In this document: positions 1-64,000 of the stretch, piece after piece
How the letters are laid out: the number at the start of each line of letters is the position of its first letter
Numbering within the stretch: the stretch's first letter is position 1
NCBI GenBank assembly: GCA_902786925.1
Contig: CADAEK010000012.1
Span: forward strand, 1-64,000
Direction: 5' to 3'
From: an uncultured Bacteroidales bacterium
GTDB taxonomy: Bacteria; Bacteroidota; Bacteroidia; Bacteroidales; Bacteroidaceae
Length of the DNA: 64,000 nt
The notes under the pieces: model-generated
The model's input: the letters and a program-made list of their open reading frames with translations, nothing else
Database searches by the model: none
Told to the model about the DNA's origin: nothing
Translations under genes and position numbers: made by a program

Positions 1-13
1 GAACTAAGGAACT

Positions 14-778
14 ATGGCTGAAAAAGTATTAAAATCATTCACAGTAAAATACTGGAAGCAGAATGGTCCGAAAGATGCGGGTCATTTTGAAGAGAAGGTA
101 ATGAAGGACATCCCTGGTGACACTTCATTCCTGGAGATGCTCGACATCCTCAACGAGCAGTTGATTGAGGAAGGCAAGGAGCCTTTCGTGTTTGACCACG
201 ACTGCCGCGAGGGCATCTGCGGCATGTGCTCACTCTACATCAACGGTACGCCTCACGGCAAGACCGAGCGTGGAGCTACCACTTGCCAGCTCTACATGCG
301 TAAGTTCAACGAAGGCGACGTCATCACTATCGAACCTTGGCGTTCTGCCGGTTTCCCAGTCATCAAGGACTGCATGGTGGACCGTACCGCCTTCGACAAG
401 ATTATCCAGGCTGGTGGCTACACCACTGTTCGCACAGGCGCTCCACAGGATGCCAACGCCATCCTCATCCCTAAGGAGGATGCCGACGAGGCTATGGACT
501 GCGCTTCCTGCATCGGTTGCGGTGCTTGCGTAGCAGCTTGTAAGAATGGCTCTGCCATGCTCTTCGTCAGCTCGAAGGTATCTCAGCTCGCCCTTCTTCC
601 ACAAGGTCGCGTAGAGGCAGCCCGCCGTGCCAAGGCTATGGTAGCCAAGATGGACGAACTCGGCTTTGGTAACTGCACCAACACACGTGCCTGCGAGGCC
701 GTATGTCCTAAGTGCGAAACCATTGCCAACATCGCTCGTCTCAACCGCGAGTTCATCAAGGCAAAGCTGGCAGACTAA
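14..778 (+). CDS. frdB: Succinate dehydrogenase/fumarate reductase iron-sulfur subunit
   Basis: Iron-sulfur subunit that passes electrons between the FAD subunit and the membrane cytochrome b subunit of complex II; in Bacteroidales the enzyme mainly reduces fumarate during succinate fermentation. The 254 residues hold a plant-type 2Fe-2S site (C64, C69, C72 in CREGICGMC, plus C91) and a C-terminal two-cluster domain with [14 protein letters not shown] (C163-C176) and C221/C227/C231/C234. Full length for the family. The flavoprotein and cytochrome genes presumably lie upstream, outside the window. A strong hairpin terminator follows, so this is the last gene of its operon. Whether it is called sdhB or frdB cannot be settled from sequence alone. 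Confidence 0.95.
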
Positions 779-801
779 TACATATTATATATATTGAAGA
801 A

Positions 802-832
802 GTGCCGCAGAGAAAATCTGCGGCACTTTTTT
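802..832 (+). terminator. Intrinsic terminator after frdB/sdhB
   Basis: A perfect 9-bp stem (gtgccgcag / ctgcggcac) with a 7-base loop is followed directly by a run of T. The end of the T run overlaps the -33 element of the next promoter. Confidence 0.9.
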
Positions 833-861
833 GTTGATATCAGAAACAAGTAGTACCTTTG
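830..861 (+). promoter_or_regulatory. Bacteroidetes-type promoter for bcp
   Basis: TTTG (830-833), a 20-bp spacer and TACCTTTG (854-861) match the known Bacteroidetes -33/-7 consensus, 28 bp before the bcp start codon. The upstream element is built into the T-tract of the preceding terminator. Confidence 0.75.
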
Positions 862-889
862 CTATGAAACAGAATAAAACCATGACATT

Positions 890-1363
890 ATGAACATTGG
901 AGACAAGGCGCCCGAGGTGCTGGGCAAAGACGAGAACGGGAAAGAGGTACGTCTGAGTGACTACAAGGGCAGAAAGCTTGTGCTGTACTTCTATCCAAAA
1001 GACAACACCAGTGGATGTACGGCTGAGGCTTGCAGCTTGAGAGACCATTATGGCGAGTTGCAGGGCAAAGGCTATGAGGTAGTGGGAGTGAGCAAGGACT
1101 CGGCTGCCTCACACGTGAAGTTCAAGGAGAAACACGAGTTGCCCTTCCCCCTGATTGCCGATGTGGACCACACGCTGCTGGAAGCGATGGGCGCATGGGG
1201 AGAGAAGAACATGTACGGCAAGAAGACGATGGGCACCATCCGCACCACCTTCATCATCAACGAAGAGGGCATCATCGAGCAGATTTATGCAGGCAAGCAG
1301 GTGAAGACCAAGGAGCATGCCCAGCAGATTCTGGAACACCACCTTGCCAACAATAAAAAATAA
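890..1363 (+). CDS. bcp: Thioredoxin-dependent peroxiredoxin (Bcp/PrxQ)
   Basis: Cytoplasmic thiol peroxidase that reduces hydrogen peroxide and organic hydroperoxides using thioredoxin. The 157-residue protein has the AhpC/TSA fold, with peroxidatic C43 and probable resolving C48 in PKDNTSGCTAEACSLRD, the arrangement of the atypical 2-Cys BCP group. It has its own consensus promoter immediately upstream. The start gives the usual family N-terminus (MNIGDKAPEV). The next gene begins 19 bp after its stop, so read-through into that gene is likely. Confidence 0.93.
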   Translation: MNIGDKAPEVLGKDENGKEVRLSDYKGRKLVLYFYPKDNTSGCTAEACSLRDHYGELQGKGYEVVGVSKDSAASHVKFKEKHELPFPLIADVDHTLLEAMGAWGEKNMYGKKTMGTIRTTFIINEEGIIEQIYAGKQVKTKEHAQQILEHHLANNKK

Positions 1364-1382
1364 TCATCACCCTAACTACAAC

Positions 1383-2498
1383 ATGAAACGGATATACATT
1401 CTCAACCTTTGGTTGATCGTTCTGTCCGTCTTTGGACAGACACTTTTCACCTCCTGCACAGAAGATGAGTTTGGGGCAGATACAGGAGCTGCCTTCCGCG
1501 CCAAACTCAAGTCGCTCGATTGGGGCACAGACACCTGCTACGTCTATGGCCACAAGACACCCGATGTGGATGCCGTCACCTCAGCTCTCTCTTACGCCAA
1601 ACTGATGAAGTCCTTGGGCTACAACTGCAAGGCAAAGGTGTCGAGCAAGACCAACCGCGAGACCGAGTACATCGCCAAACTGTTCCAGTTCAAATTGCCC
1701 GAACTGAAACCCTCCGTCGACCCCCAGACACGCCTCATCCTCACCGACCACACCGACTATGCACAATGTGTGGACGGAGCCAACGAAGCCATCATCCTGC
1801 AGAAGATAGACCACCACGTCGAAGGCGACATCCTCGACGCCAACATTCCCTACGTGCGCCGCGAAATGGTGGGCTCCACCAACACCATCATCTTCCGCTG
1901 CTACCGCGAGCTGGCCGTGCCCATCGACCGTGAAGCCGCCTGCATCATGCTGGCAGGCATCATCAGCGACACGCGCAACCTCACCAAAAGCACCACCTGC
2001 CGCGCCGACACAGCCGCATGGCAAGCCCTCATCACCCAACTCGCCATCTCCGTCGACTCCGTCGCCAGAATCAACCTCGCGATGGAAGAAGCAGCCAACA
2101 GCTACGACGGCATGAGCGACGTTGACATCCTCGAGTCCGACTACAAGGACTACGACATCAACGCCCACCGTATCGGCATCGGCAGCCTCGCCTGCAAGCA
2201 AGCCGACATGGACGCCTTCATCGACCACATGTTGGCCGCTATGCCCAAAGTGATGACCCGGAAGAACCGCGACATGCTCTTCGCCAAGATAGACAACCTC
2301 GTGCCCAATCCCGACCCCGAGACTACAAAAGAAAAGCCCACCATCCAGCAGGGCATCTACTTCATCTATGCAGGCGAAGGCGCCAAGAACATTGCCGAAA
2401 CCATCTTCGGCACATCCCTGCGCGAAGGAGTGACCTACACCACCGAAGACCTCTCGCGCAAACAGATCGTCCCCAAGATTCAAGACCTATTGAAATAA
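1383..2498 (+). CDS. Exported family II (DHH) inorganic pyrophosphatase-like lipoprotein
   Basis: A 371-residue protein with the motif series of manganese-dependent family II pyrophosphatases: GHKTPDVDA (H57, D61, D63), TDHTDYAQ (D122-H123), IDHH (D143-H145), GIISDTRNLTKSTT, and a DHHA2-type C-terminus ending in SRKQIVPKI. Unlike the cytosolic enzymes it starts with a signal peptide and lipobox (LFTSC, C25), so it should be a membrane-anchored lipoprotein facing the periplasm or outside. The ATG at 1383 was chosen because the signal peptide begins there; an upstream in-frame start would bury it. Expected activity is hydrolysis of pyrophosphate, or perhaps of another phosphoanhydride. Export is an inference from the N-terminus. 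Confidence 0.82.
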   Translation: MKRIYILNLWLIVLSVFGQTLFTSCTEDEFGADTGAAFRAKLKSLDWGTDTCYVYGHKTPDVDAVTSALSYAKLMKSLGYNCKAKVSSKTNRETEYIAKLFQFKLPELKPSVDPQTRLILTDHTDYAQCVDGANEAIILQKIDHHVEGDILDANIPYVRREMVGSTNTIIFRCYRELAVPIDREAACIMLAGIISDTRNLTKSTTCRADTAAWQALITQLAISVDSVARINLAMEEAANSYDGMSDVDILESDYKDYDINAHRIGIGSLACKQADMDAFIDHMLAAMPKVMTRKNRDMLFAKIDNLVPNPDPETTKEKPTIQQGIYFIYAGEGAKNIAETIFGTSLREGVTYTTEDLSRKQIVPKIQDLLK

Positions 2499-2510
2499 CA
2501 ACAAACCAAC

Positions 2511-4301
2511 ATGAAGAAAACAACCCTTTTACACCTATTTTTCGGTTGTACGCTGCTGGCTTCAGCCCAGTTGTCCACCATCTGCCACAAAGATGGCACA
2601 GTAACATTCCAGTATAAGAACAACAATGCCAAAGAGGTACAAGTGGACGTGCAATTTGCAGGACGCAACCCCATGACTCGCGGCGCCGATGGCCTGTGGA
2701 CTGCCACTCTCGGCCCTGCAGCTCCCGACATGTATCCATACAGCTTCATCGTCAATGGAGTGAGTGTGATGGACCCTGAGAACCAGCAGTATTTCCCCAA
2801 TGAGGGTTTCAAGAACAGCCTCTTGGAGATTCCAGCACCGAACGGCTCTCTGCCCCACGACATCAAGAATGTGCCCCACGGCATGGTGGAGTACATCCAC
2901 TACTATTCCCAGAGCCTGAAAGGCACCAACAATGCCGTCATCTATCTGCCGCCATCCTACTACAAGAAGGGGAACGAGCAGAAAAAATATCCTGTATTCT
3001 ACCTCATCAGCGGCACTACCGACACGGAAGAAGTCTATTACAAGGTAGGCCGCGTGAACTACATCCTCGACAACCTTTTGGCTGAAGGCAATGCAGAAGA
3101 GATGATTGTGGTGCTGCCCTACGGCAATCCCACCAAACTCCTGCCCACACCTCCACAGGGCATGATGGGCATGGGTGACGTGTTCGGCAACGACCTCACC
3201 ACCGATTTGATGCCCTACGTAGAGGAGCACTACCGCACCATCAACGATGCCGACCACCGCGCCATTGGAGGCTTCTCACGAGGTGGCAACCAAGGTCTTG
3301 CTTGTGGATTGACTCACTTGGACAAGTTCTCCTACCTCTGCTCCTACAGTTCGTTCACTTCCACCACACTGCCTGGTGTCTATGACAATGCTGCCGACAC
3401 CAACAGCAAGCTCCACCTCTTCTGGCTGGGTGTAGGCACCGATGACTTCCTCTACGGCAATGCACGCGACTATATGGAGTTTCTCGACAAGCATGGCATT
3501 CGTTCTGTGAAAGAATACACCCACGACAAGTTTGGCCACACATGGATGAATGCCAAATACTTCCTCGACAAAACCCTGCGCCTGCTCTTCCGTCCACAAG
3601 CTGCTGAAGAAGCCATGAAGAACAGCAAGCCAGCACTTGCAGCCACGGGCCAGGAACCTCAGTTCACAGCAGGAGTGATGGCGCGCCTCTTCCCCCGACC
3701 CATCCTTTCTCCCGAATACAAGACCGACGGCATCATCTTCCGCTTCAAGGCTCCAGAGGCCAGCAAGTTGACGCTGGTAGCAGAACCATTCGCCGAGCCC
3801 CTCGACATGCAGCGTGACAACGACGGCATTTGGCAGGTTGAAATCAAGCAGCACATACTGAACACCTTCACCTATTACTTCCTGGTAGATGGCACCCCTG
3901 TAGCCGACCCACAGAACATGTTCCTGGCACCTTCTATAGGCTTTAAACCCAGCATCTGCCAGCATCCAAACGCCAACTACACCTTCGCTGCGATGGGCGC
4001 TGACATTCCTCACGGAACCGTCCGCTATGACCTCAACAATGGTACTGCTACCTATACGACTCCCATTGCCGTAAAGAATCCCCTCATCATCCAGCTTCTG
4101 CCTGGCAAGAACGACACAGCCGAGAGCTGGTTCAAGATAGGTGGTGCCGACGCTATAGCAGACCAACTCTTCGCACAGAAGCGCTGCAAGTCCTGCGTCC
4201 TCACTACAGCCCCTGTCAAGGGTGCTAAAGTGCTGCGTGCCGACGACTACAACACTTGGGAAGAGCGTCGCCAAGCCCTTGAGAAACTGCTCACTCAATA
4301 A
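2511..4301 (+). CDS. Secreted CE1-like esterase with two E-set domains and a partial second esterase unit
   Basis: Secreted protein of 596 residues (signal peptide about 1-20). Residues 25-110 form an E-set/CBM48-like beta-sandwich, followed by an alpha/beta-hydrolase esterase of the enterochelin esterase/feruloyl esterase type: nucleophile S256 in GGFSRGGN, acid D311 or D312, and H343 in FGHTW. A second E-set-like domain follows (about 390-480). The tail (about 495-596) resembles only the first part of the esterase domain: IPHGTVRYD mirrors VPHGMVEYI, and GKNDTAESWFKIGGADAI mirrors GTTDTEEVYYKVGRVNYI. This suggests an old tandem duplication with a truncated second unit. The likely substrate is ester groups on plant cell-wall xylan. 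It lies 12 bp after the pyrophosphatase-like gene, so they are probably co-transcribed. Confidence 0.8.
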   Translation: MKKTTLLHLFFGCTLLASAQLSTICHKDGTVTFQYKNNNAKEVQVDVQFAGRNPMTRGADGLWTATLGPAAPDMYPYSFIVNGVSVMDPENQQYFPNEGFKNSLLEIPAPNGSLPHDIKNVPHGMVEYIHYYSQSLKGTNNAVIYLPPSYYKKGNEQKKYPVFYLISGTTDTEEVYYKVGRVNYILDNLLAEGNAEEMIVVLPYGNPTKLLPTPPQGMMGMGDVFGNDLTTDLMPYVEEHYRTINDADHRAIGGFSRGGNQGLACGLTHLDKFSYLCSYSSFTSTTLPGVYDNAADTNSKLHLFWLGVGTDDFLYGNARDYMEFLDKHGIRSVKEYTHDKFGHTWMNAKYFLDKTLRLLFRPQAAEEAMKNSKPALAATGQEPQFTAGVMARLFPRPILSPEYKTDGIIFRFKAPEASKLTLVAEPFAEPLDMQRDNDGIWQVEIKQHILNTFTYYFLVDGTPVADPQNMFLAPSIGFKPSICQHPNANYTFAAMGADIPHGTVRYDLNNGTATYTTPIAVKNPLIIQLLPGKNDTAESWFKIGGADAIADQLFAQKRCKSCVLTTAPVKGAKVLRADDYNTWEERRQALEKLLTQ

Positions 4302-4317
4302 AATAGACATCACTCCC

Positions 4318-5718
4318 ATGAAGCAAATAGCCTTCATCATGCTGCTACTGATGATGCTCACATCACCCATCGTCAGCATGGCCAAGACGAAAGAACTGAA
4401 ACCGCGCCTTGTGGTGTGCACCGACATAGCACCGGCCGATGTGGAACCCGACGATATGGAGTCGATGGTACGTCTCATGGCCTACGCCGACATGTTCGAG
4501 ATAGAGGCACTCATCACGTCTGTTGGGTGGAACTGCGACCCCTATCCCCAAGAGTGGGCTGCATACCTCTTCCGCGTGATTGAAGCCTACCGCAAGGACG
4601 TGCCGAACTTGATGAAACGCTCAAGCCAAACTCAGTTCCTCCCTCTGGAAAAAGAGAACGGAAGCCAGTATATTGGTTATTGGCCCAGCGCTGACTATGT
4701 GAAGAGTCGTGCTGTGATGGGCAGTCAGCGAGGAGGCATCAAAGCCATTGGAGAAGGCAATGACTCCCCAGGCAGCGAACTGCTCATCCGCTTGGCAGAT
4801 GAAGACGACCCACGTCCCATCTATGTGGCAGCATGGGGTGGGGCCAACACCCTCTCGCAAGCCATCTGGCGAGTCAAGCAGACCCGCACCGCAGAGGAAC
4901 TGAAACGCTTTGTGAGCAAGTTCCGCATCTACACCATCACCGATCAAGACATGCAGTACAGCATGCGCATGAACCGCGCCTACAGCTCCCACCAGTGGCT
5001 TCGCAGCGAATTCAAGGACGACTTACAGTTCATCTGGGACGAGGGCACCTGGCAGGAACAATGTGAACTGGGCAAACGGAACTGGACAAAGCACGCTGAC
5101 CACATACAAGGAAAGGGAGCATTGGGCCATGAATATCCCACCTACAAGTGGGGGGTGGAAGGAGACACACCCAGTTTCCTCTATGTCATGCCCCATGGAC
5201 TGAACGACCCCGAAGACCCGCAACAAGCCGGATGGGCTGGCTATCATGTGCGTGGACTTTGCCCTGATTCGCTCACAACAGCCTGGACCAGTTGGGAAGA
5301 ACCCGTACGCAGCATCAGCATTGCGTATAAGCAGCGTTTCTATCCTGATGAACTCAATGACTTCATGGCCCGCATGCAGTGGGCACATGAAGGAAAAGGA
5401 GGGCGAAATCCAGAAGTCATCATCAATCGTAGCAAAGGACGACAACCCATCCGTATCAACGCAAAAGCAGGCAAAACCATTCAGTTGGATGCCTCTTCCT
5501 CCTCTGATGCAGATGGCGATAATCTACATTTCCGCTGGTGGCAACAACCTGAAATAGGAAAGAGACAACTGGTATTCAGCCACACCGAAACAGCCCAAAC
5601 AGCTGTGTCTGTCCCTTTGGATGCTGCAGGACAGACGTTCCACATCATCTGCGAAGTGCATGACGACAGCCCTTACTCGCTGGTCAGCTACCGCCGCATC
5701 ATCATCACCGCCGAATAA
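4318..5718 (+). CDS. Secreted DUF1593 (nucleoside hydrolase-like) protein
   Basis: A 466-residue exported protein (signal peptide about 1-22) with the DUF1593 N-terminal domain, related to nucleoside hydrolases: LVVCTDIAPADVEPDDMESMV, with an aspartate-rich metal-site-like stretch D36...D45-D46. A C-terminal Ig-like domain is about 85 residues long (INAKAGKTIQLDASSSSDADG onward). DUF1593 proteins occur in many polysaccharide loci of Bacteroidetes, but their substrate is not known to me. The ATG at 4318 was chosen because the signal peptide begins there; longer in-frame extensions run into the preceding gene. Only 16 bp separate it from the esterase stop, so it probably ends that operon. A strong hairpin follows. 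Confidence 0.82.
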   Translation: MKQIAFIMLLLMMLTSPIVSMAKTKELKPRLVVCTDIAPADVEPDDMESMVRLMAYADMFEIEALITSVGWNCDPYPQEWAAYLFRVIEAYRKDVPNLMKRSSQTQFLPLEKENGSQYIGYWPSADYVKSRAVMGSQRGGIKAIGEGNDSPGSELLIRLADEDDPRPIYVAAWGGANTLSQAIWRVKQTRTAEELKRFVSKFRIYTITDQDMQYSMRMNRAYSSHQWLRSEFKDDLQFIWDEGTWQEQCELGKRNWTKHADHIQGKGALGHEYPTYKWGVEGDTPSFLYVMPHGLNDPEDPQQAGWAGYHVRGLCPDSLTTAWTSWEEPVRSISIAYKQRFYPDELNDFMARMQWAHEGKGGRNPEVIINRSKGRQPIRINAKAGKTIQLDASSSSDADGDNLHFRWWQQPEIGKRQLVFSHTETAQTAVSVPLDAAGQTFHIICEVHDDSPYSLVSYRRIIITAE

Positions 5719-5740
5719 AAACGGCAGACATCAAAAGCAA

Positions 5741-5780
5741 AGCAGGGACTGCATCTACATGGATGTAGTCCCTGCTTCTT
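5741..5780 (+). terminator. Terminator after the DUF1593 gene
   Basis: A 16-bp stem with one G-T pair (agcagggactgcatct / ggatgtagtccctgct) and a very short loop is followed by tcttttat. It can serve transcription from the left. Confidence 0.75.
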
Positions 5781-5788
5781 TTATACCC

Positions 5789-5890
5789 CTTCCTGCGCCT
5801 CAAAAACGGTGTGAGTCACACCGTGGGTACCGGTCTGAGTCAGACCGAGGGTGGCGGTGTGACTCACACCGCCAAAGTAGTGTAGGAAGA
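5789..5890. repeat. Palindrome-triplet repeat, copy A
   Basis: Three 17-bp odd palindromes start at 5807, 5831 and 5855, exactly 24 bp apart: CGGTGTGAGTCACACCG, CGGTCTGAGTCAGACCG and CGGTGTGACTCACACCG. Each has 8-bp arms around one central base. Units 1 and 3 are also perfect reverse complements of each other. The left border CTTCCTGCGCCTCAAAA (5789-5805) recurs at copy B. The right border is degenerate (ending taggaag near 5889). It lies between the convergent DUF1593 and fimbrillin-like genes. Confidence 0.9.
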
Positions 5891-5929
5891 GCCTATTTTG
5901 AGGTATCGCTTATAAGCATAAAAACGTTA

Positions 5930-7276
5930 CTACTTTTTCATATTCACGATGGCGACAGGACGGAGAATGTCGGTGCTAGCAAAAGAAAATCCCTCTGTTA
6001 CTTGGGTAGCTGAAAGCTTACTGATTCTCAACTTTCCATCTGAATTAACATACAAATACTTGGCATCAGTATTCAAATTAGATATTTTACTCCTATTCTT
6101 ACGAACAAGTTCTATTTCTTCACCATTCATCAACCTCCAACCTTCTATACCACTTACAGCACAGTCAGGCATAGCGGCTTCAATAGCACTCAAAGCTGTT
6201 GCTTCATCCGCTTTATCTTCATAAATCGTTGCCTTCTGCTTTGAAGACAATAACAGCACCTCTGAAATGCCTTCATTTTCGCTCACAGAGAGCACGTAAC
6301 AGCCTTGGTAGGTACTTCCTACCGCTGGGATGTTATCCACCAATACGTAGTCCGTAGGAGTGGAAGGAGTGTTCTTTTCAGCATTGTCTCCCGATGGCTG
6401 AGTGCCCTGCTCGTTGAAATCAAACGAAATGGTCTTCTCCTCGTTCCATTTAGCACCTATGATTGTACCCGTCAGGGTCACTCCGATAGCTTCGGTATAT
6501 TTGCCCTCGATATTGATAACATCACCTGCCACAAATTGCTCTGAGGTGTTGTAAGTGTAGCTGGTAGTGCCCGTAGGCTTGACAATGTTGACTGTAATGG
6601 TGGCAGAGTTAGCAGAAGGAGGCAACAGATAGCGTAAGCCCGTGAAGCTCCATGTGCGTCCATCTTCTTGTTTCTCCAAAGCAATTGTCTCTGTGCCTGA
6701 ATCATCTTTGTAGGTAACTCCTTCCAAGTTCTGCCACAATGGAGACAAGGTGACAGACACTGCTGTGGCAGCAGATGGTATGCTCTGCAGAACCACACGC
6801 TGCAGGCGCATCACCTTTCTTTCCATCGAGAGGGTCAGCACATTGGTTCCTCCGTCAACAAGCTGCACATGGCTCTTCGTAGCCATCAAATCAGTATGGC
6901 TCTTTCCTTCACGCAGCGTGACGCTCATAGCAGGAGTTGCTTCCGTTTCAGAGGGCAAGACATAATTCTCTGATGTGGCACCACCGATGGCATACACATC
7001 ATAGCTTCCCTCCGTCAAGGAGATGTTCAAGGTTTGGGTTTCGTCAGCAATGGTCTGTAGCGAAACACACTTTGTACCGCTGAACACATACACGTTGACC
7101 GGATAACTGACGTTTAGCTCATCAGCTGTTGTTGATGTTCGGGTACGCACTTGAAGCACAGAATTGGCTTCCTTCTGAACGATTTCTGTTGTGACTTGTG
7201 TTAGTTCTGATTGCTCACATGAGAGCAAAGCACATGCTGCTATCAGCAGCAAGAGCTTTCCATTTATTCTATTCAT
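5930..7276 (-). CDS. Fimbrillin-like (FimB/Mfa-type) lipoprotein
   Basis: A 448-residue outer-surface lipoprotein with a lipobox at LLSC (C20). The first two thirds look like the two-domain beta-sandwich of the fimbrillin/Mfa2-FimB family (NVYVFSGTKCVSLQT; YDVYAIGG; FTGLRYLLPPSANSATI). The last about 140 residues (from TDYVLVDNIPAVG) form a separate domain with GWRLMNGEEIELV and a closing LRPVAIV, resembling the DUF1566/FISUMP-type tip domains of such adhesins. Its role is probably minor-fimbria tip/anchor or adhesin. It is a single gene with its own consensus promoter. The assignment rests on overall pattern, not a diagnostic motif. Confidence 0.65.
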   Translation of the reverse strand: MNRINGKLLLLIAACALLSCEQSELTQVTTEIVQKEANSVLQVRTRTSTTADELNVSYPVNVYVFSGTKCVSLQTIADETQTLNISLTEGSYDVYAIGGATSENYVLPSETEATPAMSVTLREGKSHTDLMATKSHVQLVDGGTNVLTLSMERKVMRLQRVVLQSIPSAATAVSVTLSPLWQNLEGVTYKDDSGTETIALEKQEDGRTWSFTGLRYLLPPSANSATITVNIVKPTGTTSYTYNTSEQFVAGDVINIEGKYTEAIGVTLTGTIIGAKWNEEKTISFDFNEQGTQPSGDNAEKNTPSTPTDYVLVDNIPAVGSTYQGCYVLSVSENEGISEVLLLSSKQKATIYEDKADEATALSAIEAAMPDCAVSGIEGWRLMNGEEIELVRKNRSKISNLNTDAKYLYVNSDGKLRISKLSATQVTEGFSFASTDILRPVAIVNMKK

Positions 7277-7314
7277 TATCCTGAAAAATTTAAGTATAGA
7301 TCGTTATCTGAGAA

Positions 7315-7345
7315 CAAAATTAAAATGAAGAAAGGAGCAAACAAA
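7315..7345 (-). promoter_or_regulatory. Promoter for the fimbrillin-like gene
   Basis: Read on the minus strand: TTTG (7342-7345), a 19-bp spacer and TAATTTTG (7315-7322), about 40 bp before the start codon. Confidence 0.6.
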
Positions 7346-7440
7346 AACCCTTCTAACCTTTTTTGAAGAAAAAAGGAAAAAAAGAACAACATTAACCAAT
7401 TTTTAAGTATCTTTGCCCCAAAATAAAGGGATACACCTAT

Positions 7441-7932
7441 ATGGAAAAAAGGAAACATATCTACACAGAACAAGAGGCATACTTGAAACTTTCCACCTTA
7501 TGCGCAATGGGAGAACAGTGTGTGGAGGATGTGAGACGCAAGATGAAACGATGGGAGATAGCTGACGATGTGGCTGAGAAAATTATTGAACGGCTGGTGA
7601 AGGAGCGGTTTATTGATGAAGCACGTTATGCCAAAGCTTTTGTGAGGGACAAGTTCCGCTACAACCATTGGGGCAGGGTGCGGATTGAGCAGGAACTGAG
7701 AATGCGACACATTGCCCAAAAGCATATTGAAATGGGACTGGAGGAACTGAAGGAAGAGGATTGTCTTGACACGCTCAAGGAAATCATCCAGAAGAAACGG
7801 CCCACCATAAAAGGAAAGAGTGAATATGAAATAAAGGGCAAGCTGATTCGCTTTGCTTTGGGACGAGGATTTGTGATGGAGGACATTCTTAAAGTGGTTG
7901 GAGACCTGGACAATTCCGACTCTATTTTCTAA
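7441..7932 (+). CDS. recX: RecX family regulatory protein
   Basis: A 163-residue, mostly helical protein of the RecX family, which binds the RecA filament and limits its activity. Three-helix repeats of the family are visible (EAYLKLSTLCAMGEQCVEDV; ERLVKERFIDEARYAKAFVRDK; LIRFALGRGFVMEDILKVV). The F-I-D-E-x-R-Y-A-x-x-F-V core motif is intact. A -7-like TATCTTTG (7408-7415) lies 25 bp before the ATG. No recA is nearby. The downstream comF begins about 28 bp after the stop, so they are likely co-transcribed. Confidence 0.9.
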   Translation: MEKRKHIYTEQEAYLKLSTLCAMGEQCVEDVRRKMKRWEIADDVAEKIIERLVKERFIDEARYAKAFVRDKFRYNHWGRVRIEQELRMRHIAQKHIEMGLEELKEEDCLDTLKEIIQKKRPTIKGKSEYEIKGKLIRFALGRGFVMEDILKVVGDLDNSDSIF

Positions 7933-7960
7933 CAACAACGATTTCTTTACCTCAACTATC

Positions 7961-8701
7961 TTGCCTATTTTCCGTGAATCATTGGATATAGTATTTCCAC
8001 GCACATGCATGATGTGTGGAAACAGGTTGGCGGCGCACGAACACTTTCTGTGCACCTCATGCGTTGTTCATCTTCCGCTCACAGAATCTCATACTGTTGA
8101 GCACAATCTTATCGAAAGGAAGTTCTGGACTCTCTTTCCTGTAAAGAGAGCTGTGTCAATGTTTCACCACGATGGAGAAAGCACACGCAGACTTCTCCAC
8201 CAAATCAAGTATCATGCCCATCCTAATCTGGCAGTCTATCTCAGTTCACTGTATGCCCAGGAACTGGAGGAATATGGATTCTTTGATGATGTGGATGTGA
8301 TTGTTCCGCTGCCACTTCATTGGAGAAGGCAAATGAAGCGGGGATATAATCAAAGTCATTATATAGCACGCGGTATTCAGCAAGTCACACATATTCCTGT
8401 GATGAAAAAGGTGGTAAAACGCATCAGGAACAATTCATCACAAACTCAATTGAATGCTCGGCAACGCATAGAGAATGTGGAAGGCATCTTTCTGTTGAAA
8501 CATCCTGAACTTATTGAAGGAAAACATGTGCTGCTAGTAGATGATGTGACGACTACAGGAGCTACGCTTTCTTCATGCGCAAAAGAATTGGCCAAGGCAC
8601 AGGGTGTGAGTATCTCTGTACTCACACTTGCTGTTGCTTCAGATAGTGCATTACCTTTTGTCCCAAATATGTATCCTCAGCCTCTAAATATGCCTCTGTA
8701 A
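7961..8701 (+). CDS. comF: ComF family phosphoribosyltransferase-like protein
   Basis: ComF-type protein linked to DNA uptake and processing in other bacteria. The N-terminal zinc-finger-like cysteines (CMMCG...FLCTSC) precede a type I phosphoribosyltransferase domain ending with the PRPP loop LVDDVTTTGATL. There is no ATG upstream of the cysteine motif. I chose TTG 7961 because it gives the usual family N-terminus (LPIFRESLDIVFPRTC); TTG 7898, overlapping recX, is the alternative. The 3' end overlaps the convergent ribD by 80 bp. Confidence 0.85.
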   Translation: MPIFRESLDIVFPRTCMMCGNRLAAHEHFLCTSCVVHLPLTESHTVEHNLIERKFWTLFPVKRAVSMFHHDGESTRRLLHQIKYHAHPNLAVYLSSLYAQELEEYGFFDDVDVIVPLPLHWRRQMKRGYNQSHYIARGIQQVTHIPVMKKVVKRIRNNSSQTQLNARQRIENVEGIFLLKHPELIEGKHVLLVDDVTTTGATLSSCAKELAKAQGVSISVLTLAVASDSALPFVPNMYPQPLNMPL

Positions 8702-9584
8702 GCTTGGGAGCCTTCACCTGTCCATGAATGTCTGTGTCACCTTTCTCCACATAACATTCATCCCACATTCCACTATCAATAAATGACTGAAGCAGTTGTG
8801 CGCCTCCTTCAATCAGCAGCGTCTGGATGCCGTCTTCATAGAGTTGATTGAGTATGTTATCAACACTTGTTGACTGTATCAGTTGGAATCCTTCAGGCAA
8901 GGATAAAGGTTGTGAAGAGGCCACATATCTCTTCGGAGAACTGCCCACCCATTCACGAGTAGTTAAACTGGGCTTATCTATTTCAAACGTATTTCTGCCT
9001 ACCAAAATAGCTTGATGCTCTGCCCTGCGCTTATGACAAAGCATCTGTGTATAAGTGTTGGAAATCTTTCCATCAATATATCCATCTGCAGATTCAGCCC
9101 ACTTCAAGGTGACGTAGGGACGCTTCTTGCCGTGATAAGTCATGAAGCGCTTGTTTAGCGACTTGCACTCACTTTCCAACACCCCTACAACAACTTCTAT
9201 TCCAGCATCCCTTAACTTCTGAATGCCACGTCCTTGCACCTTAGCAAACGGATCTTGACAACCTATCACACAACGCTTAAAACCTTTACTTATCAACAGG
9301 TCTGCACAAGGAGGTGTCTTGCCATAATGTGAACAGGGTTCCAGACTGACATAAATAGTACTATCTTTCAATAGATGCTCATCTTCTTTCTTCACAGATG
9401 CACAGGCGTTTACCTCAGCATGCCCCTCTCCACATCGAACATGATAGCCTTCACCAATGATTTTACCCTCATGAACAATCACAGCACCCACCATTGGGTT
9501 CGGTTGTGCATTCTTCTCACCATTCTTGGCCAACTGAATACACCTGCGCATATACTTTTCGTCAGTTATCAACACACTATTCAT
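8622..9584 (-). CDS. ribD: Bifunctional riboflavin deaminase/reductase RibD
   Basis: Second and third steps of riboflavin synthesis: deamination of diaminohydroxyphosphoribosylaminopyrimidine, then reduction of the ribosyl side chain. Residues 1-145 are the deaminase with zinc ligands H55 (HAEVNA, catalytic E57), C84 and C93 (PCSHYGKTPPC). Residues 150-320 are the DHFR-like reductase (PYVTLKWAESADGYIDGKIS; LIEGGAQLLQSFI). Full length at 320 residues. A -7 box TAATTTTG lies on the minus strand at 9611-9618. No other rib genes are adjacent. Its last 80 bp overlap the end of comF on the other strand. Confidence 0.95.
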   Translation of the reverse strand: MNSVLITDEKYMRRCIQLAKNGEKNAQPNPMVGAVIVHEGKIIGEGYHVRCGEGHAEVNACASVKKEDEHLLKDSTIYVSLEPCSHYGKTPPCADLLISKGFKRCVIGCQDPFAKVQGRGIQKLRDAGIEVVVGVLESECKSLNKRFMTYHGKKRPYVTLKWAESADGYIDGKISNTYTQMLCHKRRAEHQAILVGRNTFEIDKPSLTTREWVGSSPKRYVASSQPLSLPEGFQLIQSTSVDNILNQLYEDGIQTLLIEGGAQLLQSFIDSGMWDECYVEKGDTDIHGQVKAPKLTEAYLEAEDTYLGQKVMHYLKQQQV

Positions 9585-9760
9585 AACTTATCAACTCTTA
9601 TAAACATGGGCAAAATTACACATTTAGTTTTGAAAATAAAAGAAACCAAATCAATTTCAGTATCAAACTATTGCTATACAAAAGAGAATAACTAAATTTG
9701 CAATCATAAACAGTATTATCAACAGGGTTATTACAACCTTTATTCACACTATTATCAACA
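9566..9760. other. Cluster of DnaA-box-like 9-mers
   Basis: Within 195 bp lie TTATCAACA (9566, 9716, 9752), TTATCAACT (9588) and TTATTCACA (9740). The last fits the classical TTATNCACA DnaA box exactly; the others differ by one or two bases. All are on the same strand. The cluster spans the start of ribD and the gap up to the small gene at 9766. Confidence 0.5.
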
Positions 9761-9765
9761 ATAAA

Positions 9766-9957
9766 ATGAGTGACGGTAATTTCAATAGACAGCTGCTTCC
9801 AAAGACAGAACTCTCATCTGGTATCCGTGCTGGCAAAGCACAAATGAGAGTGAAAGCTGAACACGCTTTTGAAGAAGTAGTCAACAGCTTCATTCTGAAT
9901 GATAACGAACTGAAAGAAGCCATGAAAAAACGCTTCATGGAACTGCTGAGACAATGA
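9766..9957 (+). CDS. Small hypothetical protein (63 aa)
   Basis: A 63-residue charged protein with no signal peptide or membrane segment: ELSSGIRAGKAQMRVKAE then NELKEAMKKRFMELLRQ. The second half looks helical. It is placed in the AT-rich region next to the DnaA-box-like cluster, diverging from ribD. Codon use is ordinary and the composition resembles a real small soluble protein. I do not recognise a family. A role near the putative replication origin would be pure inference. Confidence 0.55.
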   Translation: MSDGNFNRQLLPKTELSSGIRAGKAQMRVKAEHAFEEVVNSFILNDNELKEAMKKRFMELLRQ

Positions 9958-10427
9958 ATTATCAGGTAGTAATCACTATAGTTGAAAGAGATTAGATCAC
10001 TTATCATCAATAAGGAAACATACAGTAGAACCCAGGCCCTACTTACACGTTGTTCATAACTCTGTCAATAACTATTTCATAACTTACTAACAACTTTTAA
10101 TAACTTTTCTTGCTTTTCTACATCATCTTTATACCACCAACCTTCATCGAAGAACAAAGAAAAGTTATTATTTTTTTTCAATTATTTTTCAATACCAAAA
10201 CACGTATTTCTTAACAATCTAAATAACTGAAAAACAACACACTTAAAATACTTTTCAACACAATCAACAGCATATTAACATCATCATATAATTAGTTCTT
10301 AAATAAAAGAAACAATAATATATAATAATGATGTGTGGAAGATGAGTTATAAAAAAATTGGTGATGAAAGAAAAAGATTGTGACTTTGTCACGAATGATA
10401 TTCACCTCTAAATAAAGATCACTAGTA
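9958..10427. other. AT-rich gene-free stretch, candidate oriC core
   Basis: No credible gene. Much of 10081-10330 is very AT-rich, with many short words such as ataactt, caacttt and ttaaca, as expected for a DNA-unwinding element. An inverted repeat gtgac-ttt-gtcac lies at 10380-10392. Together with the DnaA-like boxes to its left and the change of G/C strand bias around 10 kb, this is my best candidate for the replication origin. Confidence 0.45.
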
Positions 10428-10619
10428 ATGAATAATAAGAGTTGGGACGACTATTTGGCAGCCATCCATGCATCAAAGCAACGTTGGAACAGGCCTGTGG
10501 ACTCAGCAACAAGAATCCAGACACAGAAGAGGCTCAACAAATCTTTAGGGATTGAGAATCCTTACTTAGGCATGTCGTTTAGCGAGCTAAAAGCCTTGGG
10601 ACATGGATTGAGAGAATAA
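10428..10619 (+). CDS. Small hypothetical protein (63 aa)
   Basis: A 63-residue protein beginning MNNKSWDDYLAAIHASKQRW and ending FSELKALGHGLRE. No signal peptide, no membrane segment, no cysteine. It starts right after the AT-rich stretch and is followed by more than 500 bp without a gene. The tryptophans and proline-rich middle look like a genuine small folded protein, but I cannot name a family. Confidence 0.5.
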   Translation: MNNKSWDDYLAAIHASKQRWNRPVDSATRIQTQKRLNKSLGIENPYLGMSFSELKALGHGLRE

Positions 10620-10690
10620 AGATTCATCATCTGTGGCTCTTTTTTGCTAAACGACAAATGCCAAATAAGCGTGAAGGCCCTGTTATTATA

Positions 10691-10721
10691 TTAATTATAT
10701 TATATTATATTATATTATATA
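10691..10721. repeat. Pentanucleotide microsatellite (ATATT)n
   Basis: About five to six copies of ATATT, preceded by related ttatattaattat, form a perfect short tandem repeat prone to slippage. No coding sequence covers it. Confidence 0.8.
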
Positions 10722-10882
10722 GGGGGCATTTTTTTCTTATTTGTTATTTGGCGTTTGGCGCATTTGTTGTTGTCGTCTTTGTCACATGACAATGCTAATA
10801 TGCTCAATAGAACAACATCCTGGTGTTGAATGTGTGGAAGTCATAGTGTAGTGCATAAAAGAGATACGTTTTAGAGGTAAAA

Positions 10883-10931
10883 GGGCATACTCGTTGCCAT
10901 AATTACGATATGCCCTTCATCGTAATTACGG
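10883..10931 (+). promoter_or_regulatory. Interlaced inverted repeats (pseudoknot-like order) upstream of groESL
   Basis: Arm a GGGCATA (10883-10889), arm b ccataattacga (10897-10908), arm a' TATGCCC (10909-10915), arm b' tcgtaattacgg (10920-10931, one G-T pair). The order a-b-a'-b' means the two stems are interlocked: either alternative hairpins or an H-type pseudoknot. It sits 263 bp before groES. Function unknown. Confidence 0.5.
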
Positions 10932-11193
10932 TAGCGGGCAAGAGTAAATTGCGGCGCTGAGTGTGTGCTCTGGTTGTTGCTTTGTCTCTCTTTCATGTTG
11001 TTGTGATGATCATCTATGTGAAACTATTCGGAGCTGAAGAAGGAATGACTTCAGTTCTTTTTGTCACTCCTTTTATGCCACTTTGTCACCTTTGTCATAC
11101 ATTGGTCAAGGTGGCATCGTATTTGTGTATAGATTAAAGTGAAACTCGAATTCATATAAAATTAATAATATAAACTTTAAAACAAGAAAGACT

Positions 11194-11466
11194 ATGAACA
11201 TTCAACCATTAGCAGACAGGGTGCTAGTACTCCCTAAACCTGCTGAAGAAAAAACAGTTGGTGGCATTATTATCCCTGATACAGCAAAGGAAAAGCCTCT
11301 GCAGGGTGAAGTTGTCGCTTGTGGTAACGGTACTAAGGATGAGGAAATGATTGTCAAGGTTGGCGATCAGGTTCTCTATGGCAAGTATTCAGGCACTGAA
11401 CTCGAATATGAGGGTGTGAAGTATCTGATGATGCGCCAGAGCGATGTATTGGCAATTCTCAAATAA
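11194..11466 (+). CDS. groES: Co-chaperonin GroES
   Basis: A 90-residue co-chaperonin that caps the GroEL cavity. The family signature is clear at the N-terminus ([20 protein letters not shown]), as is the mobile-loop region [16 protein letters not shown] (about 21-36). Full length. It is followed by groEL 97 bp downstream in the same direction, with an inverted repeat between them. Both genes are read away from the proposed origin. Confidence 0.98.
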
Positions 11467-11485
11467 TGTAAAATGTATAATTTGT

Positions 11486-11533
11486 AATGTATAATAATCA
11501 TGCGGCTTGCAAGGCGGTAGCTTATTATACATT
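11486..11533 (+). repeat. Hairpin between groES and groEL
   Basis: aatgtataataa (11486-11497) and its perfect complement ttattatacatt (11522-11533), with a weaker extension outward, enclose a 24-base loop containing the GC-rich tgcggcttgcaaggcggtagc. No T-tract follows, so it looks more like an mRNA processing or stability element than a full terminator. Confidence 0.55.
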
Positions 11534-11551
11534 GTACATTATCAATTATAA

Positions 11552-13195
<1,644 letters not shown>

Positions 13196-13247
13196 TCAGC
13201 TTCTATACATCGCTTGGCGAAGACAGCCATACGAAGCTATATAATAA

Positions 13248-13290
13248 AGAAAGGCTCCAGTATCGAACATACTGGAGCCTTTCTTATTGT
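13248..13290 (+). terminator. Terminator after groEL
   Basis: A perfect 16-bp stem (agaaaggctccagtat / atactggagcctttct) with a 5-base loop is followed by tattgtttt. The convergent DUF4861 gene ends just beyond, and the symmetric stem could serve both strands. Confidence 0.9.
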
Positions 13291-13338
13291 TTTCTCTTTA
13301 GAATGTTATTCAGAATACTTCAACGACGTGTGTGCTTC

Positions 13339-14574
13339 TTAGAATTTAGCCTTTAATGGTTGTCTCACTTCTTTAGCTGCCTTGTTCAAGAATGCTTCCC
13401 AATCGGTAAGAGAATGGAGGTTTGTATTAGGGTTCTTGTTCCATCCTGAACCGAAATAGTAAGTATATTTGGTATTGGGCTTATAGAGCGTATGAGCTAA
13501 GATGTGGCCTGTAGCAATACCGCTTTCTCGTTGCTGATAAGACATAGAGATTGACTTCTCTGGAAACAGAAGGCCAATGTATATTTTCCCCATCTGCTTA
13601 GATAGCTCATTTCTGTACTTTTCGTTATAGACAGAAGCATCACCAAGGTCTTCGTACCCTAAGTAGCCACTCTCGTTGGAAATGACGTAGGCAGATGGGT
13701 TGCTCTTGTGCACTACGGTACCTGCAACCATATTTGTAGGTTTCGTGAGACCTTGATAAGAGATAATTACACGATTGAAGTGGCTGCCTGCATCGAGTGA
13801 GATGATGCGTGTCTCCACAACTTTCTCTCCATTGAAGTTCTGTTCAGGATAGGTGAATCGGACTGTAAAGCGCAATGGACCTTGATCAAGTATTTCGAAG
13901 GTCTTGTAACATTTAGGCATAAACAGAGAGCCGTCTTCCTGGAGGAGTGCGTTAGCTCCACCGCCCAACGTAGGACCAACTGTGTAGCAGTCCATACCTT
14001 TTCCGTGGTCTATATGGTAGCAGAACGCATTATACACTTGGTCTGCCAAGTCATGATAGCCTCTGTCGCGCAGTTGCTTGCTCACAGAGCGCATCTCTTG
14101 GTTCTGTTCGGAGGCATACCAATAGTCGAGCATCAAGTCGGATGTGCTTTTATTAAAGAGGTCATAACCTACAGCTCCTCCATGTCCATAGACGCGATAA
14201 GCCACACAGTCATTCTCCCAGCCAAATTCATCTTGACGTTCGATGAAGAGTCTTCCTTTGGCACGTGTTTCGTATTGTTTGGGTGTGCCTTGCTGCGCAT
14301 AATACACAGACTTTCCTTTACTGCCTACTCCTGCTTGGAAGATAAGCTTGCCGTCATATGTAATTTGTGAAGGTATCTCCTTACCGTCTGCATCCGTCAC
14401 TACTATTCCATTATCTTGTATGCCTGTCTTCTTTTTCAACGTATTGGCATCCACCTCCACCATTTCCATGCGTGCTCCATGAATGGGGTTTGACACAGTA
14501 ATTTTTACTTTCTCTGCTGCTTGTAAGGCCATAGCTGTTATGGCTGCCATGCACAATAAAAAGGTTCGTTTCAT
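13339..14574 (-). CDS. Secreted DUF4861 family protein
   Basis: A 411-residue exported protein (signal peptide about 1-19, MKRTFLLCMAAITAMALQA) matching the DUF4861 pattern: an N-terminal beta domain, then GRLFIERQDEFGWENDCVAYRVYG and DYWYASEQNQEMRSVSKQLRDRGYHDL, and HIDHGKGMDCYTVGPTLGGG. DUF4861 proteins often sit with enzymes for pectin or rhamnogalacturonan, but their reaction is not established to my knowledge. The ATG at 14574 was chosen because it begins the signal peptide. It has its own consensus promoter and stands alone. Confidence 0.8.
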   Translation of the reverse strand: MKRTFLLCMAAITAMALQAAEKVKITVSNPIHGARMEMVEVDANTLKKKTGIQDNGIVVTDADGKEIPSQITYDGKLIFQAGVGSKGKSVYYAQQGTPKQYETRAKGRLFIERQDEFGWENDCVAYRVYGHGGAVGYDLFNKSTSDLMLDYWYASEQNQEMRSVSKQLRDRGYHDLADQVYNAFCYHIDHGKGMDCYTVGPTLGGGANALLQEDGSLFMPKCYKTFEILDQGPLRFTVRFTYPEQNFNGEKVVETRIISLDAGSHFNRVIISYQGLTKPTNMVAGTVVHKSNPSAYVISNESGYLGYEDLGDASVYNEKYRNELSKQMGKIYIGLLFPEKSISMSYQQRESGIATGHILAHTLYKPNTKYTYYFGSGWNKNPNTNLHSLTDWEAFLNKAAKEVRQPLKAKF

Positions 14575-14599
14575 ATTAGTTGTAGTTAGTATTTTGTTG

Positions 14600-14630
14600 C
14601 AAAGATAGTGCAAGCCGAGAGAAGTACAAA
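14600..14630 (-). promoter_or_regulatory. Promoter for the DUF4861 gene
   Basis: Minus strand: TTTG (14627-14630), 19-bp spacer, TATCTTTG (14600-14607), 26 bp before the start codon. Confidence 0.65.
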
Positions 14631-14670
14631 GTGAAGCTTGCTTTATTTTCTATTTAAGGGTGCGTCATGC

Positions 14671-14739
14671 TACCGAGCAAGCCACTATTCAGTTACCGAG
14701 CAAGCCACCATCAAGTTACCGAGCAAGCCATAAGTCACT
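14671..14739. repeat. Three tandem 23-bp repeats
   Basis: Three contiguous units at 14671, 14694 and 14717, each exactly 23 bp. All share taccgagcaagcca, with a variable 9-base remainder. They lie in the 336-bp gap between the divergent DUF4861 and FHA-like genes; the rest of that gap holds promoter-like elements only. The period matches the array at 23.7 kb, though the sequence does not. Confidence 0.85.
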
Positions 14740-14910
14740 TTCACCTTGTTTTACTGTTTATTTCCTTCAAGGAATAGTGGATAACTGTTAAAACACTTCT
14801 TTTACCGTTGCAAATCAGAGTGAGGTAGTATTAAAAGGATAGATTTGTTCGTTCGTTTTTAGTTTTTTCTCTACATTTGTGTGCCATAATATAGAAAAGA
14901 ACATAAGCAC

Positions 14911-15339
14911 ATGAAGACCTATTTGGAAATCAACGGAAAACACATTGACTTGGAAGCCAATCTTTCAAGGGCGCGCACCATTATCACATTAGGAAAACAA
15001 TCTGATGAGGCTTATAATGTGATTGCTTTAGAGGACATCACCATAGACTTGTTCCAATGCCAATTCACACGCACAGCTGATGGAGCTTGGAAAGTGCACA
15101 ACGGGCAATGGCGAACGGAATGTCCTAAAGGTATCCGTTCGCGTCTTCAGCATGCCTGCTCCTTCTGTATGGGATGTTGTGTGAATGTGCGTCCTGCACA
15201 TCCTATTTATGATTGGCGCATGCCTGAGATTGCCACATTGTTGAATGGCAATAGTCTCACCAATGAAGGGACAGCGCTAAAGGATGGTGATGTGATTAGC
15301 GCAGGAAGTGTAACTATCAAGGTATTGATAGAAGCGTAA
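14911..15339 (+). CDS. FHA-like domain protein with a cysteine cluster
   Basis: A 142-residue soluble protein. The C-terminus (LLNGNSLTNEGTALKDGDVISAGSVTIKV) and the earlier DGAWKVHNGQWRTE resemble the end strands of a forkhead-associated domain, which normally binds phosphothreonine peptides. Inserted where the binding loops would lie is a cysteine-rich segment (HACSFCMGCCVNVRPAHPIYDW, quoted in part: CSFCMGCC at about residues 87-94) that could bind metal. A -7 element TACATTTG is at 14872-14879 with TTTG 24 bp further up. It stands alone, convergent with the HAD-panE pair. FHA membership is an inference from pattern. Confidence 0.6.
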   Translation: MKTYLEINGKHIDLEANLSRARTIITLGKQSDEAYNVIALEDITIDLFQCQFTRTADGAWKVHNGQWRTECPKGIRSRLQHACSFCMGCCVNVRPAHPIYDWRMPEIATLLNGNSLTNEGTALKDGDVISAGSVTIKVLIEA

Positions 15340-15360
15340 GTAAAACAAAGATGCGCTCTT

Positions 15361-16029
15361 TTACAGATGTTCAAAGAGTTCATCAGGCTGGTCTATGATG
15401 GTTTCAGCCCCTTGTTCCATGAGATAGTCTTTATCTCTGAATCCCCAGCTGACAGCAATGCAGGGGATAGCTGAGTTTTTAGCCGTCAGAAGGTCCACTT
15501 CGCTATCGCCGATGTAGATACACTCAGATTTCTGTATCGCCCTGCCATGAAGCTGTGAGAGTTGCTGGATAGCCTCGTTCACCATGTCGGGTGCAGGCTT
15601 TCGCTTAATAGATGGTTTCTCTCCAATTGCCACCTCAATGGTGTCGGCAAAGAATGCCTTGTGCAGGTCTTTCACGGCAGGGTCGAGCTTGTTGCTCACA
15701 ATAGCGGTGGAAAACCCTTTATTCTTGCATTTCTCCAGCACTTCATTAATACCCTTATAGGGTGCAGTCTTGTCCATGGAGTGTGCTACGTAGTAGGCAC
15801 GGAAGGTAGCAAACACACGTTCCTTCAGCGCTTCGTCAGCGTCAGGATTGGAATACATTACACTTTTGTTGATCAGGTTTCTGATGCCGTTGCCAAGAAA
15901 ACGTCGTGTATCCTGCTTATCGTTAGGTTTCAGTCCTGCTTCTTTCAGGGCATACGATACGCTATTGTGTAAATCATCAAGTGTGTTCATGAGCGTACCA
16001 TCGAGGTCAAAGATGAGAGTCGTTATCAT
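15361..16029 (-). CDS. HAD-family phosphatase (phosphoglycolate phosphatase-like)
   Basis: A 222-residue HAD hydrolase with motif I DLDGTLMNT (nucleophile D9, acid D11), motif II around IVSNK, motif III lysine, and motif IV YIGDSEVDLLTAKNS. The cap domain between motifs I and II is the helical C1 type seen in Gph/PGMB-like phosphatases. The substrate cannot be fixed. Its ATG overlaps the stop of the upstream panE-like gene by 4 bp (ATGA), so the two are translationally coupled. Confidence 0.88.
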   Translation of the reverse strand: MITTLIFDLDGTLMNTLDDLHNSVSYALKEAGLKPNDKQDTRRFLGNGIRNLINKSVMYSNPDADEALKERVFATFRAYYVAHSMDKTAPYKGINEVLEKCKNKGFSTAIVSNKLDPAVKDLHKAFFADTIEVAIGEKPSIKRKPAPDMVNEAIQQLSQLHGRAIQKSECIYIGDSEVDLLTAKNSAIPCIAVSWGFRDKDYLMEQGAETIIDQPDELFEHL

Positions 16030-16934
16030 TTGCGTGTTTCCTCCAAAAACTTCAATATAGCTTCCAGCATCTCCAGCTTCTTCATCGAGTATCCAGCTTT
16101 TCTTGCAATCTCGATGGGTTTGGTGTAGAGATAGTAAATCTCCATAGGCCTCTTGAAGTCATAGTCGAGTTTCATGCTGGTTGAGTAAGGCGCCATGTGC
16201 AACGTGTTGTAGATGATATTGTCAGCATAAGCTTCATCAATATCTACGCCACAGGCATGTGCCGCTTCTATTACTTCCATCATTTGGTCCTTGATCAGTT
16301 GCAAGGTGCTTGGATTCTTCAGGAGTGCGTTCGTATGAGTGTTAAGTGCTACTGTCATGCCGTTGAAAGTCATGTTAAATAGCGCTTTTTTCCAGCGTGC
16401 TTCATGATATTCCATTTCATTGGCATTCACTCCAGCCTCACGGAAGTCGCCAATCATCGCATTCACCTTTTCCTGCTGCTTGCACGAATAGTTGCCTATA
16501 TTGATATCGCCATAACGTTGATGGTTCACCTTGCCAGGCTCAGTCTTTGCGCAGCAGATGATGGCAATTCCAGCAGCCAGCTGTGTTGTTGGGAACATCT
16601 TCTGCACGTCTTCTTCAACACCTATTCCGTTTTGGAGAAGCACTACAAGGGTGTCTTCTTTCAGCAGTGGGGGCAACAACTCTTTCAAGAGGTAGTTGTT
16701 CACTGTTTTCAGCGCCACCAGCACGACATCACACTTGGGCATATCAGTAGTGTTTCTATAGGCATTCACATGAGTCAAATGAAAGTTTCCATCGCATGAA
16801 TCCACTTGCAATCCATGCTCCTTCACATCATCATAATCGCTATGGAAAAGGAAATGCACTTCCTTGCCCGTCTGTATCAACTTGGATCCGTAGTAGCCGC
16901 CAATGGCTCCTGTTCCAATCACTCCATATCTCAT
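16026..16934 (-). CDS. panE: 2-dehydropantoate 2-reductase family protein
   Basis: A 302-residue ketopantoate reductase-type oxidoreductase. The N-terminal Rossmann motif GTGAIGGYYGSKL binds NADPH, and the C-terminal helical domain has KKALFNMTFNGMTVALN, where the catalytic lysine of PanE lies. The product would be pantoate for coenzyme A synthesis. Other ApbA/PanE paralogues reduce different keto acids, so the substrate is likely rather than certain. It is coupled to the HAD gene downstream and follows the kinase-like gene by 12 bp, forming a three-gene operon. Confidence 0.82.
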   Translation of the reverse strand: MRYGVIGTGAIGGYYGSKLIQTGKEVHFLFHSDYDDVKEHGLQVDSCDGNFHLTHVNAYRNTTDMPKCDVVLVALKTVNNYLLKELLPPLLKEDTLVVLLQNGIGVEEDVQKMFPTTQLAAGIAIICCAKTEPGKVNHQRYGDINIGNYSCKQQEKVNAMIGDFREAGVNANEMEYHEARWKKALFNMTFNGMTVALNTHTNALLKNPSTLQLIKDQMMEVIEAAHACGVDIDEAYADNIIYNTLHMAPYSTSMKLDYDFKRPMEIYYLYTKPIEIARKAGYSMKKLEMLEAILKFLEETRK

Positions 16935-16946
16935 GAATATGTGTGT

Positions 16947-17591
16947 TTATCCTAAATGAAACCTTTTCTGGATGATATGAGCTAAGAATTGGGCTACATG
17001 ATCTGTGGGTATATGGGTCACGTTGAGAACCAGATCATAATTGCGGGCATCATAGCGTGAGCATCCCGCAAATGTCTTGGTGTAGATTTCGCGTGTCTTG
17101 TCAATCTTATCCACCACAGCTTCAGCCTCTTCCTTCGTCAGTTGCTGCTTTTGCATGATGCGCTCCACACGAGCCTCTTTATTGGCAATGATGAGCACTT
17201 TCATGACATGAGGTTCATTGCGGAAAATGTGGAAACAGGAACGTCCCACCATGATGCATGACTCTTCTTGGGCAGCCTCTTTCAGAATGGCAGATTCGGC
17301 ATTATACACCTTTTGTGAAGTAATCTCTTCTTCCTGTTCAATTCTATCCGCAGTGTCAACCATTGAGCCGAATTGTCTGTAGAAATGGCAGAATTCATCC
17401 CACCAACTCCGTTTGCTTGCCTTGATTTGCTCCAATTCCACCTCTGTGAGGTTATATTTTTTCTCGATACTCTTCAGAGCCAGTTTACTATAAACGGGAA
17501 TGTCGAGTATATCGCCCAACTTGCGTGCAATCTCACCACCACCGGAACCACATTCACGGTTAATGGTAATGATAAATTTTGTATGCTCCAT
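16947..17591 (-). CDS. Cytidylate kinase-like family protein
   Basis: A 214-residue P-loop protein of the cytidylate kinase-like (AAA_26) family. The nucleotide-binding loop is unusual for a kinase (NRECGSGGGEIARKL, no GK[ST]). Later motifs include SCIMVGRSCFHIF and DKTREIYTKTFAG. Such proteins are common in Bacteroidales next to transport or metabolic genes, with unknown substrates. First gene of the kinase-like/panE/HAD operon, with its own consensus promoter. Confidence 0.85.
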   Translation of the reverse strand: MEHTKFIITINRECGSGGGEIARKLGDILDIPVYSKLALKSIEKKYNLTEVELEQIKASKRSWWDEFCHFYRQFGSMVDTADRIEQEEEITSQKVYNAESAILKEAAQEESCIMVGRSCFHIFRNEPHVMKVLIIANKEARVERIMQKQQLTKEEAEAVVDKIDKTREIYTKTFAGCSRYDARNYDLVLNVTHIPTDHVAQFLAHIIQKRFHLG

Positions 17592-17632
17592 GATGTTATT
17601 TATTTTTCAGTTTCTGGCTGTTTGTTATAGGA

Positions 17633-17663
17633 CAAAGGTAGCCAAAAGTTGTTGCCACTCAAA
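17633..17663 (-). promoter_or_regulatory. Promoter for the kinase-like/panE/HAD operon
   Basis: Minus strand: TTTG (17660-17663), 19-bp spacer, TACCTTTG (17633-17640), about 42 bp before the first start codon. Confidence 0.7.
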
Positions 17664-17845
17664 ACCAACAGCGTTAATCTATGTTAAATTCATTCTGCTC
17701 CAACTCCCCCACCTTCCCAATTCTCGTCTTTTGGTAACCATGTAGTCTGCACATTCATAAAGTTTTTCAGGAAATAGGTAGGGAGATACAAGAAGTTTTT
17801 GTACTTTTGCCAGCGATGTAAAGAAGAATAAAAATTATATCCATT

Positions 17846-18151
17846 ATGGTCAAACACATTATCCTCTGGACATTGAATCCAGAACTCTCGGAGGGAGAGA
17901 AACAACAGGTGAAACAAGGTATCAAGGAAGGTCTTGAAGGACTGGTGGGCAAGGTGCCTGGACTCATCGACGTGAAAGTGAACATCGACGGCAGGTTGGC
18001 TTCGTCCAATGCTGATGTGATGCTGGACAGCACCCTCGAATCGGAAGAGGCGCTCAAGGGGTATGCCGTGCATCCCGAACATGTGGCTGTGGCAAACGGA
18101 AAGGTGCGTCCCTACACGGTGCAGCGCAGTTGCCTCGACTTTGAGATTTAA
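17846..18151 (+). CDS. Dabb (stress-responsive alpha/beta barrel) protein
   Basis: A 101-residue dimeric ferredoxin-fold protein of the Dabb family: VKHIILWTL at the N-terminus, helix EGLEGLVGKVPGLIDVKV, DVMLDSTLESEEALKGYAVHPEHVAV in the middle. The bound ligand or reaction is unknown. A -7 element TACTTTTG lies at 17802-17809. Only 21 bp separate it from the GH43-like gene, suggesting one transcript and possibly a role in sugar metabolism. Confidence 0.88.
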   Translation: MVKHIILWTLNPELSEGEKQQVKQGIKEGLEGLVGKVPGLIDVKVNIDGRLASSNADVMLDSTLESEEALKGYAVHPEHVAVANGKVRPYTVQRSCLDFEI

Positions 18152-18172
18152 CCCCCTCATTACAACTTTAAT

Positions 18173-19309
18173 ATGAATACAACACGATGGATGAAGAGCC
18201 TTGCCTTGTGCTGCATCGCTCTGGTTTCATCCGCACAAACACAAGCACAGGAACATGTGAATGGCCAGTTCTGGATGGACACCGAGGGCAACCACATCAA
18301 TGCCCATGGTGGCAACATCATTCAGTATGGTGACACCTACTATTGGTATGGAGAGAACCGTCCTTACAGAGGTTTTACTACCGAAGCAGGTGTTGGAGTC
18401 TATTCGTCAAAAGACCTCAAGACTTGGAAGAATGAAGGCATTGCCTTGGCGGTAAGTGAAGAAGCTGGGCACGATATTGAGCGTGGCTGCATCATGGAGC
18501 GCCCCAAGGTGCTCTACAATGCGCAAACGGATAAGTTTGTGATGCTCTTCCACCTTGAACTGAAAGGACGAGGCTATGAAGCCGCTCGTGTGGCATTCGC
18601 TGTGAGCGATACGCCTACAGGTCCGTTCCGTTTCGTTCGCAGCACACGTGTGAACGCCAACAAATGGCCATTCGACATGAACAAGAAGGCTCAGAAGTTA
18701 GCTCAGCAGACCGATGCCTCCAAATGGAAGAACTGGTGGAGTGATGAGTGGCGCAAGGAAGTGGAGAAAGGCATGTACCTATGGCGTGACATGCAAGGCG
18801 GTCAAATGAGCCGTGACATGACACTCTATGTGGATAAAGATGGAAAGGCCTACCACATCACCTCCTCGCAGGAGAACCTGACGCTGTTGGTGAGCGAACT
18901 GACTGACGACTACCTGGACTTCACAGGCAAGTACAATATGGTGGCTCCTGGCGGTCAGAATGAGGCGCCTTGCATCTTCCAGCATGAAGGTACCTATTGG
19001 CTCATCTGTTCCGGTTGCACAGGTTGGGCGCCTAATGAGGCACGTATGTTCAGCGCTCCCAGCATCTGGGGCCCTTGGACACAGCATCCTTCTCCTTTTG
19101 TAGGCGTAGCTACGGGCTACAGGGATATGCCAGCCAACAAGACGTTTGGTGCACAGGGCACATACATCTATGAAATGAATGGCAAGCCTATCTTTATGGC
19201 TGATATATGGAACGAGCGCCATCTCTCCAATAGCCTTCATCTTTGGCTGCCTATAGACTTTGATGGACAAGGCGTGCCTGTCATCCGTTGGGTGGATAAA
19301 GCTTTCTAA
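18173..19309 (+). CDS. Secreted GH43-like glycoside hydrolase
   Basis: A 378-residue secreted protein (signal peptide about 1-25, ending TQAQ) with a five-bladed beta-propeller pattern: INAHGGNIIQYGDTYYWYGENR at the first blade (normal position of the catalytic base region), VGVYSSKDLKTWKNEG, CIMERPKVLYNAQTDKFVM (general acid region), and NEAPCIFQHEGTYWLICSG. Matches the branch of GH43 that includes exo-galactan enzymes, but the subfamily and substrate cannot be fixed here. No accessory domain and no sorting tail, so possibly periplasmic. It ends at a strong bidirectional terminator. Confidence 0.8.
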   Translation: MNTTRWMKSLALCCIALVSSAQTQAQEHVNGQFWMDTEGNHINAHGGNIIQYGDTYYWYGENRPYRGFTTEAGVGVYSSKDLKTWKNEGIALAVSEEAGHDIERGCIMERPKVLYNAQTDKFVMLFHLELKGRGYEAARVAFAVSDTPTGPFRFVRSTRVNANKWPFDMNKKAQKLAQQTDASKWKNWWSDEWRKEVEKGMYLWRDMQGGQMSRDMTLYVDKDGKAYHITSSQENLTLLVSELTDDYLDFTGKYNMVAPGGQNEAPCIFQHEGTYWLICSGCTGWAPNEARMFSAPSIWGPWTQHPSPFVGVATGYRDMPANKTFGAQGTYIYEMNGKPIFMADIWNERHLSNSLHLWLPIDFDGQGVPVIRWVDKAF

Positions 19310-19343
19310 TATGAAAACAGTAAAGCTATCTAAATATCTAAAG

Positions 19344-19385
19344 CAAACGGCCTTCGCAATCGTTGCGGAGGCCGTTTGTTGTTTT
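19344..19385. terminator. Bidirectional terminator between the GH43-like gene and yitT
   Basis: A 16-bp stem with one G-T pair (caaacggccttcgcaa / ttgcggaggccgtttg) and a 3-base loop is followed by ttgtttta. It sits between convergent genes and overlaps the yitT stop. Confidence 0.85.
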
Positions 19386-20634
19386 ATCTCTTTTTCTTCT
19401 TACTTTGCTCCAGATACTCGCGCAAAGCTTTCAGACTTTCATGTTCGGTGATGTCATATTCTGCTTGGTCGTAGTTGCCTTGTACAAGGGTGACGGTTCC
19501 GTCCTTCGCCATATAGAAGGCATCAAATCCAAAGAATTTCTTGATGAAGGAGACACGCTTGCGCGGCTCTTGGCCCAGAATAACAGAGTAGAACTCCTTG
19601 CGGGTGTCACAGCCCACTTGAAGGAGGGAGCGCACATCGTAATAGTCACCAAGTACTTGTTGAGCTGTGTCTATCTTGGTGGTGTTGTTGGTGACGCACA
19701 CCAGGATAGTGTTTTTCTTGTCCTTCTCACGGTTTTCCCTCACTTTGAACTTATCGAAACTTTCGCCCCACACACCGCTGGCATCCGTCATGGAGACGAA
19801 GGCATAGGGGTCAATGCGCTTGATGATGCGCTGCATGAGGGCTTGGTCACGGCGGCGAATGATGCTGACGATGACTTTGCGGTCTGTATGGGTGTACCAG
19901 CCCTCACCGTCGAGGATAGTCACGCCATGATGGGTCTCGATGATAGCGTCGGCAATAGCGTTAGGGTTGCGTGAGAAAATCATGAACTGCACAGACTGCT
20001 GGCGACGGCGCATCCAGTAATCGATAGTCGTAGAGCAGATGAACAGCATGACGAAACCGTAGATGACGCGGAACCAGTCGTGGAAGATGAAGTAGCATGA
20101 AGAGATGATAACTACGTCGCACGACATGATGACTGAGCCGAGTGACATGTTCCGGTGCTTGTTCACGATGGCTGCAATGATGTCGGTACCTCCTGTCGAA
20201 CCGTTGTTCTCAAAGCACAGTGCTACGCCAGAGCCACAGAGGATGGCTCCCAGCACACAGGCCATGAACGACTCTTCGCCGATGAATTTGGGCAGCATCA
20301 TGGCTCCAGTTTGATTAGGGTCAGGTATCTCGATGATACGCTGGAAGAGCCACAGCACAAAAGTCATGAAGAACACGGCATAGATGGTCTTCATGCAGAA
20401 GCGGATGCCAAGTTCCTTGATGGCAATGATGAGCAGGATGATGTTGACAATCACGTAAGTAACTTGTACCTCGATACCAGTAGCATAATAGATGATAGAG
20501 GCTACACCAGCCACTCCGCCCGTTGTCAGGCTGTAGGGCAGCATGAACACTGTCACGCCCATAGCATAAAGGATTACGCCCACAGAGATGAGGGCATAAT
20601 CCTTTAGTTCATGGAATATGTTTGACTTTGTCAT
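19384..20634 (-). CDS. YitT family membrane protein with C-terminal extension
   Basis: A 416-residue YitT/DUF161-DUF2179 protein. There are about five membrane segments (roughly 14-34, 42-72, 82-100, 124-142, 170-205), then the cytoplasmic DUF2179 domain (about 215-300; [27 protein letters not shown] in part). Family members usually end near 280-300. Here an additional soluble region of about 110 residues follows (305-416; [20 protein letters not shown]...). The ATG at 20634 was chosen because it overlaps the leuS stop as ATGA and gives the normal membrane start; the longer frame runs inside leuS. Function of the family unknown. Confidence 0.85.
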
Positions 20635-23489
20635 TTCTTCAGCACGATGTTGATCATCTTGCCTGGCACCACGATGACTTTTGCCACAGTGAAGCCTTCC
20701 ATCCACTTTGCAGATTGTGGATTGGCAAGAGCTGCTTTCTCTGCATCCTCTTTTGTCACGTCGGCAGGGAATTCCAGCTGGAAGCGTGCCTTACCGTTGA
20801 AGGCCACCATCATCTTCACAGAGTCCTCCTTCAGGTAGTCCTCGTTGAAGGCTGGCCAAGGGGCGTCGCATACGGTGGTGTTCTTGCCCAGCAGGTGCCA
20901 GAGTTCTTCGGCAAGGTGAGGACAGAATGGAGCCAGCAGGATGGTGAGTGCTTCCTTCACCTCGCGGCTGGTGCTCTTGAGCTTGGTGAGTTCGTTGAGG
21001 CACACCATGAAGGCGGCGATAGATGTATTGTAAGAGAACACCTCGATGTCTGCTGTCACTTTCTTGATGAGGGTGTGCAGTGCTTTGAGTTCCTCTTTCG
21101 ATGCAGCGCCTTCAGTAGCGTTGATTGTGCCGTCCTCGTTGGTCATGAATTTCCACAACTTCTTCAGGAAGCGGTGGCAACCGTCAATGCCGTTGGTGTC
21201 CCAAGGCTTGCTCTGCTCCACAGGACCGAGGAACATTTCGTAGAGACGCAAGGTGTCAGCGCCAAACTTCTCCACAATCATGTCGGGGTTCACCACGTTG
21301 AACATAGACTTAGACATCTTCTCCACAGCCCATCCGCATACGTACTTGCCCTCGTCGTTGAGAACAAACTCAGCGTTGTTGTACTCTGGACGCCAAGCCT
21401 TGAAGGCTTCCACATCCAGCACGTCAGCGCTTACGATGTTCACGTCCACGTGGATAGGAGTGACGTCATACTGGTCTTTCTTCTCCAGCGTCACAAACGT
21501 GTTCGTGTCCTTGATGCGATAGACGAAGTTGCTTCGTCCCTGAATCATGCCCTGATTGATGAGTTTCTGGAAGGGCTCTTCCTTGCAGGAAACGCCCAGG
21601 TCGAAGAGGAACTTGTTCCAGAAGCGGCTGTAAATCAAGTGGCCTGTAGCGTGCTCGCTGCCGCCTACGTAGAGGTCCACATTCTGCCAGTACTTGTCAG
21701 CTTCTTCGCTTACGAGTGCCTGGTTGTTGTGTGGGTCCATGTAGCGCAAGTAGTAGGCTGAACTGCCCGCAAAGCCAGGCATAGTATAGAGTTCAATAGG
21801 GAACACTGTCTTGTTGTCAATCTTTGTGTTCTCCACAATCTTCTTGTTGGCCTCGTCCCAAGCCCATACGGTAGCGTTGCCCAGTGGGGGCTCGCCTGTC
21901 TCGGTAGGCAGGAACTTGTCCACTTCTGGCAGTTCGATAGGCAGGCACTCCTCTGGAATCATAGTTGGGATGCCGTTTTTGTAATAGACGGGGAATGGCT
22001 CGCCCCAATAGCGCTGGCGAGAGAAGATGGCATCGCGCAGACGGTAGTTCACCTTCACTCGGCCAATGCCTGCTTCCTTCACATACTTCTTTGTGGCTGC
22101 AATGGCCTCCTTCACAGTGAGTCCGTTGAGGCTGAAGTCGATGTATGGCTTCACATCCTTGCGGGGTGAGTTGGTCACAATGCCTTCCTTGGCGTCGTAG
22201 CTCTCCTCGCTCACGTCAGCTCCCTCGATGAGTGGGATGATAGGCAGGTTGAAGTGCTTCGCAAAGGCATAGTCGCGGCTGTCGTGAGCAGGCACTGCCA
22301 TGATGGCGCCTGTTCCGTAGCCAGCCAGCACGTATTCTGAAATCCAGATAGGATTCTTTTCGCCTGTGAAAGGATTGATGGCATATGAGCCAGAGAACAC
22401 ACCTGTCACCTTGTGGTCAATCATGCGCTCACGCTCTGTGCGGCCCTTCACATATTTAATATAGTCTTCCACAGCTGCTTTCTGCTCGGCTGTAGTCACT
22501 TTCTCCACCAGTTCGCTCTCTGGAGCCAGCACCATGAAGGTGACTCCGAACATGGTGTCGGCACGAGTGGTGAAGATGGTGAAGCTCTCGTCTGAGTCAG
22601 CAATCTTGAATTGCACTTCTGTACCTTCTGAGCGTCCAATCCAGTTCTTCTGGGTCTCCTTGATGGAGTCGCTCCACTGGATGGTCTCCAGACCGTCGAG
22701 AAGTCGCTGAGCATAAGCGCTCACGCGCAGGCACCACTGGCGCATTTTCTTCTGCTCCACAGGGAAGCCGCCGCGCACACTCACACCGTCAACCACCTCG
22801 TCATTCGCCAGCACTGTGCCCAATCCAGCGCACCAGTTCACCATCGTCTCGCCCATGAAGGCAATGCGGTAGTTCATCAGCACGTCGCTCTTCTTCTTCT
22901 CGTCCCAAGAGTTCCACTCCTCAGCTGTGAAGTTCAGCTCTTCCGTGCAGGCCACCTGCACCGTGCCGCCATCGTCGCTCTGTGTACCCTTGGTCTCGAA
23001 ACGCTGGATGAGCTTCTCGATAGGCATAGCCTTCTGCTCTTTCAGGCAGAAGAATGAGTTGAACATCTTCTGGAAAGCCCACTGTGTCCAATGGTAATAC
23101 TCAGGAGCGCAAGTGCGCACCTCTCTGTCCCAGTCGAAGCAGAAGCCGATTTTGTCCAGCTGCTCGCGGTAGCGGTCAATGTTCTGGAAAGTTGTCTTCT
23201 CTGGGTGCTGACCTGTCTGGATGGCATACTGCTCAGCAGGCAGACCATAGGCATCATAGCCCATAGGGTTCAGCACATTGAAGCCCTGCAGACGCTTGTA
23301 GCGTGCATAGATGTCGCTGGCGATGTAGCCCAGTGGGTGTCCCACGTGCAGACCTGCTCCGCTTGGGTAAGGGAACATGTTCAGCACATAAAACTTTGGC
23401 TTGTTCTTGTCCTCGACAACCTTGTAGGTCTGCTCCTCTACCCACTTCTGCTGCCACTTCTTTTCGATGTCTCTAAAGTTGTATTCCAT
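20631..23489 (-). CDS. leuS: Leucyl-tRNA synthetase
   Basis: Charges tRNA-Leu with leucine. At 952 residues it shows the class I signatures: HIGH-type HVGH at 48-51 within [17 protein letters not shown], and KMSKS at 724-728, plus an editing (CP1) domain between them. Longer than the E. coli enzyme, with insertions typical of Bacteroidetes. A consensus promoter lies 60-90 bp upstream. Translationally coupled to yitT by a 4-bp overlap. Confidence 0.98.
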
Positions 23490-23547
23490 TGTTGTTCTGT
23501 AAAAGAAAGTTCTTGGGAAGCTTACTCCCCATTATGCGATTTGGATG

Positions 23548-23579
23548 CAAAGGTACATCTTTTTTCTATTACGACCAAA
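23548..23579 (-). promoter_or_regulatory. Promoter for leuS-yitT
   Basis: Minus strand: TTTG (23576-23579), exactly 20-bp spacer, TACCTTTG (23548-23555). A near-perfect match to the Bacteroidetes consensus. Confidence 0.8.
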
Positions 23580-23701
23580 TCTACTTCCTTTCACTTTCCA
23601 CATCCCGCCTCATTGATAACCCATTATGCCTGAGGACACTATTCTCCATGCCTTCATGGGGCACGCCCTAAGCGGCATTCTTCACGTCGTCAAGGCTACT
23701 T

Positions 23702-23905
23702 TTTGCGCTCCTTCGGGGGAACATTTGCGCTCCTTCGGGGGAACATTTGCGCTCCTTCGAGGGAACAATTGTGACACCCTCGAGGTAACACTTACGACAC
23801 CCTCGGGGTAACACTTGCGACACACCCTGTGTTACACTTGCAACACACCGTATGTTACACCTGTAACACATCGTATGTTACACTTGTAACACAATCGCTG
23901 CGAAG
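23702..23905. repeat. Nine-unit drifting array of 22-23-bp repeats
   Basis: Contiguous units start at 23702, 23724, 23746 (22 bp each) and 23768, 23791, 23814, 23837, 23860, 23883 (23 bp each). Units 1 and 2 are identical (tttgcgctccttcggggg + aaca), unit 3 differs by one base, and later units change stepwise until unit 8 is cctgtaacacatcgtatg + ttaca. At the last junctions the DNA forms 16-bp palindromes TGTTACA-NN-TGTAACA (23853-23868, 23876-23891). The remaining leuS-GH43 gap (23490-24061) holds the leuS promoter and a -7-like TACATTTG (24005-24012) before the GH43 gene. Confidence 0.9.
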
Positions 23906-24061
23906 AAGTGTTACAAATGGGGCATTTGTGGCGCAGACAGGCGCTTCGTTACATAATCGAAAGGAAGTGTTTCGTTGCTGTAAAGCAGAATGAGGCAGAT
24001 GCTGTACATTTGTGGCGCGAACAGGATACGCTATCAAAAGAACAATCAAATTAACCGTAAT

Positions 24062-26569
24062 ATGAAGAGAAGATTACCTTTTTTACTGGCCATAGCGATG
24101 TGCTGGTATTCAGAGAGCGCAATGGCTCAAACGCAGAGTTACAAGATGGTGTGGAGCGCCGACAAGGGAAATGGAACTTATGTGAACCCTGTCATCAATG
24201 GCGACTTCCCCGACATTGATGTGGCAAGGAAGGGTGACACCTACTACATGGTGAGCACCACGATGTACCACTTTCCAGGAGCAACCATCCTGAAGTCGAA
24301 AGACCTCGTGAACTGGGAGTATTGTGCTAACCCCCTGAAACAGATTCTTGATAATGATGCCTACAGCCTGATGAACGGCAAGCATCACTATTCGCAAGGC
24401 ATGTGGGCCTCGTCACTCACATACCACGACGGAAAATTCTACCTTTATTTCCCGTGCTCTACGTGGTCGGAAGACTCGCAGAGCATCCTCCTCACAGCTG
24501 AAGACCCTGAGGGCGAATGGAAGCTGACACGACTGCCTGAGGCCTATCATGACCCAGGATGGCTCTTCGACGATGGAGAGAACGGTGATGGCTACTTGTA
24601 TGTGGCATGTGGCATTAACGACATCTATGTGAACAAGTTTAACGCCAAGACCTTAAAGAAGATTTCCAGCGCAAAGGCCATCAGCGTGCAGGGAGGCTGT
24701 GAAGGCAGTCACATGTACCACATTGGCGACTACTACTACATCTACGCTACTTACAACACGGAGGCTTCGCAGACCATCTTCCGCTCCAAGAACCCTATGG
24801 GGCCTTATGAAGAATGCAGCCAGCGCCTCTTCCGCTATAACCGCATCCACCAGGGAGCGCTGATTGAGACTCAGACAGGAGAGTGGTGGACACTCATCTT
24901 CAGAGATGCCGGAGCTATTGGGCGCATTCCGTATCTGGAACCTGTGAAGTGGGAAAACGGCTGGCCCATCATCGGCAACAACGGTGTGGACGTGTCGAAA
25001 AATGGAGCCACCTACAAGAAGCCTGATGTAGGCGCTACCTACGAAAAGACTTATCTTCCCACCAACGATGCCTTTACCGACACGAAACTGGGCATGCAGT
25101 GGGAGTGGAACCACAATCCCGTCCAGTCAGCATGGTCGCTCACCGAGCGTCGAGGATGGCTGCGACTGCACACTGCCAATGTGGCCAGCGAACTCCATTG
25201 GGCACGCAACTCGCTCTCACAGCGCATCTTGGGCTATTCACCCAACGACACGCCTGCCAATCAGTACAGACCCTCTTACGGCACCGTGAAGCTCGACCTC
25301 TCCGGCATGCAGGAAGGCGATGTGGCAGGTTTGGCTGTGTTCCAGAACCCCTATTCCTTCATCGGTGTGAAAATGGTGAACGGGCAGAAAGTGCTCTATG
25401 CCGAGCGTTGCACCTTCAACAGCCAACAATTGAAGAAAGAGGAGACCAAGACAGGTCCCGCACTTACCTCAGACGTGATTTATCTGCGGGCTACAGTCAA
25501 TCTGGGCACAAACACATGCCAATACTCCTACAGCTACAACAACTCCTCATGGACGAAATGGGGCGTGACCATGAATATGGGCTACACGCTCGACTACTTT
25601 GTGGGTCAGCGCTTCTACCTCTTCAATTATGCCACCAAGCACTTGGGCGGCTATGTGGACATCGACTGGTTTTCCACAGAGACGAAGTTCTCAGAGGAAA
25701 CGTTCGGTATTGTTGACCCCAACACGCTGCTGACAGACGAGGAGAAGACGATGACTGCCTTGAATATCCCTGAAGCATTCCAGAGCTTGAGTGTGAATGC
25801 CGGAAGTGTGACACCGCTGGAGGTGATGTGCACACTGCAGACGGGAGATGAAGAGAATGTGGCCAGCCGCTGTGAATACAAGATTGACAGGAGCGATATC
25901 GCTACCGTGAAGGCAGGACGTCTCATCGGGCTGAAGGACGGAACAACTGGCATCACAGCCACCTATACCGACCCGATGGGCAACACGAAGCAAGTGAATT
26001 TCTTGGTTACTGTGAAGACTTTCTCCTTGAAGGGTGGAGACTTTAATCCTTCTCTCGCAGGAAGCGGAACCTATATAGAACGGGTATGTTCATTCACGGC
26101 TGCAGCCAACGGGCTGGGTGGCTGGCGCTGTCCTGCAGGTGTGGATCTCTCCGACTACAAGTACCTTGTTGTTCGCCTCTTGAAGTCATCAACGGCATCG
26201 CCTTCTTTCCGTCTCTATGATGCGGACAACACAAAGGCTGCACCTTATATATATGAATTAGGTAAGGATAAGGAGGCTGTGATTGACCTGCATGACATGA
26301 AGAATGCGGAAGGTCGCACCATCGACCCCAGTACCATCTATCTGGCAGGCTTCAGCACAAACGGAAGCCAAAGCATCTACATCAAAGAGGTCTTCCTCTC
26401 AAACGATGGCTCGACACCAGCCACAGGCATCTCTTCCGTAGAGAGCAATCCAACGGAGGGCGCCTCTGTGCACTATGCCATTGATGGCACTCAGGTGAAT
26501 GCTGCAGAGCCAGGCATCCATGTGGTGCGTGAAGGCAAGACAGCCCGCAAGGTGTTCGTGCGCCCTTAA
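24062..26569 (+). CDS. Secreted multidomain GH43 glycosidase
   Basis: An 835-residue secreted enzyme, probably a beta-xylosidase/alpha-L-arabinofuranosidase. Signal peptide 1-22. GH43 propeller about 38-330, with likely catalytic base D51 (GDFPDID), pKa-tuning D164 or D170 and acid E214 (GGCEGSHMY). Then a GH43-type C2 beta-sandwich (about 345-560), a Big_2-like Ig domain (about 575-653), a module shared with the next two genes (about 654-783; FNPSL...GGWRCPAGVDLSDYKYLVV) and a short C-terminal sorting-like tail (YAIDGTQ...PGIHVVREGKTARKVFV). The ATG at 24062 was chosen because the signal peptide begins there. First gene of the + strand carbohydrate region next to the HTCS regulator. Confidence 0.88.
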   Translation: MKRRLPFLLAIAMCWYSESAMAQTQSYKMVWSADKGNGTYVNPVINGDFPDIDVARKGDTYYMVSTTMYHFPGATILKSKDLVNWEYCANPLKQILDNDAYSLMNGKHHYSQGMWASSLTYHDGKFYLYFPCSTWSEDSQSILLTAEDPEGEWKLTRLPEAYHDPGWLFDDGENGDGYLYVACGINDIYVNKFNAKTLKKISSAKAISVQGGCEGSHMYHIGDYYYIYATYNTEASQTIFRSKNPMGPYEECSQRLFRYNRIHQGALIETQTGEWWTLIFRDAGAIGRIPYLEPVKWENGWPIIGNNGVDVSKNGATYKKPDVGATYEKTYLPTNDAFTDTKLGMQWEWNHNPVQSAWSLTERRGWLRLHTANVASELHWARNSLSQRILGYSPNDTPANQYRPSYGTVKLDLSGMQEGDVAGLAVFQNPYSFIGVKMVNGQKVLYAERCTFNSQQLKKEETKTGPALTSDVIYLRATVNLGTNTCQYSYSYNNSSWTKWGVTMNMGYTLDYFVGQRFYLFNYATKHLGGYVDIDWFSTETKFSEETFGIVDPNTLLTDEEKTMTALNIPEAFQSLSVNAGSVTPLEVMCTLQTGDEENVASRCEYKIDRSDIATVKAGRLIGLKDGTTGITATYTDPMGNTKQVNFLVTVKTFSLKGGDFNPSLAGSGTYIERVCSFTAAANGLGGWRCPAGVDLSDYKYLVVRLLKSSTASPSFRLYDADNTKAAPYIYELGKDKEAVIDLHDMKNAEGRTIDPSTIYLAGFSTNGSQSIYIKEVFLSNDGSTPATGISSVESNPTEGASVHYAIDGTQVNAAEPGIHVVREGKTARKVFVRP

Positions 26570-26590
26570 AAGCCCGAGCCTCCTTCCCCC

Positions 26591-26646
26591 AACTCCTAAC
26601 TCTTAACTCCTAACTCCTAACTCTTAACTCTTAACTCCTAACTCCA
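26591..26646. repeat. Heptanucleotide array (AACTCYT)8
   Basis: Eight contiguous 7-bp units, aactcct or aactctt, with the last one aactcca. Located just after the GH43 stop and about 130 bp before the GH5 start. Slippage could change spacing or message stability. No ORF. Confidence 0.85.
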
Positions 26647-26775
26647 TAATTGTTTACATAATTGAAAACTTGTGTTTCGTGGGCAAAAGCACGGGTGAAG
26701 GAAAGCCCGTACTTTTGCATACGGCAAATAAAAAACAGACTTGTTGCAAATAAAGAATCATTTAAACCAGACTAT

Positions 26776-28677
26776 ATGAGATTAAAAACTACGCTTTTGG
26801 CCATTGTGGCAATGATGGCCTCGATGACATCCATGGCGCAGATAGTGGCTTATGGCAAACTGCAGCCCCTGCATGTGGATGGCAACCAGTTAAAAGACCC
26901 GTACGGCAACAAAGTGGTGTTGCACGGTGTGATGGACACCCCAAGCCCGTACTTCAACAGCTACCGCTGGGGCGGATCGGCTACTGACAATAACGTGGCC
27001 AGCTGTGTCAACTACTTCAACAAGCTCTTCACAGCCATTACTGACCATGAGCAGGGTGCATACTGCAACATCTTCCGCTTGCACCTTGACCCTTGCTGGA
27101 CAAACGGCAACAAGGGTGCATGGCCTATGGATGAGAGAGAGATTCCTTACAATGACAAGGGAGAGATTGACGGAGGTGAAGCGAACTTTGGCAGTTATAC
27201 GGGCACTCGGCTCACGAGGTACATGAAAACCCTTTACTGGAAGATTGCACAGGCTGGTCTGAAAAAAGGGCTTTACATCATTATGCGCCCACCAGGCGTA
27301 TGTCCTCGCAACATCTATGTGGGCGGCAGCTACCAAAAGTTCTTGCTGGACGTGTGGGACCGTGTGAGCCAGAACGACTCCGTTAAGAAGTACTGTGGTC
27401 AGGTGGGCATTGAGCTGGCCAACGAGCCGATCAATGTAAAGATGGCTGATGGCACAGATTCAGACCATGCGCTCCATGACTTCTTCCAGCCTATTGTAGA
27501 TAAGATTCGTGCCAATGGCTTCAAGGGCATCATCTGGGTGCCTGGCACTGGTTATCAGTCTAACTACCGCAGCTATGCCAAGTATGGCATCACAGGTGAC
27601 AACATCGGTTATGCGGTGCACAACTATGCAGGTTGGTATAACAACAGCGACAGCCACTGCGTTCCTTCTGAGGCAATTGCAGAGTTTGGCCGTTCTGTGC
27701 CTATCATCCGCACGAACCCTATCGTCATCACGGAGGTGGACTGGAGTCCTCAGAACTCTGACAATATCAAGAACTACAATGAGATGGGACAGCCTGTCTA
27801 TGGCAACTTTGGCACGTGGGCTACTGCTTCTACTTCTAAGTGGGGCAAGGCATACAAGGCTATCCTTGACCACTTCGGCAATATTTCTATGACGTTGACC
27901 GGTACGAGTGACTACATTGACATAGACGACTATGTGAAGGACAATAAGAAAAAAGTGACACCTGCTTTCAAGGTTAAGATGGAAGCACAAGGTCTTGACC
28001 CTTATGAGGCTTGTGGTGTGGCTTGCTTTGACTGGTATGAGCAATACTATCAGGTGGACTATCCTTCCACAGAGCGTTATCAGCCTGTGCAGGAGGTGCC
28101 TGAGAACCCCTTCGAACTGAGCAATGAGTGGTTTAACCCAACCATTCTCCTGGAGGGTTCTGCCAGCCACAAATCATTGGTGAGCACACTTACTTTGAAA
28201 CAGGGTGGATGCTCTGGCTGGCGTTTCGAAGAAGAAGAAGGTGTGGACCTCTCCAAGTATAACTACCTGGTCATTAAATTGGCTAAAAATGCAGTTAGGA
28301 ACACTTTCTTCCGCATTTACGACACAGCGAATTATTGGGACGCGCCTTATAAGCTTGATATGGCTGGCAATAAGGTGTTTGCGATTGACTTGCACAACAT
28401 GACGAATGAGGAAGGTCGCGCCATTGACCCCAGCCACATCCGCATTGCAGGCTTTAACTCGGCTGGCGCTGACCAGACACTCTATGTGTCAGAGGTTTAC
28501 TTGAGCTACGATGGTGTGAACCCTGCCACAGCTATTGAGTCACCTGAGGCAGAACCTGAAATCGCTACCCTCAAGCACTACTCTCTTGATGGCCGCCAAA
28601 TCAGCACGAATGAGCCTGGCATCCATATTATAAAGTACTCTACCGGACAGGTGAAGAAAGTATTTGTTAATAAATAA
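26776..28677 (+). CDS. Secreted GH5 family glycosidase
   Basis: A 633-residue secreted enzyme with a GH5 (beta/alpha)8 catalytic domain (about 25-440): acid/base E217 in GIELANEP, nucleophile E320 in PIVITEVDW, plus RLHLDP and AVHNYAGWY. GH5 covers endoglucanases, mannanases, xylanases and others, and the subfamily is not resolvable here. The catalytic domain is followed by the module shared with the neighbouring GH43 and CE genes (about 446-580; FNPTI...GWRFEEEEGVDLSKYNYLV) and the sorting-like tail (HYSLDGRQISTNEPGIHIIK). The ATG at 26776 starts the signal peptide. A -7 element TACTTTTG is at 26710-26717. Confidence 0.88.
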   Translation: MRLKTTLLAIVAMMASMTSMAQIVAYGKLQPLHVDGNQLKDPYGNKVVLHGVMDTPSPYFNSYRWGGSATDNNVASCVNYFNKLFTAITDHEQGAYCNIFRLHLDPCWTNGNKGAWPMDEREIPYNDKGEIDGGEANFGSYTGTRLTRYMKTLYWKIAQAGLKKGLYIIMRPPGVCPRNIYVGGSYQKFLLDVWDRVSQNDSVKKYCGQVGIELANEPINVKMADGTDSDHALHDFFQPIVDKIRANGFKGIIWVPGTGYQSNYRSYAKYGITGDNIGYAVHNYAGWYNNSDSHCVPSEAIAEFGRSVPIIRTNPIVITEVDWSPQNSDNIKNYNEMGQPVYGNFGTWATASTSKWGKAYKAILDHFGNISMTLTGTSDYIDIDDYVKDNKKKVTPAFKVKMEAQGLDPYEACGVACFDWYEQYYQVDYPSTERYQPVQEVPENPFELSNEWFNPTILLEGSASHKSLVSTLTLKQGGCSGWRFEEEEGVDLSKYNYLVIKLAKNAVRNTFFRIYDTANYWDAPYKLDMAGNKVFAIDLHNMTNEEGRAIDPSHIRIAGFNSAGADQTLYVSEVYLSYDGVNPATAIESPEAEPEIATLKHYSLDGRQISTNEPGIHIIKYSTGQVKKVFVNK

Positions 28678-28684
28678 CTCTTTA

Positions 28685-28766
28685 ACCCGCTAGGGGTACA
28701 ATGCTCTACTGTTGAGAGGCATAGAATAAAGCCATACCAACAGTAGAGCATTGTATGAAGGCGGGT
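28685..28766. repeat. Long intergenic hairpin between GH5 and CE genes
   Basis: A perfect 18-bp stem (tacaatgctctactgttg 28697-28714 / caacagtagagcattgta 28738-28755) with a 23-base loop, plus an outer acccgc/gcgggt pair (28685-28690, 28761-28766). No T-tract follows, so this is not a typical terminator. Possibly an mRNA-stability element, or a protein-binding inverted repeat. Confidence 0.8.
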
Positions 28767-28857
28767 GCATCGTGGGGAAAGTGAAGCCAGCAACGCAGGC
28801 TTTACCCCGTTAAACATTATTTTTACTCCTAAAGCTTAATCTATTTTGTATCGAAAT

Positions 28858-31260
28858 ATGAGACGTCTATCTATTTTCCTTTCTTTCATGCTCTTCTTCT
28901 CAGCTATGGCGCTTCATGCCTTTCAGAAGGATAGTATCTTTGTCTCTGTGAATGGAAAGCAGAGGAACATAATTGTGTTTACTCCTAAGTCTGTGACTAC
29001 AACTTCTAATATGCCTTTGATGATTGTCACTCACGGCATGGGCCAAGACCCCCATTATCAATACGTCAACGACAGGTATTGGGAGCTGATTGATGCGGAG
29101 AAGTTTATCGTGGCTTATTTGCGTAGCGAAGGCACCACTTGGGACACTGGTGGCACCAGCGACCAGAATTTTGTACTGAAAACTATTGATGAGATGGTTT
29201 CCCGTTATGGCATTAACACGAATCGTGTCTATTGGTCTGGTTTCTCTATGGGCTCCATGCTGATGTATCATTGTATGGCAAATGTGCAGGACAAGATAGC
29301 CGCCTTTGGCCCGATGAGTGGCGTGCAGTTTAGCGAGGAGCCTTGGAAAGCGTGCAAGAAGCCTGTCAACTTGTGCCACTGTCATGGCACTGGCGATGAC
29401 GTGTTTGGATATGAGAAATATGGTATCCATTCCTACGTGGAAAATATGGCGAAGGAAGTGAACGGCAATACGGATCACGCCATCAAGGCAAGGAATGTGT
29501 CTAATAGCTGGTATGGTGGCGACCGGGAAGTGTGGAGCGGTGGCCCTAAAGGAGGTGAGGTGGAACTCTTCCTCAACAATGGCGGGCACTGGCCTTCACA
29601 TGAGAATGCCAAGGAAATATGGAACTTCTGTAAGCGCTTCAGCCTGCAGACACCAGAGCAAGAGCTTGCATACACTCTGAAGGTGGCAGAAGACTTGTTG
29701 ATTGAGTGGAAGGACACTCCCGAGATGACATCGAAAAGCATTTATTCCAACTTGAAGAAAGCATTAGATACCTATTCACTTGAGAATATGGATACGGATA
29801 CGAAGCGCAAAGGCGCTGTCACGAAGTTGAATGCATACATGGATGTGTTTAATAAGTCGGCAGCCACCGTCACCAAGAAGACGAATGGTGGACAGATGGA
29901 GCAGCCTACGGAGTTTGACCCTAACTTCCATATCTACCTCTGCTTCGGACAGTCGAACATGGAGGGTAATGCGAAGATTGAGGCGCAGGACCGTGAATAT
30001 GTGGACCCACGCTTCAGAATGATGGCTGCAGTGGATATGCCTTCGTGCGACCGCGTAAAGGGCAATTGGTATGTGGCTTATCCTCCGCTCTGCCGCGACT
30101 GGACGGGTCTGACTCCTGCTGACTACTTTGGACGCACAATGGTGGAAAAGCTTCCAGAGGACGTCAAGGTGGGCATCATCAATGTGGCTGTAGGAGGATG
30201 TGCTATCGAGCTGTTTGACGAGGACCAGTGTGCGAATCAGATTAAGAACTCAGAGCAGTGGTTCAAGAATTACTGCGCTGAATACAACAATAACCCTTAC
30301 CGCACCCTCATCAACTTGGCTAAGAAGGCACAGAAAGTAGGTGTCATCAAGGGCATTCTTCTGCATCAGGGATGTTCTAACAACTCCCAGAAGGATTGGC
30401 CACAGAAGGTGAAGCGCATCTATCTGCGCATGCTTAAGGAACTGAACCTTACCGAGGAAGAGACTCCGCTGCTGGTGGGTGAACTGCTCTCACAGGCGAA
30501 GGGTGGTGTATGTTGGGGACACAATGCTGTCATTGCCAACACTCCGTCTGTCATTCCTAATGCTCATGTCATTTCCTCTACTAATTGTCCTGGCGCATCC
30601 GATGGACTGCACTTCACGGCTGAAGGCTATCGCATGATAGGCAAGCGCTACGGACAGGCTATGTATAATCTCTTGGGCACTACGAAGCAGATTGATTTCG
30701 ATACCAGCGAGACTCCTTTCCCTTTAACTGTTGATGCTTTCAACCCCTCGTTGTTCCTTCAGGGAACCTTCAAGAAGATTTCTGCCGTTTATCCCTTCTC
30801 AACGGAGAAAGATGGTTTCGGTGGATGGCGCTACAGCAAGGGCGTTGACCTATCAGGCAGTAACTACATGGTGGTGCAGCTCCAAAAGAAGACGACTTGT
30901 AAGCCCGTGTTGAAGATTTTCGACACAGACGACTACTTGATGCCTTGCTACAGCTATGAAATTGGCACTCAATTGAATGCTGTCGTTGACCTGAACCAGA
31001 TGACAACTCCTGAAGGCAAGAAGGTGGATCCTTCACATATCTATATGGTGGGACTGCAGACGGACGGCTCGCAGACGATGTACTTGAAGAACGTGTTCCT
31101 CAGCATGGATGGCGAAACACCTGTCACAGCGGTAGAGGATATTCAGGCAGACGCTCCAGCACGAAAGGATGCCACCTTCTATGACCTGACAGGCAGAAAG
31201 GTAGTTCGTCCCACACGTGGCTTTTACATTACAGCAGGACGGACTGTCTATGCGAAGTGA
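28858..31260 (+). CDS. Secreted bifunctional esterase: CE1-like plus SASA (CE6-like)
   Basis: An 800-residue secreted protein with two different esterases. Residues 25-265 are an alpha/beta hydrolase of the PHB-depolymerase/feruloyl esterase type (nucleophile S130 in SGFSMGS, D180/D181, H244 in GGHW). Residues 355-625 are an SGNH-type SASA domain as in CE6 acetylxylan esterases (S366 in LCFGQSNMEG, then GILLHQGCSN, and a DGLHFT block with the catalytic D and H). Then the module shared with the two upstream genes (FNPSLFLQGTF...GGWRYSKGVDLSGSNYMVV) and a sorting-like tail (YDLTGRKVVRPTRGFYI). Such a pair would strip acetyl and feruloyl groups from xylan. The ATG at 28858 begins the signal peptide. 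Confidence 0.88.
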   Translation: MRRLSIFLSFMLFFSAMALHAFQKDSIFVSVNGKQRNIIVFTPKSVTTTSNMPLMIVTHGMGQDPHYQYVNDRYWELIDAEKFIVAYLRSEGTTWDTGGTSDQNFVLKTIDEMVSRYGINTNRVYWSGFSMGSMLMYHCMANVQDKIAAFGPMSGVQFSEEPWKACKKPVNLCHCHGTGDDVFGYEKYGIHSYVENMAKEVNGNTDHAIKARNVSNSWYGGDREVWSGGPKGGEVELFLNNGGHWPSHENAKEIWNFCKRFSLQTPEQELAYTLKVAEDLLIEWKDTPEMTSKSIYSNLKKALDTYSLENMDTDTKRKGAVTKLNAYMDVFNKSAATVTKKTNGGQMEQPTEFDPNFHIYLCFGQSNMEGNAKIEAQDREYVDPRFRMMAAVDMPSCDRVKGNWYVAYPPLCRDWTGLTPADYFGRTMVEKLPEDVKVGIINVAVGGCAIELFDEDQCANQIKNSEQWFKNYCAEYNNNPYRTLINLAKKAQKVGVIKGILLHQGCSNNSQKDWPQKVKRIYLRMLKELNLTEEETPLLVGELLSQAKGGVCWGHNAVIANTPSVIPNAHVISSTNCPGASDGLHFTAEGYRMIGKRYGQAMYNLLGTTKQIDFDTSETPFPLTVDAFNPSLFLQGTFKKISAVYPFSTEKDGFGGWRYSKGVDLSGSNYMVVQLQKKTTCKPVLKIFDTDDYLMPCYSYEIGTQLNAVVDLNQMTTPEGKKVDPSHIYMVGLQTDGSQTMYLKNVFLSMDGETPVTAVEDIQADAPARKDATFYDLTGRKVVRPTRGFYITAGRTVYAK

Positions 31261-31328
31261 GCCTTGATGTTTGCTTTTGTTGGTCTATTCTAGATAAATA
31301 AAGCATACAAAGAAGCAGAACACATAGA

Positions 31329-31380
31329 CAAGCAGGAGGCGAGTTCCAATGAGAACTCGCCTCCTGCTTGTTATGCTTTT
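31329..31380. terminator. Bidirectional terminator between the CE gene and the HTCS gene
   Basis: A perfect 18-bp stem (caagcaggaggcgagttc / gaactcgcctcctgcttg) with a 6-base loop, T-rich on the right. It separates the two convergent genes. Confidence 0.85.
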
Positions 31381-31418
31381 ATCTTTAGAATGCTTGATCC
31401 AATACGGTTTAGCCTGTC

Positions 31419-34400
31419 CTATTCCAGCAGCTTCTGGAGGGCTTCAGCGTTCTCCTCTGCGGAATAGAACGCTACGAACTCCTTAGGTGACATGCCAAAG
31501 TATTCGTGGAACGAGGTGGTGAAGTAGGAGTGGCTTGAGAAGCCCACCTTGTAAGCCACCTCACTAATGTTCACGCGGTTGTAGGCCAACAGGTATGCGG
31601 CTTGCTTGAGGCGGAACGACTTGATGAATACGTTAGGTGAGATGCCGTAGTGTTCCTTCATCTTGCGGTTGAGGTGCACGCGGCTGATGCCTACCTCTTC
31701 ACTCAGTTGCTGCACAGAGAACTCCGAGTCGTCGAGGTGCTTCTTGATGATGTCGTTCACGCGGCTGAAAAGCTTGTCGTCAGCGTTCTCCATCACAGGC
31801 TTTGGCATCTCGTCCACTACCTCGGCGCGACGGGCTTTGTTGCGCATGTTTTCACGCACACGCAGCACCTGCTGGAGGGCTGAACGGAGCAGCACGATGT
31901 TGACGGGCTTCTCGAGGTAGTGATCCACTTGTACGTTCAAGCTGTGCAGCTGCAAGGTCTCGTCGCCTTCGCCTGTGAGCATGATGACAGGGATGTTGTC
32001 CGTGTCAGGGTTCCCCTTGATGCGTTGGCAGAGCTCCATGCCATTGCCATTCGGCATGCGGTAGTCTGTTACCACGGCGCTTGGACGCTGTGAGAGCACC
32101 TGTTTCCAGCCGTTTTCGCCCGAGAAGGCGGTGAGGATGTTGTAGTCTTTCTCCAACTGGCTGCTCATGTAGCGCACCAGTTCTGTATCGTCGTCCACCA
32201 GCAAGAGTGTGGCCTTGTTGTTGCTTTCTGTCACGGCGGGGCTTGGAGCGGCGAAGTAGGGGAAATGGAGGGTGAACTCCACGCCCTGCTCGTTCTCGTT
32301 GCCTTCGAGGTTCTTCACCTTGATATTGCCGTGGTGCATCTTTACCAGCTCATACACCAGGTTGAGGCCAATGCCCGAACCCGTGGCATCTGTGCCAGCG
32401 CTGCCCTGGTAGAAGCGTTCCCAGAGGTGTGCCAAGTCTTCGTCGTTGAAACGTGAGCCGCTGTTGAAGAACGTGAGTTCTACCTCGTTGCCGGCAATGC
32501 CGCTTGTAACAGCCACGCGACCTCCTTCGGGTGTGAACTTGAAGGCATTCGAGAGCAGGTTGGTGATAATCTTCTCGAAGTGGGTCATGTCCAGCATCAT
32601 GGGGAGCGTTTCTTCATTGTGCGTCACCTCGAATCTGATGTTCTTCACGCTGGCGACACCTTCGAACTGTTCGAACACGCGGTTGCTATACGTCACATAG
32701 TCACACTCCACCAGCTTCAGTTCCAGCTGTCCGGAGTCTATCTTGCGGATGTCGGTGATTTGCTTCACGATGCCCAGCAAGCGGTCGCAGTTGCGGCGCA
32801 TCACGGCGTAGAGCGACTGGTGGTTAGCGTTACGGTCCTCTTCCATCAGCTGCTTCAGGGGCGACTCAATCATGGTGAGAGGCGAGCGCAACTCATGGGT
32901 GATGGAGGTGAAGAGACGAAGTTTCGCTTCCTTCATGCGAGCGCTTTCAGCCGACTGGCGCAAAAGTTCGCGCTGGTGCTTGCGTGCCTGGGTTTGCTGA
33001 TAGATCACAAAGGCGATGACCAGCAAGAGGGCAGCGTATATGAGGTATGCCCAGATGGTGGCGTACCAAGGTGATTCTACGTGGATGGAGATGGTGTTCT
33101 CCGTGCAAGCAGAAGGGTTGTCTTCGGGATAGGCACGTACGCGGAGCTTATAGTTGCCCGGAGGCAGGGAAGAGTAGTGTGCCGATGGTGTAGGAGCGTC
33201 CGTATGCCATTGGTTCTCGTGTCCCTCCAGTATGTAGTCATAGCGTATGCGTTCAGGGTCGCCCAGTTCAGCCGATGAGAAGTTGATGGTGAACGAGCTA
33301 TTGTCTGGCGCCAGACACACCTTCTTGGCATAGAAGATGTTGGCATCCATCTCTTCCGTGTGCAGCGGTGTGGTGAAGTTGGTGAAGTAGATGTGCTTAA
33401 TCTCTGTGGGGCGGTTATTAATCAGTTTCGGTGTGAAGCAAATGATGCCATTGTCGCCGCCAAAGAGGATATAGCCCATGCCGGGCTTGATAGACGAGTT
33501 GCGGTGGAACTCGCCGATTTCGTAGCCGTTGAATGAAGAGAAGTTGCGCACCTCGCGCGTTTCCTTATTAATAGAAGCAATGTTCGTGCGCGTAGCCAGC
33601 CAGATATGGTGCGTCGTCGTGGTGATGGCGCGTATGTCGCTGCATGAGAGACCTTCATCCTGGGTGATGTGGGTGATTTGCTCTGTCTTGACATCGTAGA
33701 TGACCAGACCGCGGTTGCAAGCAATCAGGATGAGGTTGCCATCCTCGTAGATAGCCGAAGCGTTGCAGATGCGCTCATCGTTGAACCTGATTTCTCCATG
33801 CTTCTTCGTTCTGGCGTTGTAGTGGAAGAGGCCCATGCTGGTTGCCATCCAGAGTGTGCCGCGGCGGTCGCGCAGTACGCTGGATATCCATTGGTTGTAG
33901 ACAAAAGGAAGCTCCACCTTCTCCACCGTGCGGTTAGCAGCGTTGATTTGGAAGATACCACTGCCGTTGGTGCCCACCAGCAGGCGGTCATGGGCAGCAT
34001 CATAGTGCATGGTCATGGCCAGTTCTTGGCGTCCCAGGGATGAGAGTCCCTCGTCGGTCCAGCGTCCGTCCTTCAGGTATTGTACGCCTCCGCCATAGCA
34101 AGCCACCCATACGGTGCCGTGCTTGTCCACTTTCACGTCCTGCACCAGCATAGAGCGGAGCCCGTCATTTACGGGGCGTGCGGTAGCCAGCTTCATGCCA
34201 TTTGTTGTGAACACGCCACAGCCATCGGTAGCCACCCAGTAATTCTGGTGCTCGTCAATGGCCATTGAGGTGACGCATGTCGAGTTCTGTCCGTTGGCAA
34301 GGGGCGATATGGGGTGATAGTGGAAGCAGTCGCTCTGTGGCGGAATGACCACCAATCCCTTTTGCAAGAAGACGGCGATGACATTGCCCTTCTTGTCCTC

Positions 34401-35381
34401 CTTCATGGCCATCACTTTGCCGTAGCTAAGGTCCGACTGTGCCAGCTGGCTGTAGAGTGGTCTAAGGGTGTAGGCATTTCCTTCCTTCGCATATTCCCAG
34501 ATGCCTCGTCCGTCGGTGCCGATGAGGATACGCTGGTCGTGGGTGCGGATGATGGTGCGGATATTCATGCCCATAGCGGGGATGTCCGACACCTTCACCA
34601 TGTTCTCCCGCTCATCGTAGGCCAGCAAGCCGTGGTTCGTACCGATAAGCACTCCTGTCTTCGTCTCCAGCAGGCTTGTCACAGTACATCCCTGTATCAT
34701 CGCTGCAGCGTCGGGTGTGTATTGAAGTGTGCGTCGCTGGAACTTCTTCAGGTCCACACAGATGAGGGGGTTATTGTTGGTGGTGGCCCACAGGTGTGCG
34801 CGCTTGTCAATCAAGGGTCGGTTGACGAAACCGTCGAGCGTGAGGGCATTCACCTTCTTCGACAGCACCGTGTCCACCTTCATGGTGGCGGTGTTGACCA
34901 CGTAGGAATTGAAGCCGTCCGTTGTCACCAGCTTATGATTGGGCTTGGGATAGTCGATGATGGCATTGGTGGCATAGCCGTAGATGCTGTCTTCGCGTTC
35001 GCTCAGGAAGAAGCGGTGAAACTCAGCAGTGCGGGCATCCAACATATAGAGTCCGTGCGACGTACATATCCAATAGTGGTTGTCCGTCGCTTCCTGCACA
35101 CGGTAAGAGTTCTGGAAGAGCTGCCGTCCTTCCTTGTTTTCGATGGGGTAATAGTAGAAGCGCCAGCCGTCGAAGATGCCCAGCGTGTTGGCCCCCGACA
35201 CCCACACGAGCCCGCGTGAGTCAATGTCCACGCTGTGGCAGTTGTTGGTCTTCAGTCCATGTCGGTTGGTATAAAGTCTGGCCACCTGCGCCAGGCTTTG
35301 TGTTGATACGAGCAAGGCAAGCACGAGCACGGTTAGTGCCCAGCATCGTCTTGGTGCGTTAAAGTGAAAAAACATATTCAT
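31419..35381 (-). CDS. Hybrid two-component system (HTCS) regulator
   Basis: A 1320-residue one-protein sensor-regulator. A signal peptide is followed by a periplasmic propeller region made of reg_prop repeats and a Y_Y_Y domain (up to about 760), then a membrane segment (about 768-788). Next come a histidine kinase (H829 in SITHELRSP; N-box ITNLLSNAFKF), a receiver (D1106 in VVTDYRMP, K1158) and an AraC-type DNA-binding domain (about 1205-1307). Such proteins sense oligosaccharides in the periplasm and activate nearby polysaccharide genes. The adjacent GH43-GH5-CE block suggests a xylan-type ligand. A -7 element TAACTTTG lies at 35429-35436. M3 (35375) is an alternative start. Confidence 0.95.
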   Translation of the reverse strand: MNMFFHFNAPRRCWALTVLVLALLVSTQSLAQVARLYTNRHGLKTNNCHSVDIDSRGLVWVSGANTLGIFDGWRFYYYPIENKEGRQLFQNSYRVQEATDNHYWICTSHGLYMLDARTAEFHRFFLSEREDSIYGYATNAIIDYPKPNHKLVTTDGFNSYVVNTATMKVDTVLSKKVNALTLDGFVNRPLIDKRAHLWATTNNNPLICVDLKKFQRRTLQYTPDAAAMIQGCTVTSLLETKTGVLIGTNHGLLAYDERENMVKVSDIPAMGMNIRTIIRTHDQRILIGTDGRGIWEYAKEGNAYTLRPLYSQLAQSDLSYGKVMAMKEDKKGNVIAVFLQKGLVVIPPQSDCFHYHPISPLANGQNSTCVTSMAIDEHQNYWVATDGCGVFTTNGMKLATARPVNDGLRSMLVQDVKVDKHGTVWVACYGGGVQYLKDGRWTDEGLSSLGRQELAMTMHYDAAHDRLLVGTNGSGIFQINAANRTVEKVELPFVYNQWISSVLRDRRGTLWMATSMGLFHYNARTKKHGEIRFNDERICNASAIYEDGNLILIACNRGLVIYDVKTEQITHITQDEGLSCSDIRAITTTTHHIWLATRTNIASINKETREVRNFSSFNGYEIGEFHRNSSIKPGMGYILFGGDNGIICFTPKLINNRPTEIKHIYFTNFTTPLHTEEMDANIFYAKKVCLAPDNSSFTINFSSAELGDPERIRYDYILEGHENQWHTDAPTPSAHYSSLPPGNYKLRVRAYPEDNPSACTENTISIHVESPWYATIWAYLIYAALLLVIAFVIYQQTQARKHQRELLRQSAESARMKEAKLRLFTSITHELRSPLTMIESPLKQLMEEDRNANHQSLYAVMRRNCDRLLGIVKQITDIRKIDSGQLELKLVECDYVTYSNRVFEQFEGVASVKNIRFEVTHNEETLPMMLDMTHFEKIITNLLSNAFKFTPEGGRVAVTSGIAGNEVELTFFNSGSRFNDEDLAHLWERFYQGSAGTDATGSGIGLNLVYELVKMHHGNIKVKNLEGNENEQGVEFTLHFPYFAAPSPAVTESNNKATLLLVDDDTELVRYMSSQLEKDYNILTAFSGENGWKQVLSQRPSAVVTDYRMPNGNGMELCQRIKGNPDTDNIPVIMLTGEGDETLQLHSLNVQVDHYLEKPVNIVLLRSALQQVLRVRENMRNKARRAEVVDEMPKPVMENADDKLFSRVNDIIKKHLDDSEFSVQQLSEEVGISRVHLNRKMKEHYGISPNVFIKSFRLKQAAYLLAYNRVNISEVAYKVGFSSHSYFTTSFHEYFGMSPKEFVAFYSAEENAEALQKLLE

Positions 35382-35706
35382 TATTATGCAAATGGTATAT
35401 GAATGCGTGTTAGTTAGATGTTATGCGGCAAAGTTAAGCATTTCTTCCTAATGTATCATCTTTATAAATCAAGAAAAGTAACAAAAGCCTTCAAAAAGCC
35501 CTATTTCCGTGCTCTTTGAAACATTCTCTTTCAATTATGATACACGTTTTTGGCACTTTAGGTTATTCTTTTCAAAAAACGAACAAGGTCTTTCGACGTT
35601 GAAAAAGCCGCTTGCTCATATTTATAATAGTACCTAATTTTGCGACGGATAACTTTCAAACCACATTATTATTAATATCTGTATATCTAATCAAAATCCT
35701 AATCGT
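35382..35706. other. Divergent control region, HTCS versus large secreted protein
   Basis: A 325-bp AT-rich gap with no ORF. It holds a minus-strand -7 (TAACTTTG, 35429-35436) for the HTCS gene, and a plus-strand promoter TTG (35612-35614), 20 bp, TAATTTTG (35635-35642) for the 1159-residue gene. I see no clear operator repeat. Confidence 0.55.
35612..35642 (+). promoter_or_regulatory. Promoter for the 1159-aa secreted protein
   Basis: TTG (35612-35614), 20-bp spacer, TAATTTTG (35635-35642), with a 64-base leader to the start codon. Confidence 0.6.
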
Positions 35707-38700
35707 ATGAAGAAGATTTTACTTTCAGCATCATTGCTCCTTGCGGGCATGATGACGTCCTACGCTCAGGTGCCAGATGCATCGCAGTGGACGAAAGGGC
35801 AGGAGATTACTGAAGCAGTTAACTTTGGTAACCCCAGCTTCGAAAACGATCCTTTTGACTATTGGCAGTTGGAAAGTTCAAAAGGTTCTTTTACAAAAAC
35901 AGGCGCTAGCCTCTTTGAAGTCTATGATGGTGCCGATGTGGACCTCTATCAGTATGTGCAGCTTCCTGCTGGTATGTACCGTGTAGAGTGTCAGGGTTAC
36001 TACCGTAACGGTGAATCATGGGCTTATGACCCTAACTCTTATGCTAATCAGTTCTTTAACGGAACTGGCGCCGAAGAGTGGGCTGACAACGCTCTGCTTT
36101 ATGTGCAGAACGGTGCCTATGACATCACCAGTGAATCATTCACACCTGCGCGTACATTTAAGTGTCCTTTGATGCCACGTCTGTTCCCAGAACAAAACGA
36201 GCAGCTTTATGAGGATATGGACTACCACATGGAAGGCGAAGAAAAGAAGTATGATGCAGGTTGGAATAGATCTGACGGTCAGTATAACCAGTGCGGTGGC
36301 CGCTGGGCTCCATGTTCTATTCCTGGCACACAGGTTTGGTTTAATGCAGGTTTCTATATGCCTTATGTAGATGAGGATTATGAGGACACCAAGATTAAGT
36401 ACAACACCACTTCTTTCTTCGTTACCGAAGCTGGCTATGTGAAGATTGGTGTGTCAAAGATTGCGGCAAGAGGTGCTGACTCATTCATCGTGACCAACTT
36501 CAAGCTGTACTACGATGGTGAAGTTGATCCTGAAACCGCTGAGCTCTTGGCTCTTCAGGAGGAAGTACAAGAGTACTACGACAAGGTGAAGAAGCTTGAA
36601 AGCAAGTATACTGAGGGTATGATTTACTCTCTCATCAACGACGCTGTTAGCGAATTCGAAGATGAGTATGGCACTCCAGACGATCTTGAAGCTGAGGATT
36701 GCGGACCTGCAAAGGATGCTTTGATTGATCTGATTGCTCAAATTGAGGCTGCTGAAGTAGCTTATGCTCAGCTTCAGGCTTTGCTCCCAACAGCTAAATT
36801 GCTGTACAATAGCACGGACTATGCAGGCAAGGCTGAATTTGAAGCAGCTATTACTGCTGCCAACAACTGCCTCGATCCTAACTACGAGATGACAGAGGGC
36901 GATGGCTTCGACTCTTTCAAGAATGCATACGAGAATCTTATTGCTGCTCGTATCACTTACCTGCTGACTCAGGACAAGGTGAATGGCGCTTACAACTTCT
37001 CTTCTGCTATTAATCAACCATTCTTCTGTAATAATGAGTATACTCCAACATGGGATGAAACTGATGGCTGTTTCAAGTACACAGATGACATTGAAACAAC
37101 ATGGGTAAATTCCTATGGTGAGAAGAGTGTGAAGGAAGTGATGGGTGAACATCCTGATTGGATTAATATTGCTAGTGATGTTACTTGGACACAGAAAAGT
37201 GGTGTAACAGGCGAATGGATCTTCAACCACCAGATTCGTGATGGTTGGATGGGTGGCATTGACAATGTTACTATGCAGCACGGTTATACGGCTGTAGGTG
37301 CATGGTCTGGCAGTCCTACAGGTGGTTATCAGGAAATGCGTCAGACTATCACTGGTCTGCCAGAAGGTTACTATTCAATGGGCGCTTTGTTCATCAATGC
37401 CGGTGCAAATCCTGCTGAATACAATCAATATGTTTATATCAATGCTGGTGCAGAACCTGATGATGCAACTATGGAGAAGGCACAGTTCACTCATCAAGGT
37501 ACACACTGGTGGTGGGGTACTGATAGCAAGAAACTGTGGCGTACTGACGACTGGCAGTCACTCCGCACTAACATGATTCATGTTGGCGAAGATGGTGTAG
37601 TAACAATTGGTTCACGTTCAAATGGTTTCTATGCTGTAACAGGTTTCCAGCTCTACTACTATGGTACAACTCCTGACTTCGCATCTCTCTTGCAGCCCGT
37701 GATTGACGAGGCTAAGAAGAACATCGAGGACAACCTTACTTGGAATGGCGATATCGCTAAGGCCAATGCTCTCCTTAATTCAGTCAAGGTAGAAGAAATC
37801 GCTGATGCTGCAGCTTATCAGGAAGCTCTGGCAGCCATTAAAGCCGCCAACGACTATGTTGCTACAGCTTCTGCTGTTGTGAAGAACTTTAAGGGTGCTG
37901 AAAACTTCGCTGCACTTGGTGAGAAGTATGAAGAAGGCTCTCCAGAAGCAGATATCCTTGGTTTTGCTTGGATAGAGACTTTGTCAATTGGCGAGGGTGA
38001 TAACGACACTTACGAGCTCGCAGTTCAGAACGATAAGGACTACGCTGCTTACGCTCATTACTTCGATTTCCGCTCTGCAATGGGTAACCTTGCATCTGAT
38101 GCGGGTGTTGCTGCTGTTCTCTCTGACCAGAACACTTATCTCTCTGCAAACTTCGTTCATGCTGATGAGATGGCTGATCTTGAGATGGCTCTCGCATTGC
38201 CATACAACAAGGCTCTCCTTGAATCACTTGGCGCCGCTGATGCTTCTGAAAAGAAGCCAGTTGACATCACAGCTCTCCTCATCAACCCTGCTTTCGACGA
38301 AGGCGCTAAGGGCTGGACAGGCAACCCAACTGTAACATCTGGCGAGGCTCTTCCTGAGGCACTCGGCGCAGCTGAGATGTGGAACGTAAACTTCGATGTA
38401 AATCAGATTATCTACGCTCTCCCTGCAGGTTTCTACAAGGTTGAGTGCCAGGCTCTCTACCGCGATGCTGGTGATGCCAAGGGCGCATTCAATAACTGGG
38501 CTTATAATGCAGGTGAATCCTTCGAAGATTGGGAGAATAAAAATGCTAAGCTCTATGCTAACGATAATGACACTACTATTGTTTCTATCGCATCAGAAAT
38601 GTTCACAGAGCGCTCTATGACAGCTTACCAGAACAAGACGGTTAAGCTTGAGGAAGGAGATGGCCAGGGTAACGACGTTTATGCTCCAGCTTGGAGAATT

Positions 38701-39186
38701 ATGTGCACTGAGAAGGAAGGTGATAACTTTGTTCTTCCTACAGAACTTCCAGCTGATGCTCCTAAGGATCTTGCACCAGAGCAGTATATTGTCAGCGGTG
38801 TTACCGACTGGTGGTGGGATACCGAAATTGAAGACATGGAACAGTTCTACTACTACCCAGCTTCTCTGATGGGTGCTTCTCGTCGCTTCAAGAACTCTCC
38901 TAACGCTTACAAGAACGAAGTAGTGACTAAGGTAGAAGAAGGTGGTTCACTCAAGCTTGGTATCAAGAAGGAAGTGCTGGTTGGCAATGACTGGGTTGTA
39001 TTCGACAACTTCAAGCTCTACTACCTCGGCAGCGAGGCTCCTACTGGCATCAACGCAGCTGCTGCAGAAAAGGCTGCTGTTGAAGGCATCTTCTCTCTGG
39101 ACGGTGTTCAGCAGAGCGAGCTCCAGAAGGGCGTCAACATCGTGAAGAAGGCTAACGGTGAGGTGAAGAAGATCTTCAAGGATTAA
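35707..39186 (+). CDS. Large secreted protein with three beta-sandwich-like modules
   Basis: A 1159-residue secreted protein (signal peptide about 1-20) with no recognisable catalytic motif. Three related modules each carry a core like LPAGMYRVECQGYYRNG (first), LPEGYYSMGALFINAG (second) and LPAGFYKVECQALYR (third), ending in FKLYYDG, FQLYYYG or FKLYYLG. They look like carbohydrate-binding jelly-roll domains. Between them are helical linkers (ELLALQEEVQEYYDKVKKLE and similar, FIVAR-like). The sorting-like tail (FSLDGVQQSELQKGVNIVKK) implies display or release through type IX secretion. Codon use is T-rich at third positions (many GCT, ACT). Likely a surface glycan-binding protein, but that is inference. 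Confidence 0.75.
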   Translation: MKKILLSASLLLAGMMTSYAQVPDASQWTKGQEITEAVNFGNPSFENDPFDYWQLESSKGSFTKTGASLFEVYDGADVDLYQYVQLPAGMYRVECQGYYRNGESWAYDPNSYANQFFNGTGAEEWADNALLYVQNGAYDITSESFTPARTFKCPLMPRLFPEQNEQLYEDMDYHMEGEEKKYDAGWNRSDGQYNQCGGRWAPCSIPGTQVWFNAGFYMPYVDEDYEDTKIKYNTTSFFVTEAGYVKIGVSKIAARGADSFIVTNFKLYYDGEVDPETAELLALQEEVQEYYDKVKKLESKYTEGMIYSLINDAVSEFEDEYGTPDDLEAEDCGPAKDALIDLIAQIEAAEVAYAQLQALLPTAKLLYNSTDYAGKAEFEAAITAANNCLDPNYEMTEGDGFDSFKNAYENLIAARITYLLTQDKVNGAYNFSSAINQPFFCNNEYTPTWDETDGCFKYTDDIETTWVNSYGEKSVKEVMGEHPDWINIASDVTWTQKSGVTGEWIFNHQIRDGWMGGIDNVTMQHGYTAVGAWSGSPTGGYQEMRQTITGLPEGYYSMGALFINAGANPAEYNQYVYINAGAEPDDATMEKAQFTHQGTHWWWGTDSKKLWRTDDWQSLRTNMIHVGEDGVVTIGSRSNGFYAVTGFQLYYYGTTPDFASLLQPVIDEAKKNIEDNLTWNGDIAKANALLNSVKVEEIADAAAYQEALAAIKAANDYVATASAVVKNFKGAENFAALGEKYEEGSPEADILGFAWIETLSIGEGDNDTYELAVQNDKDYAAYAHYFDFRSAMGNLASDAGVAAVLSDQNTYLSANFVHADEMADLEMALALPYNKALLESLGAADASEKKPVDITALLINPAFDEGAKGWTGNPTVTSGEALPEALGAAEMWNVNFDVNQIIYALPAGFYKVECQALYRDAGDAKGAFNNWAYNAGESFEDWENKNAKLYANDNDTTIVSIASEMFTERSMTAYQNKTVKLEEGDGQGNDVYAPAWRIMCTEKEGDNFVLPTELPADAPKDLAPEQYIVSGVTDWWWDTEIEDMEQFYYYPASLMGASRRFKNSPNAYKNEVVTKVEEGGSLKLGIKKEVLVGNDWVVFDNFKLYYLGSEAPTGINAAAAEKAAVEGIFSLDGVQQSELQKGVNIVKKANGEVKKIFKD

Positions 39187-39209
39187 GCTTTAACCACTCA
39201 CATACTCTT

Positions 39210-39243
39210 GGGGCTGAACCACACGGTTCAGCCCCCTTTTTTT
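39210..39243 (+). terminator. Terminator after the 1159-aa gene
   Basis: An 11-bp perfect stem (ggggctgaacc / ggttcagcccc) with a 4-base loop is followed by eight or more T. A classic intrinsic terminator. Confidence 0.92.
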
Positions 39244-39294
39244 TCTGTTAACCCCCGTGTGTATAGTATAACAATCTGTTTTTTTGTTTGTCTT

Positions 39295-39326
39295 TTTGTG
39301 GTTCAGCCTCTTTTTTGTTACCTTTG
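39295..39326 (+). promoter_or_regulatory. Promoter for the 401-aa secreted protein
   Basis: TTTG (39295-39298), 20-bp spacer, TACCTTTG (39319-39326), with a 66-base leader. An exact fit to the Bacteroidetes consensus. Confidence 0.75.
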
Positions 39327-39392
39327 CACGAATTTTGAAAAGGATTAGCTTTTGGAAGTTGAAACACTTAATAGAACTAAATACAATTGCTT

Positions 39393-40598
39393 ATGAGGAA
39401 ATCATTACTCGTTTTTCTTGCCCTGGCTCTTGCTTTGGGCGTACAGGCCAAAGAATGGCAGTGGGGGAAACCTACTTGGAATGTTGCTAATGGTAGAGTG
39501 TATGAAGATGTATTCGAAGTGAATGCTGACGGTATCATCCTCTCGTACCCTAACCCCAGCAAGTTCGTCCTGACAGCCATGAACGTGCTGTCTGTGAGCT
39601 ACAACCTCTATGTGGACGATGCTACTGAGCCTATTGAGCTGTATGCGTCTGCGCCTCGTCAAACGACAGAAGTGAGTTTCAACTACGACTGGGTGGAGGG
39701 TCACTCTTACCGCATCGAGACCACGGGTGCTGCCTTGTGCCAACTGAACTTGGCTACCTTCAAGACAGACACGCTGTCGCTCAATAAGACGGACTCCTAC
39801 ACCCTCAGCTTCACCATCGAAGGTCCTGATGTGGTGGATGTCATCAACGTGGAGGGCACTATGGCGCTGACCATTCTGAATCAAGAAGAAACTCCTACGT
39901 TCTCGCTCATTGATGTCCCCAGCATCTGTGAGAAACTGGGCATCAACAGCATTGACGAGGCTGAGCTCTATGGCTTGAATCCTAACGGCTCTTCCAACAT
40001 CTTCTTCTTCGACCCTCGCTTTGACTTCTGGCGCGATGCTGATGGAGGTCTCTCCGTGTATGGCGGTGGCGCTGGTGGCGGTGTCTTTGACGTTCTTGGC
40101 CATAATCCCTATCCTGCTGTCTATAGCATCAAGCTGAACGAGACGTGCGACTCTGTCTTTTACTATTTCTATGACTATTGGCGTATTTATGACCCCGATG
40201 AACCTTCAGAGGTGCCAGGCTCTGGAACTGGTGCCAAGCGCCGTGCACCCGCAACCTCTTACCACAACGTGGTGTGGGACTGGGAATGGGTGGACGAAGC
40301 AGGTCAGCCTCAGGTGACACAGTACATGCGCAGCTATCGTGTGGACGAAGGCGAGGACTACAAGGGTGGCTTTGCTATCCGTAAAGACAAGAAGGTGGTG
40401 TTCATCAATGCTACACTCCACTTCGTCTCTCAAGAGGCTTATGCACAGTATCAGGAAACACCAGTAGAGGCTATCGAGGCTGCTCCCGTTGCTGCCGATG
40501 GCATCTACAGCCTGAGCGGTGTTCCTCAAGCTACTTTGAAGAAGGGCTTGAACATTGTCCGCAAGGGTGGTGAAGTGAAGACCGTGCTGGTGCCGTAA
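39393..40598 (+). CDS. Secreted hypothetical protein with sorting-like tail
   Basis: A 401-residue secreted protein (signal peptide about 1-18, MRKSLLVFLALALALGVQA) of unknown function. Mostly beta-strand; rich in acidic and aromatic residues. A low-complexity GGGAGGGVFD stretch (about 220-230) is followed by a DPDEPSEVPGSGTGAKRR linker, and the tail (YSLSGVPQATLKKGLNIVRKGGEVKTVLV) closely matches that of the upstream 1159-residue protein. ATG 39393 is preferred over TTG 39387. It has its own strong promoter and terminator, so it is monocistronic. The shared tail suggests the two proteins go to the same place. Confidence 0.72.
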   Translation: MRKSLLVFLALALALGVQAKEWQWGKPTWNVANGRVYEDVFEVNADGIILSYPNPSKFVLTAMNVLSVSYNLYVDDATEPIELYASAPRQTTEVSFNYDWVEGHSYRIETTGAALCQLNLATFKTDTLSLNKTDSYTLSFTIEGPDVVDVINVEGTMALTILNQEETPTFSLIDVPSICEKLGINSIDEAELYGLNPNGSSNIFFFDPRFDFWRDADGGLSVYGGGAGGGVFDVLGHNPYPAVYSIKLNETCDSVFYYFYDYWRIYDPDEPSEVPGSGTGAKRRAPATSYHNVVWDWEWVDEAGQPQVTQYMRSYRVDEGEDYKGGFAIRKDKKVVFINATLHFVSQEAYAQYQETPVEAIEAAPVAADGIYSLSGVPQATLKKGLNIVRKGGEVKTVLVP

Positions 40599-40621
40599 TC
40601 ACTGAGCCGCATCATTAATAT

Positions 40622-40668
40622 AACCGGAGGTCGTGTCTGTTATTATTGACACGACCTCCGGTTTTTTT
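40622..40668 (+). terminator. Terminator after the 401-aa gene
   Basis: A perfect 16-bp stem (aaccggaggtcgtgtc / gacacgacctccggtt) with a 10-base loop, followed by seven T. Confidence 0.92.
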
Positions 40669-40730
40669 GTTGGGGAGGGGAGAGACCCCCTCGGTCTCCC
40701 TGTTTAGCTTCCATTTTTTAACTCCCCTTT

Positions 40731-40817
40731 CTTCAAAACCGACGTCGTCGAGGTCGGTTCACCGATGTCGACGATGTCGGTCAATCGATGTCGACGACAT
40801 CGGTTTAGAGGTGCAGG
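40731..40817. repeat. Palindrome-triplet repeat, copy C
   Basis: Three 17-bp units start at 40740, 40763 and 40786, exactly 23 bp apart: CGACGTCGTCGAGGTCG (one arm mismatch), CGATGTCGACGATGTCG (two mismatches) and CGATGTCGACGACATCG (perfect 8-1-8 palindrome). The right border tttagaggtgcagg is close to ttttgaggcgcagg of copy B. The core sequence is unrelated to copies A and B, although the layout is the same. Confidence 0.8.
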
Positions 40818-40879
40818 CGGTGCTGTTTGGGCGGTGTCGACATTCTCCGTCTGGAGATATGTCGTGCAGGCCTCAAAGA

Positions 40880-40919
40880 ATGCCCCCCGAAAGCTGAATG
40901 GTCAACTTTCGGGGGGCAT
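40880..40919 (-). terminator. Hairpin after the thioredoxin-like gene
   Basis: A perfect 14-bp stem (atgccccccgaaag / ctttcggggggcat) with a 12-base interior that can pair further (tga/tca). It lies 30 bp after the minus-strand stop. The T-tract is weak (attcttt). Confidence 0.7.
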
Positions 40920-40949
40920 GTTGTATGTAGTCTTCGCTGTGCTCAGCGA

Positions 40950-42107
40950 TTATTTGCTGTTAGGCATCTTGCTATCCATGGCGTTGATGATGGTCTGCAG
41001 CAGGTCGTCTGTGGGGCGAGAGAGGCGCATGTTGCCTACTTTGTTCATTGACTGGCGCTTCCCTGCACGGATGTCGTCAAGGCGCTTCTGGAGGATTTTC
41101 TTCATCTCAGCCTTCTGTGCTGACTGGTCGGCTGGGTTGGAGAAGGGCTGTGCCCAGCGTGCCAGCTGCATGTCGTCGGCATCGAGGTTCTTGTTCTTGA
41201 GGTACTCCTTGATGTACTTCATGTAGCTGACATAGTCCTTCTGCTTGCTGGACAGCGTGATGAGGGTCGAGAGGCGGTAGTGGTCGGCGTCGGCCAGCTG
41301 CAGCTCGTTGAGCAGGGCCACGAAGCGGTCAAACTGGGCCTGGTCGAGGTCGGCGGTGCCGTCGTGCTCGTTGATGACCTGGCGTGGGAAGTTGCCAAGC
41401 ACGTTGCGAATCTTCATCTCTACGGGCATTTCGCCAAGTGTGGCCTTGAGGGCCTCTGGGTGCTTGGCTGTGTAGGTGAATGCCTTGGAGAAGGGGTTGG
41501 TGATGTTGCGCATGAAGATCATGCTCAGGGCGCTGTCGGCAGCGAAGGTCTCGGCCTGTGGGTCGAGGATGGCTTCTGCCACGAGGTTGGCCTCGTCGCC
41601 CTTGTAGCTGGCGTTGAGGGTAGCCAGGTAGGTCTTCAGGAACTCAGGGTCGCGGTCGCCGCTCTGCCAGCGCTGCTGCAGGTCGGCAGAGGAGTTGTCC
41701 TTGCTCTTCTCTTCCACGTTCTTGATGAATGCTTCGGCAGCGCAGCCACCTACGAAACGGCCTATTTCCTGTGCGTCGGCATTGAAGATGACGAAGGTGG
41801 GGTAGGCCTGAATCTGGAGTTTCTTGGCCAGAGGGGCGCCATAGGCGCTTTCCATGTCAATCTTGATGTTGATGTAACGTGGGTTCATGAAGGCGCCGAC
41901 GGTTTCCTGTGGGAATACATCGCGTGACATCTTCTTGCAGGGGCCGCACCACTGGGTGAAGCAGTCGAGGAAGATGAGCTTTTTCTCGGCTTTTGCCTTA
42001 GCAGCAGCCTGCTCGAGGGTGGTTCCTTCGGGCTCGAAGGCCATGCCTTGTGCCATCATTGCCACGGTGGCGATGAGGGCGATGAGTGTTAACGTGATTT
42101 TTTTCAT
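40950..42107 (-). CDS. Secreted thioredoxin-like protein with C-terminal helical region
   Basis: A 385-residue exported protein (signal peptide about 1-20). Residues 28-135 are a thioredoxin fold with active site QWCGPCKKM (C54, C57) and cis-proline in QAYPTFVIF. The remaining about 240 residues are helical, TPR-like, with no assigned domain. Periplasmic disulfide reductase/isomerase activity is likely. It is the last gene of the minus-strand SusC/D operon, 120 bp after the PKD gene. A 9-bp repeat array fills most of that gap. Confidence 0.85.
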   Translation of the reverse strand: MKKITLTLIALIATVAMMAQGMAFEPEGTTLEQAAAKAKAEKKLIFLDCFTQWCGPCKKMSRDVFPQETVGAFMNPRYINIKIDMESAYGAPLAKKLQIQAYPTFVIFNADAQEIGRFVGGCAAEAFIKNVEEKSKDNSSADLQQRWQSGDRDPEFLKTYLATLNASYKGDEANLVAEAILDPQAETFAADSALSMIFMRNITNPFSKAFTYTAKHPEALKATLGEMPVEMKIRNVLGNFPRQVINEHDGTADLDQAQFDRFVALLNELQLADADHYRLSTLITLSSKQKDYVSYMKYIKEYLKNKNLDADDMQLARWAQPFSNPADQSAQKAEMKKILQKRLDDIRAGKRQSMNKVGNMRLSRPTDDLLQTIINAMDSKMPNSK

Positions 42108-42163
42108 ATTTGAGTTGATTATTTAGAGTTTTTGTTTCTTTTTTTTGGGGGAAAATAGACGAG

Positions 42164-42226
42164 ATATTCTAGATGTTCTAGTTCTTCTAGATATTCTTGT
42201 TTAGCTAGTCTTACTAGTCTTTCTTG
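42164..42226. repeat. Seven imperfect 9-bp repeats
   Basis: Contiguous 9-mers atattctag, atgttctag, ttcttctag, atattcttg, tttagctag, tcttactag, tctttcttg keep a phase of exactly 9 bp with a conserved CTAG/CTTG end. They lie between the PKD-like and thioredoxin-like genes, one base beyond the PKD stop. Confidence 0.8.
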
Positions 42227-42227
42227 T

Positions 42228-43850
42228 TTATTGCATAGAGAATTTCCAGGCCATGTCCTTCACCTTGCCAGGGATGGGGTAGTCGAAGCACTCGTCGGTG
42301 TCGAGTATGCCGCTGGCGGGGTTGATGAGGTATTCGTACACGTGGCCTTCCTTTGTGTTGGGGTTCCATGTGGCGATGTGGACAAGGTTGTCGGAGTAGG
42401 GCACCATGCCATAGCCGTAGATGGTGCCGTGGTAGTACTTCATGATGCGCACGCAGGTGAGTTCCTCGCCTTCGGGGGCTGTCCATGCCACAGAGGCTGG
42501 CTGGCGGCTGTCGTAGGCGAAGTTGTAAAGATGGTTGCCTGCTGCGTAGTAGATGAAGTTGCCGACGTGGCTGGAGGCCATGGAGGTGGCACTGGCAATG
42601 TCGGGGCAGAGGTCGTCCATGGGGTAGAGGCCTATGCCGATGTTGCTGTCATCGGGATTGGTTGTGGCAAAGTTGGCCACGGCGAGATAGCGGCTGGTGC
42701 CTTTGCCCATGATGAGATAGTCGTAGGGACGGAGTCCGGCTCCTGCGCTGCTGCCCTTGCCCCAGTCGCCCATGATGAGGGTCATGCCGGTGTTGTTGAC
42801 GTCGAAGGCTGCTTCTTCGAGGTTTTGCTCGCCGAAGTGCTCGAGCTGTGCGGAGTTGTAGGCGGCGTAGCGGAAGCACTGGTTGGTCTGGTCATATACC
42901 ACGATGCCGTAGTTGAGTGTGTTGGGCACCTCGGCGTTCCACGGAGCAAGCTCGCCGAGCCCTGCAGCGAACTTGGGCACACCGAACTTGGTTGTGCGTC
43001 CCTCGGTGGCGCTGAAGGAGTAGGTGTTGGTGTAGATGCTGTTGTTGTTGAAGAGCACCTCTGAGTTTTGTCCTGACATGACGCCAGAGCCGTGTTGCCC
43101 GTACCAGGTGGGGCGCATGGTGCCTGGGGCTTCGTGGAAGAACTCGTTGAACTCCAAGGCTTTCTCAATGCCGTTTTCACTCACACCGACGAGGGTGTAG
43201 TCTGTGCAGAGACCCACATAGTTGTTACCCGATGCGAGCGACACGGCGATGTCGAAGCAGCGGATGGGGTGTCCCTTCAGCGGCTCGCCGTTGGTGGTCT
43301 CGTAGAGGTTGGTGTAGTAGCGGTTGTAGTTGACGTTGAGCTTGGTCCACTCGTTGTATATGAGAGCGACGTCGGAGTAGCCTGGCTGGTCGGCTCGTTC
43401 GTAGAAGACCATCCAGCCTCCGTCGAAGACTTCGCTCACAGCCACAGGGATGCGGAAGAACTGGCGGATGCCGTCGTGACGGTTGGTGACGACGAGCTGC
43501 ACTAAGTAGTTGCCGCCTGTGCGGGTGATGGGCGTGTTGAGGATGCGCTCGTGGCCGATGGTGTCGATGACAACGCTGGCACCTACGCCTGAGTTGGCGC
43601 TGAAGATGGTCCACAGGTAGTCGAGGGGTGCTTTGCTGTCGTCGGTCACTTGCTTGCCCTCGAAAAAGATGTTGGGCTCAAGTTTGAGCACGTCAAAGCG
43701 CATGATGGAGTATTGGGACTGAAGACCAGCGCCGACGGTGTCGATGCGCACGGCCTCAAGCTCGTGGTAGTCGTAGTTGCCTTTGTCGTCGTAGCAGGAG
43801 GTGACGAGGGTCAAGGCGAGACTTATGAGGAGATAATAGAATCGTTTCAT
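42228..43850 (-). CDS. PKD-like family surface lipoprotein
   Basis: A 540-residue lipoprotein with lipobox VTSC (C19). The N-terminal 20-140 region is PKD/Ig-like (DYLWTIFSANSGVG; NYLVQLVVTNRHDGIRQFF). The rest looks like a beta-propeller (GGWMVFYERADQPGYSDVALI; HVGNFIYYAAGNHLYNFAYDS). Proteins of this kind accompany SusC/D pairs and DUF4843 lipoproteins and are probably ligand-binding surface components. It starts 32 bp after the DUF4843 stop, in the same operon. Confidence 0.82.
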   Translation of the reverse strand: MKRFYYLLISLALTLVTSCYDDKGNYDYHELEAVRIDTVGAGLQSQYSIMRFDVLKLEPNIFFEGKQVTDDSKAPLDYLWTIFSANSGVGASVVIDTIGHERILNTPITRTGGNYLVQLVVTNRHDGIRQFFRIPVAVSEVFDGGWMVFYERADQPGYSDVALIYNEWTKLNVNYNRYYTNLYETTNGEPLKGHPIRCFDIAVSLASGNNYVGLCTDYTLVGVSENGIEKALEFNEFFHEAPGTMRPTWYGQHGSGVMSGQNSEVLFNNNSIYTNTYSFSATEGRTTKFGVPKFAAGLGELAPWNAEVPNTLNYGIVVYDQTNQCFRYAAYNSAQLEHFGEQNLEEAAFDVNNTGMTLIMGDWGKGSSAGAGLRPYDYLIMGKGTSRYLAVANFATTNPDDSNIGIGLYPMDDLCPDIASATSMASSHVGNFIYYAAGNHLYNFAYDSRQPASVAWTAPEGEELTCVRIMKYYHGTIYGYGMVPYSDNLVHIATWNPNTKEGHVYEYLINPASGILDTDECFDYPIPGKVKDMAWKFSMQ

Positions 43851-43882
43851 TGGTGAAATATTTTATGTCCGATGTTGATGGG

Positions 43883-44647
43883 TTAGAAATCGACGGGATT
43901 GCCGAACTCGTCGGTGAGTGGCACGTCGTGGGTCTCGTTATACTCGTTGAGCGCACGCTGCATGACCTGCTGCAGATAGGTGGCATAGGCGTAGGAGACG
44001 GTGTTGAGCTCTTCGTCGTAGGATGTCTGCGAGTTGTAGTTGATCTCGAAGTCGATGAGATGGAGGTGCTCAATCATGAACTGGTACTTCACGCGGCTGT
44101 AGGTGCCAAAGAATTTGGAGAGGGGAACGCGTGGGAAGTTGGCCTTGTCCCAGTTGTCGGGCTTGGCCAGATAGTTCTTCAGCACGACGGTGAAGGACTG
44201 GTGGCCTTCGGTGCCGATGGTGAAGTCGTCGTTGCTGACCATGCGGAAGCTGATGTGCCCGTCTTCTGCGGTGAAGAGGGTGGGGTCGGAGAGGAGCTGG
44301 GTGTTGAAGTGCACCTGATAGGTTCCTCCGATTTGGCCTGCTGGAATGACATATTCCTCAGTGCGGATGGTGTTGCCTATCTTCTCCAGGTCGTCGCCGT
44401 AGGCCTCGAGGCGGAAGGTGCGGTCGTGCTTGGAGGGCATGCCGCTGATTTGTGCGTAGAAGGTAACGTCGCCCTCTTCGTAGGCGTAGGAGTAGTTGTA
44501 AGTGGCGGTCTCATAGACGGCACCTGCCTGTGTGCCCACCCAGAGGTTGAGGCAGCACCGCGAGGTGTCGTAGGTAGAAACCTCTTCTTTGGAGCAGCCG
44601 GCTGCCAGAAGCAGCAGGGCTGAGAGTAGTATGCTATAGTATTTCAT
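43883..44647 (-). CDS. DUF4843 domain surface lipoprotein
   Basis: A 254-residue lipoprotein with lipobox LLAAGC (C18). It matches the DUF4843 family: an early RCCLNLWVG strand, GDVTFYAQISGMPSKHDRTF, YVIPAGQIGGTYQVHF, and a C-terminal RVKYQFMIEHLHLIDFE. Members sit directly after susD in many loci and probably form part of the surface complex. Only 15 bp from susD. Confidence 0.85.
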   Translation of the reverse strand: MKYYSILLSALLLLAAGCSKEEVSTYDTSRCCLNLWVGTQAGAVYETATYNYSYAYEEGDVTFYAQISGMPSKHDRTFRLEAYGDDLEKIGNTIRTEEYVIPAGQIGGTYQVHFNTQLLSDPTLFTAEDGHISFRMVSNDDFTIGTEGHQSFTVVLKNYLAKPDNWDKANFPRVPLSKFFGTYSRVKYQFMIEHLHLIDFEINYNSQTSYDEELNTVSYAYATYLQQVMQRALNEYNETHDVPLTDEFGNPVDF

Positions 44648-44662
44648 GTGTGTGTCGGAGGT

Positions 44663-46093
44663 TTATTTGTTGGCGTTGCGTTGTGCAGCTTCTGTTTCTG
44701 TGATAGGCAGCGGGAAGGTATAGACTTTCTCGGCTACGGCATCGACAGTGGAATAGAGGATGTTGGCGCGGTTGAGGCGCTTGTAGAGGAAGAAGAGCTG
44801 GCCTTCGCCCAAGAACTCGCGGCGGTACTCGCGGATGAGCTCGAGGTCGAAGTCGGCGGGCAGCTCGTCGATGCCTGGCAGGTTGCGTGCCTTGCGCAGC
44901 TTGTTGAGCGTGGCCTTGGCTGCATCGGCATCGCCCTGGCGGTATTCTACTTCGCTCTTGATGAGGTACATCTCGGAGAGACGGATGAGCGGCATCTTGT
45001 ACTTATAGTAGGTGCTGGTGCCGCTGGATTCGTCGTACTTCGTGATGTAGCGGTTGTTGGCGTGTGTGGCCGAACCGGACTTGAAGAGGAAGGTGTAGCG
45101 GTAGTCTTGTGTGGCGTTTTCGAAGTAGTCGAGCAGACGGTCGCGGGTGACGGCAAAGCTGTATTGTGAGCCGTCGGCGAAGAACTTGTCAGCGATGTCG
45201 GCTGTAAGGGTGAGGTTGTTAAGGGCGAAGAGGTGCTCGTCGGCGAAACAACGGTCATAGCCTGCCTGCATGTTGGCGACGGTGGACCAGGTGAACTTGC
45301 CTGACTCGATGACTTCCTTGGCGGCGTCGAGCGCCTTGTCGTTCTCGCCCATCCAAAGGTAAACTCTTGCCTCGAGTGCCTTGACAGCATAGTAGTTGAG
45401 ATGCATCTGGCGGTTGATCAGGTAGCCGTTGTCAACGGTCTCGTCGATTTCGCGGCCTGTGATGATGGGGTCGGATGTTTTCAGCAGCGCCTCAGCTGCG
45501 AGAAGGTCGGCGATGACTTTCTCTGCCACCTCGTGGACAGGAAGCTGAGGGAACACGCGATAGGAAAGCGCCGTGCTGTAGGGAATGGCGGGCTGGTCGG
45601 GATTGACCGCATAGCTGACGCCGAAGCAGCGGAGCAGGTCGAAGTGCAAGAAGGCACGCAGTGCGAGCGCCTCGCCCTTGATGACGCCATAGTTGTCTTT
45701 GGAGAAGAGTCCTGGATGGCTGTCAATGTGGCGCAGGAGGTTGTTCGCGTTGGCAATGCCGCTGTAGGAGTTGGCCCAAAGCTCACGGATGTAGCCGGTA
45801 GGCATGGCTGCGTCGTAGTTGTAAGCGGCAGCGTCGTCATATTGTGCGGAGTAGTAGAAGTCCCACTCCTGGCCTAACACGCCGATGAAGCCGTAGGTAG
45901 CTTCCTTAGCGTAGGTCTTGGTGGACACCATGGAGGAATAGACACCTGCGAGGGCTTCCTTGTAGCCGCTCTCGGTCTCAAAGAGTTCGGTGTCTTCCAC
46001 TTGCGAGCGGGGCTGGACATCGAGCCAGTCGTTGCAACTGCTCAAGAGGAGTGCGATGCCCGTGTATAATATATATATGTATGTTGCTTTCAT
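44663..46093 (-). CDS. SusD/RagB family nutrient-binding lipoprotein
   Basis: A 476-residue surface lipoprotein (lipobox LLLSSC, C20) that lids the SusC channel and holds the ligand. Typical N-terminus CNDWLDVQPRSQVEDTELF, TPR helices around GEALALRAFLHFDLLRCFG, a C-terminal RagB block LIREYRREFLGEGQLFFLYKR, and a closing YTFPLPITETE. The ligand cannot be read from sequence. It follows susC by 46 bp. Confidence 0.96.
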   Translation of the reverse strand: MKATYIYILYTGIALLLSSCNDWLDVQPRSQVEDTELFETESGYKEALAGVYSSMVSTKTYAKEATYGFIGVLGQEWDFYYSAQYDDAAAYNYDAAMPTGYIRELWANSYSGIANANNLLRHIDSHPGLFSKDNYGVIKGEALALRAFLHFDLLRCFGVSYAVNPDQPAIPYSTALSYRVFPQLPVHEVAEKVIADLLAAEALLKTSDPIITGREIDETVDNGYLINRQMHLNYYAVKALEARVYLWMGENDKALDAAKEVIESGKFTWSTVANMQAGYDRCFADEHLFALNNLTLTADIADKFFADGSQYSFAVTRDRLLDYFENATQDYRYTFLFKSGSATHANNRYITKYDESSGTSTYYKYKMPLIRLSEMYLIKSEVEYRQGDADAAKATLNKLRKARNLPGIDELPADFDLELIREYRREFLGEGQLFFLYKRLNRANILYSTVDAVAEKVYTFPLPITETEAAQRNANK

Positions 46094-46139
46094 GTTGAAT
46101 GTCGAATGTTAAATGTAAACTCTCTCTACTGTCACTTAT

Positions 46140-49100
46140 TTAGAACGTCGCTGTCAGCGAGAACGAGAACGTGTGTGCGTATGGGTAGTTGAGTCCTCGC
46201 TCTGCCTTGACGGTGGAGAGGTGGAAGACATCGTTCATGTAGAAGGTGAGACGCAGACGCTCGAGCTTGATGCGCTGCAGCCAAGGGCAATACTTGAAGT
46301 CGTAGTAGGCCGAGAGGCTGGTGAGGTCAAGCATGTTGTTGCGCTGGATGAAGCGGGTAGATGCGTAGGTGGTGCTAGGCGTGCTGGAGATGTGCTTGTA
46401 GAGCGCATGGTCGCCAGGCGCATTCCATGTGTCGCTGAACACACGGCGGTCAACATTGTTGGCAATGTTGACGTTCTCCACGCGGTCCACGAGGGTCTGG
46501 TTGTAGTAGTCGCCACCGAGCTGATAGCTGAAGAGAAGGCTCAGGCCGATGCCTTTGTATTCGCCATTGAAACCGAAGGTGCCGTGCACTTTAGGATTGG
46601 AGTCGCCGGCTATGATATAGTCGTCGGTGGTGTAGTCGTAGGTAGTGGTGCCGTCTTTCTTGAGGAACATCTCGCGTCCGGTGGCTGGGTCGATGCCTAA
46701 GGAGCGTACGGCCCAGATAGCGGTCATGGACTGGCCTTCTTCGTAGCGGAGGATGGGCGAGGTGGTGTTCTCGGAGTCTTGCTCGCGGTTGAAGGAGCTG
46801 AGGGCGTCGCTAATCTTGGTGACTTTGTTCTCGTTGTGGGCAATGCTGCCGGTGAGGCTCATGAAAGACTGCCCCTTCTGGAAGAAGCGCCAGTTGAGTG
46901 TGGCCTCAATGCCTCGGTTCTGCACGTTGCCTAAGTTCTCCATGTAGGAAGTGAAGCCTGTGGACGTGGGGATGGACATAGCGATGAGGGCATCGCGAGT
47001 GCGACTGTCGTAGTAGTCGAAGCGCAGGTTAAGCCGACGCCAGAGGGAGAGGTCGAGGCCGACGGTGAAGTCGCCTGTCTGCTGCCACTTGAGGTTGGGG
47101 TTCGGCATGCCCATGAGGTAGGCACCTGAGATATTGTCGTAGATGATGTTGTCGTAGAATTTGTAGGTGGCTTTCGACTGGTAAGGTGAGAAGTTCTGGT
47201 TACCGGTCAAGCCGTAGGTGATGCGGAGCTTGCAGAGGGTGAGCCAGTTGGCCCATTCCATGAAGGACTCCTTGTGCAGGTTCCAACCGGCACCCGCACT
47301 CCAGAAGGTACCCCAACGGTTGTCGCTGCCGAAGACGGAGGAACCGTTGAAGCGAAGGCTGGCATCGAAGAGGTAGCGCTCGTCGTAGGAGTAGTTGGCT
47401 GCTCCTGTGATACCTAATGAACGAGTGGTGCTTTCAGAACCAGAGGGCTTGCCACCTTCTGCGTATTGCTTGGCGAAGGTGATGTAATCGACGTGGTTGT
47501 TGAGGAAGCCCCACGCGGTCATGCCTTCAGCGCTGGTGTTGGATGACTGGAGGGAGTAGGCTGCGTTGGCGAGCAGGAGGTGCTTGCCCCATGTGTGGGA
47601 GTAATGGCCTGTGACATCGACAGAGAGGTTGTTGCTCTCTCCGTTGTTGATGTAGTAGCTGCCTCGCTGGAAGTAGCGGTCACCTGTCCAGTCGTGGAAA
47701 CGAGTGTGGTCGCCTGGGTAGAAGTCCTCGCGCTTGTTGTTCTGATGGGTGTAGCCCAAACGTGCTGTGAAACGGAGGTCTTCGGTGGGACGGTATTCGA
47801 TGTAGAAGTTCTCCACCACTTCATTATACTTGGAGAAGTTCTTGGTGCCGATGGAGGCGTTGTAAAGCGGGTTGTAGTAGGTAGTGGTGCTACCGTTGGC
47901 GCCTGGAGAGGTGTAGGTGCCCAGTACCTTGAGGATGTTCCCGTTGTTGTCGCGTGGAGCGAAGTAGGGGTTCACGGTGACATAGTCGGAGAAGGAACCG
48001 TAGGGGCTGTCATCGGCTTGGTTGCCCGTGACAGAGAGGGAGTTGCGGAACATCCACTGCTTGTAGCGGTAGGAGAGGTTGATGTTGCCAGAGATGGTGC
48101 GGCGGCCAGACTTCTTCATCACACCTGCCACATCGTTGTACATGACGCTGGCGGAGTAGCGCATCTCTTGTGTGCCGCCTTCAAGATAGGCAGTGTGCTT
48201 TTGTCCTACTCCTGTGCGCAGGGGCTGAGAGAGCCAATATGTGTTCACACCTCGTGCGATGTTGGCGGCGATGTTGTTGTACTGCTCGTCAAGCAGCGCT
48301 TGGTAGTAGGGGGAGTTGGATGTGTAGCGTCCGGCGTTCTTCTCCACCTGCAGCTTCTCTGTGGCGTTGCAGAGGTCGTAGGACGTAAGGTCGGGGGTCT
48401 CGATGTTGAGGTCGCCCGTATAGGTGATGCGCAGACGGCCTGCCTCAGGCAGAATGGTCTCGACAACGATGACACCGTTGCTGGCCTTGGAGCCATAGAT
48501 GGCTTTGGCTGCACCGTCTTTCAGGATGGTGACGGACTTGATGCGGTTCATGTCGAGGTCGAAGATTTGCTGTTGGCTGGCTTCGAAACCGTCGAGGATG
48601 AAGAGCGGAGCATTGGGGTTGCCGCTGTATTCGCCCTGCAGGCCACCGAATGAGGCCTTACCGCGGATGGTGATGTCGGACATGTGGTTCGGGTCGGAAC
48701 CGTTGATGCTGTTCATGTCCACAACGAAAGAAGGGTCGAGCGACTGGATGACTTTCAGCACGTTGCTGTTGCCTACAGTCTTGAGCTCTTCCTGCGTGTA
48801 AGAGGAGGTGGAACCGGTGAATGTGGATGACTTGTAGTCAAACAGACCAGTCACCACCACGTCGTTGAGCATGCCGTCTTCTTGCAGCACAATGACTTGG
48901 TTGACGTAGTTTCGCTTGCCGTCGTAACTTTTGGTTTGTGACTTCATGCCGACGAAGGAGTAATCGACTGTGGCTTTCTTGCCTCGAGGAATGGAGAGGG
49001 TGAACTTACCGTCTGCATCGGCTACGGCTCCTGCTTTGGTCTCACGTACATAGATGTTGGCACCAGGAAGGGTCTCTCCCTGAGCATCTTTGATAGTGCC

Positions 49101-49268
49101 TTGCAGCAGCACAACATTAGTTTGTGGCCCGTTTTGTGCCTTCGATACCTGCATAGTCTGCATGGGTACCGAAGTGGGCTTGTTGTCTTGGGCGTACAAA
49201 GGAACACTCGTCAGGAGACTGAGCGCCAATGCCGCCATCGTCTTTGTTTGTGTGTGTTGATGAAACAT
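46140..49268 (-). CDS. SusC/RagA family TonB-linked outer-membrane transporter
   Basis: A 1042-residue outer-membrane import channel. Signal peptide about 1-25 (ATG 49268 chosen since the signal begins there). CarboxypepD_reg-like domain (about 50-135; GTIKDAQGETLPGANIYVRE), then DVVVTG and the plug (about 140-260; FILDGFEASQQQIFDLDMNRI, ILKDGAAKAIYGSKASNGVIVV), then the 22-strand barrel ending YAHTFSFSLTATF. No STN domain, so signalling through an anti-sigma factor is unlikely. It forms the pair with the SusD downstream. Confidence 0.96.
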   Translation of the reverse strand: MFHQHTQTKTMAALALSLLTSVPLYAQDNKPTSVPMQTMQVSKAQNGPQTNVVLLQGTIKDAQGETLPGANIYVRETKAGAVADADGKFTLSIPRGKKATVDYSFVGMKSQTKSYDGKRNYVNQVIVLQEDGMLNDVVVTGLFDYKSSTFTGSTSSYTQEELKTVGNSNVLKVIQSLDPSFVVDMNSINGSDPNHMSDITIRGKASFGGLQGEYSGNPNAPLFILDGFEASQQQIFDLDMNRIKSVTILKDGAAKAIYGSKASNGVIVVETILPEAGRLRITYTGDLNIETPDLTSYDLCNATEKLQVEKNAGRYTSNSPYYQALLDEQYNNIAANIARGVNTYWLSQPLRTGVGQKHTAYLEGGTQEMRYSASVMYNDVAGVMKKSGRRTISGNINLSYRYKQWMFRNSLSVTGNQADDSPYGSFSDYVTVNPYFAPRDNNGNILKVLGTYTSPGANGSTTTYYNPLYNASIGTKNFSKYNEVVENFYIEYRPTEDLRFTARLGYTHQNNKREDFYPGDHTRFHDWTGDRYFQRGSYYINNGESNNLSVDVTGHYSHTWGKHLLLANAAYSLQSSNTSAEGMTAWGFLNNHVDYITFAKQYAEGGKPSGSESTTRSLGITGAANYSYDERYLFDASLRFNGSSVFGSDNRWGTFWSAGAGWNLHKESFMEWANWLTLCKLRITYGLTGNQNFSPYQSKATYKFYDNIIYDNISGAYLMGMPNPNLKWQQTGDFTVGLDLSLWRRLNLRFDYYDSRTRDALIAMSIPTSTGFTSYMENLGNVQNRGIEATLNWRFFQKGQSFMSLTGSIAHNENKVTKISDALSSFNREQDSENTTSPILRYEEGQSMTAIWAVRSLGIDPATGREMFLKKDGTTTYDYTTDDYIIAGDSNPKVHGTFGFNGEYKGIGLSLLFSYQLGGDYYNQTLVDRVENVNIANNVDRRVFSDTWNAPGDHALYKHISSTPSTTYASTRFIQRNNMLDLTSLSAYYDFKYCPWLQRIKLERLRLTFYMNDVFHLSTVKAERGLNYPYAHTFSFSLTATF

Positions 49269-49300
49269 ATGATAGAATTTGTTCTTTGGCAAAACAGAAG

Positions 49301-49330
49301 GGCTCTCACTACACACTTGTAGCGAGAGCC
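49301..49330 (-). terminator. Hairpin between GH127 and susC
   Basis: A 13-bp stem with one mismatch (ggctctcactaca / tgtagcgagagcc) and a 4-base loop. On the minus strand it is followed by cttctgttttg, a weak T-tract. It could reduce read-through from GH127 into susC. Confidence 0.6.
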
Positions 49331-49346
49331 TGTATGATAGATGTGC

Positions 49347-51833
49347 TTACTTCACTGACCACTCGAAAACGCCTGCGCTGTAATCGCCTTGCACGATTTC
49401 CAGCTTCATGGCAGAGGTCTTCACGGGGTCGAAGTTGACAATGTTGGCAGCACCCTTCACGGTGCTGTATGCTGTGGGGTTCTTCACTTCAGCCCAATCG
49501 CCAGTCGCGGTCTTGTAGTAGAGCTTCCAGCTGTCGGGAACGCGGCAGCCGCCCCATGGACCGTCGTCGAACCAGTAGACGGTGGAGGTGCTGACGGTCT
49601 CTGCTTGCTTGAAATCGTACTGCAACCACTCGGTAGAGTTCTTGGCAGGCCACCAGTGGGTATAAGGCACAGAGCGGTCGTTGCCATCGGCCGGCACAAG
49701 GCGGTCGTTGATAGCTGAGAGGGCTGGAAGATTGCGTTTTGAGCCGGTCACCTTGCTCTCCGATGCAATGGATGCAGGAAGGGCTGGGGTGGTAGCGTTG
49801 AGGTCTTGTGGAATCCATACGGTCATCTTGCCAGGACCACGATGTGCCCATGCGTAGTAAGGAATGAGAACAAGACGCTCGTCTTTGGTCTGCAACTTGC
49901 CCTGCTGGTTGAAGTTGAGGGTCTGTGCGTCGGTGGTGAGGGTCTGAACAGTGGTGTTCATGATTTCCTTGGTGCCCATCTGGAACTGAGGCTCTTGGTT
50001 GATGAGGACGGAGAGGACATCGCACTGGTTGTCGGGATGCTCGGCGCAATAGACAATAGGTCCACGCTCGATAGCCACACGGCCCTTATCGGCTGCGACC
50101 TGTCCGTTGGCACGCACAATGCGAGGCTCCATGTCGAAGTGAATGTCTACCTTGTCACCCTTCTTCCATGCGCGGTTGATGACGAAGTAGCCTTGCTTCA
50201 GTTCGCCCTGTACGGGTTGGCCGTTCACCTTGATGGTGTAGCCAAGACGCTTGCCGTCAGCGTAGGTGTAGAGGTTGCTGGGCACGACCTCACCTTTCAC
50301 CCATCCTGGAATGCGGATGTTGAGGGCATACTGGCCTGCACCGTTGTCAATCTTCAGGGTGACGTCGCCATCCCAAGGATAGTTCGTCTTTTGGGTCAAA
50401 GTGACGTTCTTTTTGCCCACCTTCACGTTGACGGTGTTGGAGTTGAAGAGGTTGATGTAAAGTCCGTTATCCTTAACAGCATAGATGTACTGTGGCAACG
50501 AAGGAATGAAGCGTGCTGCATTAGAAGGACAGCATGCACAACCGAACCAAGCTTGGCGCTGGTGCTGACCCATGCTCTGAAGTGGGTTCGGATAGAAGAA
50601 GGTGCCACCGTCGATGCTGATGCCAGAGATGACACCGTTATAGAGCGAACGCTCCAGAGCATCGTAGTATTTGGAATCTCCATGAAGGAGGAAAAGGCGG
50701 TAGTTGAGATACACTTGTGCAATGGCTGCACAGGTTTCGCAGTAAGCACTCATGTTGGGGAGCTCATAGTTCTTGCCGAAGGCTTCACCGCTGGCTGTCG
50801 CACCCACACCGCCTGTGATGTAGAACTTCTTGCCGACAATGTTCTCCCAGATGCGGTCGATGGCATCAATGTAGCTCTTGTCGCCCGTGAGAGCGGCCAC
50901 GTCAGCCATGCCTGCGTACATGTAGCCTGCACGAACAGCATGCCCCACGGCCTCGTCTTGCTCCAGCACGGGCTTGTGGCTTTGGCTGTAATCGCTGAGA
51001 GAGTGGAAGTAGCCATCGTTGTCGAAGAGGCCCTGGCGAGTCTGCTTCCACGCCGCATCACGCTTGCCTCGCTTGTCGAGGAAGAACTTGGCCATGTCGA
51101 GGTATTTCTTGTTGCCTGTAGCGATGTACAGTTTGGCTAAGCCCATCTCTGCAATCTGATGACCAGGAACGACGCTGGCTTGACCGGGCTTGTCGCCCAC
51201 TTCGCGGCATACGCAGTCTGCATATTTGATAGCGACGTTGAGGAAATTCTTCTTGCCTGTAGCATAGTAGTGTGCCACAGCGGCTTCGCAAAGGTGGCCG
51301 AGGTTATAGAATTCATGGCTGAGGTCTTCCACGCGTTCCCAGCGCTTCGAGCCAGCCCATTCGTGAGGCTGATTGGGGTTCTGGGTACGAGAAGTATAGA
51401 GATAGCCGTCAGGCTCTTGACCTGAGGCAATCACGGCAATCACGCTGTCAACGTATTTGTCAAGGCGGCCTCCCTTGAACTTAGCGTTAGGGTAGGTCTG
51501 TAACAGGTAGCTGGCACCCTCGATGGTCTTGTAAGGGTCCGTGTCGTCAAAGGAATAAGTGCCCTTCTTAATCTCAAAGACTTTTGAAGGGTCCTTGAGG
51601 TGTTGGGCCGCGTTGCTGAAGTTAGTGTATCGCCCCGTCTCCTCACTCTTCGAGAAAGCAAGAGGGATGGTGACGTTCTGACTGGCCTGAAGGCGTTGTC
51701 CCCAGAAAGTGTTCTGAGCCACCTTCACTTTGGTAAAGGGCACTTGAGTAATAGGGTAGCCCCCATTCTTGTCCTGGGCCACCATGCCAATAGCTGTCAC
51801 TGCAGCCACGGTTAAAGTGATAAGTCGTTTCAT
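49347..51833 (-). CDS. Secreted GH127 beta-L-arabinofuranosidase-like enzyme
   Basis: An 828-residue secreted enzyme matching GH127, which removes beta-L-arabinofuranose from plant glycans such as hydroxyproline-linked arabinosides. The zinc-cysteine active site of the family is present: E366 and C368 in YCETC, and C434-C435 in GCACCPSN (nucleophile). An (alpha/alpha)6 barrel fills about 35-440, beta-sandwiches follow, and the last about 120 residues (VYWFDDGPWGGCRVPDSW) look like an extra carbohydrate-binding domain. Signal peptide 1-19. First gene of the locus, 78 bp before susC. A -7 TATCTTTG lies at 51876-51883 without a clear -33. Confidence 0.9.
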   Translation of the reverse strand: MKRLITLTVAAVTAIGMVAQDKNGGYPITQVPFTKVKVAQNTFWGQRLQASQNVTIPLAFSKSEETGRYTNFSNAAQHLKDPSKVFEIKKGTYSFDDTDPYKTIEGASYLLQTYPNAKFKGGRLDKYVDSVIAVIASGQEPDGYLYTSRTQNPNQPHEWAGSKRWERVEDLSHEFYNLGHLCEAAVAHYYATGKKNFLNVAIKYADCVCREVGDKPGQASVVPGHQIAEMGLAKLYIATGNKKYLDMAKFFLDKRGKRDAAWKQTRQGLFDNDGYFHSLSDYSQSHKPVLEQDEAVGHAVRAGYMYAGMADVAALTGDKSYIDAIDRIWENIVGKKFYITGGVGATASGEAFGKNYELPNMSAYCETCAAIAQVYLNYRLFLLHGDSKYYDALERSLYNGVISGISIDGGTFFYPNPLQSMGQHQRQAWFGCACCPSNAARFIPSLPQYIYAVKDNGLYINLFNSNTVNVKVGKKNVTLTQKTNYPWDGDVTLKIDNGAGQYALNIRIPGWVKGEVVPSNLYTYADGKRLGYTIKVNGQPVQGELKQGYFVINRAWKKGDKVDIHFDMEPRIVRANGQVAADKGRVAIERGPIVYCAEHPDNQCDVLSVLINQEPQFQMGTKEIMNTTVQTLTTDAQTLNFNQQGKLQTKDERLVLIPYYAWAHRGPGKMTVWIPQDLNATTPALPASIASESKVTGSKRNLPALSAINDRLVPADGNDRSVPYTHWWPAKNSTEWLQYDFKQAETVSTSTVYWFDDGPWGGCRVPDSWKLYYKTATGDWAEVKNPTAYSTVKGAANIVNFDPVKTSAMKLEIVQGDYSAGVFEWSVK

Positions 51834-52147
51834 TAATATAAATTAAATAGGTTGGATTGTTAGTGGAATCGCTTGCAAAGATAGGCCTTTCTTTTCGTTC
51901 GTCATAAAAATAGGGAATAAAATTTGTTCCAAGTCGTTGATTCACGTTGTTTTTTGTACTAAGATAGTAGCGAATGACACTTTAGTTAGACGATTTTTGT
52001 ATTCTATCTTCTTCTAATTTGGTCAGATTGAAAAGAAAACGTAACTTTGCAGTCGCAAAGTGATAGTTAGATGGCAATTTAAACGTCAAATAGTTGTAGA
52101 AGAAAGTTTTTCAGGAGTAAAAAGAAACAACATAAACAATAAAGCTT
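51834..52147. other. Divergent control region, GH127 versus kor genes
   Basis: A 314-bp gap, AT-rich, no ORF. It holds the minus-strand -7 for GH127 (51876-51883) and the full kor promoter (52018-52049). No notable repeat seen. Confidence 0.6.
52018..52049 (+). promoter_or_regulatory. Promoter for the kor operon
   Basis: TTTG (52018-52021), 20-bp spacer, TAACTTTG (52042-52049), with a leader of about 98 bases to the first start codon. Confidence 0.75.
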
Positions 52148-53998
52148 ATGGCAGAAAAATTGGAAATGAAGGAACTTGCCGAAGTAGCGGTTCGCTTCTC
52201 GGGTGATTCTGGCGACGGCATGCAGTTGGCCGGAAACATCTTCTCTACAGTGTCAGCCACTGTGGGTAACAGTATCAGCACTTTTCCAGACTATCCAGCC
52301 GACATCCGTGCCCCGCAAGGTTCGCTGACCGGTGTGAGCGGTTTCCAGGTGCACATCGGTGCCGAGATGGTCTATACACCAGGTGACAAGTGCGACGTGC
52401 TGGTCGCTATGAACGCAGCTGCGCTCAAGACTCAGTACAAGTTCGCCAAGCCTGGAGCTGCCATCATTATTGACACTGATGCTTTTGGTGCTGCAGACCT
52501 GAAGAAGGCTGCCTTTGCAACAGAAGACTATCTTGGCGAGATGGGCATCGACCCAGACCGTGTCATCGCTTGCCCTATCACGCAGATGGTGAAAGACTGT
52601 TTGGCTGATTCCGGTATGGATGTGAAGGCCATGCTGAAGTGCCGTAACATGTTCGCTCTTGGCCTTGTTTGCTGGCTCTTCGACCGCGATTTGAACATCG
52701 CCTTCAACTTCCTGAAGGAGAAGTTCGCTAAGAAGCCAGGTGTGGCTGAGGCCAACATCAAGGTGATTCAGGCTGGTTACGACTACGGTCATAACACGCA
52801 CAGCTCTGTGGCTAACGTGTATCGCATCGAGACCAAGAACAAGGTGCCTGGACGTTACATGGACATCACCGGTAATAAGGCTACCGCTTACGGCTTCATC
52901 GCTGCCGCTGAGAAAGCAGGCTTGAAGCTCTACCTTGGCTCTTATCCTATCACTCCTGCAACAGACGTGTTGCACGAGCTTTCTAAACATAAGTCATTAG
53001 GTGTCACTACCGTTCAGTGTGAGGACGAAATCGCTGGCTGTGCTTCTGCAGTGGGTGCATCGTTTGCTGGTGCACTTGGCGTAACCTCCACCTCTGGTCC
53101 TGGCATCTGCCTGAAGAGTGAGGCAATGAACCTTGCTGTCATCATGGAGCTGCCACTTGTTGTGCTCGACGTGCAGCGTGGTGGTCCTGCTACAGGTCTT
53201 CCTACGAAGTCTGAGCAGACAGACCTCTTGCAGGCTCTCTTCGGCCGTAACGGTGAAAGCCCAATGCCAGTCATTGCGGCTACATCTCCTACCGACTGTT
53301 TCGATGCCGCATACTCTGCTGCCAAGATGGCCCTGGAGCACATGACTCCAGTCATCCTCATGACCGACGCCTATGTGGCTAACGGTTCGGCTGCATTCAA
53401 GTTGCCTAACCTCGCAGAGTACCCAGCCATCAACCCACCTTATGTTCCTGAGGAACTGAAGGGTTCTTGGGCTCCTTACCTCCGCAATCCTGAAACAGGC
53501 GTTCGCTACTGGGCTGTGCCAGGTCGTGAAGGCTTCCAGCACATCCTCGGTGGATTGGAGAAGGACAACAAGACAGGTGCTATCTCTACAGATCCAGAGA
53601 ACCACAACCTGATGACACACTTGCGTCAGGAGAAGATTGACAAGATTCAGGTTCCTGACCTTGAAGTACTTGGTGACAAGGACGACGCAGACCTTCTCAT
53701 TGTAGGCTTCGGCGGCACATACGGGCACCTCCACGCTGCTATGGACGAGCTTCGTGCTCAGGGCAAGAAGGTGGCACTCGCTCACTTCAAGTACATCAAC
53801 CCACTGCCAAAGAACACAGCAGAGGTGTTGAAGAAGTACCCCAAGGTGGTTGTGGCCGAACAGAACATGGGTCAGCTTGCCGGTTGGCTCCGCATGAAAG
53901 TGGACAACTTCGTGCCTGAGCAGTTCAATCAGGTAAAGGGTCAGCCCTTCGCAGTAGCAGAACTCGTTGAGGCATTTAACGCAATCATCAACAAATAA
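52148..53998 (+). CDS. korA: 2-oxoacid:ferredoxin oxidoreductase alpha subunit (fused gamma-alpha)
   Basis: A 616-residue subunit, probably of 2-oxoglutarate:ferredoxin oxidoreductase (reversible conversion to succinyl-CoA and CO2, giving reduced ferredoxin). Residues 10-200 are the gamma-type domain (VRFSGDSGDGMQLAGNIF), fused to the alpha pyrimidine-binding domain (SYPITPATDVLHELSK; QCEDEIAGCASAVGASFAGA; TSTSGPGICLKSEA; PLVVLDVQRGGPATGLPTKS). The C-terminal transketolase-like domain starts about 500. Coupled to the beta subunit 17 bp downstream. A 2-oxoglutarate substrate is inferred from the KorAB pattern. Confidence 0.93.
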   Translation: MAEKLEMKELAEVAVRFSGDSGDGMQLAGNIFSTVSATVGNSISTFPDYPADIRAPQGSLTGVSGFQVHIGAEMVYTPGDKCDVLVAMNAAALKTQYKFAKPGAAIIIDTDAFGAADLKKAAFATEDYLGEMGIDPDRVIACPITQMVKDCLADSGMDVKAMLKCRNMFALGLVCWLFDRDLNIAFNFLKEKFAKKPGVAEANIKVIQAGYDYGHNTHSSVANVYRIETKNKVPGRYMDITGNKATAYGFIAAAEKAGLKLYLGSYPITPATDVLHELSKHKSLGVTTVQCEDEIAGCASAVGASFAGALGVTSTSGPGICLKSEAMNLAVIMELPLVVLDVQRGGPATGLPTKSEQTDLLQALFGRNGESPMPVIAATSPTDCFDAAYSAAKMALEHMTPVILMTDAYVANGSAAFKLPNLAEYPAINPPYVPEELKGSWAPYLRNPETGVRYWAVPGREGFQHILGGLEKDNKTGAISTDPENHNLMTHLRQEKIDKIQVPDLEVLGDKDDADLLIVGFGGTYGHLHAAMDELRAQGKKVALAHFKYINPLPKNTAEVLKKYPKVVVAEQNMGQLAGWLRMKVDNFVPEQFNQVKGQPFAVAELVEAFNAIINK

Positions 53999-54015
53999 TA
54001 GAAAGGACATTCATT

Positions 54016-55020
54016 ATGGCATATACAGCTCAAGATTTTAAGAAGGGACAGCCAAGATGGTGTCCTGGATGTGGTGACCACTTCTTCCTTGCCTCACTGC
54101 ATAAGGCAATGGCCGAGATTGGTGTAGAACCTTGGAACACAGCCGTCATTTCAGGTATCGGTTGTTCGTCACGTCTGCCACACTACATGGCAACCTATGG
54201 CATGAACACCATCCATGGCCGTGCAGCGGCTATCGCAACAGGTTGTAAGGTGGCTAACCCCAACCTGACCGTATGGCAGGTGAGCGGTGACGGTGATGGA
54301 CTTGCCATCGGCGGTAACCACTTCATCCATGCGAACCGTCGCAACATCAACCTCAACATGATTCTGCTGAACAACCGCATCTACGGTTTGACAAAGGGTC
54401 AGTATTCACCTACTTCACCACGTGGTTTCGTGTCGAAGTCAAGCCCTTACGGAACGGTGGAAGACCCATTCCGTCCTGCAGAGCTCTGCTTCGGTGCACG
54501 CGGACACTTCTTCGCACGTGCCGTAGCCACTGATGCTCCAGGCACTGTAGAGATTCTCAAGGCCGCTTACAATCATAAGGGTGCAGCCGTATGTGAGATT
54601 CTGCAGAACTGTGTCATCTTCAACAATGGCACCCACGATGCTGTCTATAGCAAGGAAGGACGTGCCAAGAACGCCATTTACGTGCAGCACGGCAAACCCC
54701 TCATCTTCGGTGAGAACAACGAGTTTGGCTTGATGCAGGAAGGCTTTGGCCTGAAGGTGGTCAAGATTGGTGAGAATGGCATCACAGAGAAAGACATCCT
54801 TGTGCACGACGCTCACTGCGAGGACAACACGCTCCAGCTCAAGCTTGCCTTGATGGGTAACGGTGATGGTTTCCCTGTGGCACTTGGTGTCATCCGCGAC
54901 GTAGATGCTCCAACCTACGACGATTGTGTGACAGCTCAGATTGAAGAGGTGAAGACTCAGAAGAAGTACCACAACTTCGCTGAGCTCTTGGAGACCAACG
55001 ATATCTGGGAAGTAAAATAA
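54016..55020 (+). CDS. korB: 2-oxoacid:ferredoxin oxidoreductase beta subunit
   Basis: A 334-residue thiamine-pyrophosphate-binding subunit. Cluster cysteines in RWCPGCGDHFFL, SGIGCSSRLPHYM, and TPP motif GDGDGLAIGGNHFIHANRRN ending near LLNNRIYGLTKGQYSPTSP. Pairs with the alpha subunit; no separate delta ferredoxin-like subunit is present, as is usual for the KorAB type. Confidence 0.94.
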   Translation: MAYTAQDFKKGQPRWCPGCGDHFFLASLHKAMAEIGVEPWNTAVISGIGCSSRLPHYMATYGMNTIHGRAAAIATGCKVANPNLTVWQVSGDGDGLAIGGNHFIHANRRNINLNMILLNNRIYGLTKGQYSPTSPRGFVSKSSPYGTVEDPFRPAELCFGARGHFFARAVATDAPGTVEILKAAYNHKGAAVCEILQNCVIFNNGTHDAVYSKEGRAKNAIYVQHGKPLIFGENNEFGLMQEGFGLKVVKIGENGITEKDILVHDAHCEDNTLQLKLALMGNGDGFPVALGVIRDVDAPTYDDCVTAQIEEVKTQKKYHNFAELLETNDIWEVK

Positions 55021-55024
55021 GACG

Positions 55025-55064
55025 ATAAAAAAAGCGTAAGGTTGAGTATGGCTCGCCTTACGCT
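55025..55064 (-). terminator. Terminator for dusB
   Basis: A 9-bp stem agcgtaagg (55033-55041) / ccttacgct (55056-55064), with gag/ctc inside. On the minus strand it is followed by eight T, so it serves dusB. Its stem covers the dusB stop codon. It may also mark the end of korB. Confidence 0.8.
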
Positions 55065-56131
55065 AAGTTTAAGATGCGCTCTTTCGCCTCGTCCAACAGG
55101 CTGAAGAGCGCATCTTGTGTTTCTGCCTGCAGAATCTTTATTCGAGTTTGTCGGAAGTCGGGAATGCCCTTGAACAGAGGGCTGTTGGCCAAGTGTCTCC
55201 TCACATGGATGATGCCACCCAGTTCCGTGCGCTTGCGCTCCTTTAGTGCGTTGTCTTCACGGAGCGAGTAAGCCACGCTGGTGCGCACCTGCCGTTTCAG
55301 CACATCCATCTTCCAGTCAAGTGTCATAGAGTCGTCGTGGTGCCCCGTGTCCAGATATGTTCTCACATCTTTGAAGAGCCAGGGCTGACCAAATGTGGCA
55401 CGGCCTATCATTACCGCATCCACTCCGTATTGCTCAAATGCTTGGGCCGCTTGTTCCGCTGTGCAGATGTCTCCATTGCCAATGATGGGGATGTGGATGC
55501 GTGGGTTCCGTTTCACCTCTCCGATGAGGGTCCAGTCGGCCTCTCCCTGATACATTTGGCTGCGTGTTCTGCCGTGGATGGTAAGAGCCTCGATGCCACA
55601 GTCCTGCAGCCGCTCGGCCAGTTCTACGATGAAGGGTTTCCCTTCCTGAACAGCCCCCCATTCGGCAGGCATGTCGTAGAGTGAAGGCACATCCCATCCG
55701 AGTCGTGTCTTTACGGTCACAGGGATGGACACCGCTTTCACTACCTCGCGGGTGATGTCAAGCATCAGTTGGGGAGTGCGCAGCATGCCTGCACCAGCCC
55801 CTTTCCCTGCCACCTTCTTCACGGGACAGCCGAAGTTGATGTCGAGGATGTCGGGCTTAGCTTCGCTCTCCACGATGCGGGCTGCCTCCACCATGCTCTC
55901 CACGTCACGTCCATAGATTTGGATAGCTACGGGACGTTCGTTGTCATCTACCCGAATCTTCTCCAGCGAGCGGTTCACATTGCGAATCAGGGCATCAGCG
56001 CTGACAAACTCCGAATACACCATGCTGGCGCCAAACTCTTTGCAGAGCAGCCGAAAAGCCTGATCTGTCACGTCCTCCATCGGCGCCAACAGAACAGGCT
56101 TCTCACCTAGATTAATGTTACGAATATTCAA
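55058..56131 (-). CDS. dusB: tRNA-dihydrouridine synthase
   Basis: A 357-residue flavoenzyme reducing uridine to dihydrouridine in the tRNA D-loop. The FMN barrel starts with PVLLAPMEDVTDQAFR. The DusB-type motif with catalytic cysteine C102 is DINFGCPVKKVAGKGAGAGM, followed by VTVKTRLGWD, LTIHGRTRSQMYQG and IGNGDICTAEQA. The only start that keeps the family N-terminus is TTG at 56131 (no ATG is available), giving NIRNINLGEKPVLL. Confidence 0.93.
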   Translation of the reverse strand: MNIRNINLGEKPVLLAPMEDVTDQAFRLLCKEFGASMVYSEFVSADALIRNVNRSLEKIRVDDNERPVAIQIYGRDVESMVEAARIVESEAKPDILDINFGCPVKKVAGKGAGAGMLRTPQLMLDITREVVKAVSIPVTVKTRLGWDVPSLYDMPAEWGAVQEGKPFIVELAERLQDCGIEALTIHGRTRSQMYQGEADWTLIGEVKRNPRIHIPIIGNGDICTAEQAAQAFEQYGVDAVMIGRATFGQPWLFKDVRTYLDTGHHDDSMTLDWKMDVLKRQVRTSVAYSLREDNALKERKRTELGGIIHVRRHLANSPLFKGIPDFRQTRIKILQAETQDALFSLLDEAKERILNLA

Positions 56132-56149
56132 TTATCGATGTTCAATTAA

Positions 56150-56308
56150 TTAAGCTTCTGAAAATTCGCTTTTACCTACACCACAGAGTGGGCATTCAAA
56201 ATCATCTGGAAGATCTTCAAATGCAGTGCCTGGAGCAATTCCTCCTTCAGGATAACCCACCTCTGGGTCATACTCCCAGCCGCAGGTGTCACATACGTAT
56301 TTCTTCAT
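56150..56308 (-). CDS. Rubredoxin
   Basis: A 52-residue iron protein: [20 protein letters not shown] at the start and [15 protein letters not shown] near the end. The two CxxCG knuckles (C6, C9, C39, C42) bind one iron. Carries electrons to oxygen- and peroxide-reducing proteins. It lies 42 bp after the rubrerythrin-family gene on the same strand, so the two probably work together. Too short to be caught by a 60-codon cutoff. Confidence 0.95.
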
Positions 56309-56350
56309 AATCGTTCCTGTTTTGAATTATTGTACTAAGTGTGTGAGCTA

Positions 56351-56914
56351 TTACTTGAAATATCTGTTATACAGTCCCTGGAAGCCAGCACCGTGACGAG
56401 CCTCGTCCTTAGCCATCTCATGCACTGTGTCGTGGATAGCGTCGAGGTCCAGCTTCTTGGCCACCTTCGCAATCTCCAGCTTGCCTGCACATGCACCTTC
56501 CTCTGCCTCCATGCGCTTCTTCAGGTTGGTCTTGGTGTCCCAGACCACCTCGCCGAGCAGTTCGGCAAAGCGTGAAGCGTGGTCAGCCTCCTCATAAGCA
56601 TAGCGGCGGAACGCCTCCGACACCTCGGGATAGCCCTCACGGTCGGCCTGGCGAGCCATAGCCAGATACATACCTACCTCGGTGCATTCACCCATGAAGT
56701 GGTCCTTCAATCCTTGAAGCACAAAAGCACCTTCTTCACCTTCAGGAATGGCCTTAGCCACACCGAGTTCATGTTCGCAAGCGAAATTCAGTCCGTCAGT
56801 TTCTTCCTTTAGCTTAAACTTTGAGCCAGGAACTTTGCACTGTGGACACTTCTCTGGAGGGTTGTCACCCTCATGCACATACCCGCAAACGGGGCATACC
56901 CATTTCTTTGCCAT
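56351..56914 (-). CDS. Reverse-type rubrerythrin (peroxide-reducing)
   Basis: A 187-residue peroxide reductase of anaerobes. The rubredoxin domain comes first (C7, C10, C23, C26 in [12 protein letters not shown] and [10 protein letters not shown]), followed by the four-helix di-iron domain ([56 protein letters not shown] with E and H iron ligands). This order is the opposite of classical rubrerythrin. It has its own consensus promoter and leads the rubrerythrin-rubredoxin unit. Confidence 0.93.
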
Positions 56915-57011
56915 AATCGTTAGAGTTTTAGGGTTAGCAATTGTTTTATTTTGTTACGTAAACCCCCATGTTTCCTTCGCCGAAAAAGTTCGGATTCGTT
57001 TCATGGGATTG

Positions 57012-57042
57012 CAAAGGTATAGAAAAGCCGTGAACATCCAAA
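57012..57042 (-). promoter_or_regulatory. Promoter for rubrerythrin-rubredoxin
   Basis: Minus strand: TTTG (57039-57042), 19-bp spacer, TACCTTTG (57012-57019), with a leader of about 90 bases. Confidence 0.7.
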
Positions 57043-57143
57043 ACTTTTTCCATTTTTTTTTGCAATCGTTGGAAAAAGAGTTCTTAATGGCAAATCGCAT
57101 TCAGCCTTCTGACGTGCAGTTGGACCATGCTGACATTACCGCT

Positions 57144-58463
57144 TTATCGGTTCGGATACACCACCTCGTTGCTTGGGTCGCCCAGTCCGCCGTAGTAGTT
57201 AGCACAGCGCACCGAGAAGCAGGAGCCTTCAGCCGTTCCGCGCGGTACATAATAATAAGGCTCTGTGGTGAAAGCCACCACATCGCGGTTCTTGCACACA
57301 GCATAGAGACAAGCCTCTGGGATGTCCTCCCAATAGATGTGTCCTCGGTTCTTGATGTGTACTACAGGTGGATCTACTTGAGCAGCCCGCATATCAGGTC
57401 TCCAGTTGCCAAACACGTTCTCCACGTCATAGCGTTCCGCTTCCTCAGCTGTGAGTGTGGTGTTGTACCCCACTGTCCTCACAGCTCCATCCTTGTCCTT
57501 GAACTGTTGGCGGCGTGCCCCTGTAGGCACCAGTTGGAAGTCCTCATCCATACTCTCATATTCAGCAAACTGCGTGGGCAGTGTGCCGTGCATCTCAGTC
57601 CATCCCACCGAGTCGGGTTTCAGTTCCATCAGCGTGCTCAGCCACACAGCCCTTGGACTGCCCTTCCAGGGGCGTCCCAGCCAGTAGCGTCCGTTCTGTT
57701 CGGGTGCGCCGTAGATGTGGCAGCCGTTGAACACATAGCCATACTCACGTCCAGCCTCTGTGGCAGGAGCGCATATCACGTCGCGTTTTCCGTCCGTGCC
57801 TCTGGTGCGCAGTTCCAGGTCACAGCGGTTGAAGTAGATGGTGCCTCCTCCGCAGATAAAGTCCACCGTGCCCTTCACCACACAGTCCTCAAGATACGTG
57901 GTGCCGCCGTCGTTCGTGTAGTACGTGTCTTGCGTACTCATCAGCGAAATCCGCTTGAAGATGTTCCCTCGGCAGTGCTTCTCGTTCAGCGCCACTGCAC
58001 GATTCGCAAACGCGTTCAAGTCGTTGCGGTAGTTCGACCACAGTTCCAGGTCCTGCATGTAGGTGCTGTCAGCCCCGTTCAGGAACAGCGTCGAGGTGCA
58101 GCTGATGCCCTCGTGCATCGGCATTGACTCAATCTGCGTGTGCTTCATGCCCTCGCCACAGATACTTGTGTTCGGTGCTGTCAAGATGGTCATCGGGCTT
58201 GGAATCTCCAGCTCCTTGCCATTCTCCACAATCTTGATAGGATTGCCCTCGCCCTTAATGCGGTACATGCTCGACTTGATGAAGATTCTGAAGCGTTTCG
58301 TCTTGTCAGGCCGGTTGTTTGCCGCATGGATAGCCGCAATGAAGTTGCCGTTGGTAGGCACCACGAAGTCATACTTGTACCTGATGCGTCCCAACGAGTC
58401 TGGCTCCTGAGCTGCCACATTCAGTGCCAGCATCATTGCCAGCGCCATCACCACTGTCCGCAT
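57144..58463 (-). CDS. Secreted pectinesterase (CE8)
   Basis: A 439-residue secreted pectin methylesterase that de-esterifies homogalacturonan. Right-handed beta-helix with QDTYY (Q178, D179), the catalytic aspartate D201 in GTVDFICGGG, and LGRPWKG (arginine). Signal peptide about 1-19 from ATG 58463, which I prefer over longer in-frame starts at 58487 and 58586 because they add residues before the signal. A -7 TACTTTTG is at 58509-58516. The C-terminal about 100 residues are an extension of unknown role (RGHIYWEDIPEACLYAVCK). Confidence 0.92.
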   Translation of the reverse strand: MRTVVMALAMMLALNVAAQEPDSLGRIRYKYDFVVPTNGNFIAAIHAANNRPDKTKRFRIFIKSSMYRIKGEGNPIKIVENGKELEIPSPMTILTAPNTSICGEGMKHTQIESMPMHEGISCTSTLFLNGADSTYMQDLELWSNYRNDLNAFANRAVALNEKHCRGNIFKRISLMSTQDTYYTNDGGTTYLEDCVVKGTVDFICGGGTIYFNRCDLELRTRGTDGKRDVICAPATEAGREYGYVFNGCHIYGAPEQNGRYWLGRPWKGSPRAVWLSTLMELKPDSVGWTEMHGTLPTQFAEYESMDEDFQLVPTGARRQQFKDKDGAVRTVGYNTTLTAEEAERYDVENVFGNWRPDMRAAQVDPPVVHIKNRGHIYWEDIPEACLYAVCKNRDVVAFTTEPYYYVPRGTAEGSCFSVRCANYYGGLGDPSNEVVYPNR

Positions 58464-58670
58464 GATCTTGAAACTGTGAAATATCATATTCGAATCATAT
58501 AAACAATGCAAAAGTAAGAAGAAAAAACGAGACAGACGGGGTGGGGAATGCAAGAATTTGTATTTCTCTGTAAAAATCATCCGCATCCCGTTCTCGTCAC
58601 CACCCGCTTGTCTGCCGGCAGGTAAAAAGTGCAGAACAAAGCCCTCTTACGAACCCGTCTCAAAACAGGG

Positions 58671-58771
58671 CTTCCTGCACCCCCAAAACGGTCTGAGTCA
58701 CACCGGCACCCTCGGTGTGACTCAGACCGACCTATGCGGTGTGACTCACACCGCTTTTGAGGCGCAGGAAG
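58671..58771. repeat. Palindrome-triplet repeat, copy B (opposite orientation to A)
   Basis: Read in reverse, this copy closely matches copy A: border CTTCCTGCGCCTCAAAA, then CGGTGTGAGTCACACCG, CGGTCTGAGTCACACCG and CGGTGTGACTCAGACCG, starting 24 bp apart. Units start at 58689, 58713 and 58737 on the plus strand. The second and third units are perfect reverse complements of each other. The borders cttcctgcacccccaaaa (58671-58688) and cttttgaggcgcaggaag (58754-58771) form an inverted pair with three mismatches. Confidence 0.9.
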
Positions 58772-58784
58772 AGGGGCAAAACGG

Positions 58785-58817
58785 AAGGGGGCTGCACCGT
58801 CTTGGCGCAGCCCCCTT
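58785..58817 (-). terminator. Terminator after the alpha/beta hydrolase gene
   Basis: A perfect 11-bp stem (aagggggctgc / gcagccccctt) with an 11-base loop, 43 bp after the minus-strand stop, followed on that strand by ccgttttg. Confidence 0.75.
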
Positions 58818-58860
58818 CTCGGGTGAGGAAATGCTTCCTGTTTCTATTTTCAGCCGTCAC

Positions 58861-59790
58861 TTATTCACCCATCTTGGCATTCTTTTCGATGGTCCAGCCT
58901 TTGCGCTTGGAGAGTTCGCAGTCGGCACCCTTGAACATCTTGGCTGCCTGCTCGTCGCCCTTGAGCTGCCAGTTGAGCCATGCAAGAGCCACCACAGAGA
59001 ACTCGCCGCCATGAGGCTGTCCGTATGTGCCGCCATGACCTACGGGGAAGTTGGTGGCGCAGGCTGGCACATGGTCAATACGGTGGAAGTCGTCCATGCC
59101 GTTGCCGTAGGCGATGTCTGTCTCGCCACCCAGCATGTACATGATGGAAGAGTGAATCTCCTTCAGCTTTGATTTGGGAGGCATAGGCATGCCACCTACT
59201 GCGCTGCCAGCGTTCTGCTGGTTGAAGAGTCCGCTGTTGCAAATCATCAGGGTCTTGATGCGCTTGTCGGCACAGTTGAAGAGGGTCTGCAGACCGCCAC
59301 ATGACATGCCTGCCACGCAGATGTTCTTTACGTCAATCTTTCCGTAGTAGGGAGAGTTCTTGTCGGCATTCTGAGCTTCAACCCAGTCCATCGCCTCTAT
59401 CTGCTGCTGCGTTGTGGACATAGGGCCGTGGTATTGTTCGCCCTCCTTGGGCATATAGCCAGTAGCGACTACGATATAGCCGTGAGATGCAATCTCATTG
59501 AGGAATTTGTAGTGCTCGAAGGGAGAGTTGTTGCAGGCTCCGTTGCCCCACACAAGGACTGGAAGAGAATTCTTCTTGTTGAAGACAGACAAGTCCTGTG
59601 GCACAAAGATGGTGTGAGCGTCGAGTGTGGGCTCTTCCTTCATGATGGCCTTGTAGGCGCCTGTGCCGCCATCTTCCACTACACGTGATGCGGCGTTATC
59701 TTCCTGCATGGTGAAACTCATGCTGATGGCACCCATTGCCATCAACGCTGTTGCAGCGTAAGCTGCACTGAGAAAACGTTTTACTTTCAT
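58861..59790 (-). CDS. Secreted alpha/beta hydrolase (chlorophyllase/PHB depolymerase-like)
   Basis: A 309-residue exported alpha/beta hydrolase (signal peptide about 1-28). The oxyanion strand PVLVWGNGACN is followed by nucleophile S163 in CVAGMSCGGLQTL, an acid region around LGGETDIAYG, and histidine in FPVGHGGTYGQPHGGEF. Close to a family of putative lipases/esterases without a defined substrate. Located beside the pectinesterase, so it could act on esters of plant polymers, but this is a guess. No clear promoter. Confidence 0.78.
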   Translation of the reverse strand: MKVKRFLSAAYAATALMAMGAISMSFTMQEDNAASRVVEDGGTGAYKAIMKEEPTLDAHTIFVPQDLSVFNKKNSLPVLVWGNGACNNSPFEHYKFLNEIASHGYIVVATGYMPKEGEQYHGPMSTTQQQIEAMDWVEAQNADKNSPYYGKIDVKNICVAGMSCGGLQTLFNCADKRIKTLMICNSGLFNQQNAGSAVGGMPMPPKSKLKEIHSSIMYMLGGETDIAYGNGMDDFHRIDHVPACATNFPVGHGGTYGQPHGGEFSVVALAWLNWQLKGDEQAAKMFKGADCELSKRKGWTIEKNAKMGE

Positions 59791-59876
59791 AAGGCTTTTG
59801 TAGTTTAATTAATAAGAAATAGGTGAATAGATATGTTATTAAAAAAGAGTTTTTCGATGTGAAGCGTGCATTAGCG

Positions 59877-60001
59877 TCATATCCCCCAATATTCACGGTC
59901 CAAATTGTGGTAGCCGATGGCTTCAGCAATAGGGTGGCTCTGCACTTGCTAGGCTCCTTCGAGGTCGGCAATGGTGCGGGAGACTTTGAGGATGTGGTCG
60001 G
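59877..60001 (-). pseudogene. Decayed duplicate of the comM 3' end
   Basis: About 105 bp (59896-60000) align with the last part of comM (61160-61265), with about 15 mismatches by hand count (about 86% identical). Translated in the comM frame: HILKVSRTIADLEG, then an in-frame stop where comM has a glutamate, then QVQSHPIAEAIGYHNLDR. The homology stops abruptly near 60000. The fragment and the intact comM end flank the acyltransferase gene. Confidence 0.85.
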
Positions 60002-60054
60002 AGATGATGTAACCTGGTTTCATATACTAATCTGCAGCTTATTTGGTTTTCTTT

Positions 60055-61122
60055 TTATGGTAATACCTTATTAAGAGATGATGCACCTTCCTCATGATTC
60101 AATTGTCTATAAAACAATGGCCTTTGTGCCGTAGCATATGGAAGAAATCTTTTGCAGAACGGCACGATAGCAAAATATGAACAGGCCATGCATATCCAAA
60201 ATGCGGTCACAGATATGTAGGGTGGTATTGTATTGGCAAGATTCTGGAATAAAGGAAAACCAGCACGTACCATCAGTCCATGGGTGAGTAGAACAATGAT
60301 TGAATATCTGCCAAGATAAGATATTAATGGCATTTGTACTATGATTGACGAGAGGATGATAATCAAAGCCGTGCCTGCTGTGCCAGCAATATAATAGAGA
60401 ACTTCATTTATCCACACATTATCGCAGGTCAGACAACTTAACAATGATATGGAAAACGCAGCGAATAGACCTCCAAGCTTTCTTCTTATACCCATAGATG
60501 TTATTCGAGATAGAATGTCAACATGCGACATCATATACCCTAAGCAGAATAATGGAATACTTTTCAGTGCTTTAAACAAATTAGCAATGTCTGTCTGGTA
60601 ATATTCCTCTAGTGATATGCCTATTACAGCGCAACTGATGCAGAGAAGAATAAGAATAAGTTGGTGCTGCTTTTCATTGATTGCCTTGGAAAAGGATAGT
60701 AGTACTCTGAAAATAATACTCATGATAAAAAGACACCATAGAAACCATATAGGAATATTCGGGTATTTGCCTGGCCAAACAAATGCCCATAGTGAAGGCC
60801 ACCCAACAACTGTCTCAAACTTCATTCCAAACCCAAAATGCAACATGTTAGGTACGGCAACTGCTGTGATGATATAAAAGACCGTGAAGGGAATGAATAA
60901 CCTGTCAATCTTTTTCTGCATGAAGACACTCAATGAGCTTTCTTCTTTGAAATATAATCCAGACAGAAAAAAGAACGGCGGTAGCATGCATGCTGAAAAT
61001 GCTACAGGAGCAAGCATGCAATCATTAGGAATGATTTCCTTGAGGTGAAAGCACATCACGATGCTTATACAAATCCCTTTTGCTAGATCAATATATGCAT
61101 TTCTTTTGCTTCTCATCGTCAT
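60055..61122 (-). CDS. Acyltransferase family 3 membrane protein
   Basis: A 355-residue integral membrane acyltransferase (about ten hydrophobic segments) of the OatA/NodX family: YIDLAKGICISIVMCFH with the catalytic-type histidine early on, PPFFFLSGLYFKEE, RLFIPFTVFYIITAV, and WFLWCLFIMSIIF. Such enzymes acetylate cell-surface glycans. The gene is much richer in A and T than its neighbours (32-43% G+C in sampled lines versus 63% in comM) and lies between comM and its broken copy, suggesting recent acquisition. M2 (61116) is an alternative start. Confidence 0.85.
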   Translation of the reverse strand: MTMRSKRNAYIDLAKGICISIVMCFHLKEIIPNDCMLAPVAFSACMLPPFFFLSGLYFKEESSLSVFMQKKIDRLFIPFTVFYIITAVAVPNMLHFGFGMKFETVVGWPSLWAFVWPGKYPNIPIWFLWCLFIMSIIFRVLLSFSKAINEKQHQLILILLCISCAVIGISLEEYYQTDIANLFKALKSIPLFCLGYMMSHVDILSRITSMGIRRKLGGLFAAFSISLLSCLTCDNVWINEVLYYIAGTAGTALIIILSSIIVQMPLISYLGRYSIIVLLTHGLMVRAGFPLFQNLANTIPPYISVTAFWICMACSYFAIVPFCKRFLPYATAQRPLFYRQLNHEEGASSLNKVLP

Positions 61123-61137
61123 TATAGGTTGTTTCTA

Positions 61138-62691
61138 TCATCCTCTTTCTGCCCAGTCGCTGCGGTCCAGATTGCGGTAGCCAATGGCTTCGGCTATGTG
61201 ATGGCTCTGCACTTGCTCAACCCCTTCGAGGTCGGCAATGGTGCGAGAGACCTTGAGGATGCGGTCGTAGGCACGGGCGGAGAGGTTGAGCTTCTTCATG
61301 GCTGTGCGCAGAAGGTTCAGGGCCTGGTCGTCCAGCTGCACGTGCTTCTGGAGGAGGGCGGTGGTCATCTGTGCGTTGCAATGGATGCCTGCGATATCTT
61401 TGTAGCGTGCGCTCTGTATCTGCCGGGCACGGAGCACGCGTTCGCGGATAGCAGAGGATGGTTCTCCCTTGGGTGCCTTGGCAATATCTTCGAAGGGCAC
61501 GCTTTCCACTTCCACCTGAATGTCGATACGGTCCATAAGGGGCCCGCTGATTTTGTTGATATAACGTTGAATCTGCGAGGGTGTGCAGACGCAGTTGCGG
61601 GTGGGGTGATGATGATAGCCGCATGGACAGGGGTTCATCGATGCCACGAGCATGAATGAGCAGGGGAGGGTGAGGTTGTAGCGTGAGCGCGAGATGGTGA
61701 TGATGCGGTCTTCGAGAGGTTGTCGCAAGGTTTCAAGCACGGAACGGTTGAACTCTGGGAGCTCGTCAAGGAACAGCACGCCGTTGTGTGCCAGACAGAT
61801 TTCGCCGGGCATGAAGGTGCTGCCTCCGCCTACAAGGGCCACGTCGGAAACCGTGTGGTGGGGCGAACGGAAGGGGCGCTGGCTGATGAGCGAGGTCTCT
61901 TTGACAAGTTTGCCTGCTATGGAATGTATCTGCGTGGTTTCAAGGCTTTCGCTCAGGGTGAGGGGAGGAAGGATGGAGGGCAGGCGCTTAGCCATCATGG
62001 ATTTTCCACAACCAGGTGACCCTACAAGGAGAATGTTGTGTCCACCTGCTGACGCCACTTCGAAGGCGCGTTTGACATTCTCCTGGCCTTTCACCTCGTC
62101 GAAGTCGTAGGGGAAGGTGAATTGCTGTGCATAGAACTCTTCTCGTGTATTGACAATGGTAGGCTGCAGTTGGTTCAGCCCGCTAAAGTGTGCGACAATC
62201 TCGTTGAGGTGTTTGACACCATAGACGGTGAGGTTGTTTACCACTGCGGCTTCGCGGGCATTGTCTTCTGGCACAAAAAGGGCTTTCAGGCCGAGTTCAC
62301 GGGCCTTGATGGAAATGGGAAGTATGCCTTTGACGGGCAGAACGGTGCCATCCAGACTGAGCTCTCCTACAAACATGTATTGCTCGGACTTCTGTATTGT
62401 GAGTAGGTTGTAGGAGATAAGAAGGGCAACGGCGATGGGGAGGTCGAAGCCTGAGCCTTCCTTGCGGATATCGGCTGGTGAGAGGTTGATGACAATGGAG
62501 TTGCCCGGTGTCTTGTAGCCATTAGTGCGCAGGGCGGAGAGGATGCGGTCTTGGCTTTCGCGCACAGCTCCATCGGGCAGGCCCACGATGGTGCATTTCT
62601 GATTGTGCCCGTCATCAAAGTTGTCGGCTTCGACGATGACAGGTATGGCGTTGAGTCCTTGCAGGGCTGCAGTAGATGTTTTGGCGAGCAC
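61138..62691 (-). CDS. comM: YifB/ComM family Mg-chelatase-like AAA+ ATPase
   Basis: A 517-residue ATPase linked in other bacteria to branch migration during natural transformation. N-terminal Lon-like domain (AALQGLNAIPVIVEADNF; CTIVGLPDGAVRESQDRI), Walker A VGSPGCGKSMMA, a Walker B/sensor region (GVLFLDELPEFN), Mg-chelatase C-terminal domain, and a cysteine-rich insertion CPCGYHHHPTRNCVCTP. I chose GTG 62691 because it gives the normal family start (VLAKTSTAALQGL); ATG 62739 adds 16 residues. The window also carries comF and recX. Confidence 0.9.
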   Translation of the reverse strand: MLAKTSTAALQGLNAIPVIVEADNFDDGHNQKCTIVGLPDGAVRESQDRILSALRTNGYKTPGNSIVINLSPADIRKEGSGFDLPIAVALLISYNLLTIQKSEQYMFVGELSLDGTVLPVKGILPISIKARELGLKALFVPEDNAREAAVVNNLTVYGVKHLNEIVAHFSGLNQLQPTIVNTREEFYAQQFTFPYDFDEVKGQENVKRAFEVASAGGHNILLVGSPGCGKSMMAKRLPSILPPLTLSESLETTQIHSIAGKLVKETSLISQRPFRSPHHTVSDVALVGGGSTFMPGEICLAHNGVLFLDELPEFNRSVLETLRQPLEDRIITISRSRYNLTLPCSFMLVASMNPCPCGYHHHPTRNCVCTPSQIQRYINKISGPLMDRIDIQVEVESVPFEDIAKAPKGEPSSAIRERVLRARQIQSARYKDIAGIHCNAQMTTALLQKHVQLDDQALNLLRTAMKKLNLSARAYDRILKVSRTIADLEGVEQVQSHHIAEAIGYRNLDRSDWAERG

Positions 62692-62773
62692 GGTTAAGAG
62701 TTGGTAGTTATAGTTGATGTTTGTCCCCGAGGGCTTCATCCTTTGACCTCAGGCTTTCATCCTTAGGCCTCCG

Positions 62774-63838
62774 TTATTTGATGTGCTTCTGGAGCATTTT
62801 GTCAAGTTGAGCCGGAGAGTCAGTATGGTCAATGACCGCATGGTTGTGGTCTGTAAGGAGGATGAGGGGGATGGAAGTGATGCCAAGCTTCTTGATGGTG
62901 GACGACTCGAAGCCAAGTCCATCGGACGTGTGCAGGATGGAGCGAAGGGAGTCGCGGCGCACGGCTTCTTGCCATGTGCGTTGTTCCACGTCAAGCGATT
63001 GGGTGACGATGCGGAGGGTGCGCTGGTCTTTGTATTGATCAGCGATGCGTCCGAGTTGCCACAAGAAGTCATAGCCACCGGGCATCCATGTAGCCCAAAA
63101 GACGATGAGGGTGTAGGGTTCAGACGAGTTGGCCCACAGTTGTGTGCGTGTACCGTTGGGACGAGTGAGAGTGATATTAGGAATCTTCTTCCCGATGGCA
63201 CGGCGTTGCGTTTGTGCGATTTGGGTCTCGAGGTCGAGAAGGTAATGGTCGTGAGGGTTGTGGGTCTTAAGAGTGCTGAGAAGTTTGGTGAGTTCCTTGT
63301 CGCTGACCGTTTCTTCTTGCACGAAGTAGCGGTCGAAGAGGTAGATGGAGACAGGCGACTTGGGGTTGTCTATGATGTATTCCCGGGCTGCGGAGGTAAT
63401 GGCGGTTGGACTCAGACTATAGGTGTCTGTACGGAACTTGTTGAGGGCTTCGTTGGTGTCGTTTCCGCTGACGGTGTGGCGACGGAGGTCGTTGGCCGCA
63501 GCCTGATAGGTGAGGTCGTCACCAGGACCGATGAAGATGACTTGTTCCATGCCGTTGGGGAATACAAGATAATAGGGGGTGAGCTGGTCTACCTCACCTC
63601 GATAGAGGAATGAGCCGTTCTGAACAGTGAGTGTGTCAATGCGGGCATGGCTGGCAGAGAGGTTGTAGAGATAGAGCTCGCCTGCCTGCATGTCTGTGAT
63701 GTGTCCACGAAGGCGGAAGGAATCACCGCCGGGGCCACAGGCTGCGAATAGCAGCGCTATGGTCCCGATGATGAGGCTCCTGAAAATGTAATGCGGAGTA
63801 TTTACTTTAGACCTTTGACCTTTAACCTTTGACTTCAT
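62774..63838 (-). CDS. TlpA-like lipoprotein with DUF4369, lacking redox cysteines
   Basis: A 354-residue lipoprotein (lipobox LLFAAC, C34). DUF4369 domain about 40-130 (FRLRGHITDMQAGELYLYN), helical middle, and C-terminal thioredoxin-like domain (about 215-350) with cis-proline TSIP. The normal WCxxC is replaced by ATWMPGGYD (residues about 249-257) with no cysteine at either position, so it cannot act as a thiol reductase. Its first residues (MKSKVKGQRSKVN) are coded by a simple gtcaaagg-like repeat, so the true start could be slightly further in. Confidence 0.85.
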   Translation of the reverse strand: MKSKVKGQRSKVNTPHYIFRSLIIGTIALLFAACGPGGDSFRLRGHITDMQAGELYLYNLSASHARIDTLTVQNGSFLYRGEVDQLTPYYLVFPNGMEQVIFIGPGDDLTYQAAANDLRRHTVSGNDTNEALNKFRTDTYSLSPTAITSAAREYIIDNPKSPVSIYLFDRYFVQEETVSDKELTKLLSTLKTHNPHDHYLLDLETQIAQTQRRAIGKKIPNITLTRPNGTRTQLWANSSEPYTLIVFWATWMPGGYDFLWQLGRIADQYKDQRTLRIVTQSLDVEQRTWQEAVRRDSLRSILHTSDGLGFESSTIKKLGITSIPLILLTDHNHAVIDHTDSPAQLDKMLQKHIK

Positions 63839-63888
63839 ATGAGTTAGAAGTTAGGATGACCTTTGACTTTAGACCGTGGTCCTTTGAC
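63806..63888. repeat. Short imperfect repeats of cctttgac type
   Basis: Several copies of acctttgac/acctttaac/tttgacttt stand close together at the start of the TlpA-like gene and in the gap to the next gene. Similar words (catcctttgacctc, catccttaggcctc) occur near 62737-62770. Low-complexity spread rather than a clear array. Confidence 0.5.
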
Positions 63889-64000
63889 TATTTGTTGTAG
63901 TCAGAGAATTCGGCGTCGTTAGCAGCACGCTGAGTGAGAGATGGGTCAAGGGCAATAGCCTTGGCGAGGTTCTCCTTGACGTCGGCAGACTGCTGCATGC
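63888..64000 (-). CDS. C-terminal end of a TPR-like protein (partial)
   Basis: The last 37 codons of a gene that runs off the window on the minus strand: MQQSADVKENLAKAIALDP then SLTQRAANDAEFSDYNK and stop. The spacing of the helix ENLAKAIALDPS and the ending AANDAEFSDY resemble the last tetratricopeptide repeat of Bacteroidales TPR proteins. It lies directly upstream of the TlpA-like lipoprotein gene. Confidence 0.6.
   Translation of the reverse strand, partial: MQQSADVKENLAKAIALDPSLTQRAANDAEFSDYNK

Follow-up and report, generated by a model that had tools for sequence, protein, structure and literature searches.

Three palindrome arrays and their neighbours

The window, i.e., the whole stretch of DNA analysed here (64,000 nucleotides of contig CADAEK010000012.1, assembly GCA_902786925.1, from an uncultured Bacteroidales bacterium), contains three arrays of short palindromes, A, B and C, each located between two genes. 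When the window was searched for sets of three 8-1-8 palindromes presenting no more than four mismatches summed, these three arrays were recovered, at the positions given in an earlier note based on the sequence alone, as compared to none in 10 shuffles of the window. The units, as delineated by a palindrome finder, and the surrounding features are listed below; no strand is assigned to arrays or units.

4222-5718 (+) and 5930-7276 (-): convergent genes flanking array A
5790..5889: array A, borders included; type-1 core CGGTSTGASTCASACCG; 88 matching pieces genome-wide
5807..5823: A unit 1, CGGTGTGAGTCACACCG
5831..5847: A unit 2, CGGTCTGAGTCAGACCG, C variant on both arms
5855..5871: A unit 3, CGGTGTGACTCACACCG
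23829..23893: candidate further array, three TGTTACACNTGTAACA-like cores of even length set 23 bp apart, ahead of a GH43 gene
39387-40598 (+) and 40950-42107 (-): convergent genes flanking array C, each with its own GC-rich hairpin
40725..40817: array C, borders included; type-2 core CGAYRTCGWCGAYRTCG
40740..40756: C unit 1, CGACGTCGTCGAGGTCG
40763..40779: C unit 2, CGATGTCGACGATGTCG
40786..40802: C unit 3, CGATGTCGACGACATCG
57144-58586 and 58861-59790, both minus strand: genes flanking array B, which lies 5' of the former and 3' of the latter
58671..58771: array B, borders included; type-1 core
58689..58705: B unit 1, CGGTCTGAGTCACACCG
58713..58729: B unit 2, CGGTGTGACTCAGACCG, exact reverse complement of B unit 1
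58737..58753: B unit 3, CGGTGTGACTCACACCG

Units are spaced by 24 bp in A and B and by 23 bp in C, as first read, and A units 1 and 3 are exact reverse complements, as are B units 1 and 2 (units 3 and 2 when B is read inverted). The 8-1-8 build described earlier holds, although not as perfect palindromes, with B1 and B2 each carrying one arm mismatch and C three in total, while the core quoted for C, CGATGTCG-A-CGACATCG, is true of its third unit only. Array C scored 85.6 bits with covariance model R1, to whose training set it belongs; the candidate array at 23829..23893 gave no match to this model. Service of an array as the intrinsic terminator of a neighbouring gene was also considered but found no support at C or A, as both convergent genes at C and the plus-strand gene at A have separate GC-rich hairpins, as judged by eye. 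The initial impression that these are neither terminators nor classical REPs stands.

Size, position and conservation of the family

The three sites are part of a larger dispersed family, of an extent beyond the first description. Rather than only these three sites, the genome holds dozens of arrays: type 1 is represented by 32 exact three-unit arrays, A and B among them, and type 2 by 12, C included, alongside arrays with other cores (loci L055 and L056) and degenerate and one-unit arrays. Across the family, a single architecture, nearly always three 17-bp palindromes 23-24 bp apart and present in dozens per genome, carries several cores. A covariance model detected the family in 26 of the 45 genomes of the host genus, a genus of uncultured gut bacteria, with no convincing match in 246 other genomes sampled from the order; the top dispersed matches are skewed toward the cores of the training set, to which L253 of genome G062 belongs. 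No match was seen in viral contigs, plasmids or phages, and a phage or plasmid origin of the arrays was rejected. The existence of the family, its genus-wide spread and its positional constraint are established, together with its preference for 3' ends, the paralog-specific arrays before HU-HIG genes and the match of promoter and dispersed cores in most of the genomes compared.

Dispersed arrays mostly lie directly behind gene 3' ends. Relying on a simple gene caller, 105 of the 137 gene 3' ends beside arrays were found within 120 bp, as compared to 18 of the 115 5' ends, and at arrays of the own genome, a terminator-like stem and T run faced the array at 15 of 47 3' ends but at none of 35 5' ends. 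For the conserved border noted previously, each of the seven exact matches in the own genome corresponds to an array end, whereas loose matches (728 at three or fewer mismatches versus 541 for a reversed control) mostly reflect chance. Terminal inverted repeats are present, in that a single consensus describes both array ends in each species group (approximately CTTCCTGCACCTCAAAA in G000 and G010, CTTCCACTGCCTCAAAA in G012 and G036 and GCTCGTCACCTCAAAA in G034), the left border being A-rich and the right border T-rich. In G000, left and right borders agreed at 7.25 of 15 positions within an array and at 7.21 between arrays of that genome, with agreement within arrays likewise equalling that between arrays in the other four genomes. 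Accordingly, an outer covarying stem was rejected, the borders instead reflecting one consensus per species, seen from either side.

The palindromic units correspond to fixed half-sites with one free S position per arm. In 27 orthologous arrays from two close species, none of the 1,134 fixed unit positions had changed, as compared to 30 of 378 spacer positions and 148 of 972 ungapped border positions. Such changes as were seen in units of close pairs fell at the centre of the unit or at its two S positions, and invariably exchanged G and C. The earlier proposal that arms are exchanged with complementarity kept did not survive, since the variable arm position agreed in only 42 of 96 own units (52.7 expected if independent) and, across five genomes, was complementary in 179 of 387 units versus 214.2 expected. 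Arm shuffling by inversion at the palindromes, first read from mixed arms and the presence of both spacer orientations, was rejected for recent time only: in 37 close orthologous arrays, none of 57 asymmetric units and none of 74 spacers were inverted, while one of 13 units was inverted in distant pairs. Exactly two variant arms were present in 101 of 125 type-1 arrays, for which relatedness of the copies would be the simplest reason. Unit number sometimes differs within close pairs, passing from three to one by 48 bp (L040, L042) or being four in one array and three in its counterpart (L137/L013).

The places of arrays were also compared. A 268-kb contig from the nearest species, G010, bears ten type-1 arrays in an order matching that of ten own arrays, with eight of these correspondences relying on flanks, that of L038 partly so and that of L034 on order alone. 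Among the loci compared, few sites were common with the more distant species: of the 33 own arrays for which some partner was found, four had one in G036, two in G034 and one in G012. Orthologous sites of different species can differ in core, with three lineages presenting three different cores at site C, where G019 contains a terminator and no array, as judged by eye. In a comparison of loci biased to arrays, a type-1 partner was lacking in a single pair, L161 against window positions 40444-40963, which contain array C.

HU-HIG genes and their upstream arrays

Genes encoding HU-HIG proteins (PF18291) often have arrays upstream, with paralogs in one genome presenting different cores. For the partner protein, matches to PF18291 scored 43.4 and 66.4 bits, relative to a curated cut-off of 26.2. 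Comparison of the protein sequence with the PDB returned two HU chains (best E 8.4e-5), and an AlphaFold model (pLDDT 80.7) presented an HU-like order of helices and strands, together with an N-terminal beta-hairpin. The family is expanded, with 4 to 23 PF18291 matches per genome in 18 genomes. From these genomes, all of them array-bearing, 70 of the 226 matches were read, and the best triple-palindrome score upstream of each gene was compared with those of 200 Markov shuffles. Among the 70 genes, chosen by protein family alone, 13 beat all shuffles and 21 scored at p<=0.05, two of the latter (L334 and L335) via a stretch other than an array. Upon addition of six genes found through arrays, these values became 19 and 27 of 76, respectively, as compared to 1 and 3 of 37 in a downstream control. 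No significant array was found in the other 49 of the 76 upstream regions, and one tree clade of 25 rows was devoid of arrays.

For 30 array-bearing HU-HIG genes, using core labels assigned by the analyst, cores differed in all 27 within-genome pairs, while in 23 of 30 cases a gene shared its core with its nearest relative in another genome (shuffled mean 2.7, maximum 12). Because the DNA upstream of orthologous HU genes is inherited along with them, such sharing between orthologs is partly due to descent. In the HU-alpha orthogroup, an array lies 23-29 bp before the start in seven of 10 tree rows (L009, L096, L071, L365, L367, L377 and L383), holding its place in several species as CGGTGTGASTCACACCG gives way to RGGTGAGASTCTCACCY in the core; of the exceptions, L159 has its array 328 bp off and L370 has none. 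Judging by a promoter box identified by eye, the array before HU-alpha would fall in the transcribed leader. The HU genes L331 and L333, related to the CGTACCC core, have no array within 330 bp upstream, with one array lying some 860 bp from L333.

The promoter core mostly recurs among the dispersed arrays of the same genome, this being so in most of the genomes compared. In the own genome, the core of type 1 (A, B and 30 other exact arrays) matches the array before the HU-HIG gene in locus L009 on contig C7 (1078-1476 of the locus, minus strand), and that of type 2 (C and 11 others) matches the array before the HU-HIG gene in locus L044 on contig C3 (839-1261, plus strand), which suggests self-regulation. 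It was predicted beforehand that genomes with GGTGAGA-type arms at the HU-alpha promoter would contain dispersed arrays with GGTGAGA or GGTCAGA; such an array was found at the one dispersed locus examined for each of G017 (L405), G016 (L408) and G003 (L412), in each case on a contig other than that of the HU gene. Likewise, the odd CGGAGTC arms found at the HU promoters of G062 and G032 (L355, L356) are also those of dispersed arrays in these genomes (L294, L296), CGACGTGCCCC appears at HU promoter L359 and dispersed L293 in G007, and CGGTGTGCCCC at HU promoter L364 and dispersed L301 in G017. By contrast, the two cores disagree in G064, with GGGAGTGACTCTTACCC at the HU-alpha promoter and GGGTGTGACTCACACCT in the single T1-like dispersed array examined, and among the genes read, no HU partner was found for L056 of the own genome, the T3 arrays L195 and L209 of G012 or L298 of G019.

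Predicted binding sites, rival readings and known systems

Of the options raised by the earlier note, a family of DNA-binding sites is favoured, in light of the fixed half-sites, the free S positions and the cognate HU-HIG genes. The arrays are, with reasonable confidence, predicted to be binding sites of cognate HU-HIG paralogs that regulate themselves at their own promoters and that probably structure the nucleoid behind gene 3' ends. We infer physical binding in which the three half-site pairs, 23-24 bp apart, would seat three HU-HIG dimers side by side, with each array-linked paralog appearing to own one core sequence. The protein would regulate its own gene via the matching promoter array, while dispersed arrays would serve as loading points on the chromosome, from which HU-HIG may organise the nucleoid or insulate neighbouring transcription units. 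Classical HU binds DNA without sequence specificity (PMC5683647), so that recognition of a particular sequence would set the present proteins apart.

It is rather unlikely that the arrays are mobile palindromic elements of the MITE or REPIN sort that a transposase dispersed in trans, with the copies at HU-HIG genes being just captured regulators or insertions of old date. Consistent with such elements are the inverted borders, whose consensus is specific to the species, the dozens of dispersed copies, the stems at gene 3' ends, which resemble target choice, and the scarcity of sites common with the more distant species among the loci compared. Against this stand the conserved order of the ten arrays in G010, the place kept by the HU-alpha array across several species despite core drift, the lack of matches in viral contigs, plasmids and phages, and the finding that exact border matches in the own genome are all array ends. 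Moreover, among array-rich genomes, the search for PF01797 (Y1_Tnp) covered G000 (92% complete), G010 and G012 and gave no matches there, while 22 of its 37 genomes were positive. A mobile hairpin may hence apply to the deeper past only.

Less probable still is that another regulator or nucleoid protein binds the arrays, with HU-HIG genes being mere members of its regulon. The link between HU-HIG and DNA is drawn from sequence, and arrays are also found near many other genes, yet cores follow HU protein relatedness, and the differing cores of paralogs within a genome, seen in every pair, are a pattern that one outside regulator cannot explain. Finally, a structured RNA or 3'-end element, transcribed into three hairpins as a terminator, mRNA stabiliser, leader or small RNA, would agree with the palindromic units, the A-rich and T-rich borders, the closeness to gene 3' ends, the leader position before HU-alpha and the joint change of both arms across core types (136 two-sided cells versus 56.4 by shuffling), but is very improbable, as a site bound by a dimer would be just as symmetrical, unit bases are fixed beyond pairing alone, the variable arm position of type-1 units is uncompensated, borders do not covary within arrays, both genes at C and the plus-strand gene at A have separate hairpins and the window contains no Rfam match at gathering thresholds. 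The lack of compensation and of border covariation, and the failure to find Y1 in three array-rich genomes, argue against a structured RNA or a RAYT-type REP.

Several known systems resemble the arrays in part. RIB/BIME-1 elements of E. coli are dispersed palindromic intergenic repeats found at transcription-unit 3' ends and bound by IHF between two REPs, while in REP/RAYT systems a gene lies beside cognate palindromes, with many dispersed copies, gene-repeat coevolution and, in some genomes, several pairs (PMC2817692). Like RIB/BIME-1, the arrays occupy 3' ends and would have a partner from the HU/IHF superfamily; unlike them, they comprise a row of three equal palindromes, with constraint falling on the palindromes themselves, and occur with several paralog-specific cores side by side. 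As in REP/RAYT and REPIN systems, a gene, adjacent cognate palindromes and dispersed copies occur together, but the partner is of the HU fold and no array movement was seen between the two nearest species; with no Y1 transposase found in the three array-rich genomes, identity with REP/RAYT was rejected. Nor was a constant GTAG or CGTC tag seen beside units in array listings inspected by eye. CGTC-tagged REPs are short palindromes from five phyla, including Bacteroidetes, apparently without a dedicated transposase, with 8-9 bp stems, A/T pairs at the first two positions, loops of mostly 4-5 bases and an unpaired tail, and are mostly HH dimers (PMC3733652). The present units, by contrast, are CG-ended, 17 bp long and arranged in threes. 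Porphyromonas gingivalis is, like the host considered here, a member of the Bacteroidales. Its BrickBuilt MITEs are intergenic, with a 23-nt period, small inverted ends and 1 to 22.8 direct repeats without spacers over 84 to 991 nt, and yielded no BLASTn matches beyond the species (PMC4596501). Compared by description, the three spaced units, many cores and genus-wide spread of the arrays reflect a different build, and identity with BrickBuilt was rejected. In the MatP/matS system, one dedicated protein serves one site type at dozens of dispersed palindromic sites; the arrays similarly involve a dedicated, here predicted, protein and dozens of palindromic sites, but each genome would have several pairs of protein and site, the cores of which change.

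Returning to HU-HIG binding, the matching arrays before HU-HIG genes suggest that the protein and its address evolve together. More tentatively, each array-bearing genome may contain several distinct, parallel HU-HIG chromatin systems, in which every array-linked paralog would have its own address, regulate itself and load at dozens of gene-end places, with protein and address changing together and old places being refitted with a new core. In the open-licence papers searched, no DNA target has been described for HU-HIG proteins. Were the pairing true, these proteins would gain defined DNA targets, a family of the HU fold would be sequence-specific, with specificities that can be read, and a natural series would be available of several joint changes of specificity in a nucleoid-type protein and in its sites across the genome.

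Arrays, cores and their spread

The three arrays that the earlier note had described are indeed present in the window, each comprising three 17-bp palindromic units (8-bp arm, centre base, 8-bp arm). A scan of the window for three 8-1-8 palindromes returned these arrays only, with none being obtained in 10 shuffles. The varied cores that the same note had named as support were also found, and types T1 to T5 can be aligned column by column.

Window arrays and array cores
Array A, 5790-5889, and array B, 58671-58771: type 1 (T1), core CGGTSTGASTCASACCG, period 24 bp
Array C, 40725-40817: type 2 (T2), core CGAYRTCGWCGAYRTCG, period 23 bp
T3: core CGAYRTC(GGG/CCC)GAYRTCG
T4: core CGATGTG(CCC/GGG)CACATCG
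T5: core CGTACCC(CTC/GAG)GGGTACG
T1b: core GGTGAGASTCTCACC
T7: core CGGACTGSWSCAGTCCG

When further copies were sought throughout the genome under study (G000; 2.59 Mb, 48 contigs), dozens of type-1 and type-2 arrays were found rather than three sites alone. Array A gave 88 matching pieces; there are 32 exact three-unit type-1 arrays, plus several degenerate ones, three single-unit type-1 remnants (L040, L042 and L043) and 12 type-2 arrays, with other cores seen at L056 (CGATGTG arms) and L055 (two CGACATC units). Across the loci read, with overlapping loci counted more than once, type-1 arrays hold three units in 179 cases, one in three, four in three and two in two. The distinct exact type-1 arrays of five genomes number 125; in 101 of these, exactly two of the six arms are C variants, and their placement nearly always follows one of four position classes. 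The centre base of the type-1 unit goes with the side on which the variant arm lies (bGa 97 and aCb 91 vs. bCa 11 and aGb 5).

At orthologous intergenic sites, compared by eye and by core listing, the core varies with lineage. Behind gene 40950-42107 (18 loci read), T2 is found in G000 and its nearest species, G010, T1 in G034 and T3 in G062 and G032; in G019, where the neighbour is apparently the same, a terminator and no array is seen, and the remaining loci mostly have a different neighbour. Behind this same gene, L260 (G023) and L259 (G063) present AT-rich or GCAACG-type inverted repeats of another build. Behind gene 5930-7276 (20 loci, 18 genomes), T1 is found in G000 and G010, T2 in G064 and T5 in G017.

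The triple-palindrome sites are a real genus-wide family. Of 61 genomes, 13 contain a two-unit type-1 pattern (three or fewer mismatches), and every one of them belongs to the genus of G000. The exact three-unit pattern was found in at least 93 stretches, the named genomes among the matches listed being four metagenome-assembled genomes, RUG418, RUG14560, RGIG3223 (title: Goat_Reticulum) and Tb.RUG.104, where RUG is a rumen label. A covariance model trained on 29 arrays of several cores matched 26 of the 45 genomes from this genus, including 13 of the 14 of high quality, with at least 24 matches in 21 genomes and 1 to 5 in five (both strands counted, at most 108 candidates scored). Exact units of pattern GGWSWGASTCWSWCC number at least 11 in the same 21 genomes and 0 to 3 in the other 24. 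G019 holds 278 exact type-1-like units in 3.1 Mb, the next of the 45 genomes holding 113. Among 247 genomes from the order, G000 scored 85.6 bits and ten others 20-28 bits, none of these ten containing a clean array, and no match came from two genomes that belong to the same family but a different genus, in searches whose strict filters may drop weak matches and to which unlike cores are invisible. No match was obtained in viral contigs (exact two-unit pattern), and no array match in plasmids or phages. In searches of open-licence PubMed Central papers, no account of such arrays or of HU-HIG (PF18291) targets was found.

Constraint and genomic position

Among the array-bearing loci compared, 33 own arrays have an orthologous array, common to G010 in 30 cases, G036 in four, G034 in two and G012 in one. 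All 10 type-1 arrays listed on G010 contig C21 are collinear with own arrays (eight on C3, two on C12), eight pairs being confirmed by flanks, L038 partly and L034 by order alone. In 27 G000-G010 pairs, identified allowing two or fewer mismatches per unit, no changes were seen across the 42 fixed unit positions (0/1,134), with 12/243 at the nine variable G/C (S) positions, 30/378 in spacers and 148/972 in borders, the latter an overestimate since the comparison was ungapped. In 37 close pairs (111 units), all differences are confined to positions 5, 9 or 13; in seven distant pairs, 2 of 21 units differ elsewhere.

The notion that complementarity between arms is kept did not survive: complementarity between position 5 of the left arm and its counterpart is rarer than independent arms would give. 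The borders at both ends fit a single consensus in each species group, with no extra left-right agreement within a single array. Given the fixed unit positions, the uncompensated position 5 and the non-covarying borders, it is the half-site sequence that is constrained. A DNA-binding protein acting as a dimer would impose constraint of this kind; homogenisation among copies could add to this constancy.

Gene context was considered in five genomes using a simple codon-based caller, with orthologs counted separately and leaving out seven arrays inside a called frame and eight at a locus edge. Convergent genes flank 37 of the 126 arrays classified, as compared to 21 of 176 array-free gaps; the median distance from an array is 85 bp to a gene 3' end and 252 bp to a 5' end. 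This placement of the dispersed arrays is not the pattern of a promoter regulon. IHF-bound RIBs likewise lie at 3' ends, judging by a reference title in PMC2817692.

HU-HIG genes and their proposed cognate cores

The L009 array, which is also present in G010, G034 and G021 and thereby extends to distant species, precedes an HU-like gene, and the L044 type-2 array precedes an HU paralog 42% identical to the L009 protein, both proteins being HU-HIG members. These putative type-1 and type-2 partners are HU-alpha, which forms an orthogroup, and HU-beta, respectively. The AlphaFold structure for the putative type-1 partner (pLDDT 80.7; confident in two of five models) predicts an HU-like helix/strand order and an extra N-terminal beta-hairpin (residues 4-25).

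HU-HIG genes were then sampled by protein family alone (70 loci of 226 matches, 18 array-bearing genomes). Of 78 HU open reading frames, a permissive finder placed an array upstream of 27 and downstream of one, in a set where the L375 repeat is direct and not palindromic, L338 and L044 are one gene and L386 repeats L385. With a calibrated score, 19 of 76 upstream regions beat all 200 shuffles (27 at p ≤ 0.05), as did 1 of 37 downstream regions (three at p ≤ 0.05); minus six genes found via arrays, the upstream values are 13 and 21 of 70. For comparison, of the three window arrays, B alone is upstream of any of the 40 predicted window genes.

In 7 of 10 tree rows, 23-29 bp separate the HU-alpha array from the gene start; at L154 it is also close (by eye), at L159 it is 328 bp away and at L370 no upstream array was found. 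In G000, it is downstream of a TATCTTTG box, which resembles the Bacteroidetes -7 element. HU-beta and near relatives have arrays 84-149 bp upstream, that of G000 HU-beta being upstream of a TAATTTTGC box. In L371 (G064:C70, ~70-880, minus strand), the array plus promoter is separated from HU-beta by two genes that by eye form a RelB/RelE-like pair, such that the array now heads a three-gene unit. AT-rich triplets of period ~21-23 bp accompany HU-HIG genes that are less closely related (L352, L363, L374, L384 and L358); those of L352 (G000:C16), L363 (G017) and L374 (G016) are TTTTCAAAGTTTGAAAA-like, at 22-bp spacing and 98-140 bp upstream. In the window, three even-length TGTTACACNTGTAACA-like palindromes at 23-bp spacing (23829-23893), with decayed copies on the left, precede a GH43 gene in divergent arrangement with a leucyl-tRNA synthetase gene; a further HU-HIG paralog may have its site here.

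For 30 HU-HIG genes with arrays, whose core labels were assigned by the analyst, cores differ in all 27 within-genome pairs, and 23 of the 30 share their core with the nearest relative in another genome (shuffled mean 2.7, maximum 12). Promoter cores reappear in dispersed arrays, namely, CGGAGTC arms in G062 and G032, CGACGTGCCCC in G007, CGGTGTGCCCC in G017, and T2 in G016, G002 and G012. For some dispersed cores, namely, that of L056 in G000 and T3 in G012 and G019, none of the HU genes read is a partner. Where the HU-alpha promoter has GGTGAGA/GGTCAGA arms, dispersed arrays of this kind were expected and were seen in G017, G016 and G003, at one dispersed locus per genome; in G064, the HU-alpha core is different again and mismatches its dispersed array. 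Several sequence comparisons, together with an expectation borne out in three of three genomes and with a fourth genome against, support the assignment of the arrays as putative sites of cognate HU-HIG proteins.
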